A DNA stretch of 64,000 bases. It comes from a bacterium SCSIO 12643 (GTDB taxonomy: Bacteria; Bacteroidota; Bacteroidia; Flavobacteriales_G; Salibacteraceae). The stretch is from assembly GCA_024398135.1 (NCBI GenBank), contig CP073750.1:868001-932000 (forward strand). The letters are read 5' to 3'. The notes beneath the pieces were generated by a model. That model was given only the letters and a program-made list of their open reading frames with translations. It did no database searches and was not told the origin of the DNA. Each line of letters opens with the position of its first letter. Position 1 is the first letter of the stretch. This document shows positions 1 through 64,000 of the stretch, in pieces. The position numbers were made by a program, and so were the translations under genes.

Positions 1-1929
1 AATGAAATCATATTTGCATCCAACCGGGGCACAGACTCCATCGCTATCAAAGATGATGTAACTCAAATGATGGAAAATACCGATTTATTCCTCTTTGACT
101 ACAAAGAGAAACCTAAACCAAAAACCTATAAACGTTTGGTCAACTCTCAGGACTTTAACGAACAACTCCCGTATGCTGTTAATGAAAAGTACTTTACTTT
201 CTTAAGTGGGGAGAATGGAATTCGCAATCGTTACATTGGACAAGTGGATAGCTCTATTACCCATATTGATACGGCAATTCATTACAGATACTTTACCAAA
301 ACAGTTCCGGTATCTAACTATAAACGAAATATTCTATATCAGTCCATTAGTTTGGAAAGCAAACAATATGCTGAAATGATAAAGTATCAAGGTAGATATC
401 ATTTCTATATTGAAGATTTTGCAAACGTTGAAGAAAAAGAGGTTGCTGAAACCAAATACAAAGAAACGATTGATAAAAAAGAAGCTGCACAGAAGAGATT
501 AAAATATGAAGAAGGCACACAGTTTGACGTGGTCGATCCCCCAGTTAGAGATCAACAGGTATTTTCAGATAGTTCAGATATTGATATTAGTAATTATACA
601 TTTAATGGGGAGACTCCTATTCGTGTAACTGAGCCTACGGGACCAATTAAAAACTCCAAACTGATCACACTGAAAACAGTTCAAACTGAAAAGGTAGAAT
701 CAAAACCTGAGGTCTTTAAATTTCCGAAACAAGAAAACTATCGTTTGGCATTCTTAGCAACCGATGTAACCACCGCAGTTGATTTTGATTTTGCGAATCA
801 ACTCTACCAACCTTTCAATGGAGGCCCCTATAATAACCCGGGAATGGGTGCAGTGATCAAAATCAGTTTATTTGATATTATGGAAGATCATAATATCACG
901 GGAGGCATGCGTTACGGACTGAACGGAAGAAGTACGGAGTACTTTTTAAGTTATACCAATCGTAAAAAACGAATGGATAAAAAATATAGTTTCCAACGTC
1001 AAAAACTATCTCAAACTACAACGGACAACTATAACGTTGAGTCAATTATTCACCAAGCGAAAGTCACGTTCTCATGGCCATTTAGCAATGTACTGGCATT
1101 AAAAACAACTTTCAATGTTCGAAATGATCGTAACATTTTAAAAGCCATTGATGACCAATCTCTACAAGCTGATGATTTCAGTTCTAGCTGGGGAGGAGTC
1201 AAACTCGAATTGATTTTTGACGATACCCGTGATATTGCGATGAATATCAAAAATGGCACACGCTTCAAAATTTTTGCAGAATCTTATGCTGAGATTGACC
1301 AAAGTGTAAAAGACATCAACATTGTTGGTTTAGACTTTAGAACGTATACTAAAATCCACAGAACAATTATTTGGGCGAATAGAATAGCAGCAAGTACTTC
1401 GTTTGGGCAAAGAAAACTGGTGTACTATTTAGGATCCGTAGATGAATGGATCAACTTTGGCGACCGATTCAATACGCAACAAAACATTGCCAGAGATCAA
1501 AACTTCTTCTGGCAAGCTCTGGCTACAAACATGAGAGGTTTTAATCAAAACATTCGTAACGGGAATACCTTTGCTGTACTCAATTCTGAATTAAGAATTC
1601 CTATTTTCCAGTATCTCATTGCAAAACCAATTAAATCAGAATTTGTTAAGAACTTCCAGATTATTGGATTTGGAGATGTGGGTACCGCCTGGACTGGACC
1701 AGACCCGTATAGTGATGAAAACGCTTTCAATACCAGAGTTATTAATCAGGGTGGTAGTGATGTGACTGTAAGGCTTAATAACAAAAAAGACCCATTAGTT
1801 GGAGCGGTAGGATTTGGTTTTAGAACAAAACTATTAGGCTACTTTGTGAGATGGGATTACGGGTATGGAATTGAAGATGGTGAGTTCTTAAAGCCTATGG
1901 CACATTTAAGTCTGGGATTAGATTTCTAA
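1..1929 (+). CDS. PD40 beta-propeller / outer-membrane barrel protein, C-terminal part (5' partial)
   Basis: The reading frame is open from base 1, so the gene begins outside the window. The first codons read NEIIFASNRG, which looks like a blade of a TolB-type PD40 propeller (IxFASNRxG), followed by a further stretch ending FLFD. From about residue 250 of the visible part the chain has alternating aromatic strands and ends in LSLGLDF, a terminal aromatic as expected for an outer-membrane beta-barrel. Large Bacteroidota proteins that combine an N-terminal PD40 propeller with a C-terminal barrel resembling BamA/TamA are known but mostly uncharacterised. The internal ATG at 67 is not the start, because the propeller-like residues lie before it. 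The role is inferred to be at the outer membrane; the substrate is unknown. Confidence 0.75.
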   Translation, partial: NEIIFASNRGTDSIAIKDDVTQMMENTDLFLFDYKEKPKPKTYKRLVNSQDFNEQLPYAVNEKYFTFLSGENGIRNRYIGQVDSSITHIDTAIHYRYFTKTVPVSNYKRNILYQSISLESKQYAEMIKYQGRYHFYIEDFANVEEKEVAETKYKETIDKKEAAQKRLKYEEGTQFDVVDPPVRDQQVFSDSSDIDISNYTFNGETPIRVTEPTGPIKNSKLITLKTVQTEKVESKPEVFKFPKQENYRLAFLATDVTTAVDFDFANQLYQPFNGGPYNNPGMGAVIKISLFDIMEDHNITGGMRYGLNGRSTEYFLSYTNRKKRMDKKYSFQRQKLSQTTTDNYNVESIIHQAKVTFSWPFSNVLALKTTFNVRNDRNILKAIDDQSLQADDFSSSWGGVKLELIFDDTRDIAMNIKNGTRFKIFAESYAEIDQSVKDINIVGLDFRTYTKIHRTIIWANRIAASTSFGQRKLVYYLGSVDEWINFGDRFNTQQNIARDQNFFWQALATNMRGFNQNIRNGNTFAVLNSELRIPIFQYLIAKPIKSEFVKNFQIIGFGDVGTAWTGPDPYSDENAFNTRVINQGGSDVTVRLNNKKDPLVGAVGFGFRTKLLGYFVRWDYGYGIEDGEFLKPMAHLSLGLDF

Positions 1930-1932
1930 AAA

Positions 1933-1964
1933 AAGAGGCATTCACTTTTTTGCGAACACCTCTT
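1933..1964 (+). terminator. Hairpin after the barrel protein gene, possible terminator
   Basis: AAGAGG at 1933-1938 pairs with CCTCTT at 1959-1964, and inside it TTC pairs with GAA around a T-rich loop, with a small CA/CA internal bulge. There is no long T run directly after the stem, so termination is plausible but not strong. Confidence 0.4.
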
Positions 1965-2069
1965 ATCTAAGTTCTATTTTGATTAACTAATTATAAATAG
2001 AGACATTATCTAATTAAAACAACAAACTACTTAATCAATAGGGCGATAGAACCTAAATTATTAATTAAA

Positions 2070-2486
2070 TTAATGATTATCCGATTTTACCGGAACGTCA
2101 TTGATTACGTTGTCTCCATAAGTAAATCCACCTTTTCCATTCCAGCTATTATCAATAGCCATATGTGCAGAGAATTTTCTTAATATCGATCCAATTGCCG
2201 GAGGTGGAAATGACTCAACATACTCTCCTTCCAGTGCAACGATTTGAGTGATATTTCCCAAACCAGTTGGACGAATTTGGCCTTTTACATGGACCAAAAT
2301 ATGGCTGTTAGGGCCCGGAATTGCCTGAATGATTTCTACTACTCCAGATACACTATGTGACCCTGGTACAACTACCAATGAAAAATGTGCAATTGGTGCA
2401 CCTGGCATTCCAACATTACCAATTGTACCTTTACTTAAATACGCTCCGACCATTACGGATTCATTATGTGCTACTTCTGTGCTCAT
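2070..2486 (-). CDS. DUF1842-like small protein
   Basis: This 138-residue protein has no signal peptide and no membrane segment. It carries the phrases GMPGAPIAHFSLVV, SGVVEIIQAI and FPPPAIGS, and a tail with SWNGKGGFTYG followed by NDVPV. I recognise these as the pattern of the DUF1842 family, small predicted beta-rich proteins of unknown function with scattered occurrence in bacteria. It stands alone on the minus strand with no partner gene beside it. DUF1842 genes are sometimes found near a DUF1843 gene, which I do not see here. The family assignment is from memory of the motif, and no function can be inferred. Confidence 0.65.
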   Translation of the reverse strand: MSTEVAHNESVMVGAYLSKGTIGNVGMPGAPIAHFSLVVVPGSHSVSGVVEIIQAIPGPNSHILVHVKGQIRPTGLGNITQIVALEGEYVESFPPPAIGSILRKFSAHMAIDNSWNGKGGFTYGDNVINDVPVKSDNH

Positions 2487-2803
2487 CTTAATTATATTTT
2501 AAAACTTGTTTATCCTACTCTATTAAGGTTTTTCGGATTCACCTGTATAATTACAATGGATTGCAGCTGCATGGTTAGATTTTAATTGTAATTACCTTAC
2601 AAGTTTATTGGAGATTTAAATGAAAAAGAACCGTAATAATGCCTGTTTTAGAAAAACAGGTATAACCACCCACCTAAACAAATAGTTAATAATCAATTAA
2701 TTAAACCAAAACAAAAAGCTGAATTTTCAACTATTTATGGTACAGTTATTGGTTAATCGGCAAACCAAAATTTATTTAAAAACGTTATACAATTCGTAAT
2801 ACC
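2487..2803. other. Divergent intergenic region with one hairpin
   Basis: This 317-bp AT-rich gap separates the minus-strand DUF1842-like gene from the plus-strand lipoprotein. A perfect hairpin, CCTGTTTT-AGA-AAAACAGG, lies at 2642-2660. I see no exact TAnnTTTG promoter box on either strand, no small ORF worth calling and no repeat shared with the rest of the window. Confidence 0.4.
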
Positions 2804-3547
2804 ATGCACATGAGAAACATAATCGGTTCAACAACTATTATTATTTTTTCTATTCTGACATCTTGTACGACACCAAACATTGTTGTTTCAGAGAATCTAA
2901 AAACCAATACATCTGTGATGGATGCCAAAGGAAGACAAGGATTACAATTCAATCAGGTGATCACATTTGGAGATTACAACACATCAAAGGTTAAACGCGG
3001 CTGGACATTAGGATATGATATCTCATTTGTTACCCGATTTAAAGGTGCTAAGGAAAAATTAAACTTCATTCAATTCACCCCCGAAAAACGTGCTTATGTT
3101 CTCGCAGTAGGAAAATTTAAATCTACTGAATTAGAACTTTTAAATGGATTCCTTTCTTATGCCTTTCAATATGAAAACTACTTCGCAGGCTCAATCATTC
3201 CTTCTGATACTCCAAGTGATGTCTGGGAGTTCATTATCCACAATCCTGAAGGCGGCACTTTAGGTGATTTTGAATGTGGGATCGCTAAAGACAAAAATGG
3301 AAATGAAATCCTGATTAAAGGTGTCAGAGAAATTGAAAAACAGGCTAATTGGGTGAAATTAGACAATTTCGGATTTGAATTTATATATAAAGATCAGGCA
3401 ATTGGAGCTGTTTCAACATTAAACAATGGAAGAGTTTGGATCAAAAATGATATTAGTGAAGAATTAAAACTCGTGCTGTCATGTATGTCTTCTTCTCTTC
3501 TGGTCAGACATAGTATGCAAGAAAGCGTTTCAGATGAAGTATATTAG
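2804..3547 (+). CDS. Hypothetical lipoprotein
   Basis: The 247-residue product begins with a hydrophobic stretch ending in a lipobox (ILTSC, Cys about residue 21), so it is predicted to be a lipoprotein. The body is beta-rich with no motif I recognise. A GxEF/DFECG-type segment near residue 150 and a C-terminal segment containing VLSCMSSSLL could form a core strand and helix. The stop codon overlaps the GTG that would start the next ORF, so it may be translationally coupled to the acetyltransferase downstream. A second ATG (residue 3) would give nearly the same protein. Function unknown. Confidence 0.7.
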   Translation: MHMRNIIGSTTIIIFSILTSCTTPNIVVSENLKTNTSVMDAKGRQGLQFNQVITFGDYNTSKVKRGWTLGYDISFVTRFKGAKEKLNFIQFTPEKRAYVLAVGKFKSTELELLNGFLSYAFQYENYFAGSIIPSDTPSDVWEFIIHNPEGGTLGDFECGIAKDKNGNEILIKGVREIEKQANWVKLDNFGFEFIYKDQAIGAVSTLNNGRVWIKNDISEELKLVLSCMSSSLLVRHSMQESVSDEVY

Positions 3548-3996
3548 TGGCAAAACTTCATCGGATGGCACAAATTTATGTTCAACAACTCTCTTCAGAA
3601 AATCTGGATGAAATCGTCCTACTTACGAAACACCTCAATCCTAACATTGAGATTGAAGTTTTAAAGAAAAGACAACTGGAGATGTTCCAATTAGACCACT
3701 TTATTTGCTTTGGCATATACAAGGGGCAAAAACTTATTGGGGTTTCTGGAGGATGGATCACGGTTCGATTGTACTCAGGTAAACAACTTGAAATTGATAA
3801 CTTTATCATTAATCCTGATATCCAGTCCAATGGGTATGGCCAACAATTACTGGACGCTATGCAAAACTGGGCTTTAACACAAAACTGTGAGACTATAGAA
3901 TTAAATACATATGTTCAAAATAGCAGATCGCATAAGTTTTATCACCGAAATGATTTTTCAATACTTGGATTTCACTTCCAGAAAAAAATCAATTAA
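3547..3996 (+). CDS. GNAT family N-acetyltransferase
   Basis: A cytosolic protein of up to 149 residues with the GNAT fold signature. A strand ending IDNFIINPDIQSNGYGQQLL provides the acetyl-CoA pyrophosphate loop (Q/RxxGxG/A type, here QSNGYG), followed by a helix and the terminal strand with NxxSRxFYxxxDF-like residues (NSRSHKFYHRNDF). The GTG at 3547 overlaps the preceding stop; an ATG at 3565 gives a six-residue shorter protein and is equally credible. The acceptor substrate cannot be deduced. The tight link to the lipoprotein gene suggests co-transcription only. Confidence 0.85.
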   Translation: MAKLHRMAQIYVQQLSSENLDEIVLLTKHLNPNIEIEVLKKRQLEMFQLDHFICFGIYKGQKLIGVSGGWITVRLYSGKQLEIDNFIINPDIQSNGYGQQLLDAMQNWALTQNCETIELNTYVQNSRSHKFYHRNDFSILGFHFQKKIN

Positions 3997-4065
3997 TACT
4001 TTGAGTATTCATCCATATTTAAATCATTAAATTTGATTCCATTATTCAGTCAAAAAGGAACAACT

Positions 4066-4623
4066 ATGCTTAAAAGAACTTCAGCTATATTTTCTATTCT
4101 ATTTCTTGGAATTGCAATTATGTCATTTAAATCAAACAATATGCACAATCATTCTATTTATGATATTCAAATCAACTCACTCATGGGAGAACCCATTGAT
4201 TTAAATGAGTTTAAAGACAAAAAAATGTTATTTGTTAATGTAGCTTCCGAATGTGGGTTTACACCTCAATATGAAGATCTACAAAAGTTACATGAAAAAT
4301 ATGCAGATCAATTGGTGATTATTGGTGTTCCTTGTAATCAATTTGGTGGTCAGGAGCCTGGAAATGCAAAAGAAATTTCTTCATTCTGTAAGAAAAATTA
4401 TGGGGTAACATTCCTTCTAACCGAGAAAGTGGACGTAAAAGGACCTAACGCGCACCCGTTATATAAATGGTTAACAGATAAACATCAAAATGGCATGATG
4501 AACTCGGAAGTAAAATGGAACTTCCAAAAGTACCTTGTAGATCAAAATGGTCATTGGCAAGAGTATTTCTCATCTAAAGTAGAACCTTTAAGTGCAGAAC
4601 TGACTTCTGCTATTGAAAAGTAA
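4066..4623 (+). CDS. Glutathione peroxidase family thiol peroxidase
   Basis: The 185-residue product reduces peroxides, in bacteria of this type usually with thioredoxin rather than glutathione as donor. It has an N-terminal hydrophobic segment (about residues 6-21), suggesting export or membrane attachment. The catalytic Cys63 lies in ASECGFTPQY, Gln92 in CNQFGGQEPG and Trp151 in KWNFQKYLVD, giving the Cys-Gln-Trp active site. A non-selenocysteine enzyme is expected. I start at the ATG at 4066, which follows an AAAAGGA stretch; a TTG at 4033 would add 11 residues that the family does not need. A hairpin terminator follows. Confidence 0.9.
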   Translation: MLKRTSAIFSILFLGIAIMSFKSNNMHNHSIYDIQINSLMGEPIDLNEFKDKKMLFVNVASECGFTPQYEDLQKLHEKYADQLVIIGVPCNQFGGQEPGNAKEISSFCKKNYGVTFLLTEKVDVKGPNAHPLYKWLTDKHQNGMMNSEVKWNFQKYLVDQNGHWQEYFSSKVEPLSAELTSAIEK

Positions 4624-4650
4624 ATTTCACCAATAGAAAACATTACTACT

Positions 4651-4687
4651 AAAAGCTCAACATCCCGGTGTTGGGCTTTTTTTGTTT
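4651..4687 (+). terminator. Rho-independent terminator after the peroxidase gene
   Basis: AAAAGCTCAACA pairs with TGTTGGGCTTTT (one wobble) around a short loop and is followed by a T-rich run. Confidence 0.85.
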
Positions 4688-4758
4688 TTAGCCCTTATTA
4701 ACTCCTCTAAATTCTGAATCTTAATGAGCTTCAAATAATTCGGATAGATAGTCTTACC

Positions 4759-4766
4759 TATCTTTG
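4759..4766 (+). promoter_or_regulatory. Bacteroidota -7 promoter box (TATCTTTG)
   Basis: This is an exact TAnnTTTG match, the -7 element of the main Bacteroidota sigma factor, placed 39 bases before the permease start. It probably drives the 4.8-7.9 kb gene run. No clear -33 TTTG is visible at the expected spacing. Confidence 0.6.
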
Positions 4767-4804
4767 GCGCCAAATCAGCATTGATGCATAAAAAAGAATA
4801 TACC

Positions 4805-5170
4805 ATGGTAGAAATAATAATACTCATCCTTATTGGGATCGCAGCAGGTGTTTTGAGCGGATTATTTGGTGTTGGAGGCGGTGTCATTATTGTTCCTGCT
4901 TTTGTTTTCTTTTTAGGAATGACGCAACATCAAGCTCAGGGAACAAGTATCGGTCTCATGTTACTCCCGATCGGTATCTTAGCCGCATATAATTATTACC
5001 AATCTGGGAATCTTGATATTAAAGCAGGATTAATTGTCGCATCTGCTTTTGTTGTTGGTGGTTACTTTGGATCAAAACTTTCATTAGGTATCGATGAATA
5101 TCTTCTTAAAAGAATCTTTGGTTTACTCATGTTATTTATTTCTATTAAACTTATTTTCTTTAGTAAATAA
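4805..5170 (+). CDS. Half-size TSUP (TauE/SafE) family membrane protein
   Basis: About 121 residues with four predicted membrane segments. It starts with the TSUP hallmark: a first helix followed by SGLFGVGGGVIIVP, then HQAQGTS and a second loop. Typical TauE/SafE permeases have about 250 residues made of two such halves, so this is a single-repeat protein that would have to dimerise. It ends cleanly with a stop four bases before the next gene and shows no frameshift remnant. Starts at TTG 4781 and ATG 4784 are possible; 4805 matches where the family usually begins. An anionic sulfur compound or other organic anion is the usual TSUP substrate; the one here is unknown. Confidence 0.85.
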   Translation: MVEIIILILIGIAAGVLSGLFGVGGGVIIVPAFVFFLGMTQHQAQGTSIGLMLLPIGILAAYNYYQSGNLDIKAGLIVASAFVVGGYFGSKLSLGIDEYLLKRIFGLLMLFISIKLIFFSK

Positions 5171-5173
5171 TAT

Positions 5174-6364
5174 ATGGATTCTTTAAAAAATAAAGTACTC
5201 GAATTAGCTGAGATTTTTTTTCCTCAGGTAGTTACCCAAAGGAGACATTTGCATCAATATCCTGAGCTTTCTTTTGAAGAATTTGAAACCTCGAAATATA
5301 TTACGCAACAGCTAGATCTTATCGAGATTCCATATGAAACAGGTTATGTGAAAACCGGTATTGTTGCATTAATCAAAGGGAAAAATCCGAATAAAAAAAC
5401 GTTTGCGCTCCGTGGAGATATGGATGCTTTACCCATTCATGAAAATACGGGGCTAGATTTTGCTTCCAAAAACAAAGGTGTTATGCATGCTTGTGGTCAT
5501 GATGTACATACTAGTTGTGTTTTAGGAGCTGCAGCCATTTTGAACTCTCTTAAAGATCAATTTGAAGGGACGATCAAACTCATTTTTCAACCAGGAGAAG
5601 AAGTTTTACCTGGTGGAGCTTCATTAATGATTAAAGAAGGCGCATTAGAGAATCCAAAACCAGCTGGAATTGTGGGACAACATGTTTATCCACAATTTAA
5701 ATCCGGAACTGTTGGATTTAGAAAAGGAATGTATATGGCTTCAACGGATGAAATTCACCTCATAGTAAAAGGAAAAGGTGGGCATGCTGCTGAACCGCAT
5801 TTAATTACCAATCCGATTTTAATGGCTTCTGAAATCATTTTAGAAGTGCAAAAAATAAATGCATTGGGTAAAGAAAAAAATATCCCAACCATTGTTTCCA
5901 TTGGCTTTGTCGAAGGATTGGGCGCAACCAATATTGTTCCTGATCAGGTATATATTCAAGGCACATTCAGAACTTTGAATGAAGAATGGAGAAAAGAAGT
6001 CCATCAAAAAATCCGTAATATTTGTTCTGATATAAGTTCTAAATACCAGGGAGATGTAGATACAGACATTCGAAATGGATACCCTTATCTGGAAAACAAT
6101 CCGGAATTAACAGAACGTGTACAGAATTATGCTATTGAATTGTTGGGGTCAGAAAACGTTAGGCAATTAGACTTACGCATGGGGGGCGAAGATTTTTCTT
6201 ACTATACACATCATATTCCGGGGTGTTTTTATCGATTAGGAACAAGCTATCCTGACCAACCATCAACTGGTTTACATACCTCCACATTTATGGTCGATGA
6301 AAAAGCATTAAAAACTGGTATCTCTCTACTTTCTTGGATAGCTTTGCAGGAATTAAAACATTAA
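5174..6364 (+). CDS. M20D family amidohydrolase (N-acyl-amino-acid hydrolase type)
   Basis: A 396-residue cytosolic metallohydrolase that splits N-acyl amino acids or small amides. The sequence shows the M20D motifs in order: LRGDMDALPI (79-88), HACGHDVHTS with metal ligands Cys107 and His109, QPGEEVLPGGA with Glu142 and Glu143, a dimerisation domain around 185-300 containing GHAAEPH, and the terminal MGGEDFSYY metal site. Cys107 as a metal ligand is typical of IAA-amino-acid hydrolase and hippurate hydrolase relatives. It begins four bases after the permease gene, so both are likely in one transcript. The exact substrate cannot be told from sequence. Confidence 0.93.
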   Translation: MDSLKNKVLELAEIFFPQVVTQRRHLHQYPELSFEEFETSKYITQQLDLIEIPYETGYVKTGIVALIKGKNPNKKTFALRGDMDALPIHENTGLDFASKNKGVMHACGHDVHTSCVLGAAAILNSLKDQFEGTIKLIFQPGEEVLPGGASLMIKEGALENPKPAGIVGQHVYPQFKSGTVGFRKGMYMASTDEIHLIVKGKGGHAAEPHLITNPILMASEIILEVQKINALGKEKNIPTIVSIGFVEGLGATNIVPDQVYIQGTFRTLNEEWRKEVHQKIRNICSDISSKYQGDVDTDIRNGYPYLENNPELTERVQNYAIELLGSENVRQLDLRMGGEDFSYYTHHIPGCFYRLGTSYPDQPSTGLHTSTFMVDEKALKTGISLLSWIALQELKH

Positions 6365-6373
6365 GTAGTAGTT

Positions 6374-6799
6374 ATGCGCTATTTCATATTCATATTTTCA
6401 ATTTTAACTGTCCAAATAATAAGTTCTTCTTGTCAAAACGAAGAAGAGCAAGCCTGGTTAAAAACAATGCATACGCATGATGAAGTAATGCTCAAAATGC
6501 AGGAAAACGGAGAATTACAAGCCAAGCTTAATGAACTCATAGTAAGAGCTGAAAGAGATTCCGGTTCTGTCCTTTTTACACACTTAGATACTTTAAAAAT
6601 GGCATACGATGATTTAGCATTATCTGATGAAGAAATGATGGATTGGATGGCTGCCATTCAAGCACCTAAACAAGGTGATGATACAGATTCGATTTTACAA
6701 TATTTATCTGAACAGGAAAAAGCAATTATCGAAGTGGGTGTTCATATGGACCAGGCCGCGGATCAAGCAAAAAACATTTTGAAAAGTTTGGAAAAATAA
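6374..6799 (+). CDS. Helical lipoprotein of the SCO1/cytochrome c gene set
   Basis: The 141-residue product has a short signal sequence with a Cys at about residue 20 (SSSCQN), so it is probably a lipoprotein. The mature part is almost entirely helical, acidic and amphipathic, starting with a MHTHDEVMLKMQENGEL helix. Similar short helical lipoproteins with an HDEVM segment sit beside SCO1 genes in other Flavobacteriia and are sometimes misnamed viral A-type inclusion proteins. Its stop shares a base with the start of the SCO1 gene (ATAATG), indicating coupling. His and Met residues near the N-terminus could bind a metal, but that is conjecture. Confidence 0.75.
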   Translation: MRYFIFIFSILTVQIISSSCQNEEEQAWLKTMHTHDEVMLKMQENGELQAKLNELIVRAERDSGSVLFTHLDTLKMAYDDLALSDEEMMDWMAAIQAPKQGDDTDSILQYLSEQEKAIIEVGVHMDQAADQAKNILKSLEK

Positions 6800-7458
6800 T
6801 GAAACTATTTCCTTTTAGAATCATTCTACCATCATTGATCTTATTGATGGTTTCAGGATGTATTGAGCGTGTGGTTCAAAAAAACGAACTGCCGGTTTAC
6901 GGATCAAAAGAAATTCTGGTCAAAGGTGAAGATGGACTTGACAAATTAGACACCATTACATTAAAAATTGATTCCTTTCAAGTCATGGATCAAGATAGTC
7001 AGATTGTTACTGCAGCTGACTTTAAAAATAAAATCTATGTAGTGGATTTCTTCTTTACCCACTGTCCAACCATCTGTCCAATCATGACCAAAAATATGTC
7101 AAAAGTGTATGATGAATTTAAAACCGATGATGAAATCATGTTTTTATCTCATACCATTGATATCAAAAATGACTCTGTACCTCAGTTAAAGAAGTATGCT
7201 TCAAAAATTGGGATCACATCTCAAAAATGGCATATGGTCACAGCTGATAAAATGGTGATCTACAATTTGGCTGAACAATACATGGTAAGTGCTGAGGAAG
7301 ACCCTAATTCGCCAGGAGGGTACATGCATAGCGGGGCTTTTATTTTAATGGATGGTCAACATAGAATTAGAGGCTATTATGATGGTACACTTGAAGAGGA
7401 TACCGAACAAATGATAGCGGATATAAAAGTGCTCAAAAAAGAATCCAATGAACGTTAA
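6799..7458 (+). CDS. SCO1/SenC family copper chaperone
   Basis: A 219-residue thioredoxin-fold lipoprotein (lipobox VSGC, Cys21) that delivers copper to, or keeps reduced, the CuA site of cytochrome c oxidase. The copper site is visible: Cys89 and Cys93 in FTHCPTICP and His177 in GGYMHSGAF. The C-terminal RIRGYYDGT is the usual last strand. It overlaps the next gene by 11 bases and follows the helical lipoprotein directly. The neighbours (cytochrome c, Met-rich copper proteins at 10.6-14 kb) fit a respiratory copper role. Confidence 0.95.
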   Translation: MKLFPFRIILPSLILLMVSGCIERVVQKNELPVYGSKEILVKGEDGLDKLDTITLKIDSFQVMDQDSQIVTAADFKNKIYVVDFFFTHCPTICPIMTKNMSKVYDEFKTDDEIMFLSHTIDIKNDSVPQLKKYASKIGITSQKWHMVTADKMVIYNLAEQYMVSAEEDPNSPGGYMHSGAFILMDGQHRIRGYYDGTLEEDTEQMIADIKVLKKESNER

Positions 7459-7861
7459 TATTCGCGTGGCCATATTAGGCGGCTTTGTCTTCATACTTTT
7501 GGTGACGATGTTCTTCCGATCTTGTAGCAAACCTCCACAAAAAGGCGCTCAGGTTTATGAAAAAAAATGTGCTGACTGCCATGGCGCAAACGGTGAAGGT
7601 TTCAGAAATCTCATTCCACCTCTCAATAATGCGGATTTTTTAGATCAACATGCAGATGATTTTGCCTGTATCGTGGCCTATGGAATCGATGATACCATTG
7701 TCGTGAATGGAGTTACATTTCATCAACCTATGGCTGGTATTCCTGAACTCAATGAAGTAGAAATTGCGAATGTGGCCAACTACGTTTATGAGCAATGGAG
7801 TACTTCAAAAAAGAAATTTTCACCAAAAGAGGTAGAAACTCGAATTGCCAATTGCGAATAA
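7448..7861 (+). CDS. Membrane-anchored c-type cytochrome
   Basis: A 137-residue protein with one N-terminal membrane segment (residues 5-23) and a class I cytochrome c domain. The heme site is CADCH (Cys41, Cys44, His45), and Met95 in FHQPMAGIPEL is the likely distal ligand, followed by the terminal helix EVEIANVANYVYEQW. It may pass electrons to a terminal oxidase. It overlaps the SCO1 gene by 11 bases, so the two are translationally linked. Two further Cys residues in the domain (DFAC and the terminal NCE) are unusual and could form a disulfide. Confidence 0.92.
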   Translation: MNVNIRVAILGGFVFILLVTMFFRSCSKPPQKGAQVYEKKCADCHGANGEGFRNLIPPLNNADFLDQHADDFACIVAYGIDDTIVVNGVTFHQPMAGIPELNEVEIANVANYVYEQWSTSKKKFSPKEVETRIANCE

Positions 7862-7881
7862 GAAGCAAATCATTACATTTG
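7851..7881 (+). promoter_or_regulatory. Promoter for the 46-residue membrane protein
   Basis: ATTG at 7851-7854 and TACATTTG at 7874-7881 are separated by 19 bases, the preferred spacing of Bacteroidota -33/-7 promoters. The predicted transcript would start about 14 bases before the ATG at 7902. The -33 box lies inside the end of the cytochrome gene. Confidence 0.6.
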
Positions 7882-7901
7882 TGGCATCAAAATACGGTAC
7901 A

Positions 7902-8042
7902 ATGGTAAGCAACGATTTTAAAGAAGAAAATGAATCTCTACTCACTCAAATGTTTGATGAAACCACAAAAGGTTTTGGTATTTTTTGGGTAGTGTTGGCT
8001 TTAGCTGCAATTTTCTCTGTAGTTATTGGGATTATAGCTTAA
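7902..8042 (+). CDS. Small single-pass membrane protein (46 aa)
   Basis: The product has an acidic cytosolic head (DFKEENESLL) and one C-terminal membrane helix of about 20 residues (FWVVLALAAIFSVVIGIIA). The ATG at 7902 sits just behind a well-formed promoter; the longer frame back to a TTG at 7845 runs through the end of the cytochrome gene and adds nothing hydrophobic. A strong terminator follows 22 bases after the stop, so this is a complete small transcription unit. I do not recognise the family. A subunit or stabiliser of a respiratory complex is possible, given the neighbours, but is inference only. Confidence 0.6.
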   Translation: MVSNDFKEENESLLTQMFDETTKGFGIFWVVLALAAIFSVVIGIIA

Positions 8043-8064
8043 TTTCTTATCCCAAAAAGATATT

Positions 8065-8089
8065 AAAGAGGCTTCGGGCCTCTTTTTTT
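8065..8089 (+). terminator. Rho-independent terminator
   Basis: AAAGAGGC pairs with GCCTCTTT around a TTCGG loop and is followed by a T run. It ends the 4.8-8.0 kb gene run. Confidence 0.9.
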
Positions 8090-8160
8090 ATGTCTTCAAA
8101 TCCCATTTTCGGCTCTAGTTTATCTTCCTACCTCTCCCCTTTTACTTTAGTTATAATTTT

Positions 8161-8168
8161 TACCTTTG
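8161..8168 (+). promoter_or_regulatory. -7 promoter box of kdnA (TACCTTTG)
   Basis: An exact TAnnTTTG match followed by CG, 27 bases before the kdnA ATG, with a short A-rich leader and no Shine-Dalgarno sequence. Confidence 0.7.
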
Positions 8169-8195
8169 CGCCTCAAAAATTTTAAATAAAAAAAT

Positions 8196-9392
8196 ATGGC
8201 AGGTGTAGAATTTTTTGGTGCTGAAGAGCGCAAAGAAGTTAATGAAGTTTTAGATACTGGAATTCTATTTAGATATGGCTTTGACGAAGCTAGAAAAGGC
8301 ATGTTTAAAGCAAAAGAATTGGAGGCTGAAGCCGTAAAATATACTGGAGCAAACTATGCACACGCAGTATCAAGTGGATCTACAGCTGTAACTACTGCTT
8401 TGGCGGCAGCAGGCATTGGATTGGGAGATGAAGTAATCGTAACTCCATTTACGTTCGTTGCAACTGTTGAAGCGTTAATGTTAATTGGTGCTTTACCAGT
8501 ATTTGCTGAAGTAGATGAAACTTTATGTTTAAGTGCTGAGGGAATCAAAGAAGTTTTAACTCCAAAAACGAAAGGAATTTGCCTGGTACATATGTGTGGC
8601 GCTGCTGCAGATATGGATGCTATTATGCCAATTGTTGAAGAGCACAATCTAATTCTGGTGGAAGATGCTGGACAAGCTCTAGGCGCCTTCCATAAAGGAA
8701 CGTCAGTTGGTTTATTTGGAAAATCAGGATGTTTCTCATTCGATTTCTTTAAAATCACGACAGCTGGTGAAGGTGGGCTTTGCATTACCAACAATGAAAA
8801 AACCTATAACCACATGGCTGAGTATTCTGATCACGGACATACTCATGTTGGCGATAACCGTGGAATGGAGCCTCACTACATCATGGGGACAAATTTTCGT
8901 TTAAGTGAAGCTAATGCTGCGGTAGGTAAAGTTCAAATGCAAAGAATTGAAACCATCCGTAATAACAACAAAAAACATAAAGCAATCTTAAAAAATGCTT
9001 TATCTCAGATAGATGGTGTGACTTTCCGTCATATGCCGGATCCTGAGGGTGATTCTGCAACATTCTTAAATTTCTTTATGCCTTCTGCTGAGTTGGCGCA
9101 AAAAGCAATGGCACAATTTGCAGAAGATGGTATTGCAGGGTTCAACTACTGGTATACCAACATGTACCATTTCATTAACCAATGGGATCATATTAAAGAT
9201 TTAAAATCACCAAACAAATTGGCAATCCACCATTTTGGTGCACCTCAAGACTATAATGCATTGAAACTACCAAAATCAAACGAAGTGATTGGTAGATTGA
9301 TTTCTTTAGGTATTCGTGCCAACTGGCCGGAAGCTGAATTAGAAGAATTTAAATCTAAAATGGTTGCAGCCATTCAAAAAGTATTAGCATAA
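8196..9392 (+). CDS. kdnA: 8-amino-3,8-dideoxy-manno-octulosonate transaminase KdnA
   Basis: A 398-residue PLP enzyme of the DegT/DnrJ/EryC1/StrS family. With KdnB it replaces the 8-hydroxyl of Kdo by an amino group, giving Kdo8N for the lipopolysaccharide core; the pathway was described in Shewanella. The N-terminus GVEFFGAEERKEV and the segments VHMCGAAADMD, EDAGQALG (Asp157) and SFDFFKITTAGEGG (PLP Lys186) follow the Shewanella KdnA pattern as I remember it. DPEGDSATFLNFF and the YWYTNMYHF region also agree. The dehydrogenase gene kdnB follows 21 bases later, which is decisive for the assignment. A general sugar aminotransferase is the alternative. Confidence 0.92.
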   Translation: MAGVEFFGAEERKEVNEVLDTGILFRYGFDEARKGMFKAKELEAEAVKYTGANYAHAVSSGSTAVTTALAAAGIGLGDEVIVTPFTFVATVEALMLIGALPVFAEVDETLCLSAEGIKEVLTPKTKGICLVHMCGAAADMDAIMPIVEEHNLILVEDAGQALGAFHKGTSVGLFGKSGCFSFDFFKITTAGEGGLCITNNEKTYNHMAEYSDHGHTHVGDNRGMEPHYIMGTNFRLSEANAAVGKVQMQRIETIRNNNKKHKAILKNALSQIDGVTFRHMPDPEGDSATFLNFFMPSAELAQKAMAQFAEDGIAGFNYWYTNMYHFINQWDHIKDLKSPNKLAIHHFGAPQDYNALKLPKSNEVIGRLISLGIRANWPEAELEEFKSKMVAAIQKVLA

Positions 9393-9413
9393 TTATCTTA
9401 TAAAAAGACAGGT

Positions 9414-10496
9414 ATGTTTAACAATTTCAAAAACGTAGATAAGGTAGTCTATGGACGTGGCGCCTTTAATCAATTAGATGATATCTTAACTACTAAAAGA
9501 CATCTTAACGATGGATTCATGGTATTTGTCGTGGACAATTACTTTAATGGTAAAACCGAATTCACAGATCGTATTCCCGTTAAAGAAGGTGATGTGATCA
9601 GGTTTATTGATGTGGATCCTAAAGAACCTACCACCGAACAAATTGATGAATTAAGAGATACTGTTTTAGCCGAAAATGGACTTCCTGCCGGAATTATTGG
9701 AATTGGCGGTGGTAGTATCATGGATATTGCCAAAGCAAGTTCTTTGATGTTTACCAACGAGGGTTCTTCAACTTTATATCAAGGTTTAAATCTTGTCAAA
9801 AGGGAAGGTATCTATCATGTAGGAGTACCAACTATTTCAGGAACTGGAGCGGAATGCTCTATGACCGCGGTACTTTCAGGACCAGAAAAAAAACTTGGAT
9901 TAAAATGTGATTGGACTGTTTTTAACCAGGTGGTTTTAGATCCTGATCTTACTGCTACAGTAGAAAGAAACCAATGGTTTTATACTGGTATGGATACTTT
10001 CATTCATTGTATAGAAGCTGAATCGGGACAATATTTCAACACTTATAGTAAGGTATATGGAGATCAATCTCTAAAACTTTGTCGTGAAGTGTTCCTGGGG
10101 CCTGATGCCGGACAAACTCAGGAAAACAATGAAAAATTAATGATGGCGTCTTTATTTGGTGGGCTGAGTCTAACCTATTCTGAAGTAGGTGCATGTCACG
10201 CATTATCTTATGGAATGTCATTTGTTTTTGGTACCAAACATGGTTATGCAAACTGCCTGGCGTTTAATCATCTGGAAGAGTTTTATGGTGATGCAGTTGC
10301 TGAATTCCGTGAAATGATCAAACAAAATAATATTGATTTACCTCAAAATCTGGCTAAAGACTGGACAGATGAAGAGATTTCTCAAATGGCAGAAGTTGCT
10401 TACAACCTTCCACATATGTGGAGACATGCGATTGGAGATGACTGGGAAGAAAAATGGACCAGACAAGACATTGAAGCTTTATACAGAAGACTTTAA
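9414..10496 (+). CDS. kdnB: Kdo 8-oxidase KdnB, iron-type alcohol dehydrogenase
   Basis: A 360-residue group III metal-dependent dehydrogenase that oxidises the C8 hydroxyl of Kdo to an aldehyde for KdnA. The nucleotide-binding GIGGGSIMDIAK (about 96-107) and the metal ligands Asp194 (GMDTFIH), His198, His262 (ACHALSYG) and His276 (KHGYAN) are all present. The start FKNVDKVVYGRGAFNQLDDIL and the PTISGTGAECS segment closely follow Shewanella KdnB as remembered. It is the second gene of the kdnAB pair and is followed by a terminator. Other group III alcohol dehydrogenases are the alternative, but the pairing with kdnA argues against that. Confidence 0.92.
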   Translation: MFNNFKNVDKVVYGRGAFNQLDDILTTKRHLNDGFMVFVVDNYFNGKTEFTDRIPVKEGDVIRFIDVDPKEPTTEQIDELRDTVLAENGLPAGIIGIGGGSIMDIAKASSLMFTNEGSSTLYQGLNLVKREGIYHVGVPTISGTGAECSMTAVLSGPEKKLGLKCDWTVFNQVVLDPDLTATVERNQWFYTGMDTFIHCIEAESGQYFNTYSKVYGDQSLKLCREVFLGPDAGQTQENNEKLMMASLFGGLSLTYSEVGACHALSYGMSFVFGTKHGYANCLAFNHLEEFYGDAVAEFREMIKQNNIDLPQNLAKDWTDEEISQMAEVAYNLPHMWRHAIGDDWEEKWTRQDIEALYRRL

Positions 10497-10503
10497 TCAT
10501 ACT

Positions 10504-10533
10504 AAAAAGCTCTACGTAAGTAGGGCTTTTTTA
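10504..10533 (+). terminator. Rho-independent terminator after kdnB
   Basis: AAAAAGCTCTAC pairs with GTAGGGCTTTTT (one wobble) around a GTAA-type loop, followed by T residues. Confidence 0.85.
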
Positions 10534-10582
10534 TTTCCTCCGCGAATCTGACTAAAATCATTATTTTTTTTGACTTTTAACC

Positions 10583-10614
10583 ATTGACGGATATACAATC
10601 ATCTCATACATTTG
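10583..10614 (+). promoter_or_regulatory. Promoter of the copper-uptake gene set
   Basis: ATTG at 10583-10586 and TACATTTG at 10607-10614 with a 20-base spacer, close to the Bacteroidota consensus. The first gene starts 20 bases after the -7 box. Confidence 0.65.
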
Positions 10615-10633
10615 TACCAGATAAAGTTAAACA

Positions 10634-11005
10634 ATGTTCAAGCCATTCGGTATATTTCTTTTGAGTTTATTCCTGTTTTCACAGGTCTATAACACGTCAG
10701 TATGGCTTCATTATCAATTAAATGTTGATGAGATTACCGATTTATTCTGTGAGAATACAGATAAGCCTGAAATGAATTGTCATGGTACATGTCATTTAAA
10801 AAAACAAATCATTCAAACAGATCAAAATGTTCCAATTGAATCTGAAAATGTATTTTACTTAAATGAAATTCAACTTTATTCAAATCAAGATCACACAGAA
10901 ATCTTAATTCCTAATTCAGCTGATGTAAAACATCTCACTTTGTTTACATCCAGCTATACTTTCCTAGAGGAAAATCAAATTTTCCATCCTCCTAAAGTAG
11001 CTTAA
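10634..11005 (+). CDS. Cys-rich exported protein of the copper-uptake set
   Basis: The 123-residue product has an N-terminal hydrophobic segment (about 4-17) and is exported or anchored. Its core, CENTDKPEMNCHGTCHLKKQ, is the hallmark of a small Bacteroidota family of unknown function with conserved Cys residues spaced CxxN...CxGxC, often beside metal-responsive receptor genes. Three Cys residues with adjacent His residues make copper binding reasonable. Downstream lie a Met/His-rich lipoprotein and an OprC-like copper receptor, apparently in one unit with their own promoter here. The biochemical role is not established. Confidence 0.75.
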   Translation: MFKPFGIFLLSLFLFSQVYNTSVWLHYQLNVDEITDLFCENTDKPEMNCHGTCHLKKQIIQTDQNVPIESENVFYLNEIQLYSNQDHTEILIPNSADVKHLTLFTSSYTFLEENQIFHPPKVA

Positions 11006-11330
11006 GTTAGAGTATCCCATGCTCTAAGTTTATGGTACATGTATAGTTTAAATCAATAAGTCTATTTATTAAATCCTAAAGTGAATTTTTTGGACAGTTA
11101 TTCACTTTACATCACTCTGGTTCTAGTGCTTTTACCAGGTGGATTATGGATATATTTTTCTGCACGTACTTATTCATATGGACTAACAAGAAGCCATAAG
11201 CCAACTCATTACTTTAGTAAAAGGGAATTTGGACTCTCTTTTACTAAAGTTAATTTCAATCAAATATCACATTAAATCAAACAGCCATATTGGCTTCACA
11301 GGAAGATTTTGCTTCCGAAATACAAGAAAA
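11006..11330 (+). promoter_or_regulatory. Hairpin-rich leader before the copper lipoprotein gene
   Basis: This 325-base gap contains four inverted repeats. AAAGTGAA/TTCACTTT is at 11078-11108. ACTTTAGTAAAAG/CTTTTACTAAAGT at 11211-11250 is a perfect 13-bp dyad that extends to about 16 bp with one wobble. AGCCA/TGGCT is at 11283-11295 and GGAAG/CTTCC at 11301-11316, the last two just before the ATG at 11331. No T run follows the big stem, so it does not look like a terminator. A GTG-started 64-codon frame (11081-11275) runs through these stems and has one hydrophobic stretch; I do not consider it a gene. Confidence 0.45.
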
Positions 11331-12173
11331 ATGAAAAATTTTAAATACATCACATTCTTATTATTTGCAATCGCAGCATTTACCTTAGGTAGCTGTAAAA
11401 AAGAAACAACTGACCCACCTACTCCAGTCGATCCATTTGAAAACTTAACATACATTGGAGAAACGCAAGCTGTTGGAGCTGGTGCCATTGCTAAGATTTA
11501 TGCTGAAGAAGCTCTTTTTGTAGGTTACAACCGTATTTACGTTGCTTTATATGATTCTGCAAATCCTCAAACACAACTTACAGATGGGCATGTTACATTT
11601 AACCCGATGATGGATATGGGAATGATGCAACATAGTTGTCCTTTCGAAGACCCATCAACCACTGTTGAACCAAACACAAAGGCATTTAAAGGTTCTATTG
11701 TATTTATTATGCCAACTACGCCAACGGGAAGTTGGACATTAAATGTAAACGTTCATAATCATGCCATCAATAAAATGGGTGTTGCTTCTTTAGCGATTAA
11801 CGTTGTAGAAAAAGCTGAACCTAAACTTATTTCTTTTGTTTCTGATTTTGATAGCAAAAAACTGTTTGTAACGCTGATTGAACCTACAGAACCAAAAGTG
11901 GGGATTAACGACATCACTTTCGGTATTTATGAAAAGCAAAGTATGATGAGTTTCCCGGCTGTTGATGGATATATGATGGAAATGGAGCCTGAAATGCCAA
12001 GTATGGGACATGGTTCTCCAAACAATGTAAATCCGGTTTCAAAAGGCAACGGAATGTATACCGGAGCAGTAAACTTCACCATGACGGGTTACTGGAAAAT
12101 CAATCTCGATTTTAAAACTTCTAGTGGAGATACTATTAAACTCGATCAATTCTTTGATGTAACATTTCAATAA
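11331..12173 (+). CDS. Met/His-rich lipoprotein with two FixH/YtkA-like domains
   Basis: A 280-residue lipoprotein (lipobox LGSC, Cys about 22) composed of two similar beta-sandwich halves. Each half ends in the FixH/YtkA-type strand pattern: TGSWTLNVNVHN in the first and TGYWKINLDFK in the second. Each half carries a soft-metal cluster: MMDMGMMQHSC in the first and MEMEPEMPSMGHG in the second. Such Met/His clusters bind copper(I) in periplasmic carriers. The TonB receptor gene follows after six bases, so the likely job is handing copper to or from that receptor at the outer membrane. I start at ATG 11331, where a signal peptide begins; the frame is open further upstream without one. Confidence 0.82.
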   Translation: MKNFKYITFLLFAIAAFTLGSCKKETTDPPTPVDPFENLTYIGETQAVGAGAIAKIYAEEALFVGYNRIYVALYDSANPQTQLTDGHVTFNPMMDMGMMQHSCPFEDPSTTVEPNTKAFKGSIVFIMPTTPTGSWTLNVNVHNHAINKMGVASLAINVVEKAEPKLISFVSDFDSKKLFVTLIEPTEPKVGINDITFGIYEKQSMMSFPAVDGYMMEMEPEMPSMGHGSPNNVNPVSKGNGMYTGAVNFTMTGYWKINLDFKTSSGDTIKLDQFFDVTFQ

Positions 12174-12179
12174 TTCGAA

Positions 12180-14219
12180 ATGAAAAATCTAATCCAAATA
12201 ACAATAATCGTAACCATAGGAATGTTTTTGCATTCCTATGGTTACACTCAAGAAAGTACAGCTAAAATCATCATTAATGATTCCTTAAAAAGTGCGATAG
12301 ATCTTGAAGGGGTTATTATTATTGGAGATAGTACTTCATCAAAAACCGAAGACTTTAAATCTGTTGAGGGACAACGTACAGATGAGATCATTGAAGACCT
12401 TCAGGGGGTAAATATTATTAGAAGAGGAAATTACGCTGCCGAACCTACTTTTAGAGGTATGTCATCAGGTCAACTTAGTATGACTATTGATGGTATGAAA
12501 ATTTTCGGAGCTTGTACAGATAAAATGGACCCTGTCAGTTCATATGTTTCTTCAAATAATCTGGAATCGATAACCGTTTCATCAAACAATAACCACGCTT
12601 GTCAGGGATCGAATATTGGCGGTGGGTTTGATTTTCAAACCAAACAAGCGCAATTTAATTCACACAAAGAAATTTCGGGATCTGCCGGAATTGGATATCA
12701 AACAAACGGAAACGGTCGACTAGCCGATTTCAATGTCAATTATGGCGATAGTGCCTGGGCTTTAAATCTTAATGCCAACTATCAAAAGTTTGATAACTAT
12801 AAAGCCGGTGGAGGGCAAACCATCAAATACACTCAATTTGAGAAAGTAAATTTTGCGTTGTCTTCCAATTGGATGCCAAGTAACACTGAAATACTCAAAG
12901 CTCAATTTATCTATGATGATGCATATAATGTAGGATATCCGGCATTACCAATGGATGTATCATTTGCCGGTGGTCGTATCTATTCATTGAGTTACAAAAA
13001 ATACTTCACTAACAGCACTTTATTTTTAAAAGCATATGGCAACAACATCACTCATATTATGGATGATACCAAAAGAGAATTTGTACCGATGCATATGGAC
13101 ATGCCGGGTAAAAGTGATACTTATGGTGTATTTGCCAAATCCGAGTTTAATATCGGAGAAAGACATCAAATTTTAATTAATCCGGACTATTATTACAATG
13201 TTTCATTTGCGGATATGAAAATGTACCCAAATGATCCCAATAGACCCGAAGAACCTGTAATGTATATGATCACCTGGCCAGATGTAAGAAGACATTCCGG
13301 CTCTTTATTGATTCAAGATCGATTTACAATCAATTCACAAACCGAATTGAAATATAGCGGTAAAATCGAATATGTGACCAGTAAAATCTTTAGCGAATTT
13401 GGGATTCAACAACTAGAAGTTATCGGTAAAGATGGTAACATCCCTTCAACTTACATACTGGGTAATGGAAACGCGGTGCTTACATATCAAATGAATAAAT
13501 CCACTCAATTGTTCGGTCAAATCGGATATGCTGAAAGACAGCCTACAGTTTCAGAAGGGTTTGGTTATTATTTATTTAACAGCATGGATGGATATGACTA
13601 CATCGGAATTCCTGACCTACGAAAAGAAACTGCATTGAAGACTTCTATTGGATTCAACTGGCAAAAGGATAAAACTGTGTTGGAAACTAAAATCTACCAT
13701 TATCAATTCCAGGACTACATTATTGGAATCGTGGATTCTACATATGATGGAATGACCATTGGATCTAATGGAGTTAAGGTATATGAAAATATTCCTTCAG
13801 CATCTATCTCTGGTTTTGAAGTCAAGTTAAACACCACACTTTTTAAAACAGTTCGATTCCAAAATCAGACACAATTCACATATGGAATTGATCACCAAAA
13901 CAATCCCCTTCAAATGATCCCTCCACTGCAAAACGCATCTAAATTTGGATATAGCTATAAACAAGTAAAAATTCAGCTAGAAGCTGTTATTGCTGCCATG
14001 CAAAACAATCCTAGAATTGATGCCGGAGAAACCACTACCCCATCTTATGGAATTATCAATATTTCCGGTCAGGCCCCAATCAAACTATTACAACAATCCA
14101 CCAGTATATCAGTTTCGATCAACAATTTATTTGACAGTAATTATTGGGATCATCTGGATTGGAATAGTATCCCAAGGCCGGGAAGAAGTTTTATTGTGAA
14201 CTTGAGAATGCGGTTCTAA
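12180..14219 (+). CDS. OprC-like TonB-dependent copper receptor
   Basis: A 679-residue outer-membrane receptor with signal peptide (1-23), a plug domain (about 55-160: QGVNIIRRGNYAAEPTFRG, then the IDGM strand) and a 22-strand type barrel ending in a terminal Phe (VNLRMRF). Cys112 and Met116 in ACTDKMDP form the CxxxM copper-binding motif described for Pseudomonas OprC, and the barrel has a Met/His patch (VPMHMDMPG). Its neighbour is a Met-rich lipoprotein, and SCO1 and cytochrome genes lie nearby. Copper import is inferred; a general metal receptor is the alternative. It converges with murB, overlapping by four bases. Confidence 0.88.
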   Translation: MKNLIQITIIVTIGMFLHSYGYTQESTAKIIINDSLKSAIDLEGVIIIGDSTSSKTEDFKSVEGQRTDEIIEDLQGVNIIRRGNYAAEPTFRGMSSGQLSMTIDGMKIFGACTDKMDPVSSYVSSNNLESITVSSNNNHACQGSNIGGGFDFQTKQAQFNSHKEISGSAGIGYQTNGNGRLADFNVNYGDSAWALNLNANYQKFDNYKAGGGQTIKYTQFEKVNFALSSNWMPSNTEILKAQFIYDDAYNVGYPALPMDVSFAGGRIYSLSYKKYFTNSTLFLKAYGNNITHIMDDTKREFVPMHMDMPGKSDTYGVFAKSEFNIGERHQILINPDYYYNVSFADMKMYPNDPNRPEEPVMYMITWPDVRRHSGSLLIQDRFTINSQTELKYSGKIEYVTSKIFSEFGIQQLEVIGKDGNIPSTYILGNGNAVLTYQMNKSTQLFGQIGYAERQPTVSEGFGYYLFNSMDGYDYIGIPDLRKETALKTSIGFNWQKDKTVLETKIYHYQFQDYIIGIVDSTYDGMTIGSNGVKVYENIPSASISGFEVKLNTTLFKTVRFQNQTQFTYGIDHQNNPLQMIPPLQNASKFGYSYKQVKIQLEAVIAAMQNNPRIDAGETTTPSYGIINISGQAPIKLLQQSTSISVSINNLFDSNYWDHLDWNSIPRPGRSFIVNLRMRF

Positions 14220-15232
14220 ATCACATTTACCTCGCGCTCTAATTCAATCCCGTACTTCTGGATGACATCTGCAATAATCTCCTCAGACAGTTGGAATATT
14301 TCCTGCCCCGTAGCCCCTCCATAATTCACTAAAACTAACGCCTGTTTGCTATGTACCCCACAATTTCCAACGCGTCTTCCTTTCCACCCTGCCTGATCAA
14401 TTAACCATCCAGCCGGAACTTTAACCATCTCCTCTCCTGCCGGATACGATGGTAATCCCGGATATTCAAACTTCACCTCTTCATAAAGACTTTCCGGAAT
14501 AATTGGGTTCTTAAAAAAACTTCCTGAATTTCCCAATTCTTTAGGGTCTGGTAATTTACTCTGTCTAATCGCAATCACAGCATCGGATATTGACTTTGCG
14601 GTTAATTCCTCAATGCCCATCTTATCCAACTCCTGTTGAATCGTACCATAAGAAATATTAAACTCAGACTTTTTACTCAATCTCAAAGTAACAGATGTAA
14701 TAATGTATTGTCCTTTTAATTCATTTTTAAACACACTATTTCTATATCCAAAATCACATGCGTTCAGGTCAAAATTACGAATCTCGCCATTTGATAAATT
14801 TACTGCTTCTAGCTCGACAAATAAATCTTTGAGTTCTTTCCCATAAGCCCCAATATTTTGAATTGGTGCAGCCCCAACACTTCCCGGAATTAATGACATA
14901 TTCTCCATTCCATTCCATCCTTGGGAAATTGTCCATAATACGATATCATGCCATACTTCTCCTCCTCCAATCTTTACTATCACTTGGTCCTCATTTTCTG
15001 AAATCACTTCTTTTCCCAAAATATGATTTCTTATTGCCAGCCCATCAAAATCTTTAGTTAAAAGCATATTACTGCCTCCACCCAGAATAAGTCTATCGTG
15101 AGATTTTAGAGATTCATTTTGGGTATATTCCTGTACATCGGCAATAGAACTCCACTCTAAAAATAATGAAGAGTTCACATCAATTCCAAAAGTGTTATAT
15201 GGCTTAAGTGAGATATTTTTCTGTACTTGCAT
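14216..15232 (-). CDS. murB: UDP-N-acetylenolpyruvoylglucosamine reductase
   Basis: A 338-residue FAD enzyme that reduces UDP-GlcNAc-enolpyruvate to UDP-MurNAc in peptidoglycan synthesis. Visible parts are the N-terminal NTFGID, the FAD-binding LGGGSNML loop, GAAPIQNIGAYG, YRNSVFK, the catalytic Ser in NSGSFFKNP and the C-terminal AGWLIDQAGWKGRRVG followed by VHSKQALVLVNYGGATG. Length and the extra C-terminal insert fit the E. coli type (type I). It runs convergently with the copper receptor gene. A -7 box lies just upstream at 15255-15262. Confidence 0.97.
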   Translation of the reverse strand: MQVQKNISLKPYNTFGIDVNSSLFLEWSSIADVQEYTQNESLKSHDRLILGGGSNMLLTKDFDGLAIRNHILGKEVISENEDQVIVKIGGGEVWHDIVLWTISQGWNGMENMSLIPGSVGAAPIQNIGAYGKELKDLFVELEAVNLSNGEIRNFDLNACDFGYRNSVFKNELKGQYIITSVTLRLSKKSEFNISYGTIQQELDKMGIEELTAKSISDAVIAIRQSKLPDPKELGNSGSFFKNPIIPESLYEEVKFEYPGLPSYPAGEEMVKVPAGWLIDQAGWKGRRVGNCGVHSKQALVLVNYGGATGQEIFQLSEEIIADVIQKYGIELEREVNVI

Positions 15233-15254
15233 CCTGCATTATGACTTTAGAAAT

Positions 15255-15262
15255 CAAAAATA
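15255..15262 (-). promoter_or_regulatory. -7 promoter box of murB (TATTTTTG on the minus strand)
   Basis: CAAAAATA on the plus strand is an exact TAnnTTTG on the minus strand, 23 bases before the murB ATG. Confidence 0.5.
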
Positions 15263-15327
15263 ATCTGCACTTATGAACTGAAATATTAATCTATTAAAAA
15301 GTTATTGAACTATGGCCGTTAGTATCT

Positions 15328-16230
15328 CTAGAAATAGATTTCCTGAACCAAACGATACGTATTAGCATGTGCGTCAATAATCACTTTTATATCTTCGGAA
15401 TATCCACCACCCATGGAACACATCATAGGCACATTGTATTCATAGCAAGATTCCAAAACCATTCTATCACGCGCTTTACACCCTCCCAGGGTTAACCCCA
15501 ATTTACCCAGTTTGTCAGTTTCCAATACATCGACACCAGATAAGTAGAAAATAAAATCAGGTTGTTGCTCCTTCAATAACTTAGGCAAGGTTTCTTTTAG
15601 GATTTGAAGATATGTTTCATCATCACACCCATTTGGCAACTCAATATCCAAATCGCTCTTTTCTTTTACAAATGGATAATTATGTGCACCATGCATTGAA
15701 AATGTAAATACGGAATCATCGTTCTCAAAAATCTGAGCCGTACCATTGCCCTGATGCACATCCAAATCAATCATTAAAACTTTTTTCATTCCATAGGTCT
15801 TCTGAACATATCGCGCGCCTATAGCCTGATCATTTAACAAACAAAATGCTTCACCTTTATCCGTAAAGGCATGATGTGTACCTCCTGCAATATTCATGGC
15901 TATGCCGTTTTTCATGGCAAAATCACAAGCTTTAATCGTCCCCTGAGCAAGAATAAACTCTCTATCTATCAACTGTTGACTCAATGGAAACCCAATTCTA
16001 CGCGCCATTTTTTTATCAATTTCCAAAGACTGTAGACTCTTGACATATTGTTTTTCATGCACATTAAACACATGATCAATTTCCGGGAAATCCGGTTCAA
16101 AGAAATTGGCCTGGGTACAAGTTCCTTCGTGTAATAGCTGCGCAGGTAAAAGTTCATATTTCTCCATAGGGAAACGATGTCCCTCAGGAAGCGGATGTGT
16201 GTAAATTGGATGAAATGCTATTTTTAACAT
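15328..16230 (-). CDS. Histone-deacetylase-like hydrolase
   Basis: A 300-residue protein of the arginase/deacetylase superfamily. The zinc site is visible: Asp157 and His159 in DLDVHQGNGTA and Asp234 in LSGVDVLETD. The general-base His pair is His119/His120 in AGGTHHAF. The segments FNLLND-like CLLNDQAIGA and SMHGAHNYPF are also typical. Bacterial members deacetylate acetylated proteins, polyamines or acetoin-related substrates; none of these can be chosen from the context. It is divergent from a formyltransferase gene and separated from murB by 95 bases. Confidence 0.93.
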   Translation of the reverse strand: MLKIAFHPIYTHPLPEGHRFPMEKYELLPAQLLHEGTCTQANFFEPDFPEIDHVFNVHEKQYVKSLQSLEIDKKMARRIGFPLSQQLIDREFILAQGTIKACDFAMKNGIAMNIAGGTHHAFTDKGEAFCLLNDQAIGARYVQKTYGMKKVLMIDLDVHQGNGTAQIFENDDSVFTFSMHGAHNYPFVKEKSDLDIELPNGCDDETYLQILKETLPKLLKEQQPDFIFYLSGVDVLETDKLGKLGLTLGGCKARDRMVLESCYEYNVPMMCSMGGGYSEDIKVIIDAHANTYRLVQEIYF

Positions 16231-16246
16231 ATTTCAATTCTTAAAA

Positions 16247-16254
16247 CAAACTTA
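16247..16254 (-). promoter_or_regulatory. -7 box of the deacetylase-like gene (TAAGTTTG on the minus strand)
   Basis: CAAACTTA on the plus strand. It predicts a very short leader of about ten bases before the ATG, which is usual in this phylum. Confidence 0.5.
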
Positions 16255-16320
16255 CACTTGAAGCTTAATTTTAAAATGAAAAAAGAACGCATTTTTTATA
16301 TTTCCACCTCAAAGGATATT

Positions 16321-16328
16321 TACTTTTG
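16321..16328 (+). promoter_or_regulatory. -7 box of the formyltransferase gene (TACTTTTG)
   Basis: An exact TAnnTTTG match 18 bases before ATG 16347. It overlaps the alternative TTG codon at 16326, so translation from that TTG is excluded if this promoter is used. Confidence 0.55.
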
Positions 16329-16346
16329 AGCCACTGGCGTTCGAAT

Positions 16347-17120
16347 ATGGATTTAAAACAAATTGTATTTTTAGGAAGTAAAGAAATTGGATATGATACG
16401 TTTAATTATCTGATCCAAAACTCAAATCAATTGAAATGTGAAATTGTTGCAGTTTTAACCAATAACAGAAGTCTGAATACTGATAACAAAAAGAGCATCC
16501 ATGATTTAGCGACTTCAAACCATATTCCCGTTTTATCAAATCCTGATGAATTACTGGATTTAAAATCATATGATTATCTCATCTCAGTTCAATACCATAA
16601 AATATTAAAACAGAAACATATCGATACTGCTCAAGAACTGGCGATTAATCTTCACATGGCTCCTTTACCTGAGTATCGTGGATGTAATCAGTTCTCTTTT
16701 GCAATTATTGACGAAATACAAGAATTCGGAACTACACTTCATGTTTTAGATGCTGGAATTGATTCCGGAGATATTCTGTTTGAAAGTCGATTTCCTGTTG
16801 AGTCGAACGAAACCGTAGTCTCGCTTTACAAGAAAACCTTAGAACAATCTATTCAACTTTTTGAACAAAAAATTTCAAACATATTAAACGGAAATTACAC
16901 CAGAACTCCTCAAAAACAACTCCACACGCTTAGAGCACATAATTTTCATCTTCGTGATGAAATCCATCAGATTAAACAAATTGACCCCAATTGGAGCGAA
17001 GAAAAAATTGACCGATATGTCCGTGCTACCTATTTCCCTCCATTCCCACCACCATTTTTTGTCAAAAACGGGAAAAAAATTGAACTTTCATTAGATTGGA
17101 GGAATCAAATTAAAAGTTAA
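16347..17120 (+). CDS. Formyltransferase family protein (sugar N-formyltransferase type)
   Basis: A 257-residue folate-dependent formyltransferase. The catalytic Asn-His-Asp triad is Asn101 and His103 in INLHMAPLPEYRG and Asp139 in LDAGIDSGDIL. The C-terminal part (RYVRATYFPPFPPPFF) matches the short tail of sugar formyltransferases rather than the oligonucleotide-binding domain of Fmt, and at 257 residues it is too short for a standard methionyl-tRNA formyltransferase of about 310. The next gene is a glycosyltransferase, which favours N-formylation of a 4-amino sugar for a surface glycan. I start at ATG 16347 because the upstream TTG lies within the promoter box. Confidence 0.85.
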   Translation: MDLKQIVFLGSKEIGYDTFNYLIQNSNQLKCEIVAVLTNNRSLNTDNKKSIHDLATSNHIPVLSNPDELLDLKSYDYLISVQYHKILKQKHIDTAQELAINLHMAPLPEYRGCNQFSFAIIDEIQEFGTTLHVLDAGIDSGDILFESRFPVESNETVVSLYKKTLEQSIQLFEQKISNILNGNYTRTPQKQLHTLRAHNFHLRDEIHQIKQIDPNWSEEKIDRYVRATYFPPFPPPFFVKNGKKIELSLDWRNQIKS

Positions 17121-17149
17121 AAACATACATTCGCCATTCAATTTTATTT

Positions 17150-18238
17150 ATGGTTCGAATCGCCAGTTTAGTTACCAATGATCTGCATCAGGATCAACGT
17201 ATGAATCGTATATGTACCGCACTGGTTCAAAATGGATACGATGTAACTCTAATTGGTCGTAAAAGAAAATCATCAAAAACGCTAGAAAAAAAACCTTTTC
17301 ATCGCTTAAGGTTAAACTGCATCTTTGAAAGATCGGTTCTCTTTTATGGAGAATATAATATTCGACTTTTCTTTCATTTACTGTTCAATAAATATGACAT
17401 CATTAATGCCAATGATCTCGATACCATTTTACCAGCAATATGGGTGGCAAAAATAAAAGGGTGTAAAGTCGTTTATGATGCACATGAATACTTCACAGAA
17501 CAGGAAGAAATCGTGAATCGCCCGCGACTAAAAAACTTTTGGAAAAGTATTGAACGTTATGCGCTTCCTAAAGTCGATGCAGCTTATACTGTTTCAAAAG
17601 GCTACGCATCCCTATTTCAAGATGAATATAAAATTCGTTTTGACGTGGTACGTAACGCCACCATGTTACAAGATCCTCCTCAAAATATAGATAGATCGGT
17701 TCCATATATCTTGTATCAGGGAGCAGTAAATTATGGTAGAGGATTAGAGCAAATCATTCAAGCTATGAAGAATATCGATTATAATCTATACATATGTGGT
17801 GATGGAGATATTCTTCCCGAACTAAAAAAGATGGCCACCGACCTGGACCTAACAGATAAGGTTAAATTTCTGGGCTTTATCAAACCTGAGAAGCTAAGAG
17901 ACTTTACATATGGTGCTACAATTGGTCTAACCTTGTTTGCAAAAGATGGCTTAAGTCACTGGCATTCATTGGCGAATCGTTTTTTCGACTACATGCATGC
18001 GCAAATTCCCCAAGTAGCTATGAACTATCCTGAGTATGCTGACTTCAATAAGCAAAATGAGGTAGCAGTACTTATTAATGATATCAAACCGCAAAACATA
18101 TCCAACGCGATCAACAAATTACTATCTGATCAAGAATTGTATCAAAAGCTTTCAAAAAATGCAGGAGTAGCTAGAGAAACTGCAAATTGGCAGGCACAAG
18201 AAAAAGTTCTACTTGGTGTCTATCAAAAAGTATCTTAG
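17150..18238 (+). CDS. Glycosyltransferase, GT4-like (GT-B fold)
   Basis: A 362-residue cytosolic or peripheral enzyme that transfers a sugar from a nucleotide donor. The N-terminal domain begins RIASLVTNDLHQDQRMNRI and has VVYDAHEYFTEQEE at about 107-120. The C-terminal donor domain shows ILYQGAVNYGRGLEQII, LYICGDGDILPELKK and the region LANRFFDYMHAQIP, where an E-x7-E motif would normally lie. It follows the formyltransferase after 29 bases and probably acts in the same surface-glycan pathway. Acceptor and donor are unknown. Confidence 0.88.
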   Translation: MVRIASLVTNDLHQDQRMNRICTALVQNGYDVTLIGRKRKSSKTLEKKPFHRLRLNCIFERSVLFYGEYNIRLFFHLLFNKYDIINANDLDTILPAIWVAKIKGCKVVYDAHEYFTEQEEIVNRPRLKNFWKSIERYALPKVDAAYTVSKGYASLFQDEYKIRFDVVRNATMLQDPPQNIDRSVPYILYQGAVNYGRGLEQIIQAMKNIDYNLYICGDGDILPELKKMATDLDLTDKVKFLGFIKPEKLRDFTYGATIGLTLFAKDGLSHWHSLANRFFDYMHAQIPQVAMNYPEYADFNKQNEVAVLINDIKPQNISNAINKLLSDQELYQKLSKNAGVARETANWQAQEKVLLGVYQKVS

Positions 18239-18239
18239 T

Positions 18240-19163
18240 CTATATCACTTTATTTAACCAGTTTATCATTTCATTTAAAGCCTGTTGACGAACTTTCTTT
18301 GGGGATAAAAACAGATCATGTACTCCATTTTCAATCTCTATTAGAGTAACATTTTCTCCTAACTTAGGCCCGATTTCCTTCATATGTTCTACATTCAATA
18401 CAATATCTGATTTCATAACCCGGGATTCATATTTATTTGGAAGATATGAATCATGAGAATGTAGTAAAACAACAGGTTGATGAATGTTTGAATGGCTCTT
18501 TAAATAATCTTGGCCATCCATAATTGCACTACTCCATTTAAAATAAACGGGAAAACCTTCTATGGGCTTCATAACCAAATCAAACTCCCACTCCCCATTA
18601 AAATCCTTATGTAAACTACTCGGATAAATAGGAGGTAACATTCCATTCAATTTGGCATAGGGGAAAACTGTTGAAATCCATTTGGTCATTGGTTTTAAAA
18701 CGGTTCTTGCTATAGATGGAACATTTGTTTCTACAAAGGGCGAGTTTAAAACCAATGCGCTTACCTGATCTTTAAATTGTCCCTTGTTCAAATATAAACT
18801 TGAAATTAAACCTCCGGTAGAATGACCCATTAAAACCAATGGTGCATTATTTTGTTGTTTTATCTTTTGGATACAAAAATCAATCTCCTCAAAGTATTCT
18901 TCCAGATTTCTACAATAATTTTTGTGCTGATGCGGCAAGATTGAATGCCCATACTTTCTCAATTCCAGAGCATAAAAATCATATTCGTTTTGATGGAAAA
19001 ATTCTGATAAATGAGGATGAAAGAAATAATCAATAAACCCATGAATATACAAAACTACGGGTCTGTTATTATGATTATTTTCAGAGATGATAAACGTAGC
19101 GATGACTTCACCTTCATAGTCATCTTGCAATTTAATTTCTTCGTATTGGAATCCCTCAATCAT
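18240..19163 (-). CDS. Alpha/beta hydrolase (serine aminopeptidase / lysophospholipase-like)
   Basis: A 307-residue cytosolic hydrolase. The oxyanion-side strand VLYIHGFIDYFF (about 38-49), the nucleophile elbow MGHSTGGLISS and the terminal IENGVHDLFLS with the catalytic His are all present; the acid is probably in the VVLLHSHDSYLP region. The fold and the HG...GHSTGG pattern match the S33 hydrolase group that includes monoacylglycerol lipases. It converges with the glycosyltransferase gene, with one base between the stops, and has no operon partner. Confidence 0.88.
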   Translation of the reverse strand: MIEGFQYEEIKLQDDYEGEVIATFIISENNHNNRPVVLYIHGFIDYFFHPHLSEFFHQNEYDFYALELRKYGHSILPHQHKNYCRNLEEYFEEIDFCIQKIKQQNNAPLVLMGHSTGGLISSLYLNKGQFKDQVSALVLNSPFVETNVPSIARTVLKPMTKWISTVFPYAKLNGMLPPIYPSSLHKDFNGEWEFDLVMKPIEGFPVYFKWSSAIMDGQDYLKSHSNIHQPVVLLHSHDSYLPNKYESRVMKSDIVLNVEHMKEIGPKLGENVTLIEIENGVHDLFLSPKKVRQQALNEMINWLNKVI

Positions 19164-19291
19164 TTATTTTGAAATGGAAAACTAAATTAACCTTTTGCGT
19201 CCATCATTCTATTAACCATTCATTAATAAACCACATAAAATTTAAACTTAATTAAATATTCAGAGTCACTTTACTACAACGCTCAAAAATG

Positions 19292-19299
19292 TATCTTTG
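19292..19299 (+). promoter_or_regulatory. -7 promoter box of the thrS operon (TATCTTTG)
   Basis: An exact TAnnTTTG match followed by CG, 27 bases before thrS. This leaves too short a leader for a T-box or other attenuator. Confidence 0.7.
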
Positions 19300-19325
19300 C
19301 GCGCACTTTTAACAAAATTGTAGAG

Positions 19326-21269
19326 ATGATAAAAATCACTTTGCCAGATGGCACTGTAAGAGAAGAACAAAGTGGAGTAACTGCTTTGGACATCGCTAAA
19401 TCCATTAGTGAGGGTTTAGCCCGAAATGTATTATCAGCAAAAGTAAATGGTGATGTTATTGATGCCACGCGCCCAATAACCACCGATGCGACTCTACAAT
19501 TATTGACCTGGAACGATACTGAAGGAAAAGCTACTATGTGGCACTCATCTGCGCATTTAATGGCCGAAGCTTTAGAGAGTTTATATCCAGGAATTAAGTT
19601 TGGTATTGGACCAAACATTGAGACAGGATTTTATTATGATGTAGATTTTGGTGATCATAAATTCTCTCATGAAGATTTCTCAAAAATTGAGAACAAGATG
19701 AAAGAATTAGCTAAAAAGAAGTCTGAGTATGTTAGAAAAGACATTTCTAAGGCTGATGCTTTAGCTTATTTCACCGAAAAAGATGATGAGTATAAACTAG
19801 ATTTGATTAAAGATCTGGAAGATGGTACCATTACGCTTTACCAACAAGGTGAATTTACAGATTTATGTCGCGGGCCACATATCCCACATACAGGGTTCAT
19901 TAAGGCGATCAAAGTTTTAAGTACTTCAGGAGCATATTGGAGAGGTGATGAATCTCGTAAACAATTGACACGTATTTACGGGGTAACTTATCCAAAACAA
20001 AAGGAACTAAACGAATACCTAGAGTTTTTAGAAGAGGCTAAAAAAAGAGACCATAGAAAAATTGGTAAGGAATTAGGATTATTTACTTTTTCTGAAAAAG
20101 TAGGTTCCGGATTACCTTTATGGTTACCAAAAGGTGCTGAACTTCGCGAACGCTTAGAACAGTTCTTAAAGAAAGCACAAAAGGAATCAGGTTATCAACC
20201 TGTGATTACACCACATATTGGTCATAAAGATTTATATGTGACTTCTGGGCACTATGCAAAATATGGTGCGGACTCTTTCCGACCAATTACCACACCACAC
20301 GTGGGAGAGGAATTTTTACTAAAACCAATGAATTGTCCTCATCACTGTGAGATTTTTAAATCTTCTCCAAGATCATATAAAGACTTACCTGTCAGATTCG
20401 CTGAATTTGGTACAGTGTATCGTTATGAGCAATCCGGAGAGCTACATGGATTAACACGTGTAAGAGGTTTTACTCAGGATGATGCACACCTTTTCTGTAT
20501 GCCGGAGCAACTGAAAGATGAATTCAAAAAGGTTATTGATCTGGTTTTATACATTTTCAAAACTTTGGATTTTGAGAACTTTACCGCTCAGGTGTCATTA
20601 AGAGATCCTGAAGATAAAGATAAATATATTGGTTCTGATGAAAATTGGGCAAAAGCTGAAAGAGCAATTATTGAAGCTACTGAGGAAAAAGGCTTACCAA
20701 CTGTAATTGAATACGGTGAAGCTGCTTTCTATGGCCCTAAGTTAGACTTTATGGTTCGCGATGCGATTGGTAGAAGCTGGCAATTGGGAACAATCCAGGT
20801 AGATTACAACTTACCTGAACGTTTTGACCTGGAATATACAGGTGCCGATAATCAAAAACATCGCCCGGTGATGATTCATAGAGCTCCATTTGGATCAATG
20901 GAAAGATTCGTTGCAGTATTGACCGAACACTGTGCAGGGAACTTCCCTTTATGGTTAACTCCGGTTCAAGTTGCAATACTTCCGCTTAGTGAAAAATATA
21001 ACGACCACGCGCAAAACCTTTTAAATCTGCTAAATAAATACGATATTCGCGCGCTCGTAGATGATCGTAACGAGAAAATTGGCCGAAAAATTAGAGATAA
21101 TGAGGTAAACAAATTACCTTATATGCTGATTTTAGGAGAAAAAGAAGTTGCGGAAAATACGGTTGCTGTTCGAAAGCACGGTGAAGGAGATCAAGGGATT
21201 ATGTCCATTGAAGATTTCGCTAAGCAATTACAAAATGAAGTAAATCGTCAAACAGCAGGTTTAAATTAA
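19326..21269 (+). CDS. thrS: Threonyl-tRNA synthetase
   Basis: A 647-residue cytosolic class II synthetase charging tRNA-Thr. Domain order is complete: TGS domain (1-60, [10 protein letters not shown]), editing domain with the HxxxH zinc-type motif [12 protein letters not shown], the catalytic core with [12 protein letters not shown] and [25 protein letters not shown], and the anticodon-binding domain from about 540 ([12 protein letters not shown]). It is followed by infC, rpmI and rplT in the order seen in many bacteria. The start has a TATCTTTG promoter 27 bases upstream and no Shine-Dalgarno sequence. Confidence 0.98.
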
Positions 21270-21287
21270 TAATGTTTCACCTAATTT

Positions 21288-21307
21288 AAAAGGAGGACCG
21301 AGCTATA
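21288..21307 (+). promoter_or_regulatory. Strong Shine-Dalgarno plus ATA start of infC
   Basis: AAAAGGAGG at 21288-21296 lies eight bases before ATA at 21305-21307. Almost no other gene in the window has a recognisable Shine-Dalgarno sequence. The in-frame TAA at 21287-21289 blocks any earlier start, and no ATG, GTG or TTG occurs in frame until GTG 21428, which would delete 41 conserved residues. Confidence 0.75.
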
Positions 21308-21862
21308 AAAAAAAGAAGAAAAGGACCACGAGGTGGTCGGGTAATTAAAGAAGATCCGCACAAGATCAACGAAAAAATCACCGCGAGACAGGTTAGACTT
21401 GTTGGAGGTGAAGACGGTGATGCTGGTGTGGTTTCTACACGTGATGCTCTGAAAAGAGCAGAAGACCAAGGTCTTGATTTAGTTGAAATTTCAGCTAAAA
21501 CAGATCCACCTATTTGTAAAATTTTGGATTACAAGAAATTCTTGTATGACCAAAAGAAAAAGCAAAAAGAAATCAAAGCTAAAACGACTAAAATTTCTAT
21601 TAAAGAGATTCGTTTTGGACCGAATACTGATGACCATGATTATGAATTTAAGAAGAAACATGCCATCAAGTTCTTAGAAGAAGGATCCAAACTTAAAGCT
21701 TACGTTTTCTTTAAAGGAAGATCTATTGTGTTTAAAGAACAAGGTCAAATATTACTTCTTAGATTAGCTCAGGAATTAGACGATTATGGTAGCGTTGAAC
21801 AAATGCCTAAATTAGAAGGTAAACGTATGATTATGTTCATTGCACCTAAAAAGAAAAAATAA
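21305..21862 (+). CDS. infC: Translation initiation factor IF-3, inferred ATA start
   Basis: IF-3 binds the 30S subunit and rejects wrong start codons and initiator tRNAs. The 185-residue product has the N-terminal domain with [17 protein letters not shown], followed by [21 protein letters not shown], the linker and the C-terminal domain with [25 protein letters not shown] and [13 protein letters not shown]. No usual start codon precedes the conserved N-terminus, so initiation is inferred at ATA 21305 behind a perfect Shine-Dalgarno. In E. coli infC an AUU start allows IF-3 to repress its own synthesis; the arrangement here suggests similar self-control. It lies between thrS and rpmI. Confidence 0.95.
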
Positions 21863-21894
21863 ACTTATACAGTATATAAAAAAACGTTGGAACG

Positions 21895-22092
21895 ATGCCA
21901 AAAATGAAAACAAAATCTAGTGCTAAGAAGCGTTTTAAGCTGACTGGTTCTGGAAAAATCAAAAGAAAACACGCTTTTAAGTCACATATTTTGACGAAAA
22001 AAGCAACTAAAAGAAAACGTAACTTAACACATGCAGGTTTAGTTGACAAAGTTGACGAAGCAAGCATCAAGTTACAATTAAATATGAAGTAA
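21895..22092 (+). CDS. rpmI: 50S ribosomal protein L35
   Basis: A 65-residue, very basic protein of the large ribosomal subunit. It starts [20 protein letters not shown] and contains [14 protein letters not shown], standard bL35 sequence and length. It is third in the thrS-infC-rpmI-rplT run, 32 bases after infC. The start is the only ATG fitting the family. Confidence 0.97.
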
Positions 22093-22120
22093 AATTCATA
22101 TAGGTTATTTTGTTAAACCG

Positions 22121-22160
22121 GAGACTGAGCTCGTAAAGTGTGTAAAAGCCGCTTAGTTTC
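22121..22160 (+). promoter_or_regulatory. Possible L20-type leader helix before rplT
   Basis: GAGACTGAGC at 22121-22130 can pair over all ten positions (two G-U pairs) with GCTTAGTTTC at 22151-22160, closing a 20-base purine-rich loop. The helix ends 15 bases before the rplT ATG. L20 represses its operon through mRNA structures in several bacteria, so this is a candidate site, unproven. Confidence 0.4.
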
Positions 22161-22175
22161 AGAAAACTTTAAATT

Positions 22176-22520
22176 ATGCCAAGATCAGTAAATAGTGTTG
22201 CCAGTAGAGCAAGACGAAAAAAAGTGATGAAACAGGCCAAAGGTTACTTTGGTCGTAGAAAAAACGTTTGGACCGTAGCAAAGAATGCCGTTGAAAAAGG
22301 TATGCTTTATGCTTACACTGGACGTAAACAAAAGAAGAGAAACTTCAGAAGTCTTTGGATTCAAAGAATTAACGCTGCTGCACGTGAGCACGGAATGTCT
22401 TATTCTGAGTTTATGGGTAAAGTGTCTAAAAAAGAAATCATGTTAAACCGTAAGGTATTAGCTGATTTAGCTTTGAATAATCCGACTGCCTTCAAGGCAA
22501 TCGTTGATGCCGTAAAATAA
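22176..22520 (+). CDS. rplT: 50S ribosomal protein L20
   Basis: A 114-residue basic protein that binds 23S rRNA early in 50S assembly. The sequence [41 protein letters not shown] (given here as the span of residues 2-42) is the canonical bL20 N-terminus, and the C-terminal globular part includes [20 protein letters not shown]. The gene ends the operon and is followed by a strong terminator. The leader contains a candidate regulatory helix. Confidence 0.97.
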
Positions 22521-22544
22521 ATTTAAATCATACTGTATAAGTTT

Positions 22545-22575
22545 AAATCCCAGCTTTTTAGCTGGGATTTTTTTT
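22545..22575 (+). terminator. Rho-independent terminator of the thrS-rplT operon
   Basis: AAATCCCAGCT pairs perfectly with AGCTGGGATTT around a TTTT loop and is followed by further T residues. Confidence 0.92.
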
Positions 22576-22732
22576 ACCCTAAACATACCATTTAAAGCAA
22601 AATCCAGTCAATCTGTTTAATAATTTATTCAAATCATATTCAGCAAGAAGTTTTATAACTAACTTGTAGTCAAGCTATAACAAACTGCCTACCGCCACAA
22701 GCGTTTGAACCTAACAAACTAAAACACTTGTA

Positions 22733-25717
22733 ATGGCTAATTTTTCCTCTCAAAAACTACTTTGGGCAATTGCCCTGAATGCCTCTATTTCTGTATTCGC
22801 ACAAAATGGTCCCGGTGGTATCGGACATACTGACGGAGCAACCGATTTAAACTTATGGATTCGCTCTGGATACGGCCTCACTATTCCTTCAGGAAATAAT
22901 GTAAGTGACTGGGCTGATCAATCCGGGCACGCTAATCACGTATCTCAAGATACTACTTCATATCAACCACAACAATCCACAAACGCCATTAATGGATATA
23001 CTACTATCATTTTTGATGGAACTGATGATGTGATAACTACCGGTGCATTTTCATCGGCAGACACGGAATCTGCTTATTCTATTTTTACAGTTTGGAAATA
23101 TATTGGGAGCTATCCCAAACAAAGAGATGCCATTTTTGCATCAGCTGATACCTACTCCAACGGAACTGTCCAAATTTCCTCAACAGGAAATACTGCAGCA
23201 GATTCATTCAGCTGTGGAGGTAAACTTATAGCGGCCCATTCTCAGCTTTCGAATTATAATATTACATCTGTTACACGCTCATCTTCAAACACTATGAATT
23301 CATGGTTAAATGAAGCCTCTTCAACCTCTAAATCTATATCTGCGGCCAGGGCCACAGAATTTTATTTATATAAGATGGGAGTCAACAGAAACGGTGTTAA
23401 GTTTTTAAATGGAGAACTTGCAGAGACTATCGTATTCTACAAAGAAGTCTCCGAAATTGAACGAATTATCATTAATAATTACCTATCTGCTAAATTTGAT
23501 ATTGGACTTACTTCTAATGATTACTATACCCAGGATAATTCAGGCTCTGGAAACTTTGACCATCATGTAGCAGGAATAGGTCAGTCATCTGATGGGTCAT
23601 CACATTCCACTTCTAAGGGGAGTGGAATTGTTCAAATGAGTAATCCTTCCGACTTACAAAATGGAGAATTCTTATTTTGGGGAGAGGACACACAAAGTTC
23701 TTCCTATGGATTTACGACCACATCAGAGTATTATGAAAGGCAAAATAGCACCTGGCGAATCAGTAAACAAAATGATGTGGGCAGCGTTACAGTATCTGTA
23801 AATGCAGCAGATCTTGATTTGTCTGGAAAACAAAGTTGCGCAACACTTTATCTTGTGGTGAGTAATTCATCCACATTTTCAAGCAAAACCACATATGCAA
23901 TGAGTTTATCATCAGGGGTCTATTCAGTAAATAACGTTTCCTTCTCAGATGATGACTATTTTACGTTTGAATACTTTGATAAAGTTGTTATTGACGGCTC
24001 CTCATTCTATAATGGTTCAGGAACATCCAGTGCTCCCGGTACATCAGACGAATGTTACAAACTACTTGTTAAGAGTACAGCCGATGGCTCACTAGATATT
24101 TCTGAGAACGCAAAAGTGCGTGAAGTCGAAGTAGAATCCGGAGGAATTCTTGCTATTGATTCAAATACGTATCTATCAATTTCCAATTCAATTAATAATA
24201 ATGGTACGATCAACATTTGTGAAAACTCCTCTTTAATTCAAACTGGAACTGGCTCAGATAATAATTCTGGTACGGGAACATACAATGTTAAACGTGCAGG
24301 CAATAACTCTGCATACTACTATAACATTTGGTCTTCACCAATTCAATCTGCTCCATTATCATCGGTATTTAATAATTCCAACCCTTGTGACATATATGTA
24401 TTTGACAAAGATCTTCAAACCTGGAAATATGATTATACTGCTGGATATACAACAACATGTAATGGCAATAGTGTCACTTTTACTGCTTCAGATGTTATAT
24501 TGGGAGGAGACGGCAATATGGATATTGGAGGAGGATATTTTGTACCTGGAAATCCAACAGCTCTTAAAACCTATAATGGCACTATAAATAACGGAGACCT
24601 TCAAAAAGCGATATCTATCACTAATCTTGGTAATCCGGGAGGAACCGATTGGGCTGATGATGACTGGAACCTACTAGGGAATCCATATCCTTCTGCATTA
24701 AATGCCACTGCTTTCTGGAATGAAAATGCGGTGAATAATTCTAGAATCACTGACGCATTATATTTCTGGGATGAAGCAGACACAACTGGCGGATACAACC
24801 AAAATTCAGATTATGCCTCATGGAACCTATCCGGAGGCGTGAACTCAGGGAATTCATCAACCATTCCAGGTGGAAATATTGCAAGCGGTCAAGGTTTCTG
24901 GGTAGTCGCCAATGCCAATACGAATGTGGTTTTTAATAATAGCATGAGAACCAGTTCAAACTCTCAATTTTTTAAATCTCAAAACTTAGATCAACATAAT
25001 GCATGGATCAGTTTCACTTCTCCTTCCGGGTATCGAAACAACATCTTAATAGGCTACAATCAAAATACAACAGATTCGGTTGATGCGGGATACGATGCTC
25101 ATAAATTAGTCGGTAATGCCCATGTCAGATTTGCCTCTTATATTGGCACAGATGAATTTGTAATCCAATCAATAGCACCATTAAACATTGGTGATTCGAA
25201 GACCATTCCTATTGTGGTGTTTAGTGATGAATACGGCACGCATCATTTCAACGAATACAAAAGAGAGAACCTACCAAACAATGTCGAGATTTATCTAAAA
25301 GATAAATACCTTGGTCTCGAACATAATTTGGTTAATGGTCCTTATACTGTTGATTTAAACCCTAACACCGAATACAAAAGTCGATTTGAATTATTATTCA
25401 AATATAAAGTCCATCAATCCGGTGGAGGATCTGGTTCTAAAGGTGGCGGAACAGCAACTTCAATTGAAGATTATTATAATAATCATTTCGAATTAACAAC
25501 CGGATCAGGAATAATTACAATCTACCATCCAAATGGCATCACAGGTTATATAACTCTCACAGATATTTCAGGTAGAACTTTATACAAAAGTCAATATCAA
25601 TTAAAACAAAATAGTATTCAGGTTAATTGGAGTCATTTTATTAAAGGTATTTACTTCATTTCAGTTCAAAATGGGAGTCATAGAATTTACCTAAATCAAA
25701 TTGTTAAAAGTCAATAA
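22733..25717 (+). CDS. T9SS cargo protein 1 of the tandem array (LamG-like N-terminus)
   Basis: A 994-residue secreted protein. After a signal peptide (about 1-23, ending VFAQ) it has NGPGGIG...LNLWIRSG, the usual opening of a LamG/concanavalin-like domain in Bacteroidota surface proteins (about 25-250). From residue about 252 (YLSAKFDIGL, then DYYTQDNSGSG) begins the module shared with the next three genes, running to a Gly/Ser-rich linker near 893 (QSGGGSGSKGGGT). The last 75 residues are a T9SS type A sorting domain (ISGRTLYKSQ, KGIYFISVQ). Sorting domains direct export through the outer membrane and usually anchoring to surface polysaccharide. Ligand unknown. Confidence 0.88.
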   Translation: MANFSSQKLLWAIALNASISVFAQNGPGGIGHTDGATDLNLWIRSGYGLTIPSGNNVSDWADQSGHANHVSQDTTSYQPQQSTNAINGYTTIIFDGTDDVITTGAFSSADTESAYSIFTVWKYIGSYPKQRDAIFASADTYSNGTVQISSTGNTAADSFSCGGKLIAAHSQLSNYNITSVTRSSSNTMNSWLNEASSTSKSISAARATEFYLYKMGVNRNGVKFLNGELAETIVFYKEVSEIERIIINNYLSAKFDIGLTSNDYYTQDNSGSGNFDHHVAGIGQSSDGSSHSTSKGSGIVQMSNPSDLQNGEFLFWGEDTQSSSYGFTTTSEYYERQNSTWRISKQNDVGSVTVSVNAADLDLSGKQSCATLYLVVSNSSTFSSKTTYAMSLSSGVYSVNNVSFSDDDYFTFEYFDKVVIDGSSFYNGSGTSSAPGTSDECYKLLVKSTADGSLDISENAKVREVEVESGGILAIDSNTYLSISNSINNNGTINICENSSLIQTGTGSDNNSGTGTYNVKRAGNNSAYYYNIWSSPIQSAPLSSVFNNSNPCDIYVFDKDLQTWKYDYTAGYTTTCNGNSVTFTASDVILGGDGNMDIGGGYFVPGNPTALKTYNGTINNGDLQKAISITNLGNPGGTDWADDDWNLLGNPYPSALNATAFWNENAVNNSRITDALYFWDEADTTGGYNQNSDYASWNLSGGVNSGNSSTIPGGNIASGQGFWVVANANTNVVFNNSMRTSSNSQFFKSQNLDQHNAWISFTSPSGYRNNILIGYNQNTTDSVDAGYDAHKLVGNAHVRFASYIGTDEFVIQSIAPLNIGDSKTIPIVVFSDEYGTHHFNEYKRENLPNNVEIYLKDKYLGLEHNLVNGPYTVDLNPNTEYKSRFELLFKYKVHQSGGGSGSKGGGTATSIEDYYNNHFELTTGSGIITIYHPNGITGYITLTDISGRTLYKSQYQLKQNSIQVNWSHFIKGIYFISVQNGSHRIYLNQIVKSQ

Positions 25718-25879
25718 CTAAAACCTTAAAGACTAATGAAGCATGTTATATATCTGATGATTAGATCAGAACTAGATTCATTTCTATAAACTATTTAGTC
25801 ACGCTTCAAGCAAATTAAAAATAATAATTCAAATTATTTAACTATACAGTACATTTAGACCGTATACACCTCTTTTACA

Positions 25880-25887
25880 TAGTTTTG
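25880..25887 (+). promoter_or_regulatory. -7 promoter box of array gene 2 (TAGTTTTG)
   Basis: An exact TAnnTTTG match 60 bases before the ATG. The same octamer TAGTTTTG precedes array gene 3, also with a leader of about 60 bases. Array genes 1 and 2 are separated by 230 bases with only a short hairpin at 25753-25770. Confidence 0.5.
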
Positions 25888-25947
25888 GTTCCGCATATTC
25901 AATTTTAGATCATGCATATGAATTAATATTGATATAAACCGCAAACC

Positions 25948-28900
25948 ATGAACACTACTACTTCATTTAAGCTAATCGCATTCTTTTTGGCGATTTTCCC
26001 CGCTTTGTCATTTTCGCAAACTGTATTGGTTAGCGAAAGTTTTAATGGTTCTTCACTCCCATCCGGATGGACCAATAACGATCATGCCGGAACCGGTGAT
26101 GATTGGCAATTTAATGATCCGGGAAGCCGAAATATTTCAGCAGGAAACTTCTCTGGAAACTATGCCATTCTGGATAGTGATGAATACGGGACTTCATCTA
26201 GCCAAAACGCATCTCTGATCACTCCATCATTCGATGCTAGTCCTTATTCTACTATAACGTTAACTTTTGACCATCAATATAGAGATTATGATGGCCCGGA
26301 GTTTTGTAAAGTTCAGGTATACAATGGATCTTCATGGTCTACAATTGTGACATACGACATTGGTGACGAGAATTATTCAGGGGCTGATTTTGTGACATTG
26401 GATATTACCAGTGCGGTAAACGCAAGCTCAAATGCTAAAGTACGTTTTAGATATAAAGGTTCTTACGATTGGTGGTGGGCCATTGATAATGTTACCATTA
26501 CAGGAACAGAACCTGCGATTGTCGCTTCTCCCAAAGGACCTGGAGGTATTGGTTCTGATGACGGGACATCTGGTCTCGTTGCATGGTATACACCGAATGG
26601 GTTAAGAAATAGTTCAAATTCACTGCCTTCAGATGGACAATCTGTATCTACATGGGTAGATGAATCCGGTAACAATAAAACAATCTATAATAGCGGAAGT
26701 GCTACTTATCAAAGTGGTGCATCTGACTTAATAAATGGAAATGCCAAGCTTAGTGCATCTTCATTAAACAGACAATTTGTAACGTCTTCAAATATCACCG
26801 CTAAAACACTAATTGCTGTGAATGATCCAAAAAGCCGCAGTTACTTTGAGGCAGTTGCTGGATTTAATGGAGATAAAGGAATCCGAAGACCAAGTAGTAC
26901 GGATAACATTTGGCAGTACCCAGGTGGTGGGAATGGAACCAATAATGACACCTGGTCAACTGATGCTGGTGAGTCATATATAAATGGAGGTACAACAAAT
27001 GCTGGAAGTCATGGAAATTCACTCCATTTTGTATCTCAAACCAGACCTTCTACGCATACCAATAAATTTTATATTGGTGGGTATTACTCCGGTAGAAGCT
27101 TTACCGGAGATATTACTGAGGTCATCATATTCAACACAGATCTTAGTGACGTAGAAAAGATCATATTAGATAATTACCTTTCTGCAAAGTACGCTATTGC
27201 TCTTTCAGCTAACGATTATTATACACAGGATAATTCCGGATCAGGAAACTTCGATCATCATGTAGCTGGTATTGGTCGTGCAGCTGATGGATCACTTCAT
27301 AACAATTCTCAAGGTACCGGAATCGTTAAAATCAACAATCCTTCTGATCTCAACTTTGATGAATTCCTTTTCTGGGGTGAAAACACGCTAAACTCTTCTT
27401 ATGGATTCTCTACTTCTTCGGATTACACCGAAAGACAATCCAGCACCTGGAGAGTCAGTAAAAGAAATGACCTCGGTACAGTCTCTGTTTCTGTGGCTGC
27501 TACCGATCTCGATCTTACTGGAAAACAAAGCTGCGCCAATCTTTACCTTGTCGTAAGTAGCTCTTCTTCGTTCGCTTCAAAAACTTCCTATCCTATGACT
27601 TTAAGTTCTGGGGTTTATACCGCTGATAATGTTTCTTTCAATGATAACGACTACTTCACCTTCGAATACATCGATCAAATCGTTGTCGATAACTCTCAGT
27701 TCTACAATGGTGCTGGTACTTCCAGTGTACCTAACATTACCAATGCCTGTTATAAACTTCTTGTAAAAAGTTCTGCTACCGGTGCTCTTCCTATCTCAGA
27801 AAACGCTGAAGTTAGAGAAATCGAAGTAGAAGCTGGTGGAATACTTACCATCAACTCCGGTATCTATCTTTCTTTAGCTGGAGATATCGTAAATAATGGT
27901 ACCATTAACATCGAAGAAGAATCTTCCTTGATTCAAACTGGTGCTGGAACCGATAACAACTCCGGTGCAGGAGTCTATAATGTTAAACGTACGGGTAATA
28001 ATTCTCCATACATCTTCAACATTTGGTCCTCGCCTATCCAATCTGCTTCTTTGACTTCCGTCTTCTCTTCTGCTAATCCTTGTGACATCTTTGTATTTGA
28101 CAAAGACCTACAAGCATGGAAATATGATTTTGCAGCCGGATATTCTACTACTTGTAATGGAAACAGTGTCACCTTCGGTGCTTCTCATGTAATCTCCGGA
28201 GGGGATGGAATCATGGATGTTACTGGCGGATACTTTGTCCCTGGTGATCCAACTGCACTGAAAACTTACAACGGAACTATTAACAACGGAACACTTAATA
28301 AAGCTATCTCTACAACAACTTTAGGTAATCCGGGAGGAACTGACTGGGCAGATGATGACTGGAACCTACTTGGTAATCCTTATCCTTCTGCTTTAAGTGC
28401 CACCGCTTTCTGGAATGAAAATGCTGTGAGCAACTCCAGAATCACTGATGCATTATACTTCTGGGATGAAGCTGATACCACTGGGGGATATAATCAAAAC
28501 TCTGATTATGCTTCATGGAACCTCTCAGGTGGAGTTAACTCTGGTAACTCTGCGAAAGAACCTTCCGGGAACATTGCCAGTGGACAAGGGTTTTGGGTCG
28601 TTGCCAATGCCAATACAAATGTAGTATTCAATAACAGCATGAGAACTTACAACAACTCTCAGTTCTTTAAAACACAGCAACAGATCAACCAACACAATGC
28701 TTGGATTAGTTTTACTTCTCCTTCAAAATATCAGAACAACATTCTGGTAGGATACAATCAAACCACTACTGATGCTGAAGATTTGGGTTATGATGCACAC
28801 AAACTGGTGGGGAACTCTCATGTAAGATTTGCGTCTTACATCGGCACTGATGAATATGTCATTCAATCTGTCGCTCCTCTAAGTATTGGAGATTCTAAAG

Positions 28901-29409
28901 TTATTCCTCTGGTGGTATTCTCTGATGAATATGGTACACACCAGTTTGAAGAATACAAAAGAGAAAATCTTCCTAACAACTTTGAAATCTACATTAGAGA
29001 TAAATTCCTGGGGTTAGATCACAATCTCGCAAATGGTCCTTACAATGTTGATCTAAATCCAAATGTGGAATACAAAAGTCGTTTTGAATTGGTCTTCAAA
29101 TACAAAATGCAACAATCTGGTGGTGGCTCAGGATCTAAAGGTGGTGGTACTGTAACTTCTGTCGAAAAAAATATCGATCCGGATTTTAAAGTCTTACAAG
29201 ATCAAAATACCATTACCATCTCCCACCCAAATGGAATTAATGGAGATGTGACCATTATTGATCTTACTGGTAAAGTTCTATTCCAAAAGCAAAATGTGAA
29301 AAGCAACAATCTTCAGATTCAATGGCACAATTTTGCCGCTGGTTCTTACTTCATCAGTATCCAAAACAACAACCAAAGATCATTCTTTAAACAGATTATA
29401 AAAAACTAA
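25948..29409 (+). CDS. T9SS cargo protein 2 of the tandem array (choice-of-anchor plus LamG-like)
   Basis: A 1,153-residue secreted protein. A signal peptide (1-24) is followed by a beta-sandwich (about 25-190) with WTNNDHAGTGDDWQFNDPG and WWAIDNVTITGT, as in choice-of-anchor J / cleaved adhesin domains. A LamG-like domain follows (about 195-405) and then the shared module from residue 409 to the Gly/Ser linker near 1055 and the T9SS sorting domain. Bases 27172-28571 are identical to the next gene, while the two LamG-like domains are unrelated at the base level. This implies exchange of the N-terminal part or recent conversion of the C-terminal part. A surface adhesin or carbohydrate binder is inferred. 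Confidence 0.88.
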   Translation: MNTTTSFKLIAFFLAIFPALSFSQTVLVSESFNGSSLPSGWTNNDHAGTGDDWQFNDPGSRNISAGNFSGNYAILDSDEYGTSSSQNASLITPSFDASPYSTITLTFDHQYRDYDGPEFCKVQVYNGSSWSTIVTYDIGDENYSGADFVTLDITSAVNASSNAKVRFRYKGSYDWWWAIDNVTITGTEPAIVASPKGPGGIGSDDGTSGLVAWYTPNGLRNSSNSLPSDGQSVSTWVDESGNNKTIYNSGSATYQSGASDLINGNAKLSASSLNRQFVTSSNITAKTLIAVNDPKSRSYFEAVAGFNGDKGIRRPSSTDNIWQYPGGGNGTNNDTWSTDAGESYINGGTTNAGSHGNSLHFVSQTRPSTHTNKFYIGGYYSGRSFTGDITEVIIFNTDLSDVEKIILDNYLSAKYAIALSANDYYTQDNSGSGNFDHHVAGIGRAADGSLHNNSQGTGIVKINNPSDLNFDEFLFWGENTLNSSYGFSTSSDYTERQSSTWRVSKRNDLGTVSVSVAATDLDLTGKQSCANLYLVVSSSSSFASKTSYPMTLSSGVYTADNVSFNDNDYFTFEYIDQIVVDNSQFYNGAGTSSVPNITNACYKLLVKSSATGALPISENAEVREIEVEAGGILTINSGIYLSLAGDIVNNGTINIEEESSLIQTGAGTDNNSGAGVYNVKRTGNNSPYIFNIWSSPIQSASLTSVFSSANPCDIFVFDKDLQAWKYDFAAGYSTTCNGNSVTFGASHVISGGDGIMDVTGGYFVPGDPTALKTYNGTINNGTLNKAISTTTLGNPGGTDWADDDWNLLGNPYPSALSATAFWNENAVSNSRITDALYFWDEADTTGGYNQNSDYASWNLSGGVNSGNSAKEPSGNIASGQGFWVVANANTNVVFNNSMRTYNNSQFFKTQQQINQHNAWISFTSPSKYQNNILVGYNQTTTDAEDLGYDAHKLVGNSHVRFASYIGTDEYVIQSVAPLSIGDSKVIPLVVFSDEYGTHQFEEYKRENLPNNFEIYIRDKFLGLDHNLANGPYNVDLNPNVEYKSRFELVFKYKMQQSGGGSGSKGGGTVTSVEKNIDPDFKVLQDQNTITISHPNGINGDVTIIDLTGKVLFQKQNVKSNNLQIQWHNFAAGSYFISIQNNNQRSFFKQIIKN
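27172..28571 (+). repeat. 1,400-nt direct repeat, copy A
   Basis: Compared base by base with 30917-32316 (offset 3,745), this block shows no mismatch. The first differences are at 27171 on the left and 28572 on the right. It encodes the front two thirds of the shared module. Confidence 0.95.
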
Positions 29410-29420
29410 AAATAATAGTA

Positions 29421-29453
29421 AAAAAACGGCTGAAGCAATTTGGCCGTTTTTTT
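29421..29453 (+). terminator. Rho-independent terminator after array gene 2
   Basis: AAAAAACGGC pairs with GCCGTTTTTT, followed by further T residues, 11 bases after the stop codon. Confidence 0.85.
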
Positions 29454-29575
29454 ATTGAATTTTAATCAAGAATCATTTTTATTAAATAAAATATCACCCT
29501 AGAAATAGCGATTTCATTCACGATGCAATCTATTTAACTATTCGGTATATTATCAAACAAACTATGTTAATAATA

Positions 29576-29583
29576 TAGTTTTG
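29576..29583 (+). promoter_or_regulatory. -7 promoter box of array gene 3 (TAGTTTTG)
   Basis: An exact TAnnTTTG match 61 bases before the ATG, the same octamer and nearly the same distance as before array gene 2. With the terminator upstream, gene 3 appears to be its own unit. Confidence 0.5.
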
Positions 29584-29644
29584 ATTTTGTATATACTCTA
29601 TTCAATTAGTTAAATGAATAAATATTGCATAAGATCACACAAAT

Positions 29645-32600
29645 ATGAAAATCGCTACGCCTATTAAACTACTTTTATTTACATGTCTTTTTTTTCCTCT
29701 CCATGCAATTAGTCAAACGACTATATTGAATGAAAATTTTTCTGGAGGAAGTTTACCTTCCGGATGGACCAATACAGACCATGCCGGAACTGGTGATGTA
29801 TGGTTATTTAACGATCCTGACAACAGAAATATAAGCGCTGGAAACTTCTCCGGTGATTATGCTATTTTGGACAGTGATTATTATGGCAGTTCATCAAATC
29901 AGGATGCATCTTTAGCCACCCCTACATTTGATGCCAGTCCATACTCTACTGTTACTTTAAGTTTCGATCATCAATATAGAGATTATAGTTCTCCCGAATC
30001 TTGTGAAGTACAGGTATATAATGGTTCAAGCTGGACCACTGTAGTAAGTTATACTACCGGAGATGAAAACTACTCTGGTTCAGATTTAATCACTTTAGAT
30101 ATTACCTCAGCAACCAATGGAAGCTCAAACGCAAGAGTAAGATTCCGCTACTCAGGAAATTATGACTGGTGGTGGGCTATTGACAATGTCAATATCACAG
30201 GTACATCCCCGGATGTTGTTGCTTCGCCAAAAGGGCCGGGTGGAATTGGTTCTGATGATGGAACATCAGGATTAAAGCTATGGTTAGATGTGAATACTAT
30301 TTCAGGTACTAACAATTCAACTATTACCAATTGGACAGATGCTTCAGGGAATAATTTCAACTTTTCTGTAGGGAATGGAGCTACGTTTATTGAATCTGCA
30401 CAAAACGATTATCCTGCATTTAGATTCAATGGAACCTCTTCGTATTTCCAGCGCGCATTTACTTCAGATTTGACTCCTACTTCGTTTACCATTTTCTCAG
30501 CAAACAAAGTGAATTCCAGTAATAGATATAAATGTGTTATTTCTAATAGGGATGACCCTTCCGGAACAGCAACTGCAGGTTTCATATTATATTCCAGACC
30601 CAACACAAACTATTGGGATTTTTGGACCGGAAGATCTTCCGGAGCATGGCAAACAAACTCTGGTGGAACATCTACGGCAGGTAGTTGGGCCAGTCAGATG
30701 ATCAGATATGATGGAGCTACTAACAATAAAATATTAGATATCAATGGCTCATTTGATGCTTCAAATACGCATACAATGACACTAAATCCATCTCAGCCCA
30801 TTCGTGTTGGAGCCGGACGAAATGAATTCTCCCCTGATTACTATTTTAATGGTGACATTGGTGAAATCATCATGTTCAACACCGTATTGAGTGAGGTAGA
30901 AGAAATTATCATTAACAATTACCTTTCTGCAAAGTACGCTATTGCTCTTTCAGCTAACGATTATTATACACAGGATAATTCCGGATCAGGAAACTTCGAT
31001 CATCATGTAGCTGGTATTGGTCGTGCAGCTGATGGATCACTTCATAACAATTCTCAAGGTACCGGAATCGTTAAAATCAACAATCCTTCTGATCTCAACT
31101 TTGATGAATTCCTTTTCTGGGGTGAAAACACGCTAAACTCTTCTTATGGATTCTCTACTTCTTCGGATTACACCGAAAGACAATCCAGCACCTGGAGAGT
31201 CAGTAAAAGAAATGACCTCGGTACAGTCTCTGTTTCTGTGGCTGCTACCGATCTCGATCTTACTGGAAAACAAAGCTGCGCCAATCTTTACCTTGTCGTA
31301 AGTAGCTCTTCTTCGTTCGCTTCAAAAACTTCCTATCCTATGACTTTAAGTTCTGGGGTTTATACCGCTGATAATGTTTCTTTCAATGATAACGACTACT
31401 TCACCTTCGAATACATCGATCAAATCGTTGTCGATAACTCTCAGTTCTACAATGGTGCTGGTACTTCCAGTGTACCTAACATTACCAATGCCTGTTATAA
31501 ACTTCTTGTAAAAAGTTCTGCTACCGGTGCTCTTCCTATCTCAGAAAACGCTGAAGTTAGAGAAATCGAAGTAGAAGCTGGTGGAATACTTACCATCAAC
31601 TCCGGTATCTATCTTTCTTTAGCTGGAGATATCGTAAATAATGGTACCATTAACATCGAAGAAGAATCTTCCTTGATTCAAACTGGTGCTGGAACCGATA
31701 ACAACTCCGGTGCAGGAGTCTATAATGTTAAACGTACGGGTAATAATTCTCCATACATCTTCAACATTTGGTCCTCGCCTATCCAATCTGCTTCTTTGAC
31801 TTCCGTCTTCTCTTCTGCTAATCCTTGTGACATCTTTGTATTTGACAAAGACCTACAAGCATGGAAATATGATTTTGCAGCCGGATATTCTACTACTTGT
31901 AATGGAAACAGTGTCACCTTCGGTGCTTCTCATGTAATCTCCGGAGGGGATGGAATCATGGATGTTACTGGCGGATACTTTGTCCCTGGTGATCCAACTG
32001 CACTGAAAACTTACAACGGAACTATTAACAACGGAACACTTAATAAAGCTATCTCTACAACAACTTTAGGTAATCCGGGAGGAACTGACTGGGCAGATGA
32101 TGACTGGAACCTACTTGGTAATCCTTATCCTTCTGCTTTAAGTGCCACCGCTTTCTGGAATGAAAATGCTGTGAGCAACTCCAGAATCACTGATGCATTA
32201 TACTTCTGGGATGAAGCTGATACCACTGGGGGATATAATCAAAACTCTGATTATGCTTCATGGAACCTCTCAGGTGGAGTTAACTCTGGTAACTCTGCGA
32301 AAGAACCTTCCGGGAATATTGCCAGTGGACAAGGGTTTTGGGTCGTTGCCAATGCCAATACAAATGTAGTATTCAATAACAGCATGAGAACTTACAACAA
32401 CTCTCAGTTCTTTAAAACACAGCAACAGATCAACCAACACAATGCTTGGATTAGTTTTACTTCTCCTTCAAAATATCAGAACAACATTCTGGTAGGATAC
32501 AATCAAACCACTACTGATGCTGAAGATTTGGGTTATGATGCACACAAACTGGTGGGGAACTCTCATGTAAGATTTGCGTCTTACATCGGCACTGATGAAT

Positions 32601-33154
32601 ATGTCATTCAATCTGTCGCTCCTCTAAGTATTGGAGATTCTAAAGTTATTCCTCTGGTGGTATTCTCTGATGAATATGGCACTCACCAGTTTGAAGAATA
32701 CAAAAGAGAAAATCTCCCAAACAACTTTGAAATCTACATTAGAGATAAATTTCTGGGGTTAGATCACAATCTGGCAAATGGTCCTTACAATGTTGATCTA
32801 AATCCAAATGTAGAATACAAAAGTCGTTTTGAGTTGGTCTTCAAATACAAAATGCAACAATCTGGTGGTGGCTCAGGATCTAAAGGTGGTGGTACTGTAA
32901 CTTCTGTCGAAAAAAATATCGATCCGGATTTTAAAGTCTTACAAGATCAAAATACAATTACAATCTCCCACCCGAATGGAATCAATGGAGATGTAACTAT
33001 CATTGATATCACTGGTAAGGTTCTATTCCAAAAGCAAAATGTGAAAAGTAACAATCTTCAGATTCAATGGCACAATTTTGCCGCTGGTTCTTACTTTATC
33101 AGTATCCAAAACAACAACCAAAGATCATTTTTTAAACAAATCATAAAACCTTAA
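29645..33154 (+). CDS. T9SS cargo protein 3 of the tandem array (choice-of-anchor plus a different LamG-like)
   Basis: A 1,169-residue secreted protein with the same plan as its left neighbour: signal peptide (1-23), choice-of-anchor J-like sandwich (about 25-190) clearly homologous to that of gene 2, a different LamG-like domain (about 200-415), then the shared module from residue 425, Gly/Ser linker near 1070 and T9SS sorting domain. The module is base-identical to gene 2 over 1,400 nt and then shows about two dozen mostly third-position differences up to the stop. The conserved protein but drifting codons at the 3' end indicate that only the central tract was recently homogenised. Confidence 0.88.
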   Translation: MKIATPIKLLLFTCLFFPLHAISQTTILNENFSGGSLPSGWTNTDHAGTGDVWLFNDPDNRNISAGNFSGDYAILDSDYYGSSSNQDASLATPTFDASPYSTVTLSFDHQYRDYSSPESCEVQVYNGSSWTTVVSYTTGDENYSGSDLITLDITSATNGSSNARVRFRYSGNYDWWWAIDNVNITGTSPDVVASPKGPGGIGSDDGTSGLKLWLDVNTISGTNNSTITNWTDASGNNFNFSVGNGATFIESAQNDYPAFRFNGTSSYFQRAFTSDLTPTSFTIFSANKVNSSNRYKCVISNRDDPSGTATAGFILYSRPNTNYWDFWTGRSSGAWQTNSGGTSTAGSWASQMIRYDGATNNKILDINGSFDASNTHTMTLNPSQPIRVGAGRNEFSPDYYFNGDIGEIIMFNTVLSEVEEIIINNYLSAKYAIALSANDYYTQDNSGSGNFDHHVAGIGRAADGSLHNNSQGTGIVKINNPSDLNFDEFLFWGENTLNSSYGFSTSSDYTERQSSTWRVSKRNDLGTVSVSVAATDLDLTGKQSCANLYLVVSSSSSFASKTSYPMTLSSGVYTADNVSFNDNDYFTFEYIDQIVVDNSQFYNGAGTSSVPNITNACYKLLVKSSATGALPISENAEVREIEVEAGGILTINSGIYLSLAGDIVNNGTINIEEESSLIQTGAGTDNNSGAGVYNVKRTGNNSPYIFNIWSSPIQSASLTSVFSSANPCDIFVFDKDLQAWKYDFAAGYSTTCNGNSVTFGASHVISGGDGIMDVTGGYFVPGDPTALKTYNGTINNGTLNKAISTTTLGNPGGTDWADDDWNLLGNPYPSALSATAFWNENAVSNSRITDALYFWDEADTTGGYNQNSDYASWNLSGGVNSGNSAKEPSGNIASGQGFWVVANANTNVVFNNSMRTYNNSQFFKTQQQINQHNAWISFTSPSKYQNNILVGYNQTTTDAEDLGYDAHKLVGNSHVRFASYIGTDEYVIQSVAPLSIGDSKVIPLVVFSDEYGTHQFEEYKRENLPNNFEIYIRDKFLGLDHNLANGPYNVDLNPNVEYKSRFELVFKYKMQQSGGGSGSKGGGTVTSVEKNIDPDFKVLQDQNTITISHPNGINGDVTIIDITGKVLFQKQNVKSNNLQIQWHNFAAGSYFISIQNNNQRSFFKQIIKP
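30917..32316 (+). repeat. 1,400-nt direct repeat, copy B
   Basis: Identical to 27172-28571. The left edge is at the junction between the LamG-like domain and the shared module; the right edge is inside the module, where the two genes start to differ again at synonymous positions. Confidence 0.95.
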
Positions 33155-33216
33155 TCAAATCAATTGCGTATAGGAATTAGTTATAATACATATTTAGTCA
33201 CTTAATAGTTATAATT

Positions 33217-36201
33217 ATGGGATCTACAATCACTAACAAACTACTACTCATTCTACCTATTATTTGCACACCCGTACTTCTTTATGCTCAGGATGGGCCT
33301 GGCGGCATAGGTTCTAAAGATGGAAGCAGCAATCTAAAAGTATGGCTTAATGCGGATGACATTAATGCCAACGATGATTATACAGACAACCCCTCAAACA
33401 ACGCTAAGGTTTCTACCTGGTATGATTTAAGTGGGAATTCTAACGATTATTCAAGTTCTGGTAATAATAGACCAAAATTTAAAACGAGCGGCTCACTAAA
33501 CTACCTAAGGTTCAATGCTTCAAGTTCATCTGCGAAATATATGTCTGGCCCATCATCCGGAACGTATAGTGACGCAAGTGCCTATTTTGTGGTAAAGCCA
33601 ATTAACAGCGGTCTTAGTAGCACGTTATTTGATGGCCCCTCCTACTCCTTGCGTGTTGAACAATATTCCAACACTAATAAAGTAGGCTATACACGTTATG
33701 GAGTTACGGACTATTCTTCTTCTATTAGTTCTCCATATGGAATCCGTTCTATTTTTTCTTTCCATAAACCAGGCGGTTCATCAACCATCTCCATTCGTGT
33801 AAATGGAAGTGAGAACTTTGTAAATATGGGATTAAGTTCAGCAGGATTTCCATATGACAGAATCGGAAAAAACAGCTCTGGTGCAGATGAAGCAAGTGGT
33901 GATTTTTTCGAAGTTATATTATTTAACGATGAACTCTCAGCAGTTCAAAAAGTCATTATTGATAATTACTTAAGTTCTAAATACGGTAACATTAGCATTA
34001 TCAATGACTATTATTCACAAGACAATGCATCTGCCGGAAGCTTTGACTACCACGTTGCTGGAATTGGGAAAGCAACTGATGGGTCTTCCCATACTACTTC
34101 AAAAGGCTCTGGTATTGTGACCATTAGTAATCCTTCAGATCTACAAAATGATGAATATCTTTTTTGGGGAGAGGATACCAAAACTTCTACTCATAGTTTT
34201 ACTACATCTGGCAATTATACCGAAAGGCAAAACAGTACATGGAGAGTTAGTAAAAGAAATGATATCGGGTCGGTTACTGTTGCAGTAGATGCAACAGATT
34301 TAGATTTATCCGGTAAACAAAGTTGTGCGGCTTTATATATGGTTGTAAGTAGCTCGTCTTCTTTTTCTTCTAAAACAAGATATCCAATGACCTTAAGTTC
34401 TGGCACCTACACTGCAACTGGGGTTTCCTTTAATGACAATGATTATTTTACGTTCGAGTATTTTGATCAAATAGTTGTGGACAACTCACAGTTCTATAAT
34501 GGTTCTGGAAGTTCAAGTGTGCCAAATACAACAGATGCTTGCTACAAACTCCTCGTCAAAAACTCTGCAACCGGATCCTTACCACTTACTGAGAATGCGG
34601 TAGTACGAGAAATTGAAGTAGAATCAGGAGGGGTGTTAACTATCAACTCAGGAATCTATGTTTCACTTGCTGGGGATATCGTAAATAACGGGACTATTAA
34701 TATTGAAGAAAACACATCTTTAATTCAAACCGGGTCAGGAACTGATAACAATTCAGGTTCTGGAATATACAATGTTAAACGTGCAGGGAATAATTCATCA
34801 TTCATTTATAACATTTGGGCGTCTCCTATTCAAGCCGCTACTTTAACATCCGTATTTAGTAGTGCGAACCCATGTGATATTTGGACATTTGATAAAGATA
34901 ATCAAGCCTGGAAATATGATTTTGCAGCTGGATATTCTACAACTTGTAACGGCAATAGTGTCACATTTTCTGCTACAGATGTAATCACAGGTGGTGATGG
35001 TATTATGGATATTGGTGGAGGTTATTTCGTACCTGGAAACCCTACAGCATTAAAAACCTACAATGGTGATATTAATAATGGAGATATTCAAAAAGCCATT
35101 ACAACTACTTCGCTAGGTAATCCTGGAGGAACAGATTGGGCTGATGATGATTGGAACCTATTAGGTAATCCTTATCCCTCTGCTTTAAATGCCACAGCAT
35201 TCTGGAATGAAAATGCGGTTAACAATTCTAGAATTACAGACGCACTTTATTTCTGGGATGAAGCTGATACTTCTGGCGGTTATAATCAAAACTCCGATTA
35301 CGCTTCATGGAATCTATCCGGAGGGGTAAATTCAGGGAACTCATTAACTATTCCAGGGGGGAATATCGCAAGTGGTCAAGGTTTTTGGGTGGTTGCTAAC
35401 ACCAACACAAACGTGGTTTTTAATAACAGTATGAGATCCAGCAATAACTCACAGTTCTTTAAAACACAAAAGCAAATTAATCAGCATAATGCATGGGTCA
35501 GCTTTACTTCTCCTTCAGGATATCAAAACAATATTCTTGTCGGATATAACCAGACTACCACTGATGCATTTGATGTGGGATATGATGCCCACAAACTCGT
35601 GGGGAATTCACATGTCAGATTTGCCTCTTACATCGGTACAGATGAATATGTTATTCAATCTGTGGCTCCATTGAGTATTGGTGACTCTAAAACTATTCCT
35701 TTAGTTGTTTTCTCGGATGAAGCCGGACTTCATGAATTCAACGAATATAAGAGAGAAAATCTACCTGGCGATTTCAAGATCTTTTTACGAGACAAAACAT
35801 TGGGTATCGACCACAATCTTGTAAATGGGCCGTATAGTGTCGACCTCTTAGCTAATACAGAATACAATAATCGATTTGAACTTGTATTCAAAAACGAAAT
35901 TCAACAATCAGGGGGGGGGGCTGGTTCTAAAGGTGGAGGAACAGTAACTTCAATTGAAGATACTAAAGTTGTAAAATTCAAATTGGTCCAAAATTCGGAA
36001 TCACTAACCATATCCCATCCGGATGGAATTAATGGTGATATCATGGTCATTGATATCACTGGAAAGATATTGTTCCACGATTCCAATGTATTCAACAAAA
36101 ATAGTATCAGTATATCCTGGAGTGACTTCTCAAGTGGGGCATATTTTATCACAATTCAAAACAATGAGCAACGGGTTTTCTTCAAGCAAGTTGTTAAATA
36201 G
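33217..36201 (+). CDS. T9SS cargo protein 4 of the tandem array, with G10 tract
   Basis: A 994-residue secreted protein: signal peptide (about 1-24, ending LYAQ), GPGGIG opening, LamG-like domain (about 30-245), shared module from about 252, Gly/Ser linker at about 896-910 and a T9SS sorting domain. The linker is encoded by ten consecutive G residues (35911-35920), whereas the paralogues use mixed Gly codons. A +1 slip gives the codons GGC TGG TTC TAA, and a -1 slip reaches TAA after eight further sense codons; either removes the sorting domain. It lies 62 bases after gene 3 with no terminator between, so the two may share a transcript. Confidence 0.88.
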   Translation: MGSTITNKLLLILPIICTPVLLYAQDGPGGIGSKDGSSNLKVWLNADDINANDDYTDNPSNNAKVSTWYDLSGNSNDYSSSGNNRPKFKTSGSLNYLRFNASSSSAKYMSGPSSGTYSDASAYFVVKPINSGLSSTLFDGPSYSLRVEQYSNTNKVGYTRYGVTDYSSSISSPYGIRSIFSFHKPGGSSTISIRVNGSENFVNMGLSSAGFPYDRIGKNSSGADEASGDFFEVILFNDELSAVQKVIIDNYLSSKYGNISIINDYYSQDNASAGSFDYHVAGIGKATDGSSHTTSKGSGIVTISNPSDLQNDEYLFWGEDTKTSTHSFTTSGNYTERQNSTWRVSKRNDIGSVTVAVDATDLDLSGKQSCAALYMVVSSSSSFSSKTRYPMTLSSGTYTATGVSFNDNDYFTFEYFDQIVVDNSQFYNGSGSSSVPNTTDACYKLLVKNSATGSLPLTENAVVREIEVESGGVLTINSGIYVSLAGDIVNNGTINIEENTSLIQTGSGTDNNSGSGIYNVKRAGNNSSFIYNIWASPIQAATLTSVFSSANPCDIWTFDKDNQAWKYDFAAGYSTTCNGNSVTFSATDVITGGDGIMDIGGGYFVPGNPTALKTYNGDINNGDIQKAITTTSLGNPGGTDWADDDWNLLGNPYPSALNATAFWNENAVNNSRITDALYFWDEADTSGGYNQNSDYASWNLSGGVNSGNSLTIPGGNIASGQGFWVVANTNTNVVFNNSMRSSNNSQFFKTQKQINQHNAWVSFTSPSGYQNNILVGYNQTTTDAFDVGYDAHKLVGNSHVRFASYIGTDEYVIQSVAPLSIGDSKTIPLVVFSDEAGLHEFNEYKRENLPGDFKIFLRDKTLGIDHNLVNGPYSVDLLANTEYNNRFELVFKNEIQQSGGGAGSKGGGTVTSIEDTKVVKFKLVQNSESLTISHPDGINGDIMVIDITGKILFHDSNVFNKNSISISWSDFSSGAYFITIQNNEQRVFFKQVVK
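35911..35920 (+). repeat. Ten-G homopolymer inside the linker of array gene 4
   Basis: The codons are TCA GGG GGG GGG GCT (Ser-Gly-Gly-Gly-Ala, residues 898-902). It is the longest G run I see in the window and sits directly ahead of the sorting domain. Confidence 0.95.
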
Positions 36202-36210
36202 TTAATAGAA

Positions 36211-36239
36211 AAAAGACCTTCAAATGAAGGTCTTTTTTT
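36211..36239 (+). terminator. Rho-independent terminator after array gene 4
   Basis: AAAAGACCTTC pairs perfectly with GAAGGTCTTTT around a four-base loop, followed by T residues. Confidence 0.92.
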
Positions 36240-36410
36240 ATGCCCAAAATCTATAATCGACTTACCTCGACTCCTCTCATCCCTGATCATGTATTTTTAA
36301 CTATAATTCAATTCATTTCGATAGAAATTCAATAGTATCAAGGGTTTGTAAGAAAACTTTCAACCTTTTTCAATATTGAGTAATTCAGCCCAATTCGTTA
36401 TGCAACTCAC

Positions 36411-36418
36411 TACATTTG
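36411..36418 (+). promoter_or_regulatory. -7 promoter box of the giant array gene (TACATTTG)
   Basis: An exact TAnnTTTG match 66 bases before the ATG at 36485. Confidence 0.55.
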
Positions 36419-36484
36419 GACAATGGCTCTCCACTTTTTGGGCTCATTTTGAACAAAAAAGTCACACGTATTTAACACACAGAT

Positions 36485-39400
36485 ATGAAAAACACACTAC
36501 TGCTATTCACCGTAATTTCCCTCTTTTTTATATCAAACCTGAACGCAGCAAACCGCTACTGGATTGCTACCTCAGGAAGTAATTGGAACAACACCAATAA
36601 CTGGTCTACGTCAAGTGGTGGATCAGGAGGAGCATCGGTTCCTACTATAGGAGATCGCGTATACTTTGATCTAAGTGGTCCGGGTAATTGTACTTTAGAT
36701 ATTCCGGTTACAGTTGATGGGATCACCATGACCGCCAATTATTCCGGCACTCTAGAACTTGCTGGTTTTAGTTTCAATCCAACAGTTTCAGGTTCCGAAC
36801 ATTGTTATTTCCGTGGAGGGACAATCACAGACACACCTGGAACCTCATCTGTTTCTTTCACTACTACTGGTATTAGCCATTTTAGCGGAACCACATTTAA
36901 TGCGCCTATCAATATCGTTGCTGGTAGAGTACGATTTAGTGGTGGTACTTTCAACAACCCGGTGACTGTAGAAGACAATGGGTCATCTTCAACAACTGGT
37001 GCAGGTGGTTGTACGTTCAATTCAACATTAAAGGTAACCAATTCTGGTACCAGTTATTTCTTAATGGGACAAACTAATCCTGATATTTTTAATGATAACG
37101 TCACTCTAATTAATACGAGTACCAGCCGTATTCGTATCGCTTACGCTTCTGCTGGAAACCAATTCAATGGAAACATCATTATTGGATCTACGGGAGGTAG
37201 TGGTATCTATATTGGCGAAAATGGAGGACAATCTACTCTGGCTTCAACCAAAATCATTTCAATTGACGCAGGCGGCTTTACTACAGGAGATTTAAGATTA
37301 TACAATTTTGTTCAATCTGGTGCAACTGCTCAAACTATTACACTTTCTGATTCTGCAAGAATCAGGACCTATTCTGGAACTGTATTCAACGGTAATGTAA
37401 ATATCACTGCTCCTAGGATTGTCTTAAATGCAACAACTTTTTCTGGAACATCTCAATTCGATAAAATCGGCTCTGGAGATGATTACTCAGGTGGAGGTAA
37501 TACATTTTCAGGAAATTCTACGATTAACAATAGCAGCTCTTCCAGATTTGTTTTTGGAAATGGGAATTCTGACACTTTCAGCTCCAACCTTATTGTAAAC
37601 AACTCAGGCAGTAGCCAAACTTACATTGCACACAATAGTGCAGGGAACATCATCAATGGTAACTTAACGGTAAATAATACCTCTTCTTCCGGGTCTGGAA
37701 ATTATGTTTATATATCTCAAAATTCAGCGTCTACATTAACAGTTAATGGCACATCTACTTTCAATAATTTAACCTCTTCTTCTAATGGTAGAATTTATAT
37801 TGGTGACAACGGAGACATTACATTTAATGATGCAGTAACTCTAAACAACAGCGCAACCGGAACCACAGGATATATATTCCTCGCTAACGGCTCAAATTCT
37901 CAAGTCTCCATTACAGGCACTACCAATATCACCAATAATGGAACAAGCACCACCAAACAGATTTTTGCAGGTAATCAAGGAGATGTTACGTTCAATGGTC
38001 CTTTAAATGTGACTAACAACTCTGGGGCAAACAACTCTGATATTATTTTAAGTGAAGGTTCAAACTCTAGTAATATCTATAATGATAATATCGTTATTTC
38101 TGCAACACATAGTAATTCTGATGGTATTCGTTTCGGTAGAAACGGAGGTACCGGAACTTTAGCAAATACGAAAACTATAACAATTGGAGGCTCAGGTTTT
38201 GTATCAGGAGAATTAAGATTAAGAAATTTCACCCAAACGGGTTCCACACCACAATCTTTAACTATAACAGGCTCTGCATTACTATACTGTCAAGATGCTT
38301 CTTTTGGTGGCAATGTGGTTTTTACAGCTCCTAGAATCTTAACACGAGGTACAACATATAGTGGAACAACAACGCTTGAAAAAACAGGAGCGACATCTGA
38401 CGCTAGTGTTGGGGGGAATACATTCGTTGGAAATACAGAATTAAAAAATAGCGGATCATCATATCTTCTCATGGGAAATGGTCAGGATGATAACTTCCAC
38501 TCAAACCTGATTTTAAATAATACCGGAACAAGTCATATTTACCTGGCATATAACAGTCCGGGTAATACTATTGACGGGACATTAACGATAAACAATACTT
38601 CTTCTGGTTCTTCTTCAAATATCTATTTGGCATCATCTAGTTCCAGTGTATTATCAGTCGCAGGAGTTACTAATATTTCGAATACCTCTTCTGCTACTTC
38701 CAGTAATATCTATGTTGCAAGTAGTGGAAAAATATCATTTTCTGATAACGTTAATATCACCAACAATTCAACCGGTAGCACTGGACAGATTATTATTTGT
38801 AATGACTCCAGTTCATCTATCTCATTCAGTAATCCAGTAACAATAAGTAACAATGGTGCTGGTACTACGAAACGAATTTATATAGGCAACCATGGTGATG
38901 TTACTTTTAACGGCACCTTAGATATAACCAATAACTCTAGTGCTTCGAACTCTGAAATCTATTTAAATCACAGAGCCAACAGCAGCAATGTCTATAATGA
39001 TAATATCACTGTTGAGTCCACAAACGCCTCATGTGATGGAATTTGTTTCGGAGACAATACCGGAACGGGGACATTAGCAAGTACTAAAACAATAACTGTA
39101 GGCGGCTCTGGTTTCATATCGGGAAGACTTCTTTTTAGAAACTTCACTCAGGTAGGATCTACCGCACAAAACATCACATTAACGGGAACAGGGTTCTTAT
39201 ATAATTACAATTCAAGTTTTGGAGGCAATGTTACTTTCAAAGCTCCAAGATTTAACACCCGTGGAACCACTTATAGCGGCACTGTTCACCTTGAAAAAAC
39301 AGGAGGAATTGGTGATGACTATTCGGACGGTGGAAATATCTTCTCAGGAAATGCAACTCTTATAAACAGTGGTAGTAGAGCATTGATATTTGGTAACGGA

Positions 39401-42400
39401 ACATTAGATACTTTTTCTGCAAATGTTGCTCTTACTAACTCTGGAACCAGTTCATTATATTTTGCCAGATCTGGTGCCGGACACTCGGTAGCTGGGAATT
39501 TAAATATTACTAATTCTGCTACAGGATCAGGTACCAGTTATATCTTAGTTTGTAATCAGTCCTCAGCAACATTAAGTGTTGGAGGAAATGTAAACATGAT
39601 TTCTAATGGCTCTGCTAATCAACTAAGAACCTACTTTGCTGACAATGGAAGTGCTACAGTTACCGGTAACTTTAACGTTGAAAACTCTGGTTCTGGTTCT
39701 TACTCTGTCTCGATGCTCTCAAATACCAGTACGTCATCGTTGACTATAAATGGGAACACAAATATTATCAATAACAACAATGCCTCAAACAGAAATAGAG
39801 TTTTTCTTGGCAACTATGGAGATATCATTTTCAATGGCACATTAAACATTGAAAATTATGCAGGATCCCCAGATTCTGAAGTCTACTGTAACAACCAGGC
39901 TAACAGTAGCAATCAATACAATGACAATATTACAGTTAGCTCTAAGCATGTTTCCTGCGATGGAATCTTATTCGGTAATAGCGGAGGTTCTGGCATATTG
40001 GCCAATACAAAGTCTATTACCATTCCTGGTACTGATATTGCGAACTTCATTGGGGGACAGCTTTTATTTAGAAACTTTACTCAAACCGGCACAACTCCTC
40101 ATTCATTTGAATTAGCATCTACGGCATCATATATCTACAATCGCGACTCTAACTGGGGGGGTAATGTAAACTTTAAGTCTCCTCGTACTTATATGCGAAA
40201 TACTACGTTTAATGGCACTTCATACATTGAAAAGACAGGAGCTTCGACTGACGACAGTTATGGTGGCAACACTTTTATTGGCAACACTGAAATTGTACTG
40301 AATAACAACGTTGGAACCGGTGGATTAACAATCTCTAATAGCGCATCAAGTTCATTTGGTGCTAATGTTATCATCAATAATAAAGGTGCCTTTAGTAATG
40401 TTCTATTGGCCAATGCTGCCGGAACGTATACGATTGGAGGTAACCTAACACTTCTTAATGAATCTACAGGAACTGGCTCACAACAATTGTATTTATCAAA
40501 CAACAATTCAACAATTATTAATGTTACAGGTAACGTTACTGTAAGTAATTCTTCTTCAAGCACAAGTGGTATTCATAACATATACCTCTCAAACAAAGGA
40601 TTTGTAAATATCACTGGGAATTTAACAGCTGATAACTCTGGATTGAATGGCGTTTCAAAGAACATCCAAATCGGTAATCAAGGCGACCTAACTATTGGAG
40701 GAAACTTAACAATGACCAATACTTCTACAGCTAGTACAGCTCAGTTTATTGTGGGTTATTCCTCAAGTTCAGCTGTAACTATCGGTGGCAATACCTCTCT
40801 TACTAATAATGGATCGGGTTCGAACAAGCAATGCTATTTAGGAAATTACGGAGATGTTACTTTTAATGGAGACCTGGATATTACGAATAACTCGTCTGCC
40901 TCATACTCTGAAATATACTTAAACTATAGATCTTCAAGTGCCAATCAGTTTAACGGTAACATTACTTTAAAATCAACCCATACTTCATGTGATGGCTTCT
41001 TATTCGGAGCAAACGGAGGTATAGCAACACTAGCTGCCTCCAAAACCATATCAATTCCCGGAGTAGATATTGCTAACTTTATTGGAGGAACCATTAACTT
41101 TAGAAATTTCACTCAACTGGGTAACACACCACAATCTTTAGAATTAGCTTCAACAGCAACGTATATTAGACATCAAGACTGCGATTGGGGAGGAAATGTG
41201 ATTTTCAAATCTCCAAGTTTCATTACCAATAATTCTACCTATAGAGGTAGTGCATATTTTGAAAAAACTGGATCTACACATGATGTAAGTGGAGGAGGTA
41301 ATACCATAATTGGGAATACAGAACTTAAAAACACAGGCACTGGATATTTTCTAATGGGGAATGGTACAGCTGATGACTTTCAGGCTAATCTGGTCATGAA
41401 CAACAATAGCTCTCATAACATGTATATCGCATACAATAGTCCTGGAAATATGATTGGTGGAAACCTTACTATCAATCATAATTCCCCAAGCTCAAATACG
41501 TATACATATGTTTCCAACGCAACAAACTCAAATATCACTATATCTGGGTCTACTACTTTGAATAACAATGCAGCTGGTAGTATAGGATATATTGTTCTTG
41601 GAGATAATGGTGATGTGACTTTAAATGGTAGTCTAAATATCAATAATAATGGATCAACCGTTAATGGTCATGTATTAGTCGCAAACAACACCAATTCACA
41701 AGTTACAGTCAATGGAACTTCTTCTATAATAAACTCAAGTGCAGGCACCTATAAGCGAATTTACCTTGGAAATAGTGGAGACCTCATCTTTAATGGAGAT
41801 CTCAACATCACAAATAATTCAAATGCAACAAATTCAGAAATTTACTGCAACTACAATTCTAACAGTTCTAATCAATACAATGGTAATATTTCCATTGCCA
41901 GTACACATTCTTTATCGGATGGAATTCGCTTTGGACAAAACGGAGGAAGTGGAACCTTGGCTAATTCTAAAAGCATTAGCATTGGGGGAGGCGGTTTTAT
42001 TGCCGGACAATTATGGTTTAGAAACTTCAATCAAAGTGGAAACACTTCTCAAAATCTAATTCTTACCGGTACTGGGTATTTATACATAAGAAATGCAGAA
42101 TGGAATGGAATTATTGACTTTAGAGCTCCTAGAGTGTTCACTAGAAACTCTACTTATAATAATGTAACATCTTTGGAGAAAACCGGTGCAAATAATGATT
42201 CATCAACCGGAGGGAATACGTTCAATGATGATGTAGTATTTAAGAATTCTGGGGCGTCATATTTTATGCCTGCTAATGGTCAAGGTAATGATTTCAATGG
42301 CAATGTTACTTATATTAAAACAGGTTCTGGTTTAATGTATCCTTCATATAATTCCGCAAGTACTTATGCTAAAAATATTACTGTTAACTCATCAACTACA

Positions 42401-44881
42401 GTGAGATTTGGTGCCGCAGGTAATGGTCGTACGATTTTTGATGGTAATGCTGCACAGAGTATTAATATAATTGGAGGAACACCAACACCTGAATTTAGAG
42501 ATATCCAAACGAGCAATACTAGCTCAGATATCACTCTTAACACTCCAATCATTATCCTTAAAGAACTGGATTTGGATCATGGTAATATTATTACTACCTC
42601 GAGTAATGTCATTTATATGAATGATAACACGACTGTTTCCTCAGTATCGAATAGTGCATATATAGATGGACCAATAGTTAAAATTGGAAATGATGCTTTT
42701 ACATTCCCAACAGGAAAAGATGGCTATTACGCTCCAATTACTATGAGTAAACCTAGTTCTTCAAGCTCAAGATTTGAAGCTGAATACAAGCATACCTCTC
42801 CTCAGACCGATGGATTTGACACAACAGCCATATCTTCTGGTCTTGATCATATATCTAACTATGAATATTGGATTTTAAATCGTTTGGCAGGATCAAATAA
42901 CGTAAAAGCTACAATTGGCTGGAATAGTACCAGAAGTGGTCATATTGGTTCTGGAACCAGATGTGATCTCAGAGTAGCCAGATGGAACGGGACCAAATGG
43001 GTTAATGAAGGGAACGGTGGTGTTACAGGAAACGCTACATCCGGAACAATAATTACCGGAACTAGTGAAGACTGTACAAATTCAACTAATATTACTTCCT
43101 GGACAAATGATTACCCAATAACCATGGCTATTGATAGCAACTACATTACCTGGGATGGAAGTGCATATGATGGCGGCAGTGGATCAGGAAATGCTCCTGA
43201 TAATTCAGATGCTGGACGTGTTCTAAAGGTCTACGGTTCTGGAGCATCAATTTCTTCAGATGCTTCTTTAGCTCAAATTATTGTAACAGGCACAGGAGAA
43301 CTCACAATTAATAGTGGAGTAACTGTAACTGTAAGTGAAAAGGTAAATAATAACGGTGTTATTGAAATTGAAAACAACGGTTCTTTGTTACAAACAAATA
43401 CTGGTGCAAATGAAAACTTAGGTTCAGGGACTTACAAGGTAAGACGCGAAGGCAATAATTTTGCTAATTCATATAATATCTGGTCCTCACCTATTCAAAA
43501 TGCATCCTTAACATCTACATTCCCAACAACAAACCCATGTGACATTTGGCTATTTGATCATAACAATCAATCCTGGAGTTATGATTATGCTGTTGGTTAT
43601 TCTACTACTTGTTATGGAAACCCTGTAACATTTACCGCTGCTAATGTAATTGCTGGTGGTGACGGTATTATGGATGTAGCAAGAGGATATTTTGTACCAG
43701 GAGCGGCTTCGTCAACACGTGAATACGATGGTAAAGTTAATAATGGAGATATCACTAAACCAGTTGTTACAACTTCTTTAGGAAACAATCCTAGTTGGGA
43801 TCAGGATGATTGGAACCTGTTGGGCAATCCATATCCAAGTGCATTAAATGCTACCGCGTTCTGGAACGAAAATGCCGTTAATAATTCTAGAATTACAGAC
43901 GCTATTTACTTCTGGGATGGAGGAGATACTTCGGCTGGATACAACCAACATTCCGATTATGCTTCATGGAATGCACTAGGTGGTGTTAACTCAGGAAACT
44001 CAGCTACCATTCCATCCGGACATATTGCAAGTGGACAAGGGTTTTGGGTATATGCCAGCTCAAACTCAAATGTTGTCTTCAACAACAGCATGAGATCTGG
44101 AAACAACAACCAGTATTTTAAAACGGAAGCACAAACAAATAACCACCTGGCATGGATTAGTGTAACATCCCCTCAAAATTACAGGAACAATATTCTAATT
44201 GGATATAATGCAAATACAACTGATTCTGTAGATCATGGATACGATGCGCATAAATTCGTAGGTAGTTCTCATATTCGATTTGCCTCTATAATAGGTAATG
44301 AAGAGTTTTCTATTCAAGGAATTGAGGCTCTGGAAATTGGAGATTCTAAAGTTATTCCATTGGCTTTATTCACTGCCGATTCAGGTCTTCATACTTTTGA
44401 AAAATACAAAACGGAGAACCTTCCTGTAAGCATTAAAATATATATCCGCGACATAAGCACTGGAGATGTTCAAGAAATTACACATAATAGTTATACTGTG
44501 TCTCTTGCTGGCAATGTCGAATACTTAAATCGCTTTGAACTTATCTTTAAAAATGAGATTGGTTCTACCGGTGGAGGAAATTCAGATAAAGGGAACCCAA
44601 ATAACGGAGACACAACAGTAACCAGTATTTCTGATGTTGATCAAAATGCAAATTACTCATTACTTAGAGAGAATAACAGTTATATACTGTCTCATCAAAG
44701 TGGAATCAATGGAGATGTAAAAGTTATCGATGTTACAGGTAAAGTAATCTGGACCCAAACCAACATTACCGGAAATACTAAGATTAGAATTGATTTAGAG
44801 GCTATCAGCTCAGGTATTTACTTTATCAATGTAATTTCTAATAACGAAAGAAAATATCACTCTAAGATTATTAAAAACTAA
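36485..44881 (+). CDS. Giant T9SS repeat protein 5 of the tandem array (2,798 aa)
   Basis: Signal peptide about 1-21. The mature start ANRYWIATSGSNWNNTNNWS is the opening of a domain common on large Bacteroidota surface proteins. About 250-1,935 consists of six long repeats (305-345 residues), each holding several 27-29 residue sub-repeats of the form VTFNGxLxITNNSxxxNSxIYL, rich in Asn, Ser, Thr and Gly, as expected of a right-handed beta-helix. A further beta region (about 2,000-2,200) leads into a shortened version of the shared module (from about 2,220), a GGGNSDKGN linker near 2,692 and the T9SS sorting domain. It resembles a very long adhesin or stalk. No catalytic motif is visible. Confidence 0.88.
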   Translation: MKNTLLLFTVISLFFISNLNAANRYWIATSGSNWNNTNNWSTSSGGSGGASVPTIGDRVYFDLSGPGNCTLDIPVTVDGITMTANYSGTLELAGFSFNPTVSGSEHCYFRGGTITDTPGTSSVSFTTTGISHFSGTTFNAPINIVAGRVRFSGGTFNNPVTVEDNGSSSTTGAGGCTFNSTLKVTNSGTSYFLMGQTNPDIFNDNVTLINTSTSRIRIAYASAGNQFNGNIIIGSTGGSGIYIGENGGQSTLASTKIISIDAGGFTTGDLRLYNFVQSGATAQTITLSDSARIRTYSGTVFNGNVNITAPRIVLNATTFSGTSQFDKIGSGDDYSGGGNTFSGNSTINNSSSSRFVFGNGNSDTFSSNLIVNNSGSSQTYIAHNSAGNIINGNLTVNNTSSSGSGNYVYISQNSASTLTVNGTSTFNNLTSSSNGRIYIGDNGDITFNDAVTLNNSATGTTGYIFLANGSNSQVSITGTTNITNNGTSTTKQIFAGNQGDVTFNGPLNVTNNSGANNSDIILSEGSNSSNIYNDNIVISATHSNSDGIRFGRNGGTGTLANTKTITIGGSGFVSGELRLRNFTQTGSTPQSLTITGSALLYCQDASFGGNVVFTAPRILTRGTTYSGTTTLEKTGATSDASVGGNTFVGNTELKNSGSSYLLMGNGQDDNFHSNLILNNTGTSHIYLAYNSPGNTIDGTLTINNTSSGSSSNIYLASSSSSVLSVAGVTNISNTSSATSSNIYVASSGKISFSDNVNITNNSTGSTGQIIICNDSSSSISFSNPVTISNNGAGTTKRIYIGNHGDVTFNGTLDITNNSSASNSEIYLNHRANSSNVYNDNITVESTNASCDGICFGDNTGTGTLASTKTITVGGSGFISGRLLFRNFTQVGSTAQNITLTGTGFLYNYNSSFGGNVTFKAPRFNTRGTTYSGTVHLEKTGGIGDDYSDGGNIFSGNATLINSGSRALIFGNGTLDTFSANVALTNSGTSSLYFARSGAGHSVAGNLNITNSATGSGTSYILVCNQSSATLSVGGNVNMISNGSANQLRTYFADNGSATVTGNFNVENSGSGSYSVSMLSNTSTSSLTINGNTNIINNNNASNRNRVFLGNYGDIIFNGTLNIENYAGSPDSEVYCNNQANSSNQYNDNITVSSKHVSCDGILFGNSGGSGILANTKSITIPGTDIANFIGGQLLFRNFTQTGTTPHSFELASTASYIYNRDSNWGGNVNFKSPRTYMRNTTFNGTSYIEKTGASTDDSYGGNTFIGNTEIVLNNNVGTGGLTISNSASSSFGANVIINNKGAFSNVLLANAAGTYTIGGNLTLLNESTGTGSQQLYLSNNNSTIINVTGNVTVSNSSSSTSGIHNIYLSNKGFVNITGNLTADNSGLNGVSKNIQIGNQGDLTIGGNLTMTNTSTASTAQFIVGYSSSSAVTIGGNTSLTNNGSGSNKQCYLGNYGDVTFNGDLDITNNSSASYSEIYLNYRSSSANQFNGNITLKSTHTSCDGFLFGANGGIATLAASKTISIPGVDIANFIGGTINFRNFTQLGNTPQSLELASTATYIRHQDCDWGGNVIFKSPSFITNNSTYRGSAYFEKTGSTHDVSGGGNTIIGNTELKNTGTGYFLMGNGTADDFQANLVMNNNSSHNMYIAYNSPGNMIGGNLTINHNSPSSNTYTYVSNATNSNITISGSTTLNNNAAGSIGYIVLGDNGDVTLNGSLNINNNGSTVNGHVLVANNTNSQVTVNGTSSIINSSAGTYKRIYLGNSGDLIFNGDLNITNNSNATNSEIYCNYNSNSSNQYNGNISIASTHSLSDGIRFGQNGGSGTLANSKSISIGGGGFIAGQLWFRNFNQSGNTSQNLILTGTGYLYIRNAEWNGIIDFRAPRVFTRNSTYNNVTSLEKTGANNDSSTGGNTFNDDVVFKNSGASYFMPANGQGNDFNGNVTYIKTGSGLMYPSYNSASTYAKNITVNSSTTVRFGAAGNGRTIFDGNAAQSINIIGGTPTPEFRDIQTSNTSSDITLNTPIIILKELDLDHGNIITTSSNVIYMNDNTTVSSVSNSAYIDGPIVKIGNDAFTFPTGKDGYYAPITMSKPSSSSSRFEAEYKHTSPQTDGFDTTAISSGLDHISNYEYWILNRLAGSNNVKATIGWNSTRSGHIGSGTRCDLRVARWNGTKWVNEGNGGVTGNATSGTIITGTSEDCTNSTNITSWTNDYPITMAIDSNYITWDGSAYDGGSGSGNAPDNSDAGRVLKVYGSGASISSDASLAQIIVTGTGELTINSGVTVTVSEKVNNNGVIEIENNGSLLQTNTGANENLGSGTYKVRREGNNFANSYNIWSSPIQNASLTSTFPTTNPCDIWLFDHNNQSWSYDYAVGYSTTCYGNPVTFTAANVIAGGDGIMDVARGYFVPGAASSTREYDGKVNNGDITKPVVTTSLGNNPSWDQDDWNLLGNPYPSALNATAFWNENAVNNSRITDAIYFWDGGDTSAGYNQHSDYASWNALGGVNSGNSATIPSGHIASGQGFWVYASSNSNVVFNNSMRSGNNNQYFKTEAQTNNHLAWISVTSPQNYRNNILIGYNANTTDSVDHGYDAHKFVGSSHIRFASIIGNEEFSIQGIEALEIGDSKVIPLALFTADSGLHTFEKYKTENLPVSIKIYIRDISTGDVQEITHNSYTVSLAGNVEYLNRFELIFKNEIGSTGGGNSDKGNPNNGDTTVTSISDVDQNANYSLLRENNSYILSHQSGINGDVKVIDVTGKVIWTQTNITGNTKIRIDLEAISSGIYFINVISNNERKYHSKIIKN
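37247..42290 (+). repeat. Six coding super-repeats in the giant gene
   Basis: Each unit contains the landmark TKTI(T/S)(I/V)GG, then FRNFTQ, a GGNV segment, an APR segment, Y(S/N)G, EKTG, GGNTF and a block of sub-repeats. The landmark codons start at 37247, 38168, 39083, 40007, 41039 and 41966, giving spacings of 921, 915, 924, 1032 and 927 bases. Units 4 and 5 carry an extra IANFIGG segment, so they form a sub-pair. Base-level identity is low, indicating old duplication. Confidence 0.9.
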
Positions 44882-45223
44882 ATGATAACTATCAATCACT
44901 TCCATGTCACTCTGCGATATTGACAATGATTACGACACGAGTAAATCATTAAAATACTAAAGATGGTTAGTGAGGATTATGGGCGTTTCTTGTGGTGGGA
45001 AACGCCCATTTTAGTATCAGTATGTTAGATTTATGAAATCCTAATCTACCCACTTTTAATTTTAACTCAGGTTTCAATTACATTAATAATAACGTATAAT
45101 AACAAAACAAAAAGGCAAATACCCTATTTTAGTTTTGTACTATTACCAATCTATTGAATTTACTAATCTTTTCCCCAGAAGATTTTAATACAACAAACTA
45201 CATCATCAACTAAATTAAAAGTT
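44882..45223. other. Intergenic region after the giant gene
   Basis: A 342-base gap. It holds a strong hairpin (TGGGCGTTTC at 44980-44989 with GAAACGCCCA at 44999-45008, then TTTTAG), which is the likely terminator of the array, and an exact -7 box TAGTTTTG at 45130-45137, 87 bases before the next gene. Nothing else is recognisable. Confidence 0.6.
44980..45012 (+). terminator. Terminator of the giant array gene
   Basis: A perfect 10-bp stem, TGGGCGTTTC/GAAACGCCCA, with a nine-base loop and a short T run, about 100 bases after the stop. Confidence 0.75.
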
Positions 45224-45880
45224 ATGTTAAGAAAACTACGAAGCTCCAACATAATTGAAAAAATAGCGGATTGGTTTAGTCTTAATAACATTATTACCAC
45301 CAATCACTATAACTATGCTGAAACTTTAGAAAAGTATTCAGAATTAAGAACTTATAATAATATCTCAGATAAAAACTTATCAAAGAGAAGAATTACAACT
45401 AAGATTCCAATCGAATACTCTCCATTTATTCAATTTGGAGAACACATTAAAAACATTAAAAAAGTAATGCCTAAACGTACTCATTTGGCATCTTTTAACA
45501 CGAGAGGGGTATTACGTAAAGTATTGCTGTATCGAGTTAAAATAGCTGGTCAAAATGTGAAAATTGAAATGCATTTCTACAAAAACCGTTTGTTCTTCTT
45601 TAAATACATTTTTTCTTACGCAAAAAAATCTGAACGAAAGGAGCTGGTAAAATTACTTTCAAAAAAGTATCAAATTCCAAATTTAGATTTATCTGTTCAT
45701 GCCATCTTCGATAAAAATCAAAATTGCATCTATGTTGAGGATTTTACAGAATTTACAATTAGTTATACAGAGACAGAGAATCTATTCTTTAAACAACTGG
45801 AAGAAATTAAACTTCATGATCATCGTCAAATGGTCGCATCATACAACCTGAAAGCACAAACATTATTTTCAAGCCTCTAA
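45224..45880 (+). CDS. Hypothetical basic cytosolic protein
   Basis: A 218-residue protein without signal peptide or membrane segment, strongly basic in its first 110 residues (many Lys and Arg) and with an aromatic FFFKYIFSYAKK segment in the middle. It ends with an HDHRQMV helix. I do not recognise the family and find no catalytic motif. It has its own likely promoter (TAGTTTTG, 45130-45137) and a terminator, so it is a single-gene unit between the surface-protein array and the iron-type operon. Association with either is not supported beyond position. Confidence 0.6.
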   Translation: MLRKLRSSNIIEKIADWFSLNNIITTNHYNYAETLEKYSELRTYNNISDKNLSKRRITTKIPIEYSPFIQFGEHIKNIKKVMPKRTHLASFNTRGVLRKVLLYRVKIAGQNVKIEMHFYKNRLFFFKYIFSYAKKSERKELVKLLSKKYQIPNLDLSVHAIFDKNQNCIYVEDFTEFTISYTETENLFFKQLEEIKLHDHRQMVASYNLKAQTLFSSL

Positions 45881-45900
45881 TTGTTAATAGATCGATTGAA

Positions 45901-45943
45901 TAAACACTCCAATGATATTTTTCGTTGGGGTGTTTACTTTTTT
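45901..45943 (+). terminator. Terminator between convergent genes
   Basis: TAAACACTCCAA (45901-45912) pairs with TTGGGGTGTTTA (45925-45936, one wobble), followed by a T run. It lies between the 218-residue gene and the hydroxylase gene on the other strand, overlapping the last codons of the latter. Confidence 0.8.
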
Positions 45944-46860
45944 AACGGAGTAATTAAATTCTGCCAAAAAGAACGCATCTTCCTCCCCTCTTCTCCAAGC
46001 CCAAACTTAATTCTTCCAATATCTTTAGATAAAATCAAAGTTCCAAAAAGCCTATCCCATACTGCTAAAACAGAGCCTAAATTACTGTCAAAATGCTCTA
46101 CTCTATCACTATGATGAATTTGATGTTGAACAGGGCTGATGAGCCATCTTTCCAGCCAGACAGGATATTTTAGTTTCACATGCGAATGTCTGAGATTCGC
46201 TCCAAGCAACATAAAAAGAAATCCTAGACCATTCACTCCTAAAATCATCCAAAGTTGCATTGAGCCATTAGATAAAAAGTCAAACATCCCTGTAATTACG
46301 CCAAAAACAATCATTCCTTTCAAATTATTTAAAACTAACTCTACCGGATGAATTCTATATTGAGTAATTGGATTCAATACTTCCGCAGAATGATGAACTT
46401 TATGGAACCTCCATAACCAGGATACTTTATGCATCATCCAATGCACTAAATAAGTGGATAAGTCTTTAACTATAAATAAAGTTAGAGTATATAAAAAAAC
46501 GATCCATTCTGTACTTAAAGTAAAGTCTGGATATCCTAGGATATCCAATAGAAACTCTTTTGTATAAAAAGAAAGGTATACTCCTAAAATTAACCATGGG
46601 CCTATGGCAATAATTTTAAATACTCCATTAAAAACTAAAAAAAAGTAATCTACATGTGCTGACTGACTCCACCAGACCTTTCTGTTAAACACATAACTAA
46701 TAAAACTCTGCCTAACGTTGGTATAACGAAACACCAAATAACTTATAAGCAGAGAACTCAATAAAAAAGGGATGTAAATTCTCTTAGCTGGAGATACAAA
46801 ATAACCCAAGGACAATTGAACTCCTTCTTTGATTATTTCATATATATCCGTTATCGTCAT
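45934..46860 (-). CDS. Sterol desaturase / fatty acid hydroxylase family membrane protein
   Basis: A 308-residue integral membrane di-iron enzyme. The histidine boxes are His140-x3-His144 (VHWMMH), His153-x2-His156-His157 (FHKVHHS), His225/His227 (RHSH) and His246-x2-His249-His250 (QHQIHH), with several membrane helices before them. Members hydroxylate or desaturate lipids such as fatty acids, sterols, carotenoids or alkylglycerols. The start overlaps the stop of the TonB receptor gene by four bases (ATGA), so it is translationally coupled to an iron-type operon. This is unexpected for a lipid enzyme and may simply reflect its need for iron. Confidence 0.88.
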   Translation of the reverse strand: MTITDIYEIIKEGVQLSLGYFVSPAKRIYIPFLLSSLLISYLVFRYTNVRQSFISYVFNRKVWWSQSAHVDYFFLVFNGVFKIIAIGPWLILGVYLSFYTKEFLLDILGYPDFTLSTEWIVFLYTLTLFIVKDLSTYLVHWMMHKVSWLWRFHKVHHSAEVLNPITQYRIHPVELVLNNLKGMIVFGVITGMFDFLSNGSMQLWMILGVNGLGFLFMLLGANLRHSHVKLKYPVWLERWLISPVQHQIHHSDRVEHFDSNLGSVLAVWDRLFGTLILSKDIGRIKFGLGEEGRKMRSFWQNLITPLKK

Positions 46861-49274
46861 TTGATCTGAATCCCTAAAGTTACGTAAAAAGCTCTAGGGT
46901 CAGCTGGAATAATACCCGGTCCGGGATAACCAGATGCTCTTCTGGTAAAGTAGGACGAATTCAAAACATTGTTAACGTTTCCTTCAACAAATAACTTGTC
47001 CCAGGAATATTTCATCGAAAAATCAAGAATCTGGTATGCTGGAATAATTCCACTTACTGCATTTGGGTCAAATTCAGAATTGGAGGCATCCGTAAACTGT
47101 TCTCCGGTATAACTATATTGACCACTCACTTTAAATCGATCTATTACCAAAGTAGCTCCGCATTTCACAGTAACATTTGGAACCAATTCAACTTTCTTTC
47201 CTTCAAATGCAGCTTCTTTCGAATCCGTATATTTTCCATCAATCAGAGCAAAATTCACAAATGTTTTTAAACTCTTGTTCTTACTTATTTTCTCATTTAA
47301 TCTGAACCAATCTACTTCAATTACACTTTCCAAACCAATAGTAGTTGAAGCAGAAATATTTGTTCTGTATCTATATGTTTTAAACAATACCGAATCCACA
47401 CGTTGAACAAAACCAATCCTATTATTATACTTCAGATAAAATGCACTTACATCATAAACCAAAAACTTCTTATACATCCCTCTGATTCCTATATCCAGAT
47501 TGTATCCCGTTTCATCTTGAAGGTTTGGATCTACTTTAAAGTTAGGATTATTAATTCGAAGGTCATTGAAATTAATCGCTCGATAATTCTGGGAAAAGTT
47601 TCCATAGATTTCGTAATCACCTGTTGGCTTATAACTCCCTCCGATAGCCAATAAAATAAATGATCTTGGCTTTGATAATTGATCGTAGATAAAAGTATCA
47701 CTCAAAATGTTACCTGCTAAATCTCTACTGGTTTTACGATAATATCCATCTGAACTGGTATTGATGTTTTCATAGCGAATCCCGGGTTGAATTTTTATTT
47801 TATCCGTAACCTGTAAAATATTCTCAGCAAAAATCGCGATATTCTGACTTGGGAAATCAAAATCAGAGCCTTCTAAACTATCCGGATTTAAATAACTAAA
47901 ATTCGCATCATATCCATCATCTGTATCTCCTTGTCTTTTTCTGGTATTTCCTCTATAATATCTTACACCAACCATACACGTACTCATTCTTCCTTTCAAA
48001 GAATATCGTTTCAATAGTTTGGTCTCATTTCCAATATTTAAATAATTGTCCTTCAACAAATCTCTGTTACCTAAGGGATCAACACGTGTAATATTTCCCA
48101 AAAAACCTGAGGCATTCCTGGTGGCAATGAGTCCAAATGTCTTAGAGCTTAATTTCATCGATGGAGAAATTTTGTACTCAAGCGTTAAACTTGGTAAGTT
48201 CCAATCCACATTAAACCAATTACGCTCACGAATTGACTGTGTAGGGTTTGATTCAAACATCGCATCTGTTAAACCTCCTGGTTGATGAGCCAAATAAGTG
48301 AAATACGAAAAGTCAAAGGTTAGATTTAATTTTTCATTAGGAGTATACTTTAAATACCCGTAAAAATTATGCGCATTAAACTCAGAATTTGGGCGCCAAC
48401 CATCTCCTCTTTTATAAATATAGAAAGTATAATATTCTACTTTCTTGTACTTTCCTCCAATAGCATTAAAGGAATTGAAAAAACCATAAGAACCTACGGT
48501 TTGCCTACTTTCAATTTGAATAGGTTTATCCGTCTCAGGAGTTTTCATTTTATAATTGATCATTCCGCCAAACTGCGTTCCATACTGTAAAGCCCCGGCT
48601 CCTCTAACCACTTCTATTCTCTCCACACCTTCACTTGGAGGCACATAATAGGCATCCGGATATCCTAATGCATCTGCACTAATATCATATCCATTTTGCC
48701 TCATATTGAAGTTCGTGGAACGTTCCGGGCTCAATCCCCGTCCTCCAATCTCAGTATTTAAACCAGCACCGTTACTTTCGAAAATATTCAACCCCGGCAC
48801 TTTAGAATATACTTGTCGGCTATTATTAGTTGATAAATTAGCTGAAAGCTTTTTGATTTCAATACGCTCTGATTTCTTCGCGGAAAAAATGTACATATCC
48901 TCTACAGAACGCATTTGTAAAGGCTGTAATTCCAAATTCGTAGTGCTATCTGTTACCTGCACTGCTTTCAACTCTAAAACTTGAGTTTTTACGATGATGG
49001 TATCATCAACAAATGGTGTCACCCAAAAAGTTGCAGATTCAAACCCTTCAGCAACTGTTAGGAACGAAACTTTGCTCTTACTTGGATTTGCAACGGTTAT
49101 TAACCCTCGTTTGTTTGTTCTAAACTCCTTTTTCAACTCAGGAGAATATGCCACAAGACTTGATATAGGTGCTTTATCCTTATCAGAAATAAACGTAACG
49201 TGCCACTGGTCCTGACTATAAGACGTAACTGTTACCAATAAAAACAGAACTATATGTACAAGTCTATTTTGCAT
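46857..49274 (-). CDS. TonB-dependent receptor, FecA-like, of an iron-type operon
   Basis: An 805-residue outer-membrane receptor: signal peptide (1-20), a short N-terminal beta-sandwich (about 22-95), plug domain (about 140-245) with VYSKVPGLNIFE, then GGRGLSPERSTNFNMRQNG and VERIEVVRGAGALQYGTQFG, and a barrel ending VTLGIQIK. The plug resembles receptors for ferric citrate and other siderophores. The genes before it encode imelysin and DUF4856 lipoproteins, a combination linked to iron uptake, so iron or an iron complex is the probable substrate. Three bases separate its start from the preceding gene's stop. Confidence 0.9.
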   Translation of the reverse strand: MQNRLVHIVLFLLVTVTSYSQDQWHVTFISDKDKAPISSLVAYSPELKKEFRTNKRGLITVANPSKSKVSFLTVAEGFESATFWVTPFVDDTIIVKTQVLELKAVQVTDSTTNLELQPLQMRSVEDMYIFSAKKSERIEIKKLSANLSTNNSRQVYSKVPGLNIFESNGAGLNTEIGGRGLSPERSTNFNMRQNGYDISADALGYPDAYYVPPSEGVERIEVVRGAGALQYGTQFGGMINYKMKTPETDKPIQIESRQTVGSYGFFNSFNAIGGKYKKVEYYTFYIYKRGDGWRPNSEFNAHNFYGYLKYTPNEKLNLTFDFSYFTYLAHQPGGLTDAMFESNPTQSIRERNWFNVDWNLPSLTLEYKISPSMKLSSKTFGLIATRNASGFLGNITRVDPLGNRDLLKDNYLNIGNETKLLKRYSLKGRMSTCMVGVRYYRGNTRKRQGDTDDGYDANFSYLNPDSLEGSDFDFPSQNIAIFAENILQVTDKIKIQPGIRYENINTSSDGYYRKTSRDLAGNILSDTFIYDQLSKPRSFILLAIGGSYKPTGDYEIYGNFSQNYRAINFNDLRINNPNFKVDPNLQDETGYNLDIGIRGMYKKFLVYDVSAFYLKYNNRIGFVQRVDSVLFKTYRYRTNISASTTIGLESVIEVDWFRLNEKISKNKSLKTFVNFALIDGKYTDSKEAAFEGKKVELVPNVTVKCGATLVIDRFKVSGQYSYTGEQFTDASNSEFDPNAVSGIIPAYQILDFSMKYSWDKLFVEGNVNNVLNSSYFTRRASGYPGPGIIPADPRAFYVTLGIQIK

Positions 49275-49276
49275 TC

Positions 49277-50386
49277 CTAATCTCCGTCAGAATCCTGATA
49301 TGTGATTAACACAGATAAAGCGGAAGGCATTTCCACTTTCAATAACACAATTGCCTTTTGAAGTTCATCGTATGCCGCCTTTACCTGTTGTTTATTATCC
49401 ACCACATCCTGTGATAATGGCCCTGCAAGTGTATTAATTTTTTCCAGCGCCAAATCAATCTGATTATTAATATTCTGTGCCGTATTTCCAGATCCTACAT
49501 GTGTTAAATAATCATCTAATGACAATCCATTAACCCCTTTGGTGGTAACCCCGTTAAAAGCATTCTTATATTGGGTCAAGCTCTCTTTTAAAAGCTCCAA
49601 AGATTTAGCGCTATAATACGCTTCTGTTTTCTCAGGATTAGGTGTTCCCAATGAACGTACGCCAACAGGAATTCCTACTTTACCATCTCTAATGTAACGC
49701 TCGAAATCCAACACCAAAGCATTAATCCATAATCCAGTAGAACTCCCAACCGCTGTTCCATCAGAATTCACAAAGGTTTGATCATACCCCTCACCATTCC
49801 ATCCATTGTACACATTCGTCACGGTACTTGCTATTTGTTCTGCTACATCGTTTAAGTATTTTTTTCTATTCACATGATTCGCATCAGTAGTAAATAAGTC
49901 AATAATTTCCTGATCTGATTTTTGATCACCGAAAATCAAATACTCCAATGCAGGTAATCCCTTTGCCGCAATATTACCAGCTGAAAACAAATCATAAGAA
50001 CCTGAAGTAATATTTGATTCTACAATGCTCGTAGATGTCGGGTAAGTATTTAAAATTGATCTTAAAGAATGCGTAGCAGCTGGACCAAACTCAAACGTTG
50101 AGCATCCTTGGTAAGCCATCTGACAATCCAATAACCCTGCTCTTAACGCGGTCAGGTTTTGAACATCTGGTTGGTTTGTATAGTCTAAAGCCTTTTGTTT
50201 TAAGAGTACAGCTTTACTATTTAAAATCGTATAATTTGTTTGAATAATGTTCTCAGAAACATGGGTCAACATGGTTTTTCTGTCAAATTCAGTGGCAGAA
50301 CTTCCAGGATCATCCTTTGACTTACAACCCACAGTTCCAAGTAAAACTATCATCAAAGAAAAAAGTGTTATTCTATACATTTTCAT
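49277..50386 (-). CDS. Imelysin family lipoprotein
   Basis: A 369-residue helical lipoprotein (lipobox GTVGC, Cys about 21) of the imelysin/EfeO/IrpA group. The segment AKGLPALEYLIFGD is the family's signature region, in which the GxHxxE motif of M75 peptidases reads GLPALE, so the metal-binding His is replaced by Pro-Ala. Peptidase activity is therefore unlikely and an iron-binding or iron-transfer role is favoured. The order DUF4856, imelysin, TonB receptor suggests that it works with the receptor on the cell surface or in the periplasm. Confidence 0.9.
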   Translation of the reverse strand: MKMYRITLFSLMIVLLGTVGCKSKDDPGSSATEFDRKTMLTHVSENIIQTNYTILNSKAVLLKQKALDYTNQPDVQNLTALRAGLLDCQMAYQGCSTFEFGPAATHSLRSILNTYPTSTSIVESNITSGSYDLFSAGNIAAKGLPALEYLIFGDQKSDQEIIDLFTTDANHVNRKKYLNDVAEQIASTVTNVYNGWNGEGYDQTFVNSDGTAVGSSTGLWINALVLDFERYIRDGKVGIPVGVRSLGTPNPEKTEAYYSAKSLELLKESLTQYKNAFNGVTTKGVNGLSLDDYLTHVGSGNTAQNINNQIDLALEKINTLAGPLSQDVVDNKQQVKAAYDELQKAIVLLKVEMPSALSVLITYQDSDGD

Positions 50387-50478
50387 CGTTCCAAAATCAA
50401 AAACCTATAAACAAAATGATCAGGAGAAGGCATTTCGCCCTTTCCTGATCCGATCTTGATATGAGAGATTATTAAATT

Positions 50479-51612
50479 CTATAATTGATCTTTAACAGCG
50501 TCTAATCCGTAAACAGCGCTTAGTTTATTTTTCGCATCAGTTAATTTCGCTACAGTAATATTCAAGAAGCTAGGTACTTTATGACCACCCATGTCTTCTC
50601 TGAAATAATCTTTAACGGTCATTAAGTCCGCATCAGAGATTAGTTTGTCACTATTGTAGTGTAACGAAATAATAAATGCGTAAGCTTCAGAAATTTCATG
50701 GTTTCTAATCGCGTCATCACCAAAGTCTGAAATAGCACCGTTGATATAATGAATCGCTGTAGTTACCATAATCATTTCATATTCTTTTCTTAATTGAGCT
50801 GCAGCTTCGTCTCTTGCAGTATAATCTTTGTTAGAAATTGAAAAACGACCTTTGATAAACTGATCCATTACTTTTCCAACAGTTTCTAAACCAACTGCAG
50901 ATCCTTTCTTTGCATACTTCGCATGGTAACGTAAAGATTTATCTGCATAGTTATCTTCAGTCAAATCAACCGGAGCTCCAAAGTAACCGAAAGCCTCATC
51001 CCAGTGATGCTCCATATCGGTTCCTTTTCCATCAGTTACATTTTCATTATCAACCGCATTACCTATTTTACCATCACGTGTATAAGTTTCTGCAATTTGA
51101 TAATAGAATACTGCACCCATTAATCCTTTCTCAACGATTTGAGCATACTCTACTCCATTCTCATCTAAGTAATACGCTTTAGAACCAGAAGTCGCTACAC
51201 CTGCAGTTCCAGGAGCCCATGCTCCGGTATGTTGTGCACTCAAACCAGCCAATCTTCCCATGTAGTATTCAAATGTTGTTGCAGAAGGTACGTCACCCGA
51301 ACCATCAAAACACTTATTTTTCAGTTGCTTCGTAGCAGAATTCAAAGCACCATCAGCGAATGGGTCATTTTCATTCTTAAACATATCTAACATTACCTGA
51401 GCATCTGCAGCAGTTCCTGATGCAGGCTTTTTCATTTCAGCTGTTAGCTCACCTAACATATCCAATCTAGTGGTTTGTCCAGAGTAACTTACATTATCAA
51501 AGCTATATGTCTTTGGTTGTGTAGGTCCTGAAGCAGTAGGTGTTGGATCGTCTTTTTTACATGATGCTGTAAATAAAACTGCGCCCAATAAAACAAGTGA
51601 TAATTTTTTCAT
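50479..51612 (-). CDS. DUF4856 lipoprotein
   Basis: A 377-residue lipoprotein (lipobox FTASC, Cys 18) with a helical, imelysin-like body. The segments SGQTTRLDMLGEL, GLMGAVFYYQIAETY, GTDMEHHWDEAFGYFG and EISEAYAFIISLHYN are characteristic of DUF4856, which occurs in Bacteroidota next to imelysin genes. The MEHHWDE cluster of His, Glu and Asp is a plausible metal site. It is the first gene of the minus-strand operon, and its promoter region carries a partly Fur-like sequence. Iron capture is inferred from the neighbours. Confidence 0.88.
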   Translation of the reverse strand: MKKLSLVLLGAVLFTASCKKDDPTPTASGPTQPKTYSFDNVSYSGQTTRLDMLGELTAEMKKPASGTAADAQVMLDMFKNENDPFADGALNSATKQLKNKCFDGSGDVPSATTFEYYMGRLAGLSAQHTGAWAPGTAGVATSGSKAYYLDENGVEYAQIVEKGLMGAVFYYQIAETYTRDGKIGNAVDNENVTDGKGTDMEHHWDEAFGYFGAPVDLTEDNYADKSLRYHAKYAKKGSAVGLETVGKVMDQFIKGRFSISNKDYTARDEAAAQLRKEYEMIMVTTAIHYINGAISDFGDDAIRNHEISEAYAFIISLHYNSDKLISDADLMTVKDYFREDMGGHKVPSFLNITVAKLTDAKNKLSAVYGLDAVKDQL

Positions 51613-51620
51613 TTCTTATT

Positions 51621-51659
51621 TATAATGATTCTTAATAATGTTTTCAGACCGCAAATATA
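51621..51659 (-). promoter_or_regulatory. Promoter with partial Fur-like sequence before the DUF4856 operon
   Basis: CAAATATA at 51652-51659 is TATATTTG on the minus strand, an exact -7 box. Just downstream, TATAATGATT (51621-51630, plus strand) keeps the ATAATGAT half of a Fur box, but the other half (CTTAATAATG) deviates. The position over the early transcript would suit repression. Confidence 0.4.
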
Positions 51660-51768
51660 TTTCGCCTTCAAAGTTCAAAAATCACTACTTTTAGGTATAT
51701 TTCTATCTATGACATAGTCATGACAACCTTTGTAAATATGAAAAAGGATAAAAAAGGCATTTAAACCC

Positions 51769-52977
51769 TTAAAAATCTTTATATAAGAGATATTTCTTCC
51801 TTAGCACCAGGAAAGAAGTTAAAGAAGTACTCCAACTATTTCTAATTTCATCCGGAGTTACTCCATTTTCGATTTGTTGTTTTAATTCAGGGGTTCCTGC
51901 TAATCTGGAATAGAAATGATTCTTCAGAAAAAACGCGGATTGATCAGAAGTATTAATATATGCCCAAATCATTAGTTGCAATGAGATTTTCGGATTAGAA
52001 TAAAACGCTTCAATAGAAAAATCTCTCAAATCCTGTCCGTAGCACTTTTTGCCTTTATGCTTAGGATACCTGGCCCCTGGCTTTGGTACAGGGACATAAC
52101 TGAATTCCTCTTCCACAATATAAGGCGAGCCAAAAACCTGAAATGGATAATCCGTTCCTCTCCCTGCACTTACATTCGTTCCTTCAAACAACCCTAAAGA
52201 CGGATATAAATATACTGCAGTCATATTCGGTAAATTTGGAGAAGGTTTTACGGGCAATTGATACAAGTCTTTGTGGGTCCATCCAGTCAACAATACCACC
52301 TGTAAATTACACTTTAAGCCTTTACCCAGCCAGCCTTCGTCATTGATCATCTGAGCGAATTCTCCTACTGTCATTCCGTGTACAATTGGAACCTCATGCA
52401 TCCCAACAAATGATTGCTCTTTGATGTCTAAAACAGGACCGTCTACATAAAACCCATTCGGATTAGGTCTATCCAATACCATAAAATCCACATTATTTTC
52501 TGCACAAGCCTGCATCACATAATGCATAGTAGATATATAAGTATAAAACCTCACCCCTACATCTTGAATATCAAATATCACAATGTCTATTCCCTCCAGG
52601 TCCTGAACAGATGGTTTTTTATTCTTTCCATATAAACTCTTGATTGGGATTCTGGTTTTAGGGTCTACACCGTCTTTAATTCTTTCTCCCGCATCAGCAT
52701 CTCCTCTAAACCCGTGTTCAGGAGCAAAAACTTTGCTAACCTTTATTTGCTTTTCCAATAGAAAATCCACCAAATGAGTTCCAAAAACTTCGCTGGTTGG
52801 ATTCACCACTAAAGCCACATTTTTGTTTTTCAAGCTAGGTAAATACAACGATGCTCTCTCCGCTCCTACTAAAACATCTTCTGCAGACTTAATTAAAGTA
52901 GAATCAAAATTTAGTATTTGACCATTGAGTCCCATAGCCAACACCAGATATATAGATATAATGAATGCTCTTAACAA
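51769..52977 (-). CDS. DUF1343 / NamZ-like exo-beta-N-acetylmuramidase
   Basis: A 402-residue exported protein (signal peptide 1-19) of the DUF1343 family, whose Bacillus member NamZ removes terminal MurNAc from peptidoglycan fragments. The family's run is visible: FAPEHGFRGDADAGE, PIKSLYG, DIVIFDIQDVGVRFYTY, LDRPNPNGFYVDGP and EVPIVHGMTVGEFA, with LPNMTAVYLYPSLGLFEGTN further on. Its length fits. It is a single gene, perhaps for muropeptide recycling or scavenging, matching the known dependence of some Bacteroidota on external MurNAc. Confidence 0.92.
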   Translation of the reverse strand: MLRAFIISIYLVLAMGLNGQILNFDSTLIKSAEDVLVGAERASLYLPSLKNKNVALVVNPTSEVFGTHLVDFLLEKQIKVSKVFAPEHGFRGDADAGERIKDGVDPKTRIPIKSLYGKNKKPSVQDLEGIDIVIFDIQDVGVRFYTYISTMHYVMQACAENNVDFMVLDRPNPNGFYVDGPVLDIKEQSFVGMHEVPIVHGMTVGEFAQMINDEGWLGKGLKCNLQVVLLTGWTHKDLYQLPVKPSPNLPNMTAVYLYPSLGLFEGTNVSAGRGTDYPFQVFGSPYIVEEEFSYVPVPKPGARYPKHKGKKCYGQDLRDFSIEAFYSNPKISLQLMIWAYINTSDQSAFFLKNHFYSRLAGTPELKQQIENGVTPDEIRNSWSTSLTSFLVLRKKYLLYKDF

Positions 52978-53128
52978 TACGTTTCAGTTTAATCTACTAA
53001 AGTAATTCCTTTTAGACCCCAAAAATGATTCCAATTAAACCACTTATCATTATATCGTTGTCAATTATTATTGAATCGTTTCCTTTTGACTCGAATAACT
53101 TAATATTGCTGCTTCAAATACCGTTTCG

Positions 53129-54364
53129 TTGAACTTTGAACTTTTTACAGCTTTAAAACTTATTCGAGGTAAGTCTTCGGATAAAAATGGTCGGAATAAC
53201 ATCAAGCCAATCATTAATATTGCGCTTGCGGGTATCGCAATCAGCGTAGCTGTAATGATTCTATCGGTTACCGTAGTTACCGGATTTCAGAGTGAGATTA
53301 GAGAAAAAATTATTGGATTTGGAGGACATCTTCAAATTTCCAATTTTCAAAGTACGGATGGATACGAAATCATTCCAATATCTACAGATCAGCCATTTTA
53401 TCCTGAATTAGACACCTTACCAAAGGTCAGTAATATTCAGGTTTACGCCAATAAGACCGGAATCTTAAAAACGAAAAAGGAGATTCTTGGAATCGTCTTA
53501 AAAGGGATTGCAAATGATTTTGATTGGACGTTCTTCAATGAATATATGGTGGAAGGTGAACCCTTAAAATTTGATTCTGATAAAAAGTCTAATAATGTAG
53601 TGATTTCCCAAAAGATTGCACAAAAAATGGATCTGACTATTGGAGACAACTTTCTGGTATTCTTTATCAAGGATAATAAACCACGACCTCGCAAATTCAT
53701 GGTAACTGGAATCTACTCTACCAATCTTGAAGGGTTTGATGATTTATTTATTCTTGGAGATATCAGACATATTCAAAAACTAAATGGCTGGGAAGAAAGT
53801 CAAGTTGGAGGATTTGAAGTCAATCTACATAGATATGAAGATCTGGATGAGTTAGATGATTTCATTTTCAATAACATTCCATTTGAATATAAAACAACTA
53901 CAATCGTCAATAAGAATCAGAATCTTTTTGGTTGGCTCGAATTACAGGACATTAATGTTACCATAATCATTAGTTTAATGATTATGGTCTCTGGAATCAA
54001 TATGGCCTCTGCTCTACTTATTATGATTTTAGATAGAACTCGAATGATTGGAATTTTTAAAGCTATGGGTTCCTCAAATACAAGTATTAGAAAGTTGTTC
54101 TTATATATTGCTACTTATCTTTTGACCGTTGGCTTATTCTGGGGAAATCTGATTGGTTTATCAGCAGCTTTAATCCAAAAGCATTTTAAGATTTTCACAC
54201 TTCCTGCAGAAACCTACTTCCTGTCGCATGTGCCTATCAATATTAAGATATTCGATATTTTATCTTTAAATATGTTTACCCTGATATTGTGTATTTTCAT
54301 GTTGATCGCTCCTACTTATATCGTGACTAAAATATCAACAGTTGACGCTATCAAACTTGATTAA
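53129..54364 (+). CDS. FtsX-like ABC transporter permease (LolC/LolE type), TTG start
   Basis: A 411-residue inner-membrane permease with one N-terminal membrane helix (about 27-50), a large periplasmic domain and three C-terminal helices from about 275 on. It ends IVTKISTVDAIKLD, with the usual P-x-x-AI-ending of LolC/E and MacB proteins. It begins with TTG: the translated start (M)NFELFTALKLIRGK matches the conserved N-terminus of this family in Bacteroidota, and the next ATG is far too late. Such permeases move lipoproteins or substrates with a separate ATPase, which is not encoded nearby. Confidence 0.9.
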   Translation: MNFELFTALKLIRGKSSDKNGRNNIKPIINIALAGIAISVAVMILSVTVVTGFQSEIREKIIGFGGHLQISNFQSTDGYEIIPISTDQPFYPELDTLPKVSNIQVYANKTGILKTKKEILGIVLKGIANDFDWTFFNEYMVEGEPLKFDSDKKSNNVVISQKIAQKMDLTIGDNFLVFFIKDNKPRPRKFMVTGIYSTNLEGFDDLFILGDIRHIQKLNGWEESQVGGFEVNLHRYEDLDELDDFIFNNIPFEYKTTTIVNKNQNLFGWLELQDINVTIIISLMIMVSGINMASALLIMILDRTRMIGIFKAMGSSNTSIRKLFLYIATYLLTVGLFWGNLIGLSAALIQKHFKIFTLPAETYFLSHVPINIKIFDILSLNMFTLILCIFMLIAPTYIVTKISTVDAIKLD

Positions 54365-54449
54365 TCTCAAAAGATTATTTCAAAATTAACAGTTTAATCC
54401 CCTCATATTTGAAAACAATTCACTCTATTTGCATGCTTAAATTTTAAAA

Positions 54450-54740
54450 ATGAATCATATTAAAATATTTAAATTCCTTGCGATCACTGAAGGAATCAGC
54501 TATATCGTTTTATTAGGGATTTGCATGCCTCTAAAATATATCTATGATATCCCGGAACCAACAAGACCTGTTGGGATGGCGCATGGAGTATTATTTGTGA
54601 CATATGTGATTTGGCTTCTTTTAGTTGGTCAGCAACTCAAATGGAACTTCAAAATACTTACCTGGGGCTTCATTGCATCACTGCTTCCTTTTGGTACCTT
54701 CATTTTCGAGGCTAAACTTTTAAAAAAGAATTATGAGTAA
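54450..54740 (+). CDS. DUF3817 small membrane protein
   Basis: A 96-residue protein with three membrane helices. FKFLAITEGISYIVLLGICMP and the segment PTRPVGMAHGVLFV are the hallmark of DUF3817. The function of the family is unknown. Its last eight bases overlap the start of the cysteine synthase gene, so the two are translationally coupled. Confidence 0.9.
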   Translation: MNHIKIFKFLAITEGISYIVLLGICMPLKYIYDIPEPTRPVGMAHGVLFVTYVIWLLLVGQQLKWNFKILTWGFIASLLPFGTFIFEAKLLKKNYE

Positions 54741-55716
54741 AAAAATATTTAACAATGTTCTGGAAACCATAGGTAACACGCCTATGATTAAACTGAACAA
54801 AATTGCAGAAGACATTCCAGGAACTATTTTAGGTAAAGTAGAATATTTCAACCCTGGGAATTCAGTAAAAGACCGTATGGGACTTAAAATGGTTGAAGAT
54901 GCTGAGGAAAAAGGATTATTAAAACCCGGAGGCACCATCATTGAATGTACATCCGGTAATACAGGAATGGGAATTGCTTTAGCTGCGATAGTAAAAGGGT
55001 ACAAATGTATCTTCACTACTAATGATAAACAGAGTAAAGAAAAAGTAGACGTTCTTCGTTCTTTAGGTGCAGAAGTTATTGTTTGTCCTACAGCGGTGGC
55101 ACCTGACCATCCTGACTCATATTATTCTGTTGCAGAACGCAAACACCAGGAAATTGAAAACTCCGTTTGGTTAAATCAATACGACAATTTATCTAACAGA
55201 CAAGCACATTACGAATCAACCGGACCTGAAATCTGGGAACAAACAGAAGGTAAAATCACACATTTTGTTGTAGGTGTAGGTACTGGTGGAACGATCTCCG
55301 GAGTTGGGAAATATTTAAAAGAAAAAAATCCTAACATCAAGATTTGGGGTGTAGACTCATATGGTTCCGTTTTCAAAAAGTACTTGGAAACAGGTGAGTT
55401 TGATGAAAATGAAATCTATTCTTATTTAACTGAAGGAATAGGTGAAGATATTCTTCCTAAAAACGTAGATTTTGATCTTATTGATCATTTTGAAAAAGTA
55501 ACTGATAAAGATGGTGCTTTGGTAGCCAGAGAATTGGCGCTTAAAGAGGGCCTACTTTTAGGATATTCTGCTGGTTCTGCTTTTAGTGCTGTAAGACAAC
55601 TAAAAGATCAACTTACCGAAGACGATGTAGTTGTCGTCTTATTTCACGATCATGGTTCGAGATACGTTGGAAAAATCTTTAACGATGATTGGATGAAAGA
55701 ACAAAACTTCTTATAA
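54733..55716 (+). CDS. Cysteine synthase / cystathionine beta-synthase family PLP enzyme
   Basis: A 327-residue cytosolic enzyme. The PLP lysine lies in NPGNSVKDRMG (about residue 43), the substrate-binding loop is TSGNTGMGIAL, and GTGGTISGVGKYLKE holds the PLP phosphate. The segments following (WLNQYDNLSNRQAHYESTGPEIWEQ) are closer to the cystathionine beta-synthase core of Bacteroidota than to CysK, whose equivalent is NPANPEIH. It makes cysteine or cystathionine from an activated serine; the choice between the two is not settled. It overlaps the DUF3817 gene and ends at a bidirectional terminator. Confidence 0.9.
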   Translation: MSKKIFNNVLETIGNTPMIKLNKIAEDIPGTILGKVEYFNPGNSVKDRMGLKMVEDAEEKGLLKPGGTIIECTSGNTGMGIALAAIVKGYKCIFTTNDKQSKEKVDVLRSLGAEVIVCPTAVAPDHPDSYYSVAERKHQEIENSVWLNQYDNLSNRQAHYESTGPEIWEQTEGKITHFVVGVGTGGTISGVGKYLKEKNPNIKIWGVDSYGSVFKKYLETGEFDENEIYSYLTEGIGEDILPKNVDFDLIDHFEKVTDKDGALVARELALKEGLLLGYSAGSAFSAVRQLKDQLTEDDVVVVLFHDHGSRYVGKIFNDDWMKEQNFL

Positions 55717-55720
55717 CGAG

Positions 55721-55754
55721 AAAGCCTCAATTGAGTTCAATTGAGGCTTTTTTT
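55721..55754. terminator. Bidirectional terminator between convergent genes
   Basis: AAAGCCTCAATT pairs perfectly with AATTGAGGCTTT and is flanked by T residues on the plus side and A residues on the other, serving the PLP enzyme gene and the minus-strand membrane protein gene. Confidence 0.9.
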
Positions 55755-57570
55755 AATCTCTTTTCTCGAATACCTCAACCTTCATATTATCTATCAATAA
55801 AGAATGATTTCCGCGATACCATACAAATGTCCTGAACAGATCATTCCCATTTCTAACCTCCGGAGATAAATAATCGAATTCAATCTTATTCCATTCACCT
55901 TTTTTTAAATCTAAATTCTTTGATTCGATTGTTTTATAATTATAAGCATATCCCTTGTGATCAAAGTGAACTACCAAACTAAAATCTTCTACAACATCCT
56001 GAGTTTCTATAAATACATACACAGACACTTTAAACCATACATAATCATCTCGGGTTATATCCTTAAATGCTTTCTCAATCACAGGAGAGTATATTATTCT
56101 AGAGGTTAAACGATAAGAACAGCATCCTGAATAACTCAATGAATCATCACCATCATTAAAGTCATGCTCTTTCAAAAGAGTTCCTTCATATTCTTCCTCA
56201 TTAGTAAACGCATCGGTTCCTGTATAATTTCTATCAATCAACAACAATTTTCGATCCTCTTCAGTGACATTAAGCTTTCCAAAACTTGCGAAGTAATAGT
56301 CTCTGGTCATTCTATCTCCGTGAATAACTCCTTTATGAAATTGGATCGTTTGAAAGATATTTAGCCCAACAATTAAGACGATCACTCCTCCAAGTGTAAA
56401 CTGGATATACTTCTTTTGTTCGCTTAACCAAACAATAAAATATCCCAATCCAAGGGCCATTACAAGATATGAAGACACCATGGGTCTTTGACTAAATGAT
56501 TGCGCATACCACCAATTTGACCAGCTGGAAACCAAATACAGATTAAACAAAAAGAATACAATCACCGCCAGAAAAATTTCACGATTTTTCCTGTATATCG
56601 CATAAAATCCTACAGTCGCGAAAATCATAAGTGGTGTATAAATCAACCAGCCTTTTCTAAAACTAAACAAAAACTGCTTTGTAAATGGTCTCAATAATTC
56701 CAATCCCTCACCGGCATTTCCTCCATAGCTATTATATAAAAACTTACCTGCATATATTTTCCAATAAACAAATTGAAAAGATCCAAAAAGCATTAAAATC
56801 ATCACCAACATTAATACCTGATACTTGTGTTTTAATAATATTTGCAACTTCACTAAAAAGCTCTGCCAATTAAACACTCCCCAAAGCACTGGTAGAGCTA
56901 AAACAACTATTTCCGTTGGTCTGCTCAATATCATTAATCCCATCACAACGCTTAATCCTAATGCATACTTCCATTCGAATCGCTCATGCCATTTAATCGT
57001 AAACCACAACACTAAAGCATACCCGGTAAACAAATAATTATGAGACATTGCATTTTGGCCATACATAGTTATATGTACCATATAGTTTGTTCCAAATACA
57101 ATTAAGGCAAGAATGAGTGCGCTAATTTTCGAATTAAAAAAGTGATTCAACACTTTGGATGCAAACCAAATTCCGATCAAAGAATATAAGATACTGCCAA
57201 AATGCAAGGCGTATTGAAACGGTAACGAAAATCCATCAATTGGATAATTCAATAATAAGGCACTTAACCAGCCTAGAAAGAAAAAAGGTGCATACAAAAT
57301 GGCCATTCCCATAGAATATTTCATCACATAATTTCCTTCCGGCATTTTCATGGCCTGATAGAAAGTTGCTGAACTTTTATATTGTTCCATTAAATCAAAT
57401 ATCCTGACATCATCGGCCATTCCCAAGTCATGAAAAATAAACTGCAAGGGTAAATACAGGTAATAGCCATATACATCCCAGGAAATTATATTTCCTGGTG
57501 CAAATAGCCCATTCATAATAATGATAAAGGCTATGAGTAATCCTAAGGTTACATTCGTATATTTATTCAT
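55753..57570 (-). CDS. Polytopic GT39-like membrane protein with C-terminal beta domain
   Basis: A 605-residue protein with about 11-12 membrane helices (up to residue about 400). The first periplasmic loop contains ISWDVYGYYLYLP, placing an Asp where ArnT/PMT-type (GT39-like) lipid-sugar transferases carry their catalytic acid. After the helices comes a soluble domain of about 170 residues with a beta-sandwich look, similar to carbohydrate-binding folds. It probably uses a polyprenyl-linked sugar to modify a periplasmic target. The start lies at ATG 57570, about 60 bases from the transaldolase-like gene's terminator. Acceptor and donor are unknown. Confidence 0.75.
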   Translation of the reverse strand: MNKYTNVTLGLLIAFIIIMNGLFAPGNIISWDVYGYYLYLPLQFIFHDLGMADDVRIFDLMEQYKSSATFYQAMKMPEGNYVMKYSMGMAILYAPFFFLGWLSALLLNYPIDGFSLPFQYALHFGSILYSLIGIWFASKVLNHFFNSKISALILALIVFGTNYMVHITMYGQNAMSHNYLFTGYALVLWFTIKWHERFEWKYALGLSVVMGLMILSRPTEIVVLALPVLWGVFNWQSFLVKLQILLKHKYQVLMLVMILMLFGSFQFVYWKIYAGKFLYNSYGGNAGEGLELLRPFTKQFLFSFRKGWLIYTPLMIFATVGFYAIYRKNREIFLAVIVFFLFNLYLVSSWSNWWYAQSFSQRPMVSSYLVMALGLGYFIVWLSEQKKYIQFTLGGVIVLIVGLNIFQTIQFHKGVIHGDRMTRDYYFASFGKLNVTEEDRKLLLIDRNYTGTDAFTNEEEYEGTLLKEHDFNDGDDSLSYSGCCSYRLTSRIIYSPVIEKAFKDITRDDYVWFKVSVYVFIETQDVVEDFSLVVHFDHKGYAYNYKTIESKNLDLKKGEWNKIEFDYLSPEVRNGNDLFRTFVWYRGNHSLLIDNMKVEVFEKRD

Positions 57571-57627
57571 AGTGGAGCACTAAGGTTATTTAAGCGTTGA
57601 AAGTAAGATTAATAAATGTATTAATCA

Positions 57628-57662
57628 AAAAAGCCTCTATCAAAATCGACAGAGGCTTTCCA
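57628..57662 (-). terminator. Terminator of the kdsA / transaldolase-CBS operon
   Basis: On the minus strand AAAGCCTCTGTC pairs with GATAGAGGCTTT (one wobble), followed by a T run. It lies about 20 bases after the transaldolase-CBS stop. Confidence 0.88.
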
Positions 57663-57681
57663 TAATATTATTTAAGTCCCA

Positions 57682-58692
57682 TTATTTGATCAAATCCTGA
57701 ACATCCAAAAGACCTACAACTTTTCCGTGAGATACAACAATCAAAGAGTCCACCTTAGTCTCAGCAAAAACTTTCTGTGCTTTATATAACAACTCTTCTG
57801 CATCAATCGTTTTAGGTGCATTTAACCCTAAATCACCCATTTTCTTATTTACAGCCTCAGGACCTTCATTTTCCATCAATCTGCGTAGATCTCCATCGGT
57901 AAAAATTCCTGCTGGAGCTCCATTTTCATCTACAACACTAACAGCTCCATTTCCACCTGCTGTCATTTGAACTAAACAATCAGTTACAGTAGCATCCATT
58001 CCTACATTTGGATTTTTAGTACCCACCACATCTTTAACCTTTGCAGTCATAATGAATGTGTCTTGAGTAAACTGGTCTGTACCAATAGTTGTGAAATGGT
58101 TTTGCGTCAATTGCTTGATTAATTTCCATGGTACTGTCACGGTATGTACTCCTACATTAATCGCATTTCTTACATGCTCCACGTTACGAACAGAAGAGAA
58201 CATTATTTTAGTATCATATCCATAATATTCTACAGCATTCACACATTGTTCAATCAAAGCAATTGCATCATTACCTTGATCTTGTAAACGTCCTACAAGC
58301 GGGCATACATAAGTTGCTCCTGCTTCCATCGCCATATACGCTTGTTGTAATGTATATACCAGGTGGATATTTACCATAAAACCTTCGTCAGTTAATTTTT
58401 TACAAGCTTTTACACCTTCTAATGACATAGGAATCTTGTAAACGGTTTTATTTCTATCCAATCCTAATTTCTCCTGACGATATGCTTCTGCAATAATATC
58501 TTCAGCAGTATCACCTAATGCTTCAATTTGAAGAATGTCAACAATCTTTGACAATTCGATAATTGTTCCATCAATATCGGTAATTCCATGACGGTGCATA
58601 AAAGTTGGTGTGGTAGTTAAACCCGTTAAAAAACCAATTTGCACGGCCTCTTTAATTTCCTCTAAATCTGCTGAATCTAAATATAATTCCAT
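57682..58692 (-). CDS. Transaldolase/FSA-like barrel fused to KdsD-type CBS pair
   Basis: A 336-residue fusion. Residues 1-220 form a TalC/fructose-6-phosphate-aldolase-type barrel: Asp6 in LYLDSAD, Schiff-base Lys86 in VYKIPMS, and GTDQFTQD at the end. Against E. coli FSA the active-site Asn28 is Thr (LTTTP), and the positions of Thr109 and Tyr131 appear as His and Leu. Residues about 220-336 are two CBS domains containing APAGIFTDGDLRRL, wording typical of the CBS tail of arabinose-5-phosphate isomerase (KdsD/KpsF/GutQ); no SIS isomerase domain is present. kdsA lies just upstream, 36 bases away. A Kdo-precursor enzyme is inferred. FSA can join glycolaldehyde and glyceraldehyde-3-phosphate into arabinose-5-phosphate, which would make it a KdsD substitute. 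Confidence 0.85.
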   Translation of the reverse strand: MELYLDSADLEEIKEAVQIGFLTGLTTTPTFMHRHGITDIDGTIIELSKIVDILQIEALGDTAEDIIAEAYRQEKLGLDRNKTVYKIPMSLEGVKACKKLTDEGFMVNIHLVYTLQQAYMAMEAGATYVCPLVGRLQDQGNDAIALIEQCVNAVEYYGYDTKIMFSSVRNVEHVRNAINVGVHTVTVPWKLIKQLTQNHFTTIGTDQFTQDTFIMTAKVKDVVGTKNPNVGMDATVTDCLVQMTAGGNGAVSVVDENGAPAGIFTDGDLRRLMENEGPEAVNKKMGDLGLNAPKTIDAEELLYKAQKVFAETKVDSLIVVSHGKVVGLLDVQDLIK

Positions 58693-58728
58693 TTTGTTAC
58701 GTTTTCTAAATTAAATTTTACACGAGAT

Positions 58729-59562
58729 TTACTTACGGTATTTTACCTCTATTTCGTGCATTTCAATAAGGGGTTTTAAATATTCTTTTAATTGTGTCAT
58801 ATCCATTTGCGAAGCAGCATCACATAAAGCTTCGTTTGGACATGGATGTGTTTCTACAAACAATCCATCAACTCCGGCAGCGACACCAGCACGTCCCAAA
58901 ACATCCAGATATTGTCTGGCACCACCATTTGGATCGGCACTTGGAATTCCATACTTACGAATAGAATGCGTCACATCAAAAATCGTTGGGTAACCTGTTT
59001 CTCTTAAATGATAGAATGAACGCGGATCAACTACCAAATCATTATAACCAAAAGCGTATCCACGCTCGGTCAATAAAATTTGCTCATTACCTGTTGATTC
59101 AATTTTTGCAACCGGTTTTGTCATATTTTCAGGAGCTAAAAACTGTGCGTGTTTTAAATTCACCACTTTTCCAGTTTTTGCGGCTTCCACCGCCAGGGTA
59201 GTTTGCATCACCAAATATGCTGGAATTTGTAGCACATCTACAACTTCTGCAACTGGTGCAACCTGATCAGGATAATGAATGTCAGTTAAAATTGGAAAAC
59301 CGAAATCTTCCTTGACACGTTGTAAAATCTTTAAACCTTCATCCATTCCTGGTCCCATGTAATAATCCACAGAACTACGGTTATCCTTCTGGAATGAAGA
59401 TTTATAAATTAAAGGGATGTCCAACTCTTCGCTTACTCTCTTAAGTGTTTCAGCCGTGTCCATCATGATCTTTTCTGATTCGATCACACATGGACCGGAA
59501 ATCAAGAAAAGTTTGTCAGCTCCACATTCTACGTTGCCAACTTTAACCTTTTTAATACTCAT
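58729..59562 (-). CDS. kdsA: 3-deoxy-8-phosphooctulonate (Kdo-8-P) synthase
   Basis: A 277-residue cytosolic barrel enzyme joining phosphoenolpyruvate and arabinose-5-phosphate to Kdo-8-phosphate. Motifs in order: SGPCVIES, YKSSFQKDNRSS, AQFLAPENM, ERGYAFGYNDLVVD, FDVTHS and FVETHPCPNEALCD. Cys25 in GPCVIE marks the metal-dependent class (E. coli has Asn there). It is the first gene of a two-gene minus-strand unit with the transaldolase-CBS gene and has a -7 box 15 bases before its start. The product feeds lipopolysaccharide synthesis and, through KdnA and KdnB, probably Kdo8N. Confidence 0.96.
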   Translation of the reverse strand: MSIKKVKVGNVECGADKLFLISGPCVIESEKIMMDTAETLKRVSEELDIPLIYKSSFQKDNRSSVDYYMGPGMDEGLKILQRVKEDFGFPILTDIHYPDQVAPVAEVVDVLQIPAYLVMQTTLAVEAAKTGKVVNLKHAQFLAPENMTKPVAKIESTGNEQILLTERGYAFGYNDLVVDPRSFYHLRETGYPTIFDVTHSIRKYGIPSADPNGGARQYLDVLGRAGVAAGVDGLFVETHPCPNEALCDAASQMDMTQLKEYLKPLIEMHEIEVKYRK

Positions 59563-59576
59563 TCAAAAAATTTTGG

Positions 59577-59584
59577 CAAAAGTA
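59577..59584 (-). promoter_or_regulatory. -7 promoter box of kdsA (TACTTTTG on the minus strand)
   Basis: CAAAAGTA on the plus strand. It predicts an almost leaderless transcript, about eight bases before the ATG. Confidence 0.5.
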
Positions 59585-59692
59585 TAATTTTAAAGATGAA
59601 TATGAACCATTGTCTTATAATGTGTAACAAGATGTTAATATGTTCTGTTTTTTCCACATCAATATTTTAAACCAATCATAATACAACTTCAC

Positions 59693-59714
59693 AAAAAGCG
59701 CTATTTTGCGAACC
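59693..59714 (+). promoter_or_regulatory. Promoter-like motif shared by two genes, copy 1
   Basis: AAAAAGC, then G, then CTATTTTGCGAACC. A copy differing at one base lies at 62061-62082. The TATTTTGCG core resembles TAnnTTTGCG with one base fewer. It ends 19 bases before the GT39-like gene. Confidence 0.55.
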
Positions 59715-59733
59715 TTTAATTATTGATCAAATA

Positions 59734-61266
59734 ATGCTGAAAACAGTATCTAAGTTCTCCGGAGAAATCCTATTGATTTGTACCGTTCTTATTGCATTTT
59801 TCACCTTTACCAACTATGGTGTGAGTTGGGATGAACCTCAACAAAGAGAAACCGGACTGGTCAATTATGATTATATCTTCACATCCAGTACCGCACTTCA
59901 CAGTTGGGTGGATCGGGACTATGGAGTAGCATTTGAACTACCGCTTATTTTTGTTGAAAAAATATTTGGTTTTGAAACGACCCGAGAAATCTATTTTTCT
60001 CGTCATCTGATCACTCACCTTCTATTTTTGCTGAGCGCCTTTTATCTTTTTAAACTTATTGATTTTGTTTACCGAAACAAACTACTTTCTGCTCTTGGTT
60101 TTTTAATGCTGATATTGCAACCAGTACTCTACGGACATTCCTTCTTTAACAGTAAAGACTTACCATTCCTTTCGGTATTTATCATCACACTATACTATTC
60201 CGCCAGAGCATTTGACACAAAAAACTGGAAGAACTTTTTATTGTTGGGACTCAGCGTTGGAATTCTCATCAACATTCGTCTAATGGGAATTATGGTTCCT
60301 GCTACTCTGACATTCTTCCTTTTTGTTGATGCCTTCTTTGAAAAAAAATATTTGCATCATATAAAGTTACTTGGTGTTTTTGCAGTTTCACTTGCTACTA
60401 TTCTATACATCACCTGGCCATTTCTATGGAAAGCTCCACTTGAAAACTTCATTACGGCAATTAAAAATATGTCTCAATTTAGGTTTGATCGCGAAATGCT
60501 TTTCAGAGGAGAGGTTGTACGACCAACCGAAATCAAGTGGGATTATGTTCCCGTTTGGTTTTCTATAAGTACTCCTATAGTCTATTTATTATTAGGTTTA
60601 TCGGGTGCTTTCCTAATAGTTTACAATTTCTTAAAAGCACCTTTTGACAACATCAAAAACCATATTTCAAGAAACAACATCTTCTATCTGGCCTATTTCT
60701 TTGCTCCCGTTCTGGCCATTATTGTTTTAAAATCGGTTTTATATGACGGCTGGAGACAAATGTTCTTTATCTATCCTTCATTTGTTTTACTCGCTATTTA
60801 CGGACTAAGTCATTTTTACAAAACACATAAAAAAGTTTTCTATACGCTGCTTGCAATACTTTCTCTACAAATGGGCTATGTTTTGTTTTTCATGATTCAA
60901 AGTTTCCCTTTACAACATTTATACTTTAACAACTCCATTACACTGCAACCAAAGGAGTATGCAAGGAAGAATTTCGAAGTAGATTATTGGGGACTATCCT
61001 ACAAAACTGCCATGGAGTATATTTTAGAACATGATACAGCCTCAGAAATTCTAATCTGTCCGGCTAATTTCCCTGGATACATAAATGAATCGGTTCTGAA
61101 ACCTGAACAGGATGCACGTATTAGAATGGTTGGAATAGAACATGCTGATTATTTCCTGACCGAATATCGTTTTCATCCACAGGAATATGATAGCTTAGAG
61201 GTTTATAAATTCCATGGAATCGAAGTTTCAAATAGTACAGTAAATCAAATTTTCAAACTCAAATAA
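59734..61266 (+). CDS. Polytopic GT39-like membrane protein
   Basis: A 510-residue protein with about 10-11 membrane helices and a first periplasmic loop containing YGVSWDEPQQRETG. The Asp-Glu pair is the usual catalytic position of PMT/ArnT-like (GT39) transferases that use polyprenyl-phosphate sugars. A short soluble tail (about 410-510) follows. It is followed one base later by a GT2 enzyme of the polyprenyl-phosphate mannose type, so the pair plausibly makes and uses a lipid-linked sugar, for example in periplasmic protein or glycan modification. A different kind of hydrophobic glycosyltransferase is the alternative. Confidence 0.8.
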   Translation: MLKTVSKFSGEILLICTVLIAFFTFTNYGVSWDEPQQRETGLVNYDYIFTSSTALHSWVDRDYGVAFELPLIFVEKIFGFETTREIYFSRHLITHLLFLLSAFYLFKLIDFVYRNKLLSALGFLMLILQPVLYGHSFFNSKDLPFLSVFIITLYYSARAFDTKNWKNFLLLGLSVGILINIRLMGIMVPATLTFFLFVDAFFEKKYLHHIKLLGVFAVSLATILYITWPFLWKAPLENFITAIKNMSQFRFDREMLFRGEVVRPTEIKWDYVPVWFSISTPIVYLLLGLSGAFLIVYNFLKAPFDNIKNHISRNNIFYLAYFFAPVLAIIVLKSVLYDGWRQMFFIYPSFVLLAIYGLSHFYKTHKKVFYTLLAILSLQMGYVLFFMIQSFPLQHLYFNNSITLQPKEYARKNFEVDYWGLSYKTAMEYILEHDTASEILICPANFPGYINESVLKPEQDARIRMVGIEHADYFLTEYRFHPQEYDSLEVYKFHGIEVSNSTVNQIFKLK

Positions 61267-61267
61267 A

Positions 61268-62005
61268 ATGTCTTCTACTTTCAAAGCACTTTATGTGATT
61301 CCTTGCTACAATGAAGCGAAGAAATTTGAAGTAGATACCTATCTTCAATTCCTAAATCAATTCTCAGACATATTCATCTGTTTTGTGAATGATGGATCTC
61401 AGGATCAGACTCAGTCCATATTAGAATCAGTAAAGTCCAAATTTCCTAATCAGGTTGAAGTATTTCTATTAGAAAAAAATGTAGGCAAAGCTGAAGCTGT
61501 TCGCCAGGGAATGCTTTTTTCTCTATCACATGTTCAGTCCAAATTTATTGGCTTTTTAGACGCTGATTTAGCGGTAAGTTTAGAGGAAGGCTATGATATT
61601 CTGAGTTATTTAAAACCACCCTATGAATTTGTTTTCGGATCTAGAATTTTACGAATTGGATCTACTATTGATCGAAAAAGATATCGCTTCATTATCGGAC
61701 GTATAATTGCTACGATGATTAGTGAAATCCTGGATATTAAAGTCTATGATACACAATGTGGTTGTAAGTTTTTTAAAACAGAAACTGCTTCCGAATTATT
61801 TGAGCAACCTTTTATTTCCAAATGGTTATTCGATGTGGAGTTATTCTTCAGAATGCTAAAACTCCACGGGAAAGAAAGTGCATTACAAAAAATGTATGAA
61901 GTTCCATTACGTAGTTGGATTGAAAAGGGAGATTCCAAGGTTGAGTTTTCTTATATGTTTAAAATCGGTATTGATCTATATCGGATCCGAAACAAGTACA
62001 AATAG
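61268..62005 (+). CDS. GT2 family glycosyltransferase (polyprenyl-phosphate sugar synthase type)
   Basis: A 245-residue cytosolic GT-A enzyme with no membrane helix. The segments YVIPCYNEAKKF, FVNDGSQDQT, LEKNVGKAEAVRQGM, GFLDADLAVS (DxD-type metal site) and TQCGCKFFKTE match dolichol/undecaprenyl-phosphate mannose synthases. It is one base after the GT39-like gene, indicating a shared transcript. It is expected to load a sugar onto polyprenyl phosphate for its partner. Confidence 0.88.
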   Translation: MSSTFKALYVIPCYNEAKKFEVDTYLQFLNQFSDIFICFVNDGSQDQTQSILESVKSKFPNQVEVFLLEKNVGKAEAVRQGMLFSLSHVQSKFIGFLDADLAVSLEEGYDILSYLKPPYEFVFGSRILRIGSTIDRKRYRFIIGRIIATMISEILDIKVYDTQCGCKFFKTETASELFEQPFISKWLFDVELFFRMLKLHGKESALQKMYEVPLRSWIEKGDSKVEFSYMFKIGIDLYRIRNKYK

Positions 62006-62060
62006 CCCCATTTTTCGACTTTAAATGACGAAATCTTGTTCGTATTCCAGTCACTTAGTT

Positions 62061-62082
62061 AAAAAGCACTATTTTGCGAACC
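62061..62082 (+). promoter_or_regulatory. Promoter-like motif shared by two genes, copy 2
   Basis: AAAAAGC, then A, then CTATTTTGCGAACC, 21 of 22 bases identical to 59693-59714, ending 16 bases before the nupC-like start. Confidence 0.55.
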
Positions 62083-62098
62083 CCAAAAATTTAACAAT

Positions 62099-63403
62099 AT
62101 GGACTCTATGAGTTTTTCATTCATATCGATTCTTCAAGGACTTGGAGGGTTAGTCTTTCTAGTAGGATTACTTTGGATTTTTAGTGTTAATAGAAAAGCC
62201 ATTAATTGGCCTTTAGTTGTAAAAGGCCTGATTCTTCAAATCATCTTTGCAGTGGCTATCTTAAAGGTCGAATTCATTGAAGCTGGTTTTGAATGGATCA
62301 GTAGGGCCTTCGTCAAAATCATCTCATTCACCAATTTCGGAAGTGAATTCTTATTTGGTCAATTTGGTATAGGAAAGTTACATCCTGCATTAGGAAATTT
62401 TGCTTTTGTGGTACTCCCAACAATCATATTCTTCTCTGCTTTAACCAGTCTTCTCTATTACATGGGGATTCTTCAAAAAGTAGTTTATGGAATGGCCTGG
62501 GTAATGAAACGAGCACTACGTTTATCTGGTGCGGAAAGTTTAGCAACTGCCGGAAATATATTTTTAGGTCAAACTGAGGCGCCATTACTCATTAAACCTT
62601 ATTTAGGCCAAATGACCAAATCGGAAATGATGGCTTTGATGACCGGTGGAATGGCAACCATTGCCGGAGGCGTATTGGCGGCATATATCGGATTCTTAGG
62701 CGGAGATAATGCTACTGAGCAAACCTTATTTGCAAAACACTTGTTGGCAGCATCCATTATGTCGGCACCTGCCGCCCTGGTTGCGGCTAAAATACTTGTT
62801 CCCGAAACGGAAGAATTTGACAACACAATGCATGTCAATAAAGAAAAAATGGGAGCCAATGCCTTAGAAGCAATTTCTAATGGTACTACCGATGGATTAA
62901 AGTTAGCCGTAAATGTTGCCGCAATGTTATTGGTATTCACTGCACTTATTTATATGTTCAATTACTTCTTATTTAAAACCGGTGATCTCACAAACATTAA
63001 TGCCTGGGTAGCAGCAAACACTTCTTATGATAACTTGAGTTTCCAATTCATTTTAGGTTATGTATTCGCGCCAATTTCCTGGTTAATTGGTGTCCCTTAT
63101 GCGGATATTGTAACTGTCGGACAGCTACTCGGAGAAAAGACTATTTTGAATGAGTTTTATGCATACGCTACCATGGGAGAAATGAAAGCATCGGGTGTTT
63201 TTCATTCGCAAAAATCTATGATTATGGCTACTTACATTTTATGTGGTTTTTCTAATGTAGCCAGTATCGGAATTCAAATTGGGGGTATTGGTGCACTTAT
63301 TCCGGAAAAAAGAGGTTTGCTATCTAAACTAGGTGTACGCGCACTCATTGGTGGTACTGTAGCCTCATTATTTACTGCTGCCGTTGTAGGTATGTTCTTT
63401 TAA
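62099..63403 (+). CDS. Concentrative nucleoside transporter (NupC/CNT family)
   Basis: A 434-residue inner-membrane protein with about ten membrane segments that imports nucleosides with sodium or protons. The core motifs are present: FLGQTEAPLLIKPYL (about 156-170) for the first substrate loop and the following segment MTGGMATIAGGVLAAY. Near residue 375-400 FHSQKSMIMATYILCGFSN supplies the second half of the site. Length is usual for the family. It is a single gene behind a promoter-like motif shared with the GT39-like gene. Confidence 0.94.
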   Translation: MDSMSFSFISILQGLGGLVFLVGLLWIFSVNRKAINWPLVVKGLILQIIFAVAILKVEFIEAGFEWISRAFVKIISFTNFGSEFLFGQFGIGKLHPALGNFAFVVLPTIIFFSALTSLLYYMGILQKVVYGMAWVMKRALRLSGAESLATAGNIFLGQTEAPLLIKPYLGQMTKSEMMALMTGGMATIAGGVLAAYIGFLGGDNATEQTLFAKHLLAASIMSAPAALVAAKILVPETEEFDNTMHVNKEKMGANALEAISNGTTDGLKLAVNVAAMLLVFTALIYMFNYFLFKTGDLTNINAWVAANTSYDNLSFQFILGYVFAPISWLIGVPYADIVTVGQLLGEKTILNEFYAYATMGEMKASGVFHSQKSMIMATYILCGFSNVASIGIQIGGIGALIPEKRGLLSKLGVRALIGGTVASLFTAAVVGMFF

Positions 63404-63412
63404 TCTATCGAT

Positions 63413-64000
63413 ATGTTTAGGCTTGGTTTCTTCTTTCTAATTTTTAGCGTGAGTTTCCTTTACTCGTGTGATTCGGAGCCTTCACAAACTGCTGTTTCTG
63501 TTGTGCAACCCATATCTGTTACGGAGGCCATCTACACCAAAGTAGATTCGAATCAGCATTACGAAATCAATCTATCCTATCCGGTCATCCATGGTCCGGT
63601 TTCTGAATCTATATTAAACCAAATCAACAATAAAATTTCAGAAAGTTTCTATGCCTTTGTTCCTCAAAAGAGCTTTATAGAATCACATCAAGCGCTTCCT
63701 GAACATTATTATGATCAACCGGATTTATACGGCATTCTCCAAAGTTCTTTTGGGGTAACTCAATGTGATTCAATTTTACATATTTGGTTTTCGGTATACC
63801 AATATCCAATTGGAGCTGCGCACGGAGCTACATTATATCATACGATACATTTCAACTTAAATTCAGGAGCGGTTTTAGACTTAAATCATTTCTTCAAGTT
63901 GGATCAAAATACTCAAATCGCTCTTAAAGATGTGATCAATAAAAATTTACCGGATAGTACGTGTTGGGGAATCGAATCGGATTCTAATATTCAAATGCAT
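63413..64000 (+). CDS. DUF3298-like lipoprotein, 3' partial
   Basis: The reading frame opens at ATG 63413 and runs past the window end (196 codons seen). It starts with a signal peptide and lipobox (FLYSC, Cys19). The body reads INLSYPVIHG, then SESILNQINNKI, and near the end GAAHGATLYHTIHFNLNSG followed by LDLNHFF. These are the features of DUF4163/DUF3298 proteins (RsiV-like, lysozyme-binding or of unknown role). It begins nine bases after the nucleoside transporter stop and may be co-transcribed. Function not assigned. Confidence 0.8.
   Translation, partial: MFRLGFFFLIFSVSFLYSCDSEPSQTAVSVVQPISVTEAIYTKVDSNQHYEINLSYPVIHGPVSESILNQINNKISESFYAFVPQKSFIESHQALPEHYYDQPDLYGILQSSFGVTQCDSILHIWFSVYQYPIGAAHGATLYHTIHFNLNSGAVLDLNHFFKLDQNTQIALKDVINKNLPDSTCWGIESDSNIQMH

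Follow-up and report, generated by a model that had tools for sequence, protein, structure and literature searches.

Probable gene conversion of a shared RemA-type module behind old, distinct heads in a tandem array of putative T9SS adhesins

The five tandem genes described here, found in a window of 64,000 nucleotides from contig CP073750.1 of bacterium SCSIO 12643, are in our judgement probably RemA-like type A T9SS adhesins in which each genome shows concerted evolution of the C-terminal module (through conversion between neighbouring genes in the recent cases), and in which the heads are distinct lineages of long standing, with gains and losses.

Layout of the array and parts of its genes

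The comparison covers three genomes of the genus, one per species. Throughout, A1-A5 denote the window genes 1-5, B the array of genome G001 (contigs C15 and C103), C the array of genome G002 (contig C1), Ax an unlinked copy at 2.80 Mb in the window's own genome, and O and P genes from two further genera in the family (G014 and G012, respectively). Five complete ORFs, all on the plus strand, occupy positions 22733-44881, and each of them ends in a common module followed by a type A T9SS sorting domain. The array and its surroundings are as follows:

22176..22520, plus strand: rplT (L20), left border of the array in the window genome and in G001, and located at a contig end in G002
22545-22570: terminator-like hairpin after rplT
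22733..25717, plus strand: gene 1 (A1, 994 aa), with signal-like N-terminus, LamG-like head (aa 26-255), RemA-type module (from aa 248), Gly/Ser linker and type A T9SS sorting domain (aa 925-992)
25880..25887, plus strand: candidate Bacteroidota -7 element TAGTTTTG, 68 nt upstream of gene 2 (weak, by consensus only)
25948..29409, plus strand: gene 2 (A2, 1153 aa), with CAJ-like domain (aa 25-185), LamG-like head (aa 197-415), RemA-type module (aa 408-1056), linker and sorting domain
29416..29457, plus strand: terminator-like hairpin after gene 2 (19 pairs)
29645..33154, plus strand: gene 3 (A3, 1169 aa), with CAJ-like domain, LamG-like head (aa 197-431), a module identical in protein to that of gene 2, linker and sorting domain
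33217..36201, plus strand: gene 4 (A4, 994 aa), with LamG-like head (aa 27-256), RemA-type module, linker and sorting domain
36485..44881, plus strand: gene 5 (A5, 2798 aa), with giant repetitive N-terminal part, diverged RemA-type module and sorting domain
45934..46860, minus strand: fatty-acid hydroxylase, right-hand neighbour, also found on the array contigs of G001 and G002

Por_Secre_tail scored above the Pfam cut-off at the C-terminus of all five genes, and the TIGR04183 cut-off was passed by genes 1-4 (hmmscan) and by the region of gene 5 (genome search). A Gly/Ser linker and a homologous C-terminal module are present in every one of the five, and the window genes have hydrophobic, signal-like N-termini (judged by eye). 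The common C-terminal plan of five consecutive plus-strand genes, described in an earlier note on this DNA, is thereby confirmed, as are the differing parts in front of it: LamG-like in genes 1 and 4, CAJ plus LamG-like in genes 2 and 3, and giant in gene 5. The LamG/ConA-like jellyroll exceeded the Pfam cut-off only in heads of relatives (B3, 9e-12; C1, 1e-9); the head of gene 2 stayed below threshold, and the LamG-like label of genes 1, 3 and 4 stands for BLAST homology within the family, to the heads of relatives. The CAJ-type domain of genes 2 and 3 gives a marginal match to Pfam Cleaved_Adhesin, and its two copies (26059..26573, plus strand, in gene 2 and 29756-30270 in gene 3) are 71.6% identical in nucleotides. 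Within the N-terminal part of gene 5 (window 36485-43100) there are diverged internal repeats (65-70% nt).

Concerning expression, the TAGTTTTG motif recurs at 29576 before gene 3, and TACATTTG lies at 36411 before gene 5, both as candidate -7 elements (again weak and by consensus only). The sigma-70 and strict Bacteroidota promoter scans gave no excess, with the full consensus absent. Gene 4 is possibly co-transcribed with gene 3, from which it is separated by a 62 bp gap.

The unannotated module can now be tied to RemA. Its profile matches residues 907-1434 of F. johnsoniae RemA (E 1.8e-53) and also RemZ (E 4.8e-53), in the C-terminal 530 residues, and genes 2 and 5 match RemA/RemZ singly as well. 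RemA, a minor adhesin of gliding that bears a lectin part and a type A CTD, makes use of PorV and has been seen in immobile, released and mobile forms (PMC12618676, PMC10202324), and RemZ is a RemA homologue trapped in the translocon (PMC10994853). When full-length gene 2 is compared with RemA, the match is confined to gene 2 residues 618-1140; the N-terminal and lectin parts of RemA are not shared by the window proteins, and the head profile found no match among solved structures. Because the match is partial in this way, and the head profile has no solved counterpart, the window genes are best regarded as carrying a RemA-type tail and not as RemA orthologs. Structures predicted for the module and for the head of gene 2 were of low confidence (pLDDT 50 and 60), and fold matches were used solely for the sorting domain, which resembles the CTDs of RemZ, RemA and RgpB. 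SprA is present in the genome, and a GldJ homologue appears as two stretches, each of which alone is below the cut-off.

A search with the module found arrays in both same-genus genomes, each closing with a giant gene; the gene counts are 4+1 in A, 4+1 in B (with one gene over two contigs) and at least 3+1 in C. A plasmid search with the same module gave no match. On contig C103 of G001, the front of a CAJ plus LamG gene lies ~270 nt past rplT and is broken off at the contig end, at the same module stretch where the first C15 gene starts, and we infer that the two pieces are a single gene split by the assembly. In G002, rplT and the first array gene lie at two different contig ends. With rplT so placed on the left and the fatty-acid hydroxylase on the array contigs of both relatives, the array occupies one genomic place in all three genomes.

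Two histories within the same genes

In the self-comparison of the window, genes 2 and 3 are 98.0% identical over 2,305 nt (27100-29403 against 30845-33148), whereas all other pairs among genes 1-4 reach 72.5-73.5% nt, with mostly saturated dS, and the module of gene 5 is 68-70% identical (nt) to the other modules. Two exact tracts lie within this stretch:

27172..28571, plus strand: exact 1,400-nt tract of gene 2, identical to 30917..32316 (plus strand) of gene 3 and starting at the head/module junction
28573..28934, plus strand: second exact run of gene 2, 362 nt, identical to 32318-32679 of gene 3

A third exact run of this pair spans 122 nt. For 2,250 nt at 73.3% identity, a longest exact run of ~22 nt would be expected (maximum of 44 in 2,000 simulations), and the permutation P is 2e-4, which is the floor, both for A2/A3 and for B2/B3. 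In steps of 90 nt, A2/A3 identity is mostly 0.6-0.74 in the CAJ-like domain and 0.37-0.5 in the LamG-like head, rises to 1.00 from the head/module junction and is 0.90 at the gene end. The dS values follow the same course, being saturated in the CAJ-like domain, 0-0.01 across most of the module, and then 0.09 and 0.30 toward the end of the gene, and the heads are unalignable at base level. The linker and sorting domain are 48-58% identical (aa) when gene 1 or 2 is compared with gene 4; the homogenised part is the middle module, not the anchoring signal. By the alignment that the earlier note recommended, the base-level homogenisation that it put forward for the constant part therefore holds for the module of genes 2 and 3, and does not extend to the other pairs (genes 1 and 4 are ~73% to the rest), to the sorting domain or to gene 5. 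The CAJ-domain tree did not resolve, so that our claim of conversion is kept to the module.

A separate case was found in G001, where B2 and B3 share an exact 1,004-nt run. On either side of this run identity drops, reaching 0.34-0.57 within the head and 0.39-0.43 at the gene end. In both A2/A3 and B2/B3, a bounded tract of near-zero dS thus lies between paralogs that are saturated outside it. Such a patch, bounded on both sides within homologous sequence and with unrelated or saturated outer parts, is characteristic of non-reciprocal conversion (or a double crossover) and not of duplication or of a single crossover carrying the head. For the A2/A3 tract, a whole-gene duplication or a single unequal crossover was discarded, as the heads and the upstream and downstream flanks all differ. 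No recent tract is present in A1, A4 or the C genes, and their within-species module grouping may come from older conversion. The array paralog Ax (2803042-2806032) is unlinked, is 64% identical (aa) to the module of gene 2 and has a lower-dS stretch against gene 4 (dS 0.81). Clustering was also found for A4/Ax (permutation P 0.001), a hint of an older exchange between gene 4 and Ax over 1.9 Mb.

The heads tell a different history from the modules. Orthologous heads can be recognised between species (A2-C3, 65% aa; A3-B1, 57%; B0-C1, 71%), and the head of B3 pairs with those of O2 (52% aa) and P2 (49%), which belong to other genera. The head tree supports A2+C3, A3+B1, B0+C1 and B3+O2+P2, and the AU test on heads rejected A2+A3 (p 4.5e-6), B0+B1 (3e-8) and B2+B3 (0.002). 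The module tree groups A1-A4 with Ax, B2 with B3 and B0 with B1, and for modules the AU test rejected A3+B1 (2.8e-8), A2+C3 (5e-7) and B3+O2 (2e-46). By these tests, paralogs group by species inside the tract and by orthology outside it, which is the mark of concerted evolution, and the heads of genes 2 and 3 diverged before the species split. The giants A5, B5 and C5 cluster in the module tree (support 93-94, not starred) and so behave as plain orthologs, gene 5 standing apart from the genes that are homogenised. The order of head types is A1, A2 (=C3), A3 (=B1), A4 in A; B0 (=C1), B1 (=A3), B2, B3 in B; and C1 (=B0), C2, C3 (=A2) in C. A single ancestral head order with gains and losses accounts for all three.

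The array itself is real, and it is not a lone case, since 3'-end sharing between neighbours was observed in several other T9SS arrays of the same genome. The genome has at least 150 sorting domains and, among the matches listed, 40 same-strand neighbour pairs within 6 kb (14.6 expected). Among 152 T9SS genes, 26 pairs are 80% or more identical over a 3' end of at least 150 nt, and in 24 pairs both genes lie on the same strand and within 16 kb. Genes with unrelated fronts share their last 1,004 nt at 96% (2005551/2007830) or 231 nt at 94% (3085776/3087117), and among six genes at 352781-358157 pairs of differing front type share ~210 nt at 85-93%. Adjacency alone is no proof of conversion in these other arrays, because tandem duplication also sets relatives side by side. 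At 480707-485108 there are whole-gene duplicates, not 3'-only sharing, and in a cross-species test of two other arrays the relatives carry too few copies.

Some details of these loci can be added. The mismatches of the pair at 2005551-2009722 lie in clustered patches, and at 3085777-3088457 a second T9SS gene copy, apparently broken, stands behind an intact neighbour. At 352781-358157 the six small T9SS genes follow one another directly; their fronts belong to at least two unrelated types, and their last 68 residues are nearly identical, a tail without match in the two same-genus genomes. At 1083977-1101411, front types apparently alternate along five tandem T9SS genes, the pattern that duplication of a two-gene unit would leave.

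Alternative explanations

The earlier note had read the locus as a reservoir for diversifying surface binding, with recombination in the constant part exchanging heads from gene to gene. The strong conflict between head and module trees would also be expected from head transplantation, and there is turnover of heads between species (A1, A4, B2 and C2 have no close same-genus ortholog among the array genes read). Nevertheless, identity also falls off at the 3' side of both recent tracts, which are hence bounded patches instead of head-carrying crossovers; a single ancestral order suffices for the heads of A, B and C; and every gene of the window array is complete, none being a silent cassette. 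Recombination does act, on the shared C-terminal part and not by exchange of N-termini: the head of gene 2 and that of gene 3 each have a clear ortholog, in a different relative, and the trees conflict because the module behind each head was replaced. The same-genus genomes do not carry the five genes one-to-one with uniform divergence, the outcome that the earlier note had named as refuting its reading; head types vary and modules group within species, without N-terminal swaps. What the data give is a tail homogenised next to long-lived heads, some of them gained or lost, and the shuffling reservoir finds no support in the between-species data (three genomes); head swapping is in our judgement improbable, though among strains it may still occur. 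Two related candidates were discarded. Antigenic variation from silent cassettes is out, every window gene being complete with a start and signal-like N-terminus, and DNA-inversion phase variation, which calls for inverted repeats and a nearby site-specific recombinase, was dropped when neither convincing invertible repeats nor a tyrosine recombinase (the type searched) was found near the array.

Conversion between neighbours within one genome has also to be weighed against import, by which DNA of a related strain would have replaced the module in two genes through allelic exchange. Surface proteins of P. gingivalis do diversify by allelic exchange between strains (PMC5266723), and import and within-genome copying leave similar tracts, but import would have to replace the module twice from the same donor, and this in both species, and the near-identical tails are confined to neighbours on one strand (24 of 26 pairs); we therefore consider it unlikely. 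Tandem duplication and divergence, with the tail kept by protein-level selection alone, could draw on binding heads of tandem paralogs diverging faster than their stalks. Selection on protein leaves synonymous differences, yet these are nearly absent from most of the module of genes 2 and 3, and the heads of these genes separated before the species did; plain duplication is refuted for genes 2/3 and B2/B3, may still explain the likeness among genes 1, 2 and 4, and as a general account is hardly credible. Since a single genome sequence was at hand, assembly or polishing might have rendered two similar tails identical; the sequence is one 4.1-Mb contig, an independent case exists in G001, mismatches are graded at the tract ends, and further arrays of the same genome stand at 85-96% identity, all of which makes an artefact very improbable.

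Proposed roles and comparison with known systems

In the mechanism that we favour, the C-terminal module undergoes concerted evolution within each genome, with gene conversion between neighbouring genes behind the recent cases, and the heads are old separate lineages that descended with the locus, with gains and losses along the way. Conversion would halt at the head because the heads are too different (~30% aa) to pair. Judging from sequence, the array is likely a surface adhesin set presenting different heads on a common stalk. Different heads may bind different surface polysaccharides or particles, and the module, as the stalk that presents them, might act together with PorV and the sorting domain, and possibly also with the gliding machinery, one module under different heads being tolerated or favoured; both the binding targets and a part in gliding are suggested here by homology. 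As a broader and rather doubtful extension, Bacteroidota may generally convert the C-terminal stalk from neighbour to neighbour, keeping T9SS adhesin tails interchangeable, so that new heads could be recruited at the head/module junction onto a pre-tuned tail, with this array and at least three others in the genome as instances.

Nature has recorded in this array where a T9SS adhesin may differ and where it stays common. Full-length trees of such proteins blend two histories, and the module that is now linked to RemA occurs in T9SS proteins of several Flavobacteriia genera.

The closest relatives in protein are RemA and RemZ (Fjoh_0803) of F. johnsoniae, with homologous C-terminal 530 residues and a type A T9SS sorting domain, and SprA and a GldJ-like gene are present in the genome studied here. 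A lectin-type part is known from RemA, whereas the window heads are LamG-like or a giant repeat and differ from RemA's N-terminal part; RemA acts in gliding, which for the window proteins is a possible role. Rhs proteins (PMC2935791) likewise join a constant to an exchangeable part, but there the C-terminus is displaced; in the window array it is the N-terminus that differs, and no displacement was seen.

The claim of the earlier note that no described system has this layout was too strong, as close analogues exist in the S. aureus lpl/esaG loci and in the T9SS gingipains and haemagglutinins of P. gingivalis. P. gingivalis surface proteins, T9SS cargo included, undergo domain rearrangement and allelic exchange, with gene conversion suggested by the authors; the gingipain/haemagglutinin family also consists of T9SS surface proteins, but its internal adhesin domains are rearranged, without a tandem array bearing one shared tail (PMC5266723). 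In the titles and abstracts of a partial paper collection, no report of this layout for T9SS proteins was found. Recombination of tandem paralogs via conserved blocks is described for S. aureus lpl and T7SS immunity genes (PMC9484751). The lpl/esaG loci (Tsuru and Kobayashi 2008, cited in PMC9484751) are likewise tandem surface or secretion-linked paralogs in which neighbours recombine via a conserved part, short conserved blocks guiding crossovers that move gene halves and copy number varying among strains. In the window array, by contrast, long internal patches are converted, the heads keep their order, and the products are T9SS cargo of Bacteroidota; the process is known elsewhere, and its setting in a T9SS family is apparently new.

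Follow-up and report, generated by a model that had tools for sequence, protein, structure and literature searches.

A transaldolase-type barrel fused to a KdsD-like CBS pair as a candidate replacement for KdsD in the Kdo pathway

Kdo synthesis is described as starting with a SIS-type isomerase, KdsD or GutQ, which supplies arabinose-5-phosphate (A5P), and this was long taken to be universal. The phylogenetic argument in PMC3402364 follows the same logic: kdsA is present if and only if gutQ or kdsD is, and the part of that paper that sets this out has no third partner. A5P can also be formed by aldolases. E. coli FsaA joins glycolaldehyde and glyceraldehyde-3-phosphate (G3P) to give A5P, and the F178Y variant of TalB yields both A5P and ribose-5-phosphate (PMC9947464).

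Here, we describe an aldolase-like gene that seems to encode a second starting enzyme for Kdo synthesis. In the open-access literature, we found no description of this fusion or of a replacement for KdsD, and no paper that brings together A5P, transaldolase, and the CBS domain.

A barrel-CBS fusion beside kdsA

The window, by which we mean the whole stretch of DNA that was analysed (64,000 nucleotides of contig CP073750.1, from the bacterium SCSIO 12643), contains these features:

58729 to 59562, minus strand: kdsA of the fusion-linked clade (KdsA'), 277 amino acids, metal-type (GPCVIES), TIGR01362
57682 to 58692, minus strand: TAL/FSA barrel with a KdsD-type CBS pair, 336 amino acids; proposed A5P supplier for the Kdo pathway
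58055 to 58692, minus strand: TalC/FSA-type (beta/alpha)8 barrel, residues 1 to about 212
57682 to 58044, minus strand: KdsD/GutQ-type CBS pair, residues about 217-336, with GIFTDGDLRR

The fusion is a single open reading frame. Pfam finds just two kinds of domains in it: TAL_FSA (PF00923) matches residues 3-202 with 131 bits, and CBS (PF00571) matches the C-terminus in two stretches with 51.5 bits. No SIS domain was found by this search. The nearest profile for the barrel is fsa_talC (TIGR00875), and at about 159 bits the fusion falls below its equivalog cut-off (246). The CBS pair aligns to positions 155-267 of the kpsF/KdsD profile (TIGR00393), which is the CBS part of that profile. Its nearest solved structure is the CBS pair of an A5P isomerase (4o9k, 60 bits), and 3k2v and 3fna are also among the matches. 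The first-pass annotation had described a KdsD-type CBS tail with the GIFTDGDLRR wording, and a TalC/FSA-type barrel standing where the SIS domain would be, and both parts of this description hold. The AlphaFold model of the fusion (mean pLDDT 92) shows a transaldolase barrel, and it matches the transaldolase of T. acidophilum (3s0c) with a VIA Z of 29.5 and an rmsd of 1.6 (215 residues).

The fusion is neither a chance event nor a misassembly, because 17 of the 42 genomes in the order and 55 of the 295 in the class encode full-length versions of it (36-89% identity). Matches with names come from Flavobacteriales, Crocinitomicaceae, Cyclobacteriaceae, other Cytophagales, and Melioribacteraceae.

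The fusion starts 36 bp downstream of kdsA on the same strand. The upstream gene had been named as the fusion's partner, KdsA, and it does score above the cut-off for KDO8P synthases (325 bits vs. 314 for TIGR01362). More broadly, we read short stretches around 54 distinct fusion loci, and these contained kdsA on the same strand in 38 cases and kdsC in 45. We saw kdsB at 19 of the 54 loci, with many of the stretches ending before the position where kdsB would lie. The gap between kdsA and the fusion is mostly 2-120 bp, and the usual gene order is kdsB-kdsA-fusion-kdsC. The existence of an aldolase-CBS fusion beside kdsA is confirmed, and its pairing with kdsA, whose conservation across Bacteroidota had been proposed as a check, is part of this operon.

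Distribution of the fusion and of KdsD

The source genome is a single contig of 4.12 Mb (98% complete), and it encodes KdsA, KdsB, and the Kdo transferase WaaA. In this complete genome we found no KdsD, and its SIS proteins are GlmS, GmhA, and MurQ only. A genome-wide search for a SIS-CBS KdsD had been suggested as a test, and the result favours replacement. We considered an assembly gap as the cause of the missing KdsD and rejected this because the genome is in one piece and nearly complete. We also rejected another SIS protein as a hidden A5P isomerase because just those three are present; GmhA is above its own equivalog cut-off (TIGR00441).

We then counted the fusion, KdsD, and kdsA at two levels: the order, with 42 genomes, and the class, with 295, of which 211 have kdsA. 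These counts rest on profile searches of genomes that are partly drafts. Within the order, 17 genomes have the fusion, 7 have a full KdsD, and 1 has a SIS-only KdsD beside kdsA; kdsA itself is found in exactly those 25. None of the 42 genomes has more than one of the fusion, the full KdsD, and the SIS-only KdsD, and none of the 17 genomes of the order without kdsA has the fusion or KdsD. The SIS-only gene lies in G252 (L107:4846-6976), in the order kdsA, SIS-only KdsD (187 amino acids), kdsB, which puts a CBS-less isomerase in the KdsD slot.

Among the 211 kdsA-bearing genomes of the class, 47 have only the fusion, 158 have only KdsD or a SIS-only KdsD, 2 have both, and 4 have neither (P = 1e-39 for exclusion, Fisher exact test, which ignores relatedness). 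The two genomes with both genes (G501 and G521) belong to one genus, and they count against replacement. As a check on whether KdsA' and KdsD can coexist, we looked for kdsA in stretches around the KdsD or fusion genes of G531, G501, and G521, and found none there. The four genomes with neither gene are probably explained by assembly gaps, not by a third route. In G299, the match to kdsA is weak (E = 7e-54) and probably truncated, and the fusion is present in two genomes of the same genus (G336 and G366); KdsD is found in other members of the genera of G434 and G512; and G505 is 60% complete.

The sharpest case is G190, which has a full set of Kdo genes and the fusion. Its sole SIS protein at E ≤ 1e-5 is GlmS (for scale, the SIS domain of KdsD scores about 105 bits), so we rejected a hidden SIS-type A5P isomerase in this genome as well.

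Seven families (f1, f3, f9, f11, f45, f55, and f78) hold both types of genomes, and so does one genus (g129, with the fusion in G275 vs. KdsD in G276), which implies that the switch happened repeatedly. The switches probably came about by whole-module transfer. The kdsA-KdsD pair of G276 adjoins other surface-sugar genes and is not at the site of the kdsB-kdsA-fusion-kdsC operon of G275.

Family f48 contains divergent fusions (36-39% identity). We left these out of the counts because they have lost the Schiff-base lysine and R134 and are in genomes without kdsA. At five such loci (L108, L109, L110, L111, and L112), the CBS pair is kept, and the genomes have kdsB and waaA but no detected kdsA. 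These degenerate fusions adjoin genes for an M61 peptidase and for a protein similar to type I phosphodiesterases/nucleotide pyrophosphatases.

In genus g128, which is in the window's family, we saw a second replacement of the domain that precedes a KdsD-like CBS pair. Here, a ribulose-phosphate 3-epimerase barrel is joined to the CBS pair in a protein of about 334 amino acids (L122:3321-5964, minus strand; L124, L165, L167, L168, and L169). The gene is followed by one for a DAHP-synthase-like protein with a KPRTSP motif and by one for a KdsC-like phosphatase, and this arrangement is kept in the 6 genomes checked. Most of the g128 genomes with the epimerase-CBS gene lack kdsA, KdsD, and the aldolase-CBS fusion. 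The two that we tested (G264 and G273) have retained both kdsB and waaA, and this hints at another ulosonate route in g128. G262 has both the epimerase-CBS operon and a kdsA-fusion-kdsC operon.

Active sites of the fusion and of KdsA'

We aligned 63 fusions. D6, E57, K86, R135, S167, and R169 are kept across the alignment, including the Schiff-base lysine (K86, or K85 in FsaA) in all 63. Six residues of the FsaA pocket (N28, F57, T109, A129, Y131, and A165, with a manually entered E. coli FsaA sequence as the reference) are replaced by T, Q, H, C, L, and S, and these replacements are invariant in 63/63 fusions. In the window's fusion they are T28, Q55, H110, C130, L132, and S166. Two of the positions also differ between FsaA and TalC: 129 is Ala in FsaA and Ser in TalC, and 131 is Tyr in FsaA and Phe in TalC. 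The first-pass annotation had noted the retained lysine and the change of Asn28 to Thr, which the alignment bears out; it was right that the pocket had changed, but its count of two further positions was too low, as at least six differ.

Work on FSA assigns donor recognition to D6 and N28, tuning of the donor to A129, the holding of the catalytic water to T109, and proton shuttling to Y131 (PMC13259622). Given these roles, the changes in the fusion suggest that the half of the site that binds G3P is kept and that the half that binds dihydroxyacetone has changed. The alignment points to an active site that has been remodelled and not to one that has decayed. A rebuilt donor half is what we would expect if the donor were a two-carbon glycolaldehyde unit and the sugar a pentose 5-phosphate. 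The loss of T109 and of F/Y131 could hamper ordinary aldolase turnover.

The partner enzyme has changed too. KdsA proteins from fusion genomes form one clade in our tree (49 rows, support 100/100) on a long stem. The clade differs from classical KdsA around the aldose pocket (A47D, F103Y, R106M, K125H, Q188R, P190Y, and G192P, in A. aeolicus numbering). D47, Y103, M106, H125, R188, Y190, and P192 are found in 45/45 fusion-linked KdsA and in four further copies, two of which are not adjacent to the fusion. In the 29 classical (KdsD-linked) KdsA that we read, all have A47, F103, R106, K125, Q188, and P190. Arg106, which we take to be a ligand of the A5P phosphate that is contributed by the neighbouring subunit, is kept in both reference KDO8P synthases as well as in those 29, and is Met in all 45 fusion-linked proteins; in the alignment, 1t8x has Gly at this position. 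The Asn-Arg-Ser motif (N48, R49, S50) is present in 45/45 fusion-linked KdsA, and K124, H185, E222, and D233 are also kept, as are the metal ligands and the residues for phosphoenolpyruvate (PEP). We found KdsA' only in fusion genomes; for KdsD genomes, our KdsA sample consisted of the higher-scoring matches, so KdsA' might also occur alongside KdsD. From these residues, KdsA' appears to be co-adapted with the fusion and functionally bound to it, with A5P or an isomer as its aldose. Because R106 is lost and D47 and R188 are gained near the aldose site, the aldose may not be A5P. Two genomes, G385 (L149/L148) and G418 (L155/L154), have KdsA' beside the fusion and a classical KdsA elsewhere, and KdsD was not found in them. 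This combination mildly favours A5P, and the presence of classical KdsA in two fusion genomes also counts against replacement.

These changes in KdsA' bear on two related alternatives. Possibly, though we hold this tentatively, the locus is a self-contained ulosonate module, in which the fusion would be an aldolase-type pentose-5-phosphate 2-epimerase or would make an aldose phosphate other than A5P, with KdsA' retuned. If so, lipid A would be built on Kdo via new chemistry or on an isomer of Kdo. A stricter version, which we consider doubtful, is that the fusion makes another aldose phosphate (such as an epimer of a pentose 5-phosphate), that KdsA' joins it with PEP to give a Kdo isomer, and that KdsC, KdsB, and WaaA carry this on, so that KdsD and A5P were replaced together. 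The distinct clade, its invariant pocket changes in 45/45 linked copies and 4 others, and its restriction to fusion genomes, with both partners changed together, fit this. However, KdsA' keeps the Asn-Arg-Ser motif, the metal ligands, and the PEP residues and passes the KDO8P synthase cut-off, and classical KdsA without KdsD is found in two fusion genomes. Also, KdsB from fusion genomes keeps the residues that are conserved with E. coli KdsB (a manually entered reference sequence) and forms, by identity, no module-specific clade.

Improbably, the fusion could be a direct aldose-ketose isomerase that converts ribulose-5-phosphate to A5P by acid-base catalysis with H110 and E57, with K86 forming no Schiff base. 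This would fill the same pathway slot as KdsD and would give a role to the new invariant His at the T109 position, beside the catalytic lysine, but the retention of K86 in 63/63 fusions suggests imine chemistry, and on chemical grounds an imine at C2 of ribulose-5-phosphate has no simple turnover to an aldose. The first-pass annotation's alternative, an ordinary transaldolase under CBS control that balances pentose phosphates for Kdo while an undetected isomerase makes A5P, fits the TalC fold, the Schiff-base lysine, and the phosphate arginines, but we disfavour it as the least probable because the source genome has a separate TalC above the curated cut-off (283 bits vs. 246 for TIGR00875), because N28, T109, S129, and F131 are all invariably replaced so that the pocket no longer looks transaldolase-like, and because it leaves unexplained both the exclusion with KdsD and the lack of any SIS protein besides GlmS (at E ≤ 1e-5) in G190.

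Proposed chemistry and comparison with known systems

That the fusion stands in for KdsD is strongly supported: the source genome lacks KdsD, the exclusion is near-perfect in the order and the class, and the operon is conserved, all in line with the substitution that the first-pass annotation proposed. We infer its product, chemistry, and regulation. We think it probable that the fusion is a non-orthologous replacement for KdsD that makes A5P by lysine-imine chemistry and feeds a co-adapted KdsA'. The SIS catalytic domain would have been swapped for a remodelled transaldolase barrel, with the regulatory CBS pair of KdsD retained, and the fusion would feed KdsA' and then KdsC, KdsB, and WaaA, giving Kdo without any SIS isomerase.

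In the proposed mechanism, K86 would bind a pentose 5-phosphate as an imine through the sugar's aldehyde carbon (C1), and the phosphate arginines R135 and R169 would grip the G3P half. With T28, C130, L132, and H110, the remodelled donor pocket may suit a two-carbon glycolaldehyde enamine over dihydroxyacetone. Free glycolaldehyde and G3P might then be joined to give A5P. This route, which the first-pass annotation put forward, has a precedent in FsaA (PMC9947464), but it is one of several possible chemistries, and the scarcity of free glycolaldehyde in most cells counts against it. Or ribose-5-phosphate might be converted to A5P by epimerisation at C2, via retro-aldol and aldol steps or via proton transfer, which would be more economical because no free glycolaldehyde is needed. 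Aldolase-type epimerases exist elsewhere (AraD and FolB). A transaldolase in covalent complex with arabinose-5-phosphate is in the PDB (3upb, by title). Together with FsaA and TalB F178Y, this indicates that the transaldolase fold can accommodate A5P as a lysine imine and that exchange of ribose-5-phosphate to A5P via a glycolaldehyde enamine and G3P is possible. CMP-Kdo has been proposed as the ligand of the CBS pair in KdsD, and the CBS pair of the fusion probably senses it as well.

If the replacement is real, then roughly one in four of the sampled kdsA-bearing Bacteroidia rely on a class I aldolase fold for the A5P step. KdsD as a standard marker of Kdo capacity would miss these bacteria, and inhibitors aimed at KdsD would leave them untouched. 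Synthetic glycolaldehyde pathways lack an aldolase or epimerase of this type, for which PMC9947464 calls, and the fusion would be a natural enzyme that forms A5P in such a way. The fusion is also a clean example of a catalytic domain being swapped under a regulatory domain that is kept.

Among known systems, the KdsD/GutQ/KpsF A5P isomerases (TIGR00393) share the CBS pair and the slot beside kdsA with the fusion, with mutually exclusive presence, but the fusion has a TAL/FSA barrel instead of the SIS catalytic domain. The SIS-only A5P isomerases of Bacteroidota (as in the kdsA-SIS-kdsB locus of G252) are another departure from SIS-CBS in the KdsD slot; unlike the fusion, they retain the SIS fold. 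KdsA' resembles the metal-dependent KdsA of Aquifex aeolicus (1fwn) in its metal ligands, NRS motif, and PEP residues, and differs in its L7 loop, which is rebuilt, and by the changes A47D, F103Y, R106M, and Q188R. The barrel shares its fold, D6, Lys86, E57, and the phosphate arginines with TalC and FsaA (TIGR00875), but it is below the cut-off for that family, has the changes N28T, T109H, S/A129C, F/Y131L, and A165S, and carries a fused CBS pair. E. coli FsaA and TalB F178Y are class I aldolases of the fusion's family that make A5P from glycolaldehyde and G3P, but they are promiscuous or engineered enzymes used in vitro or in synthetic pathways, with no natural role in the Kdo pathway (PMC9947464).
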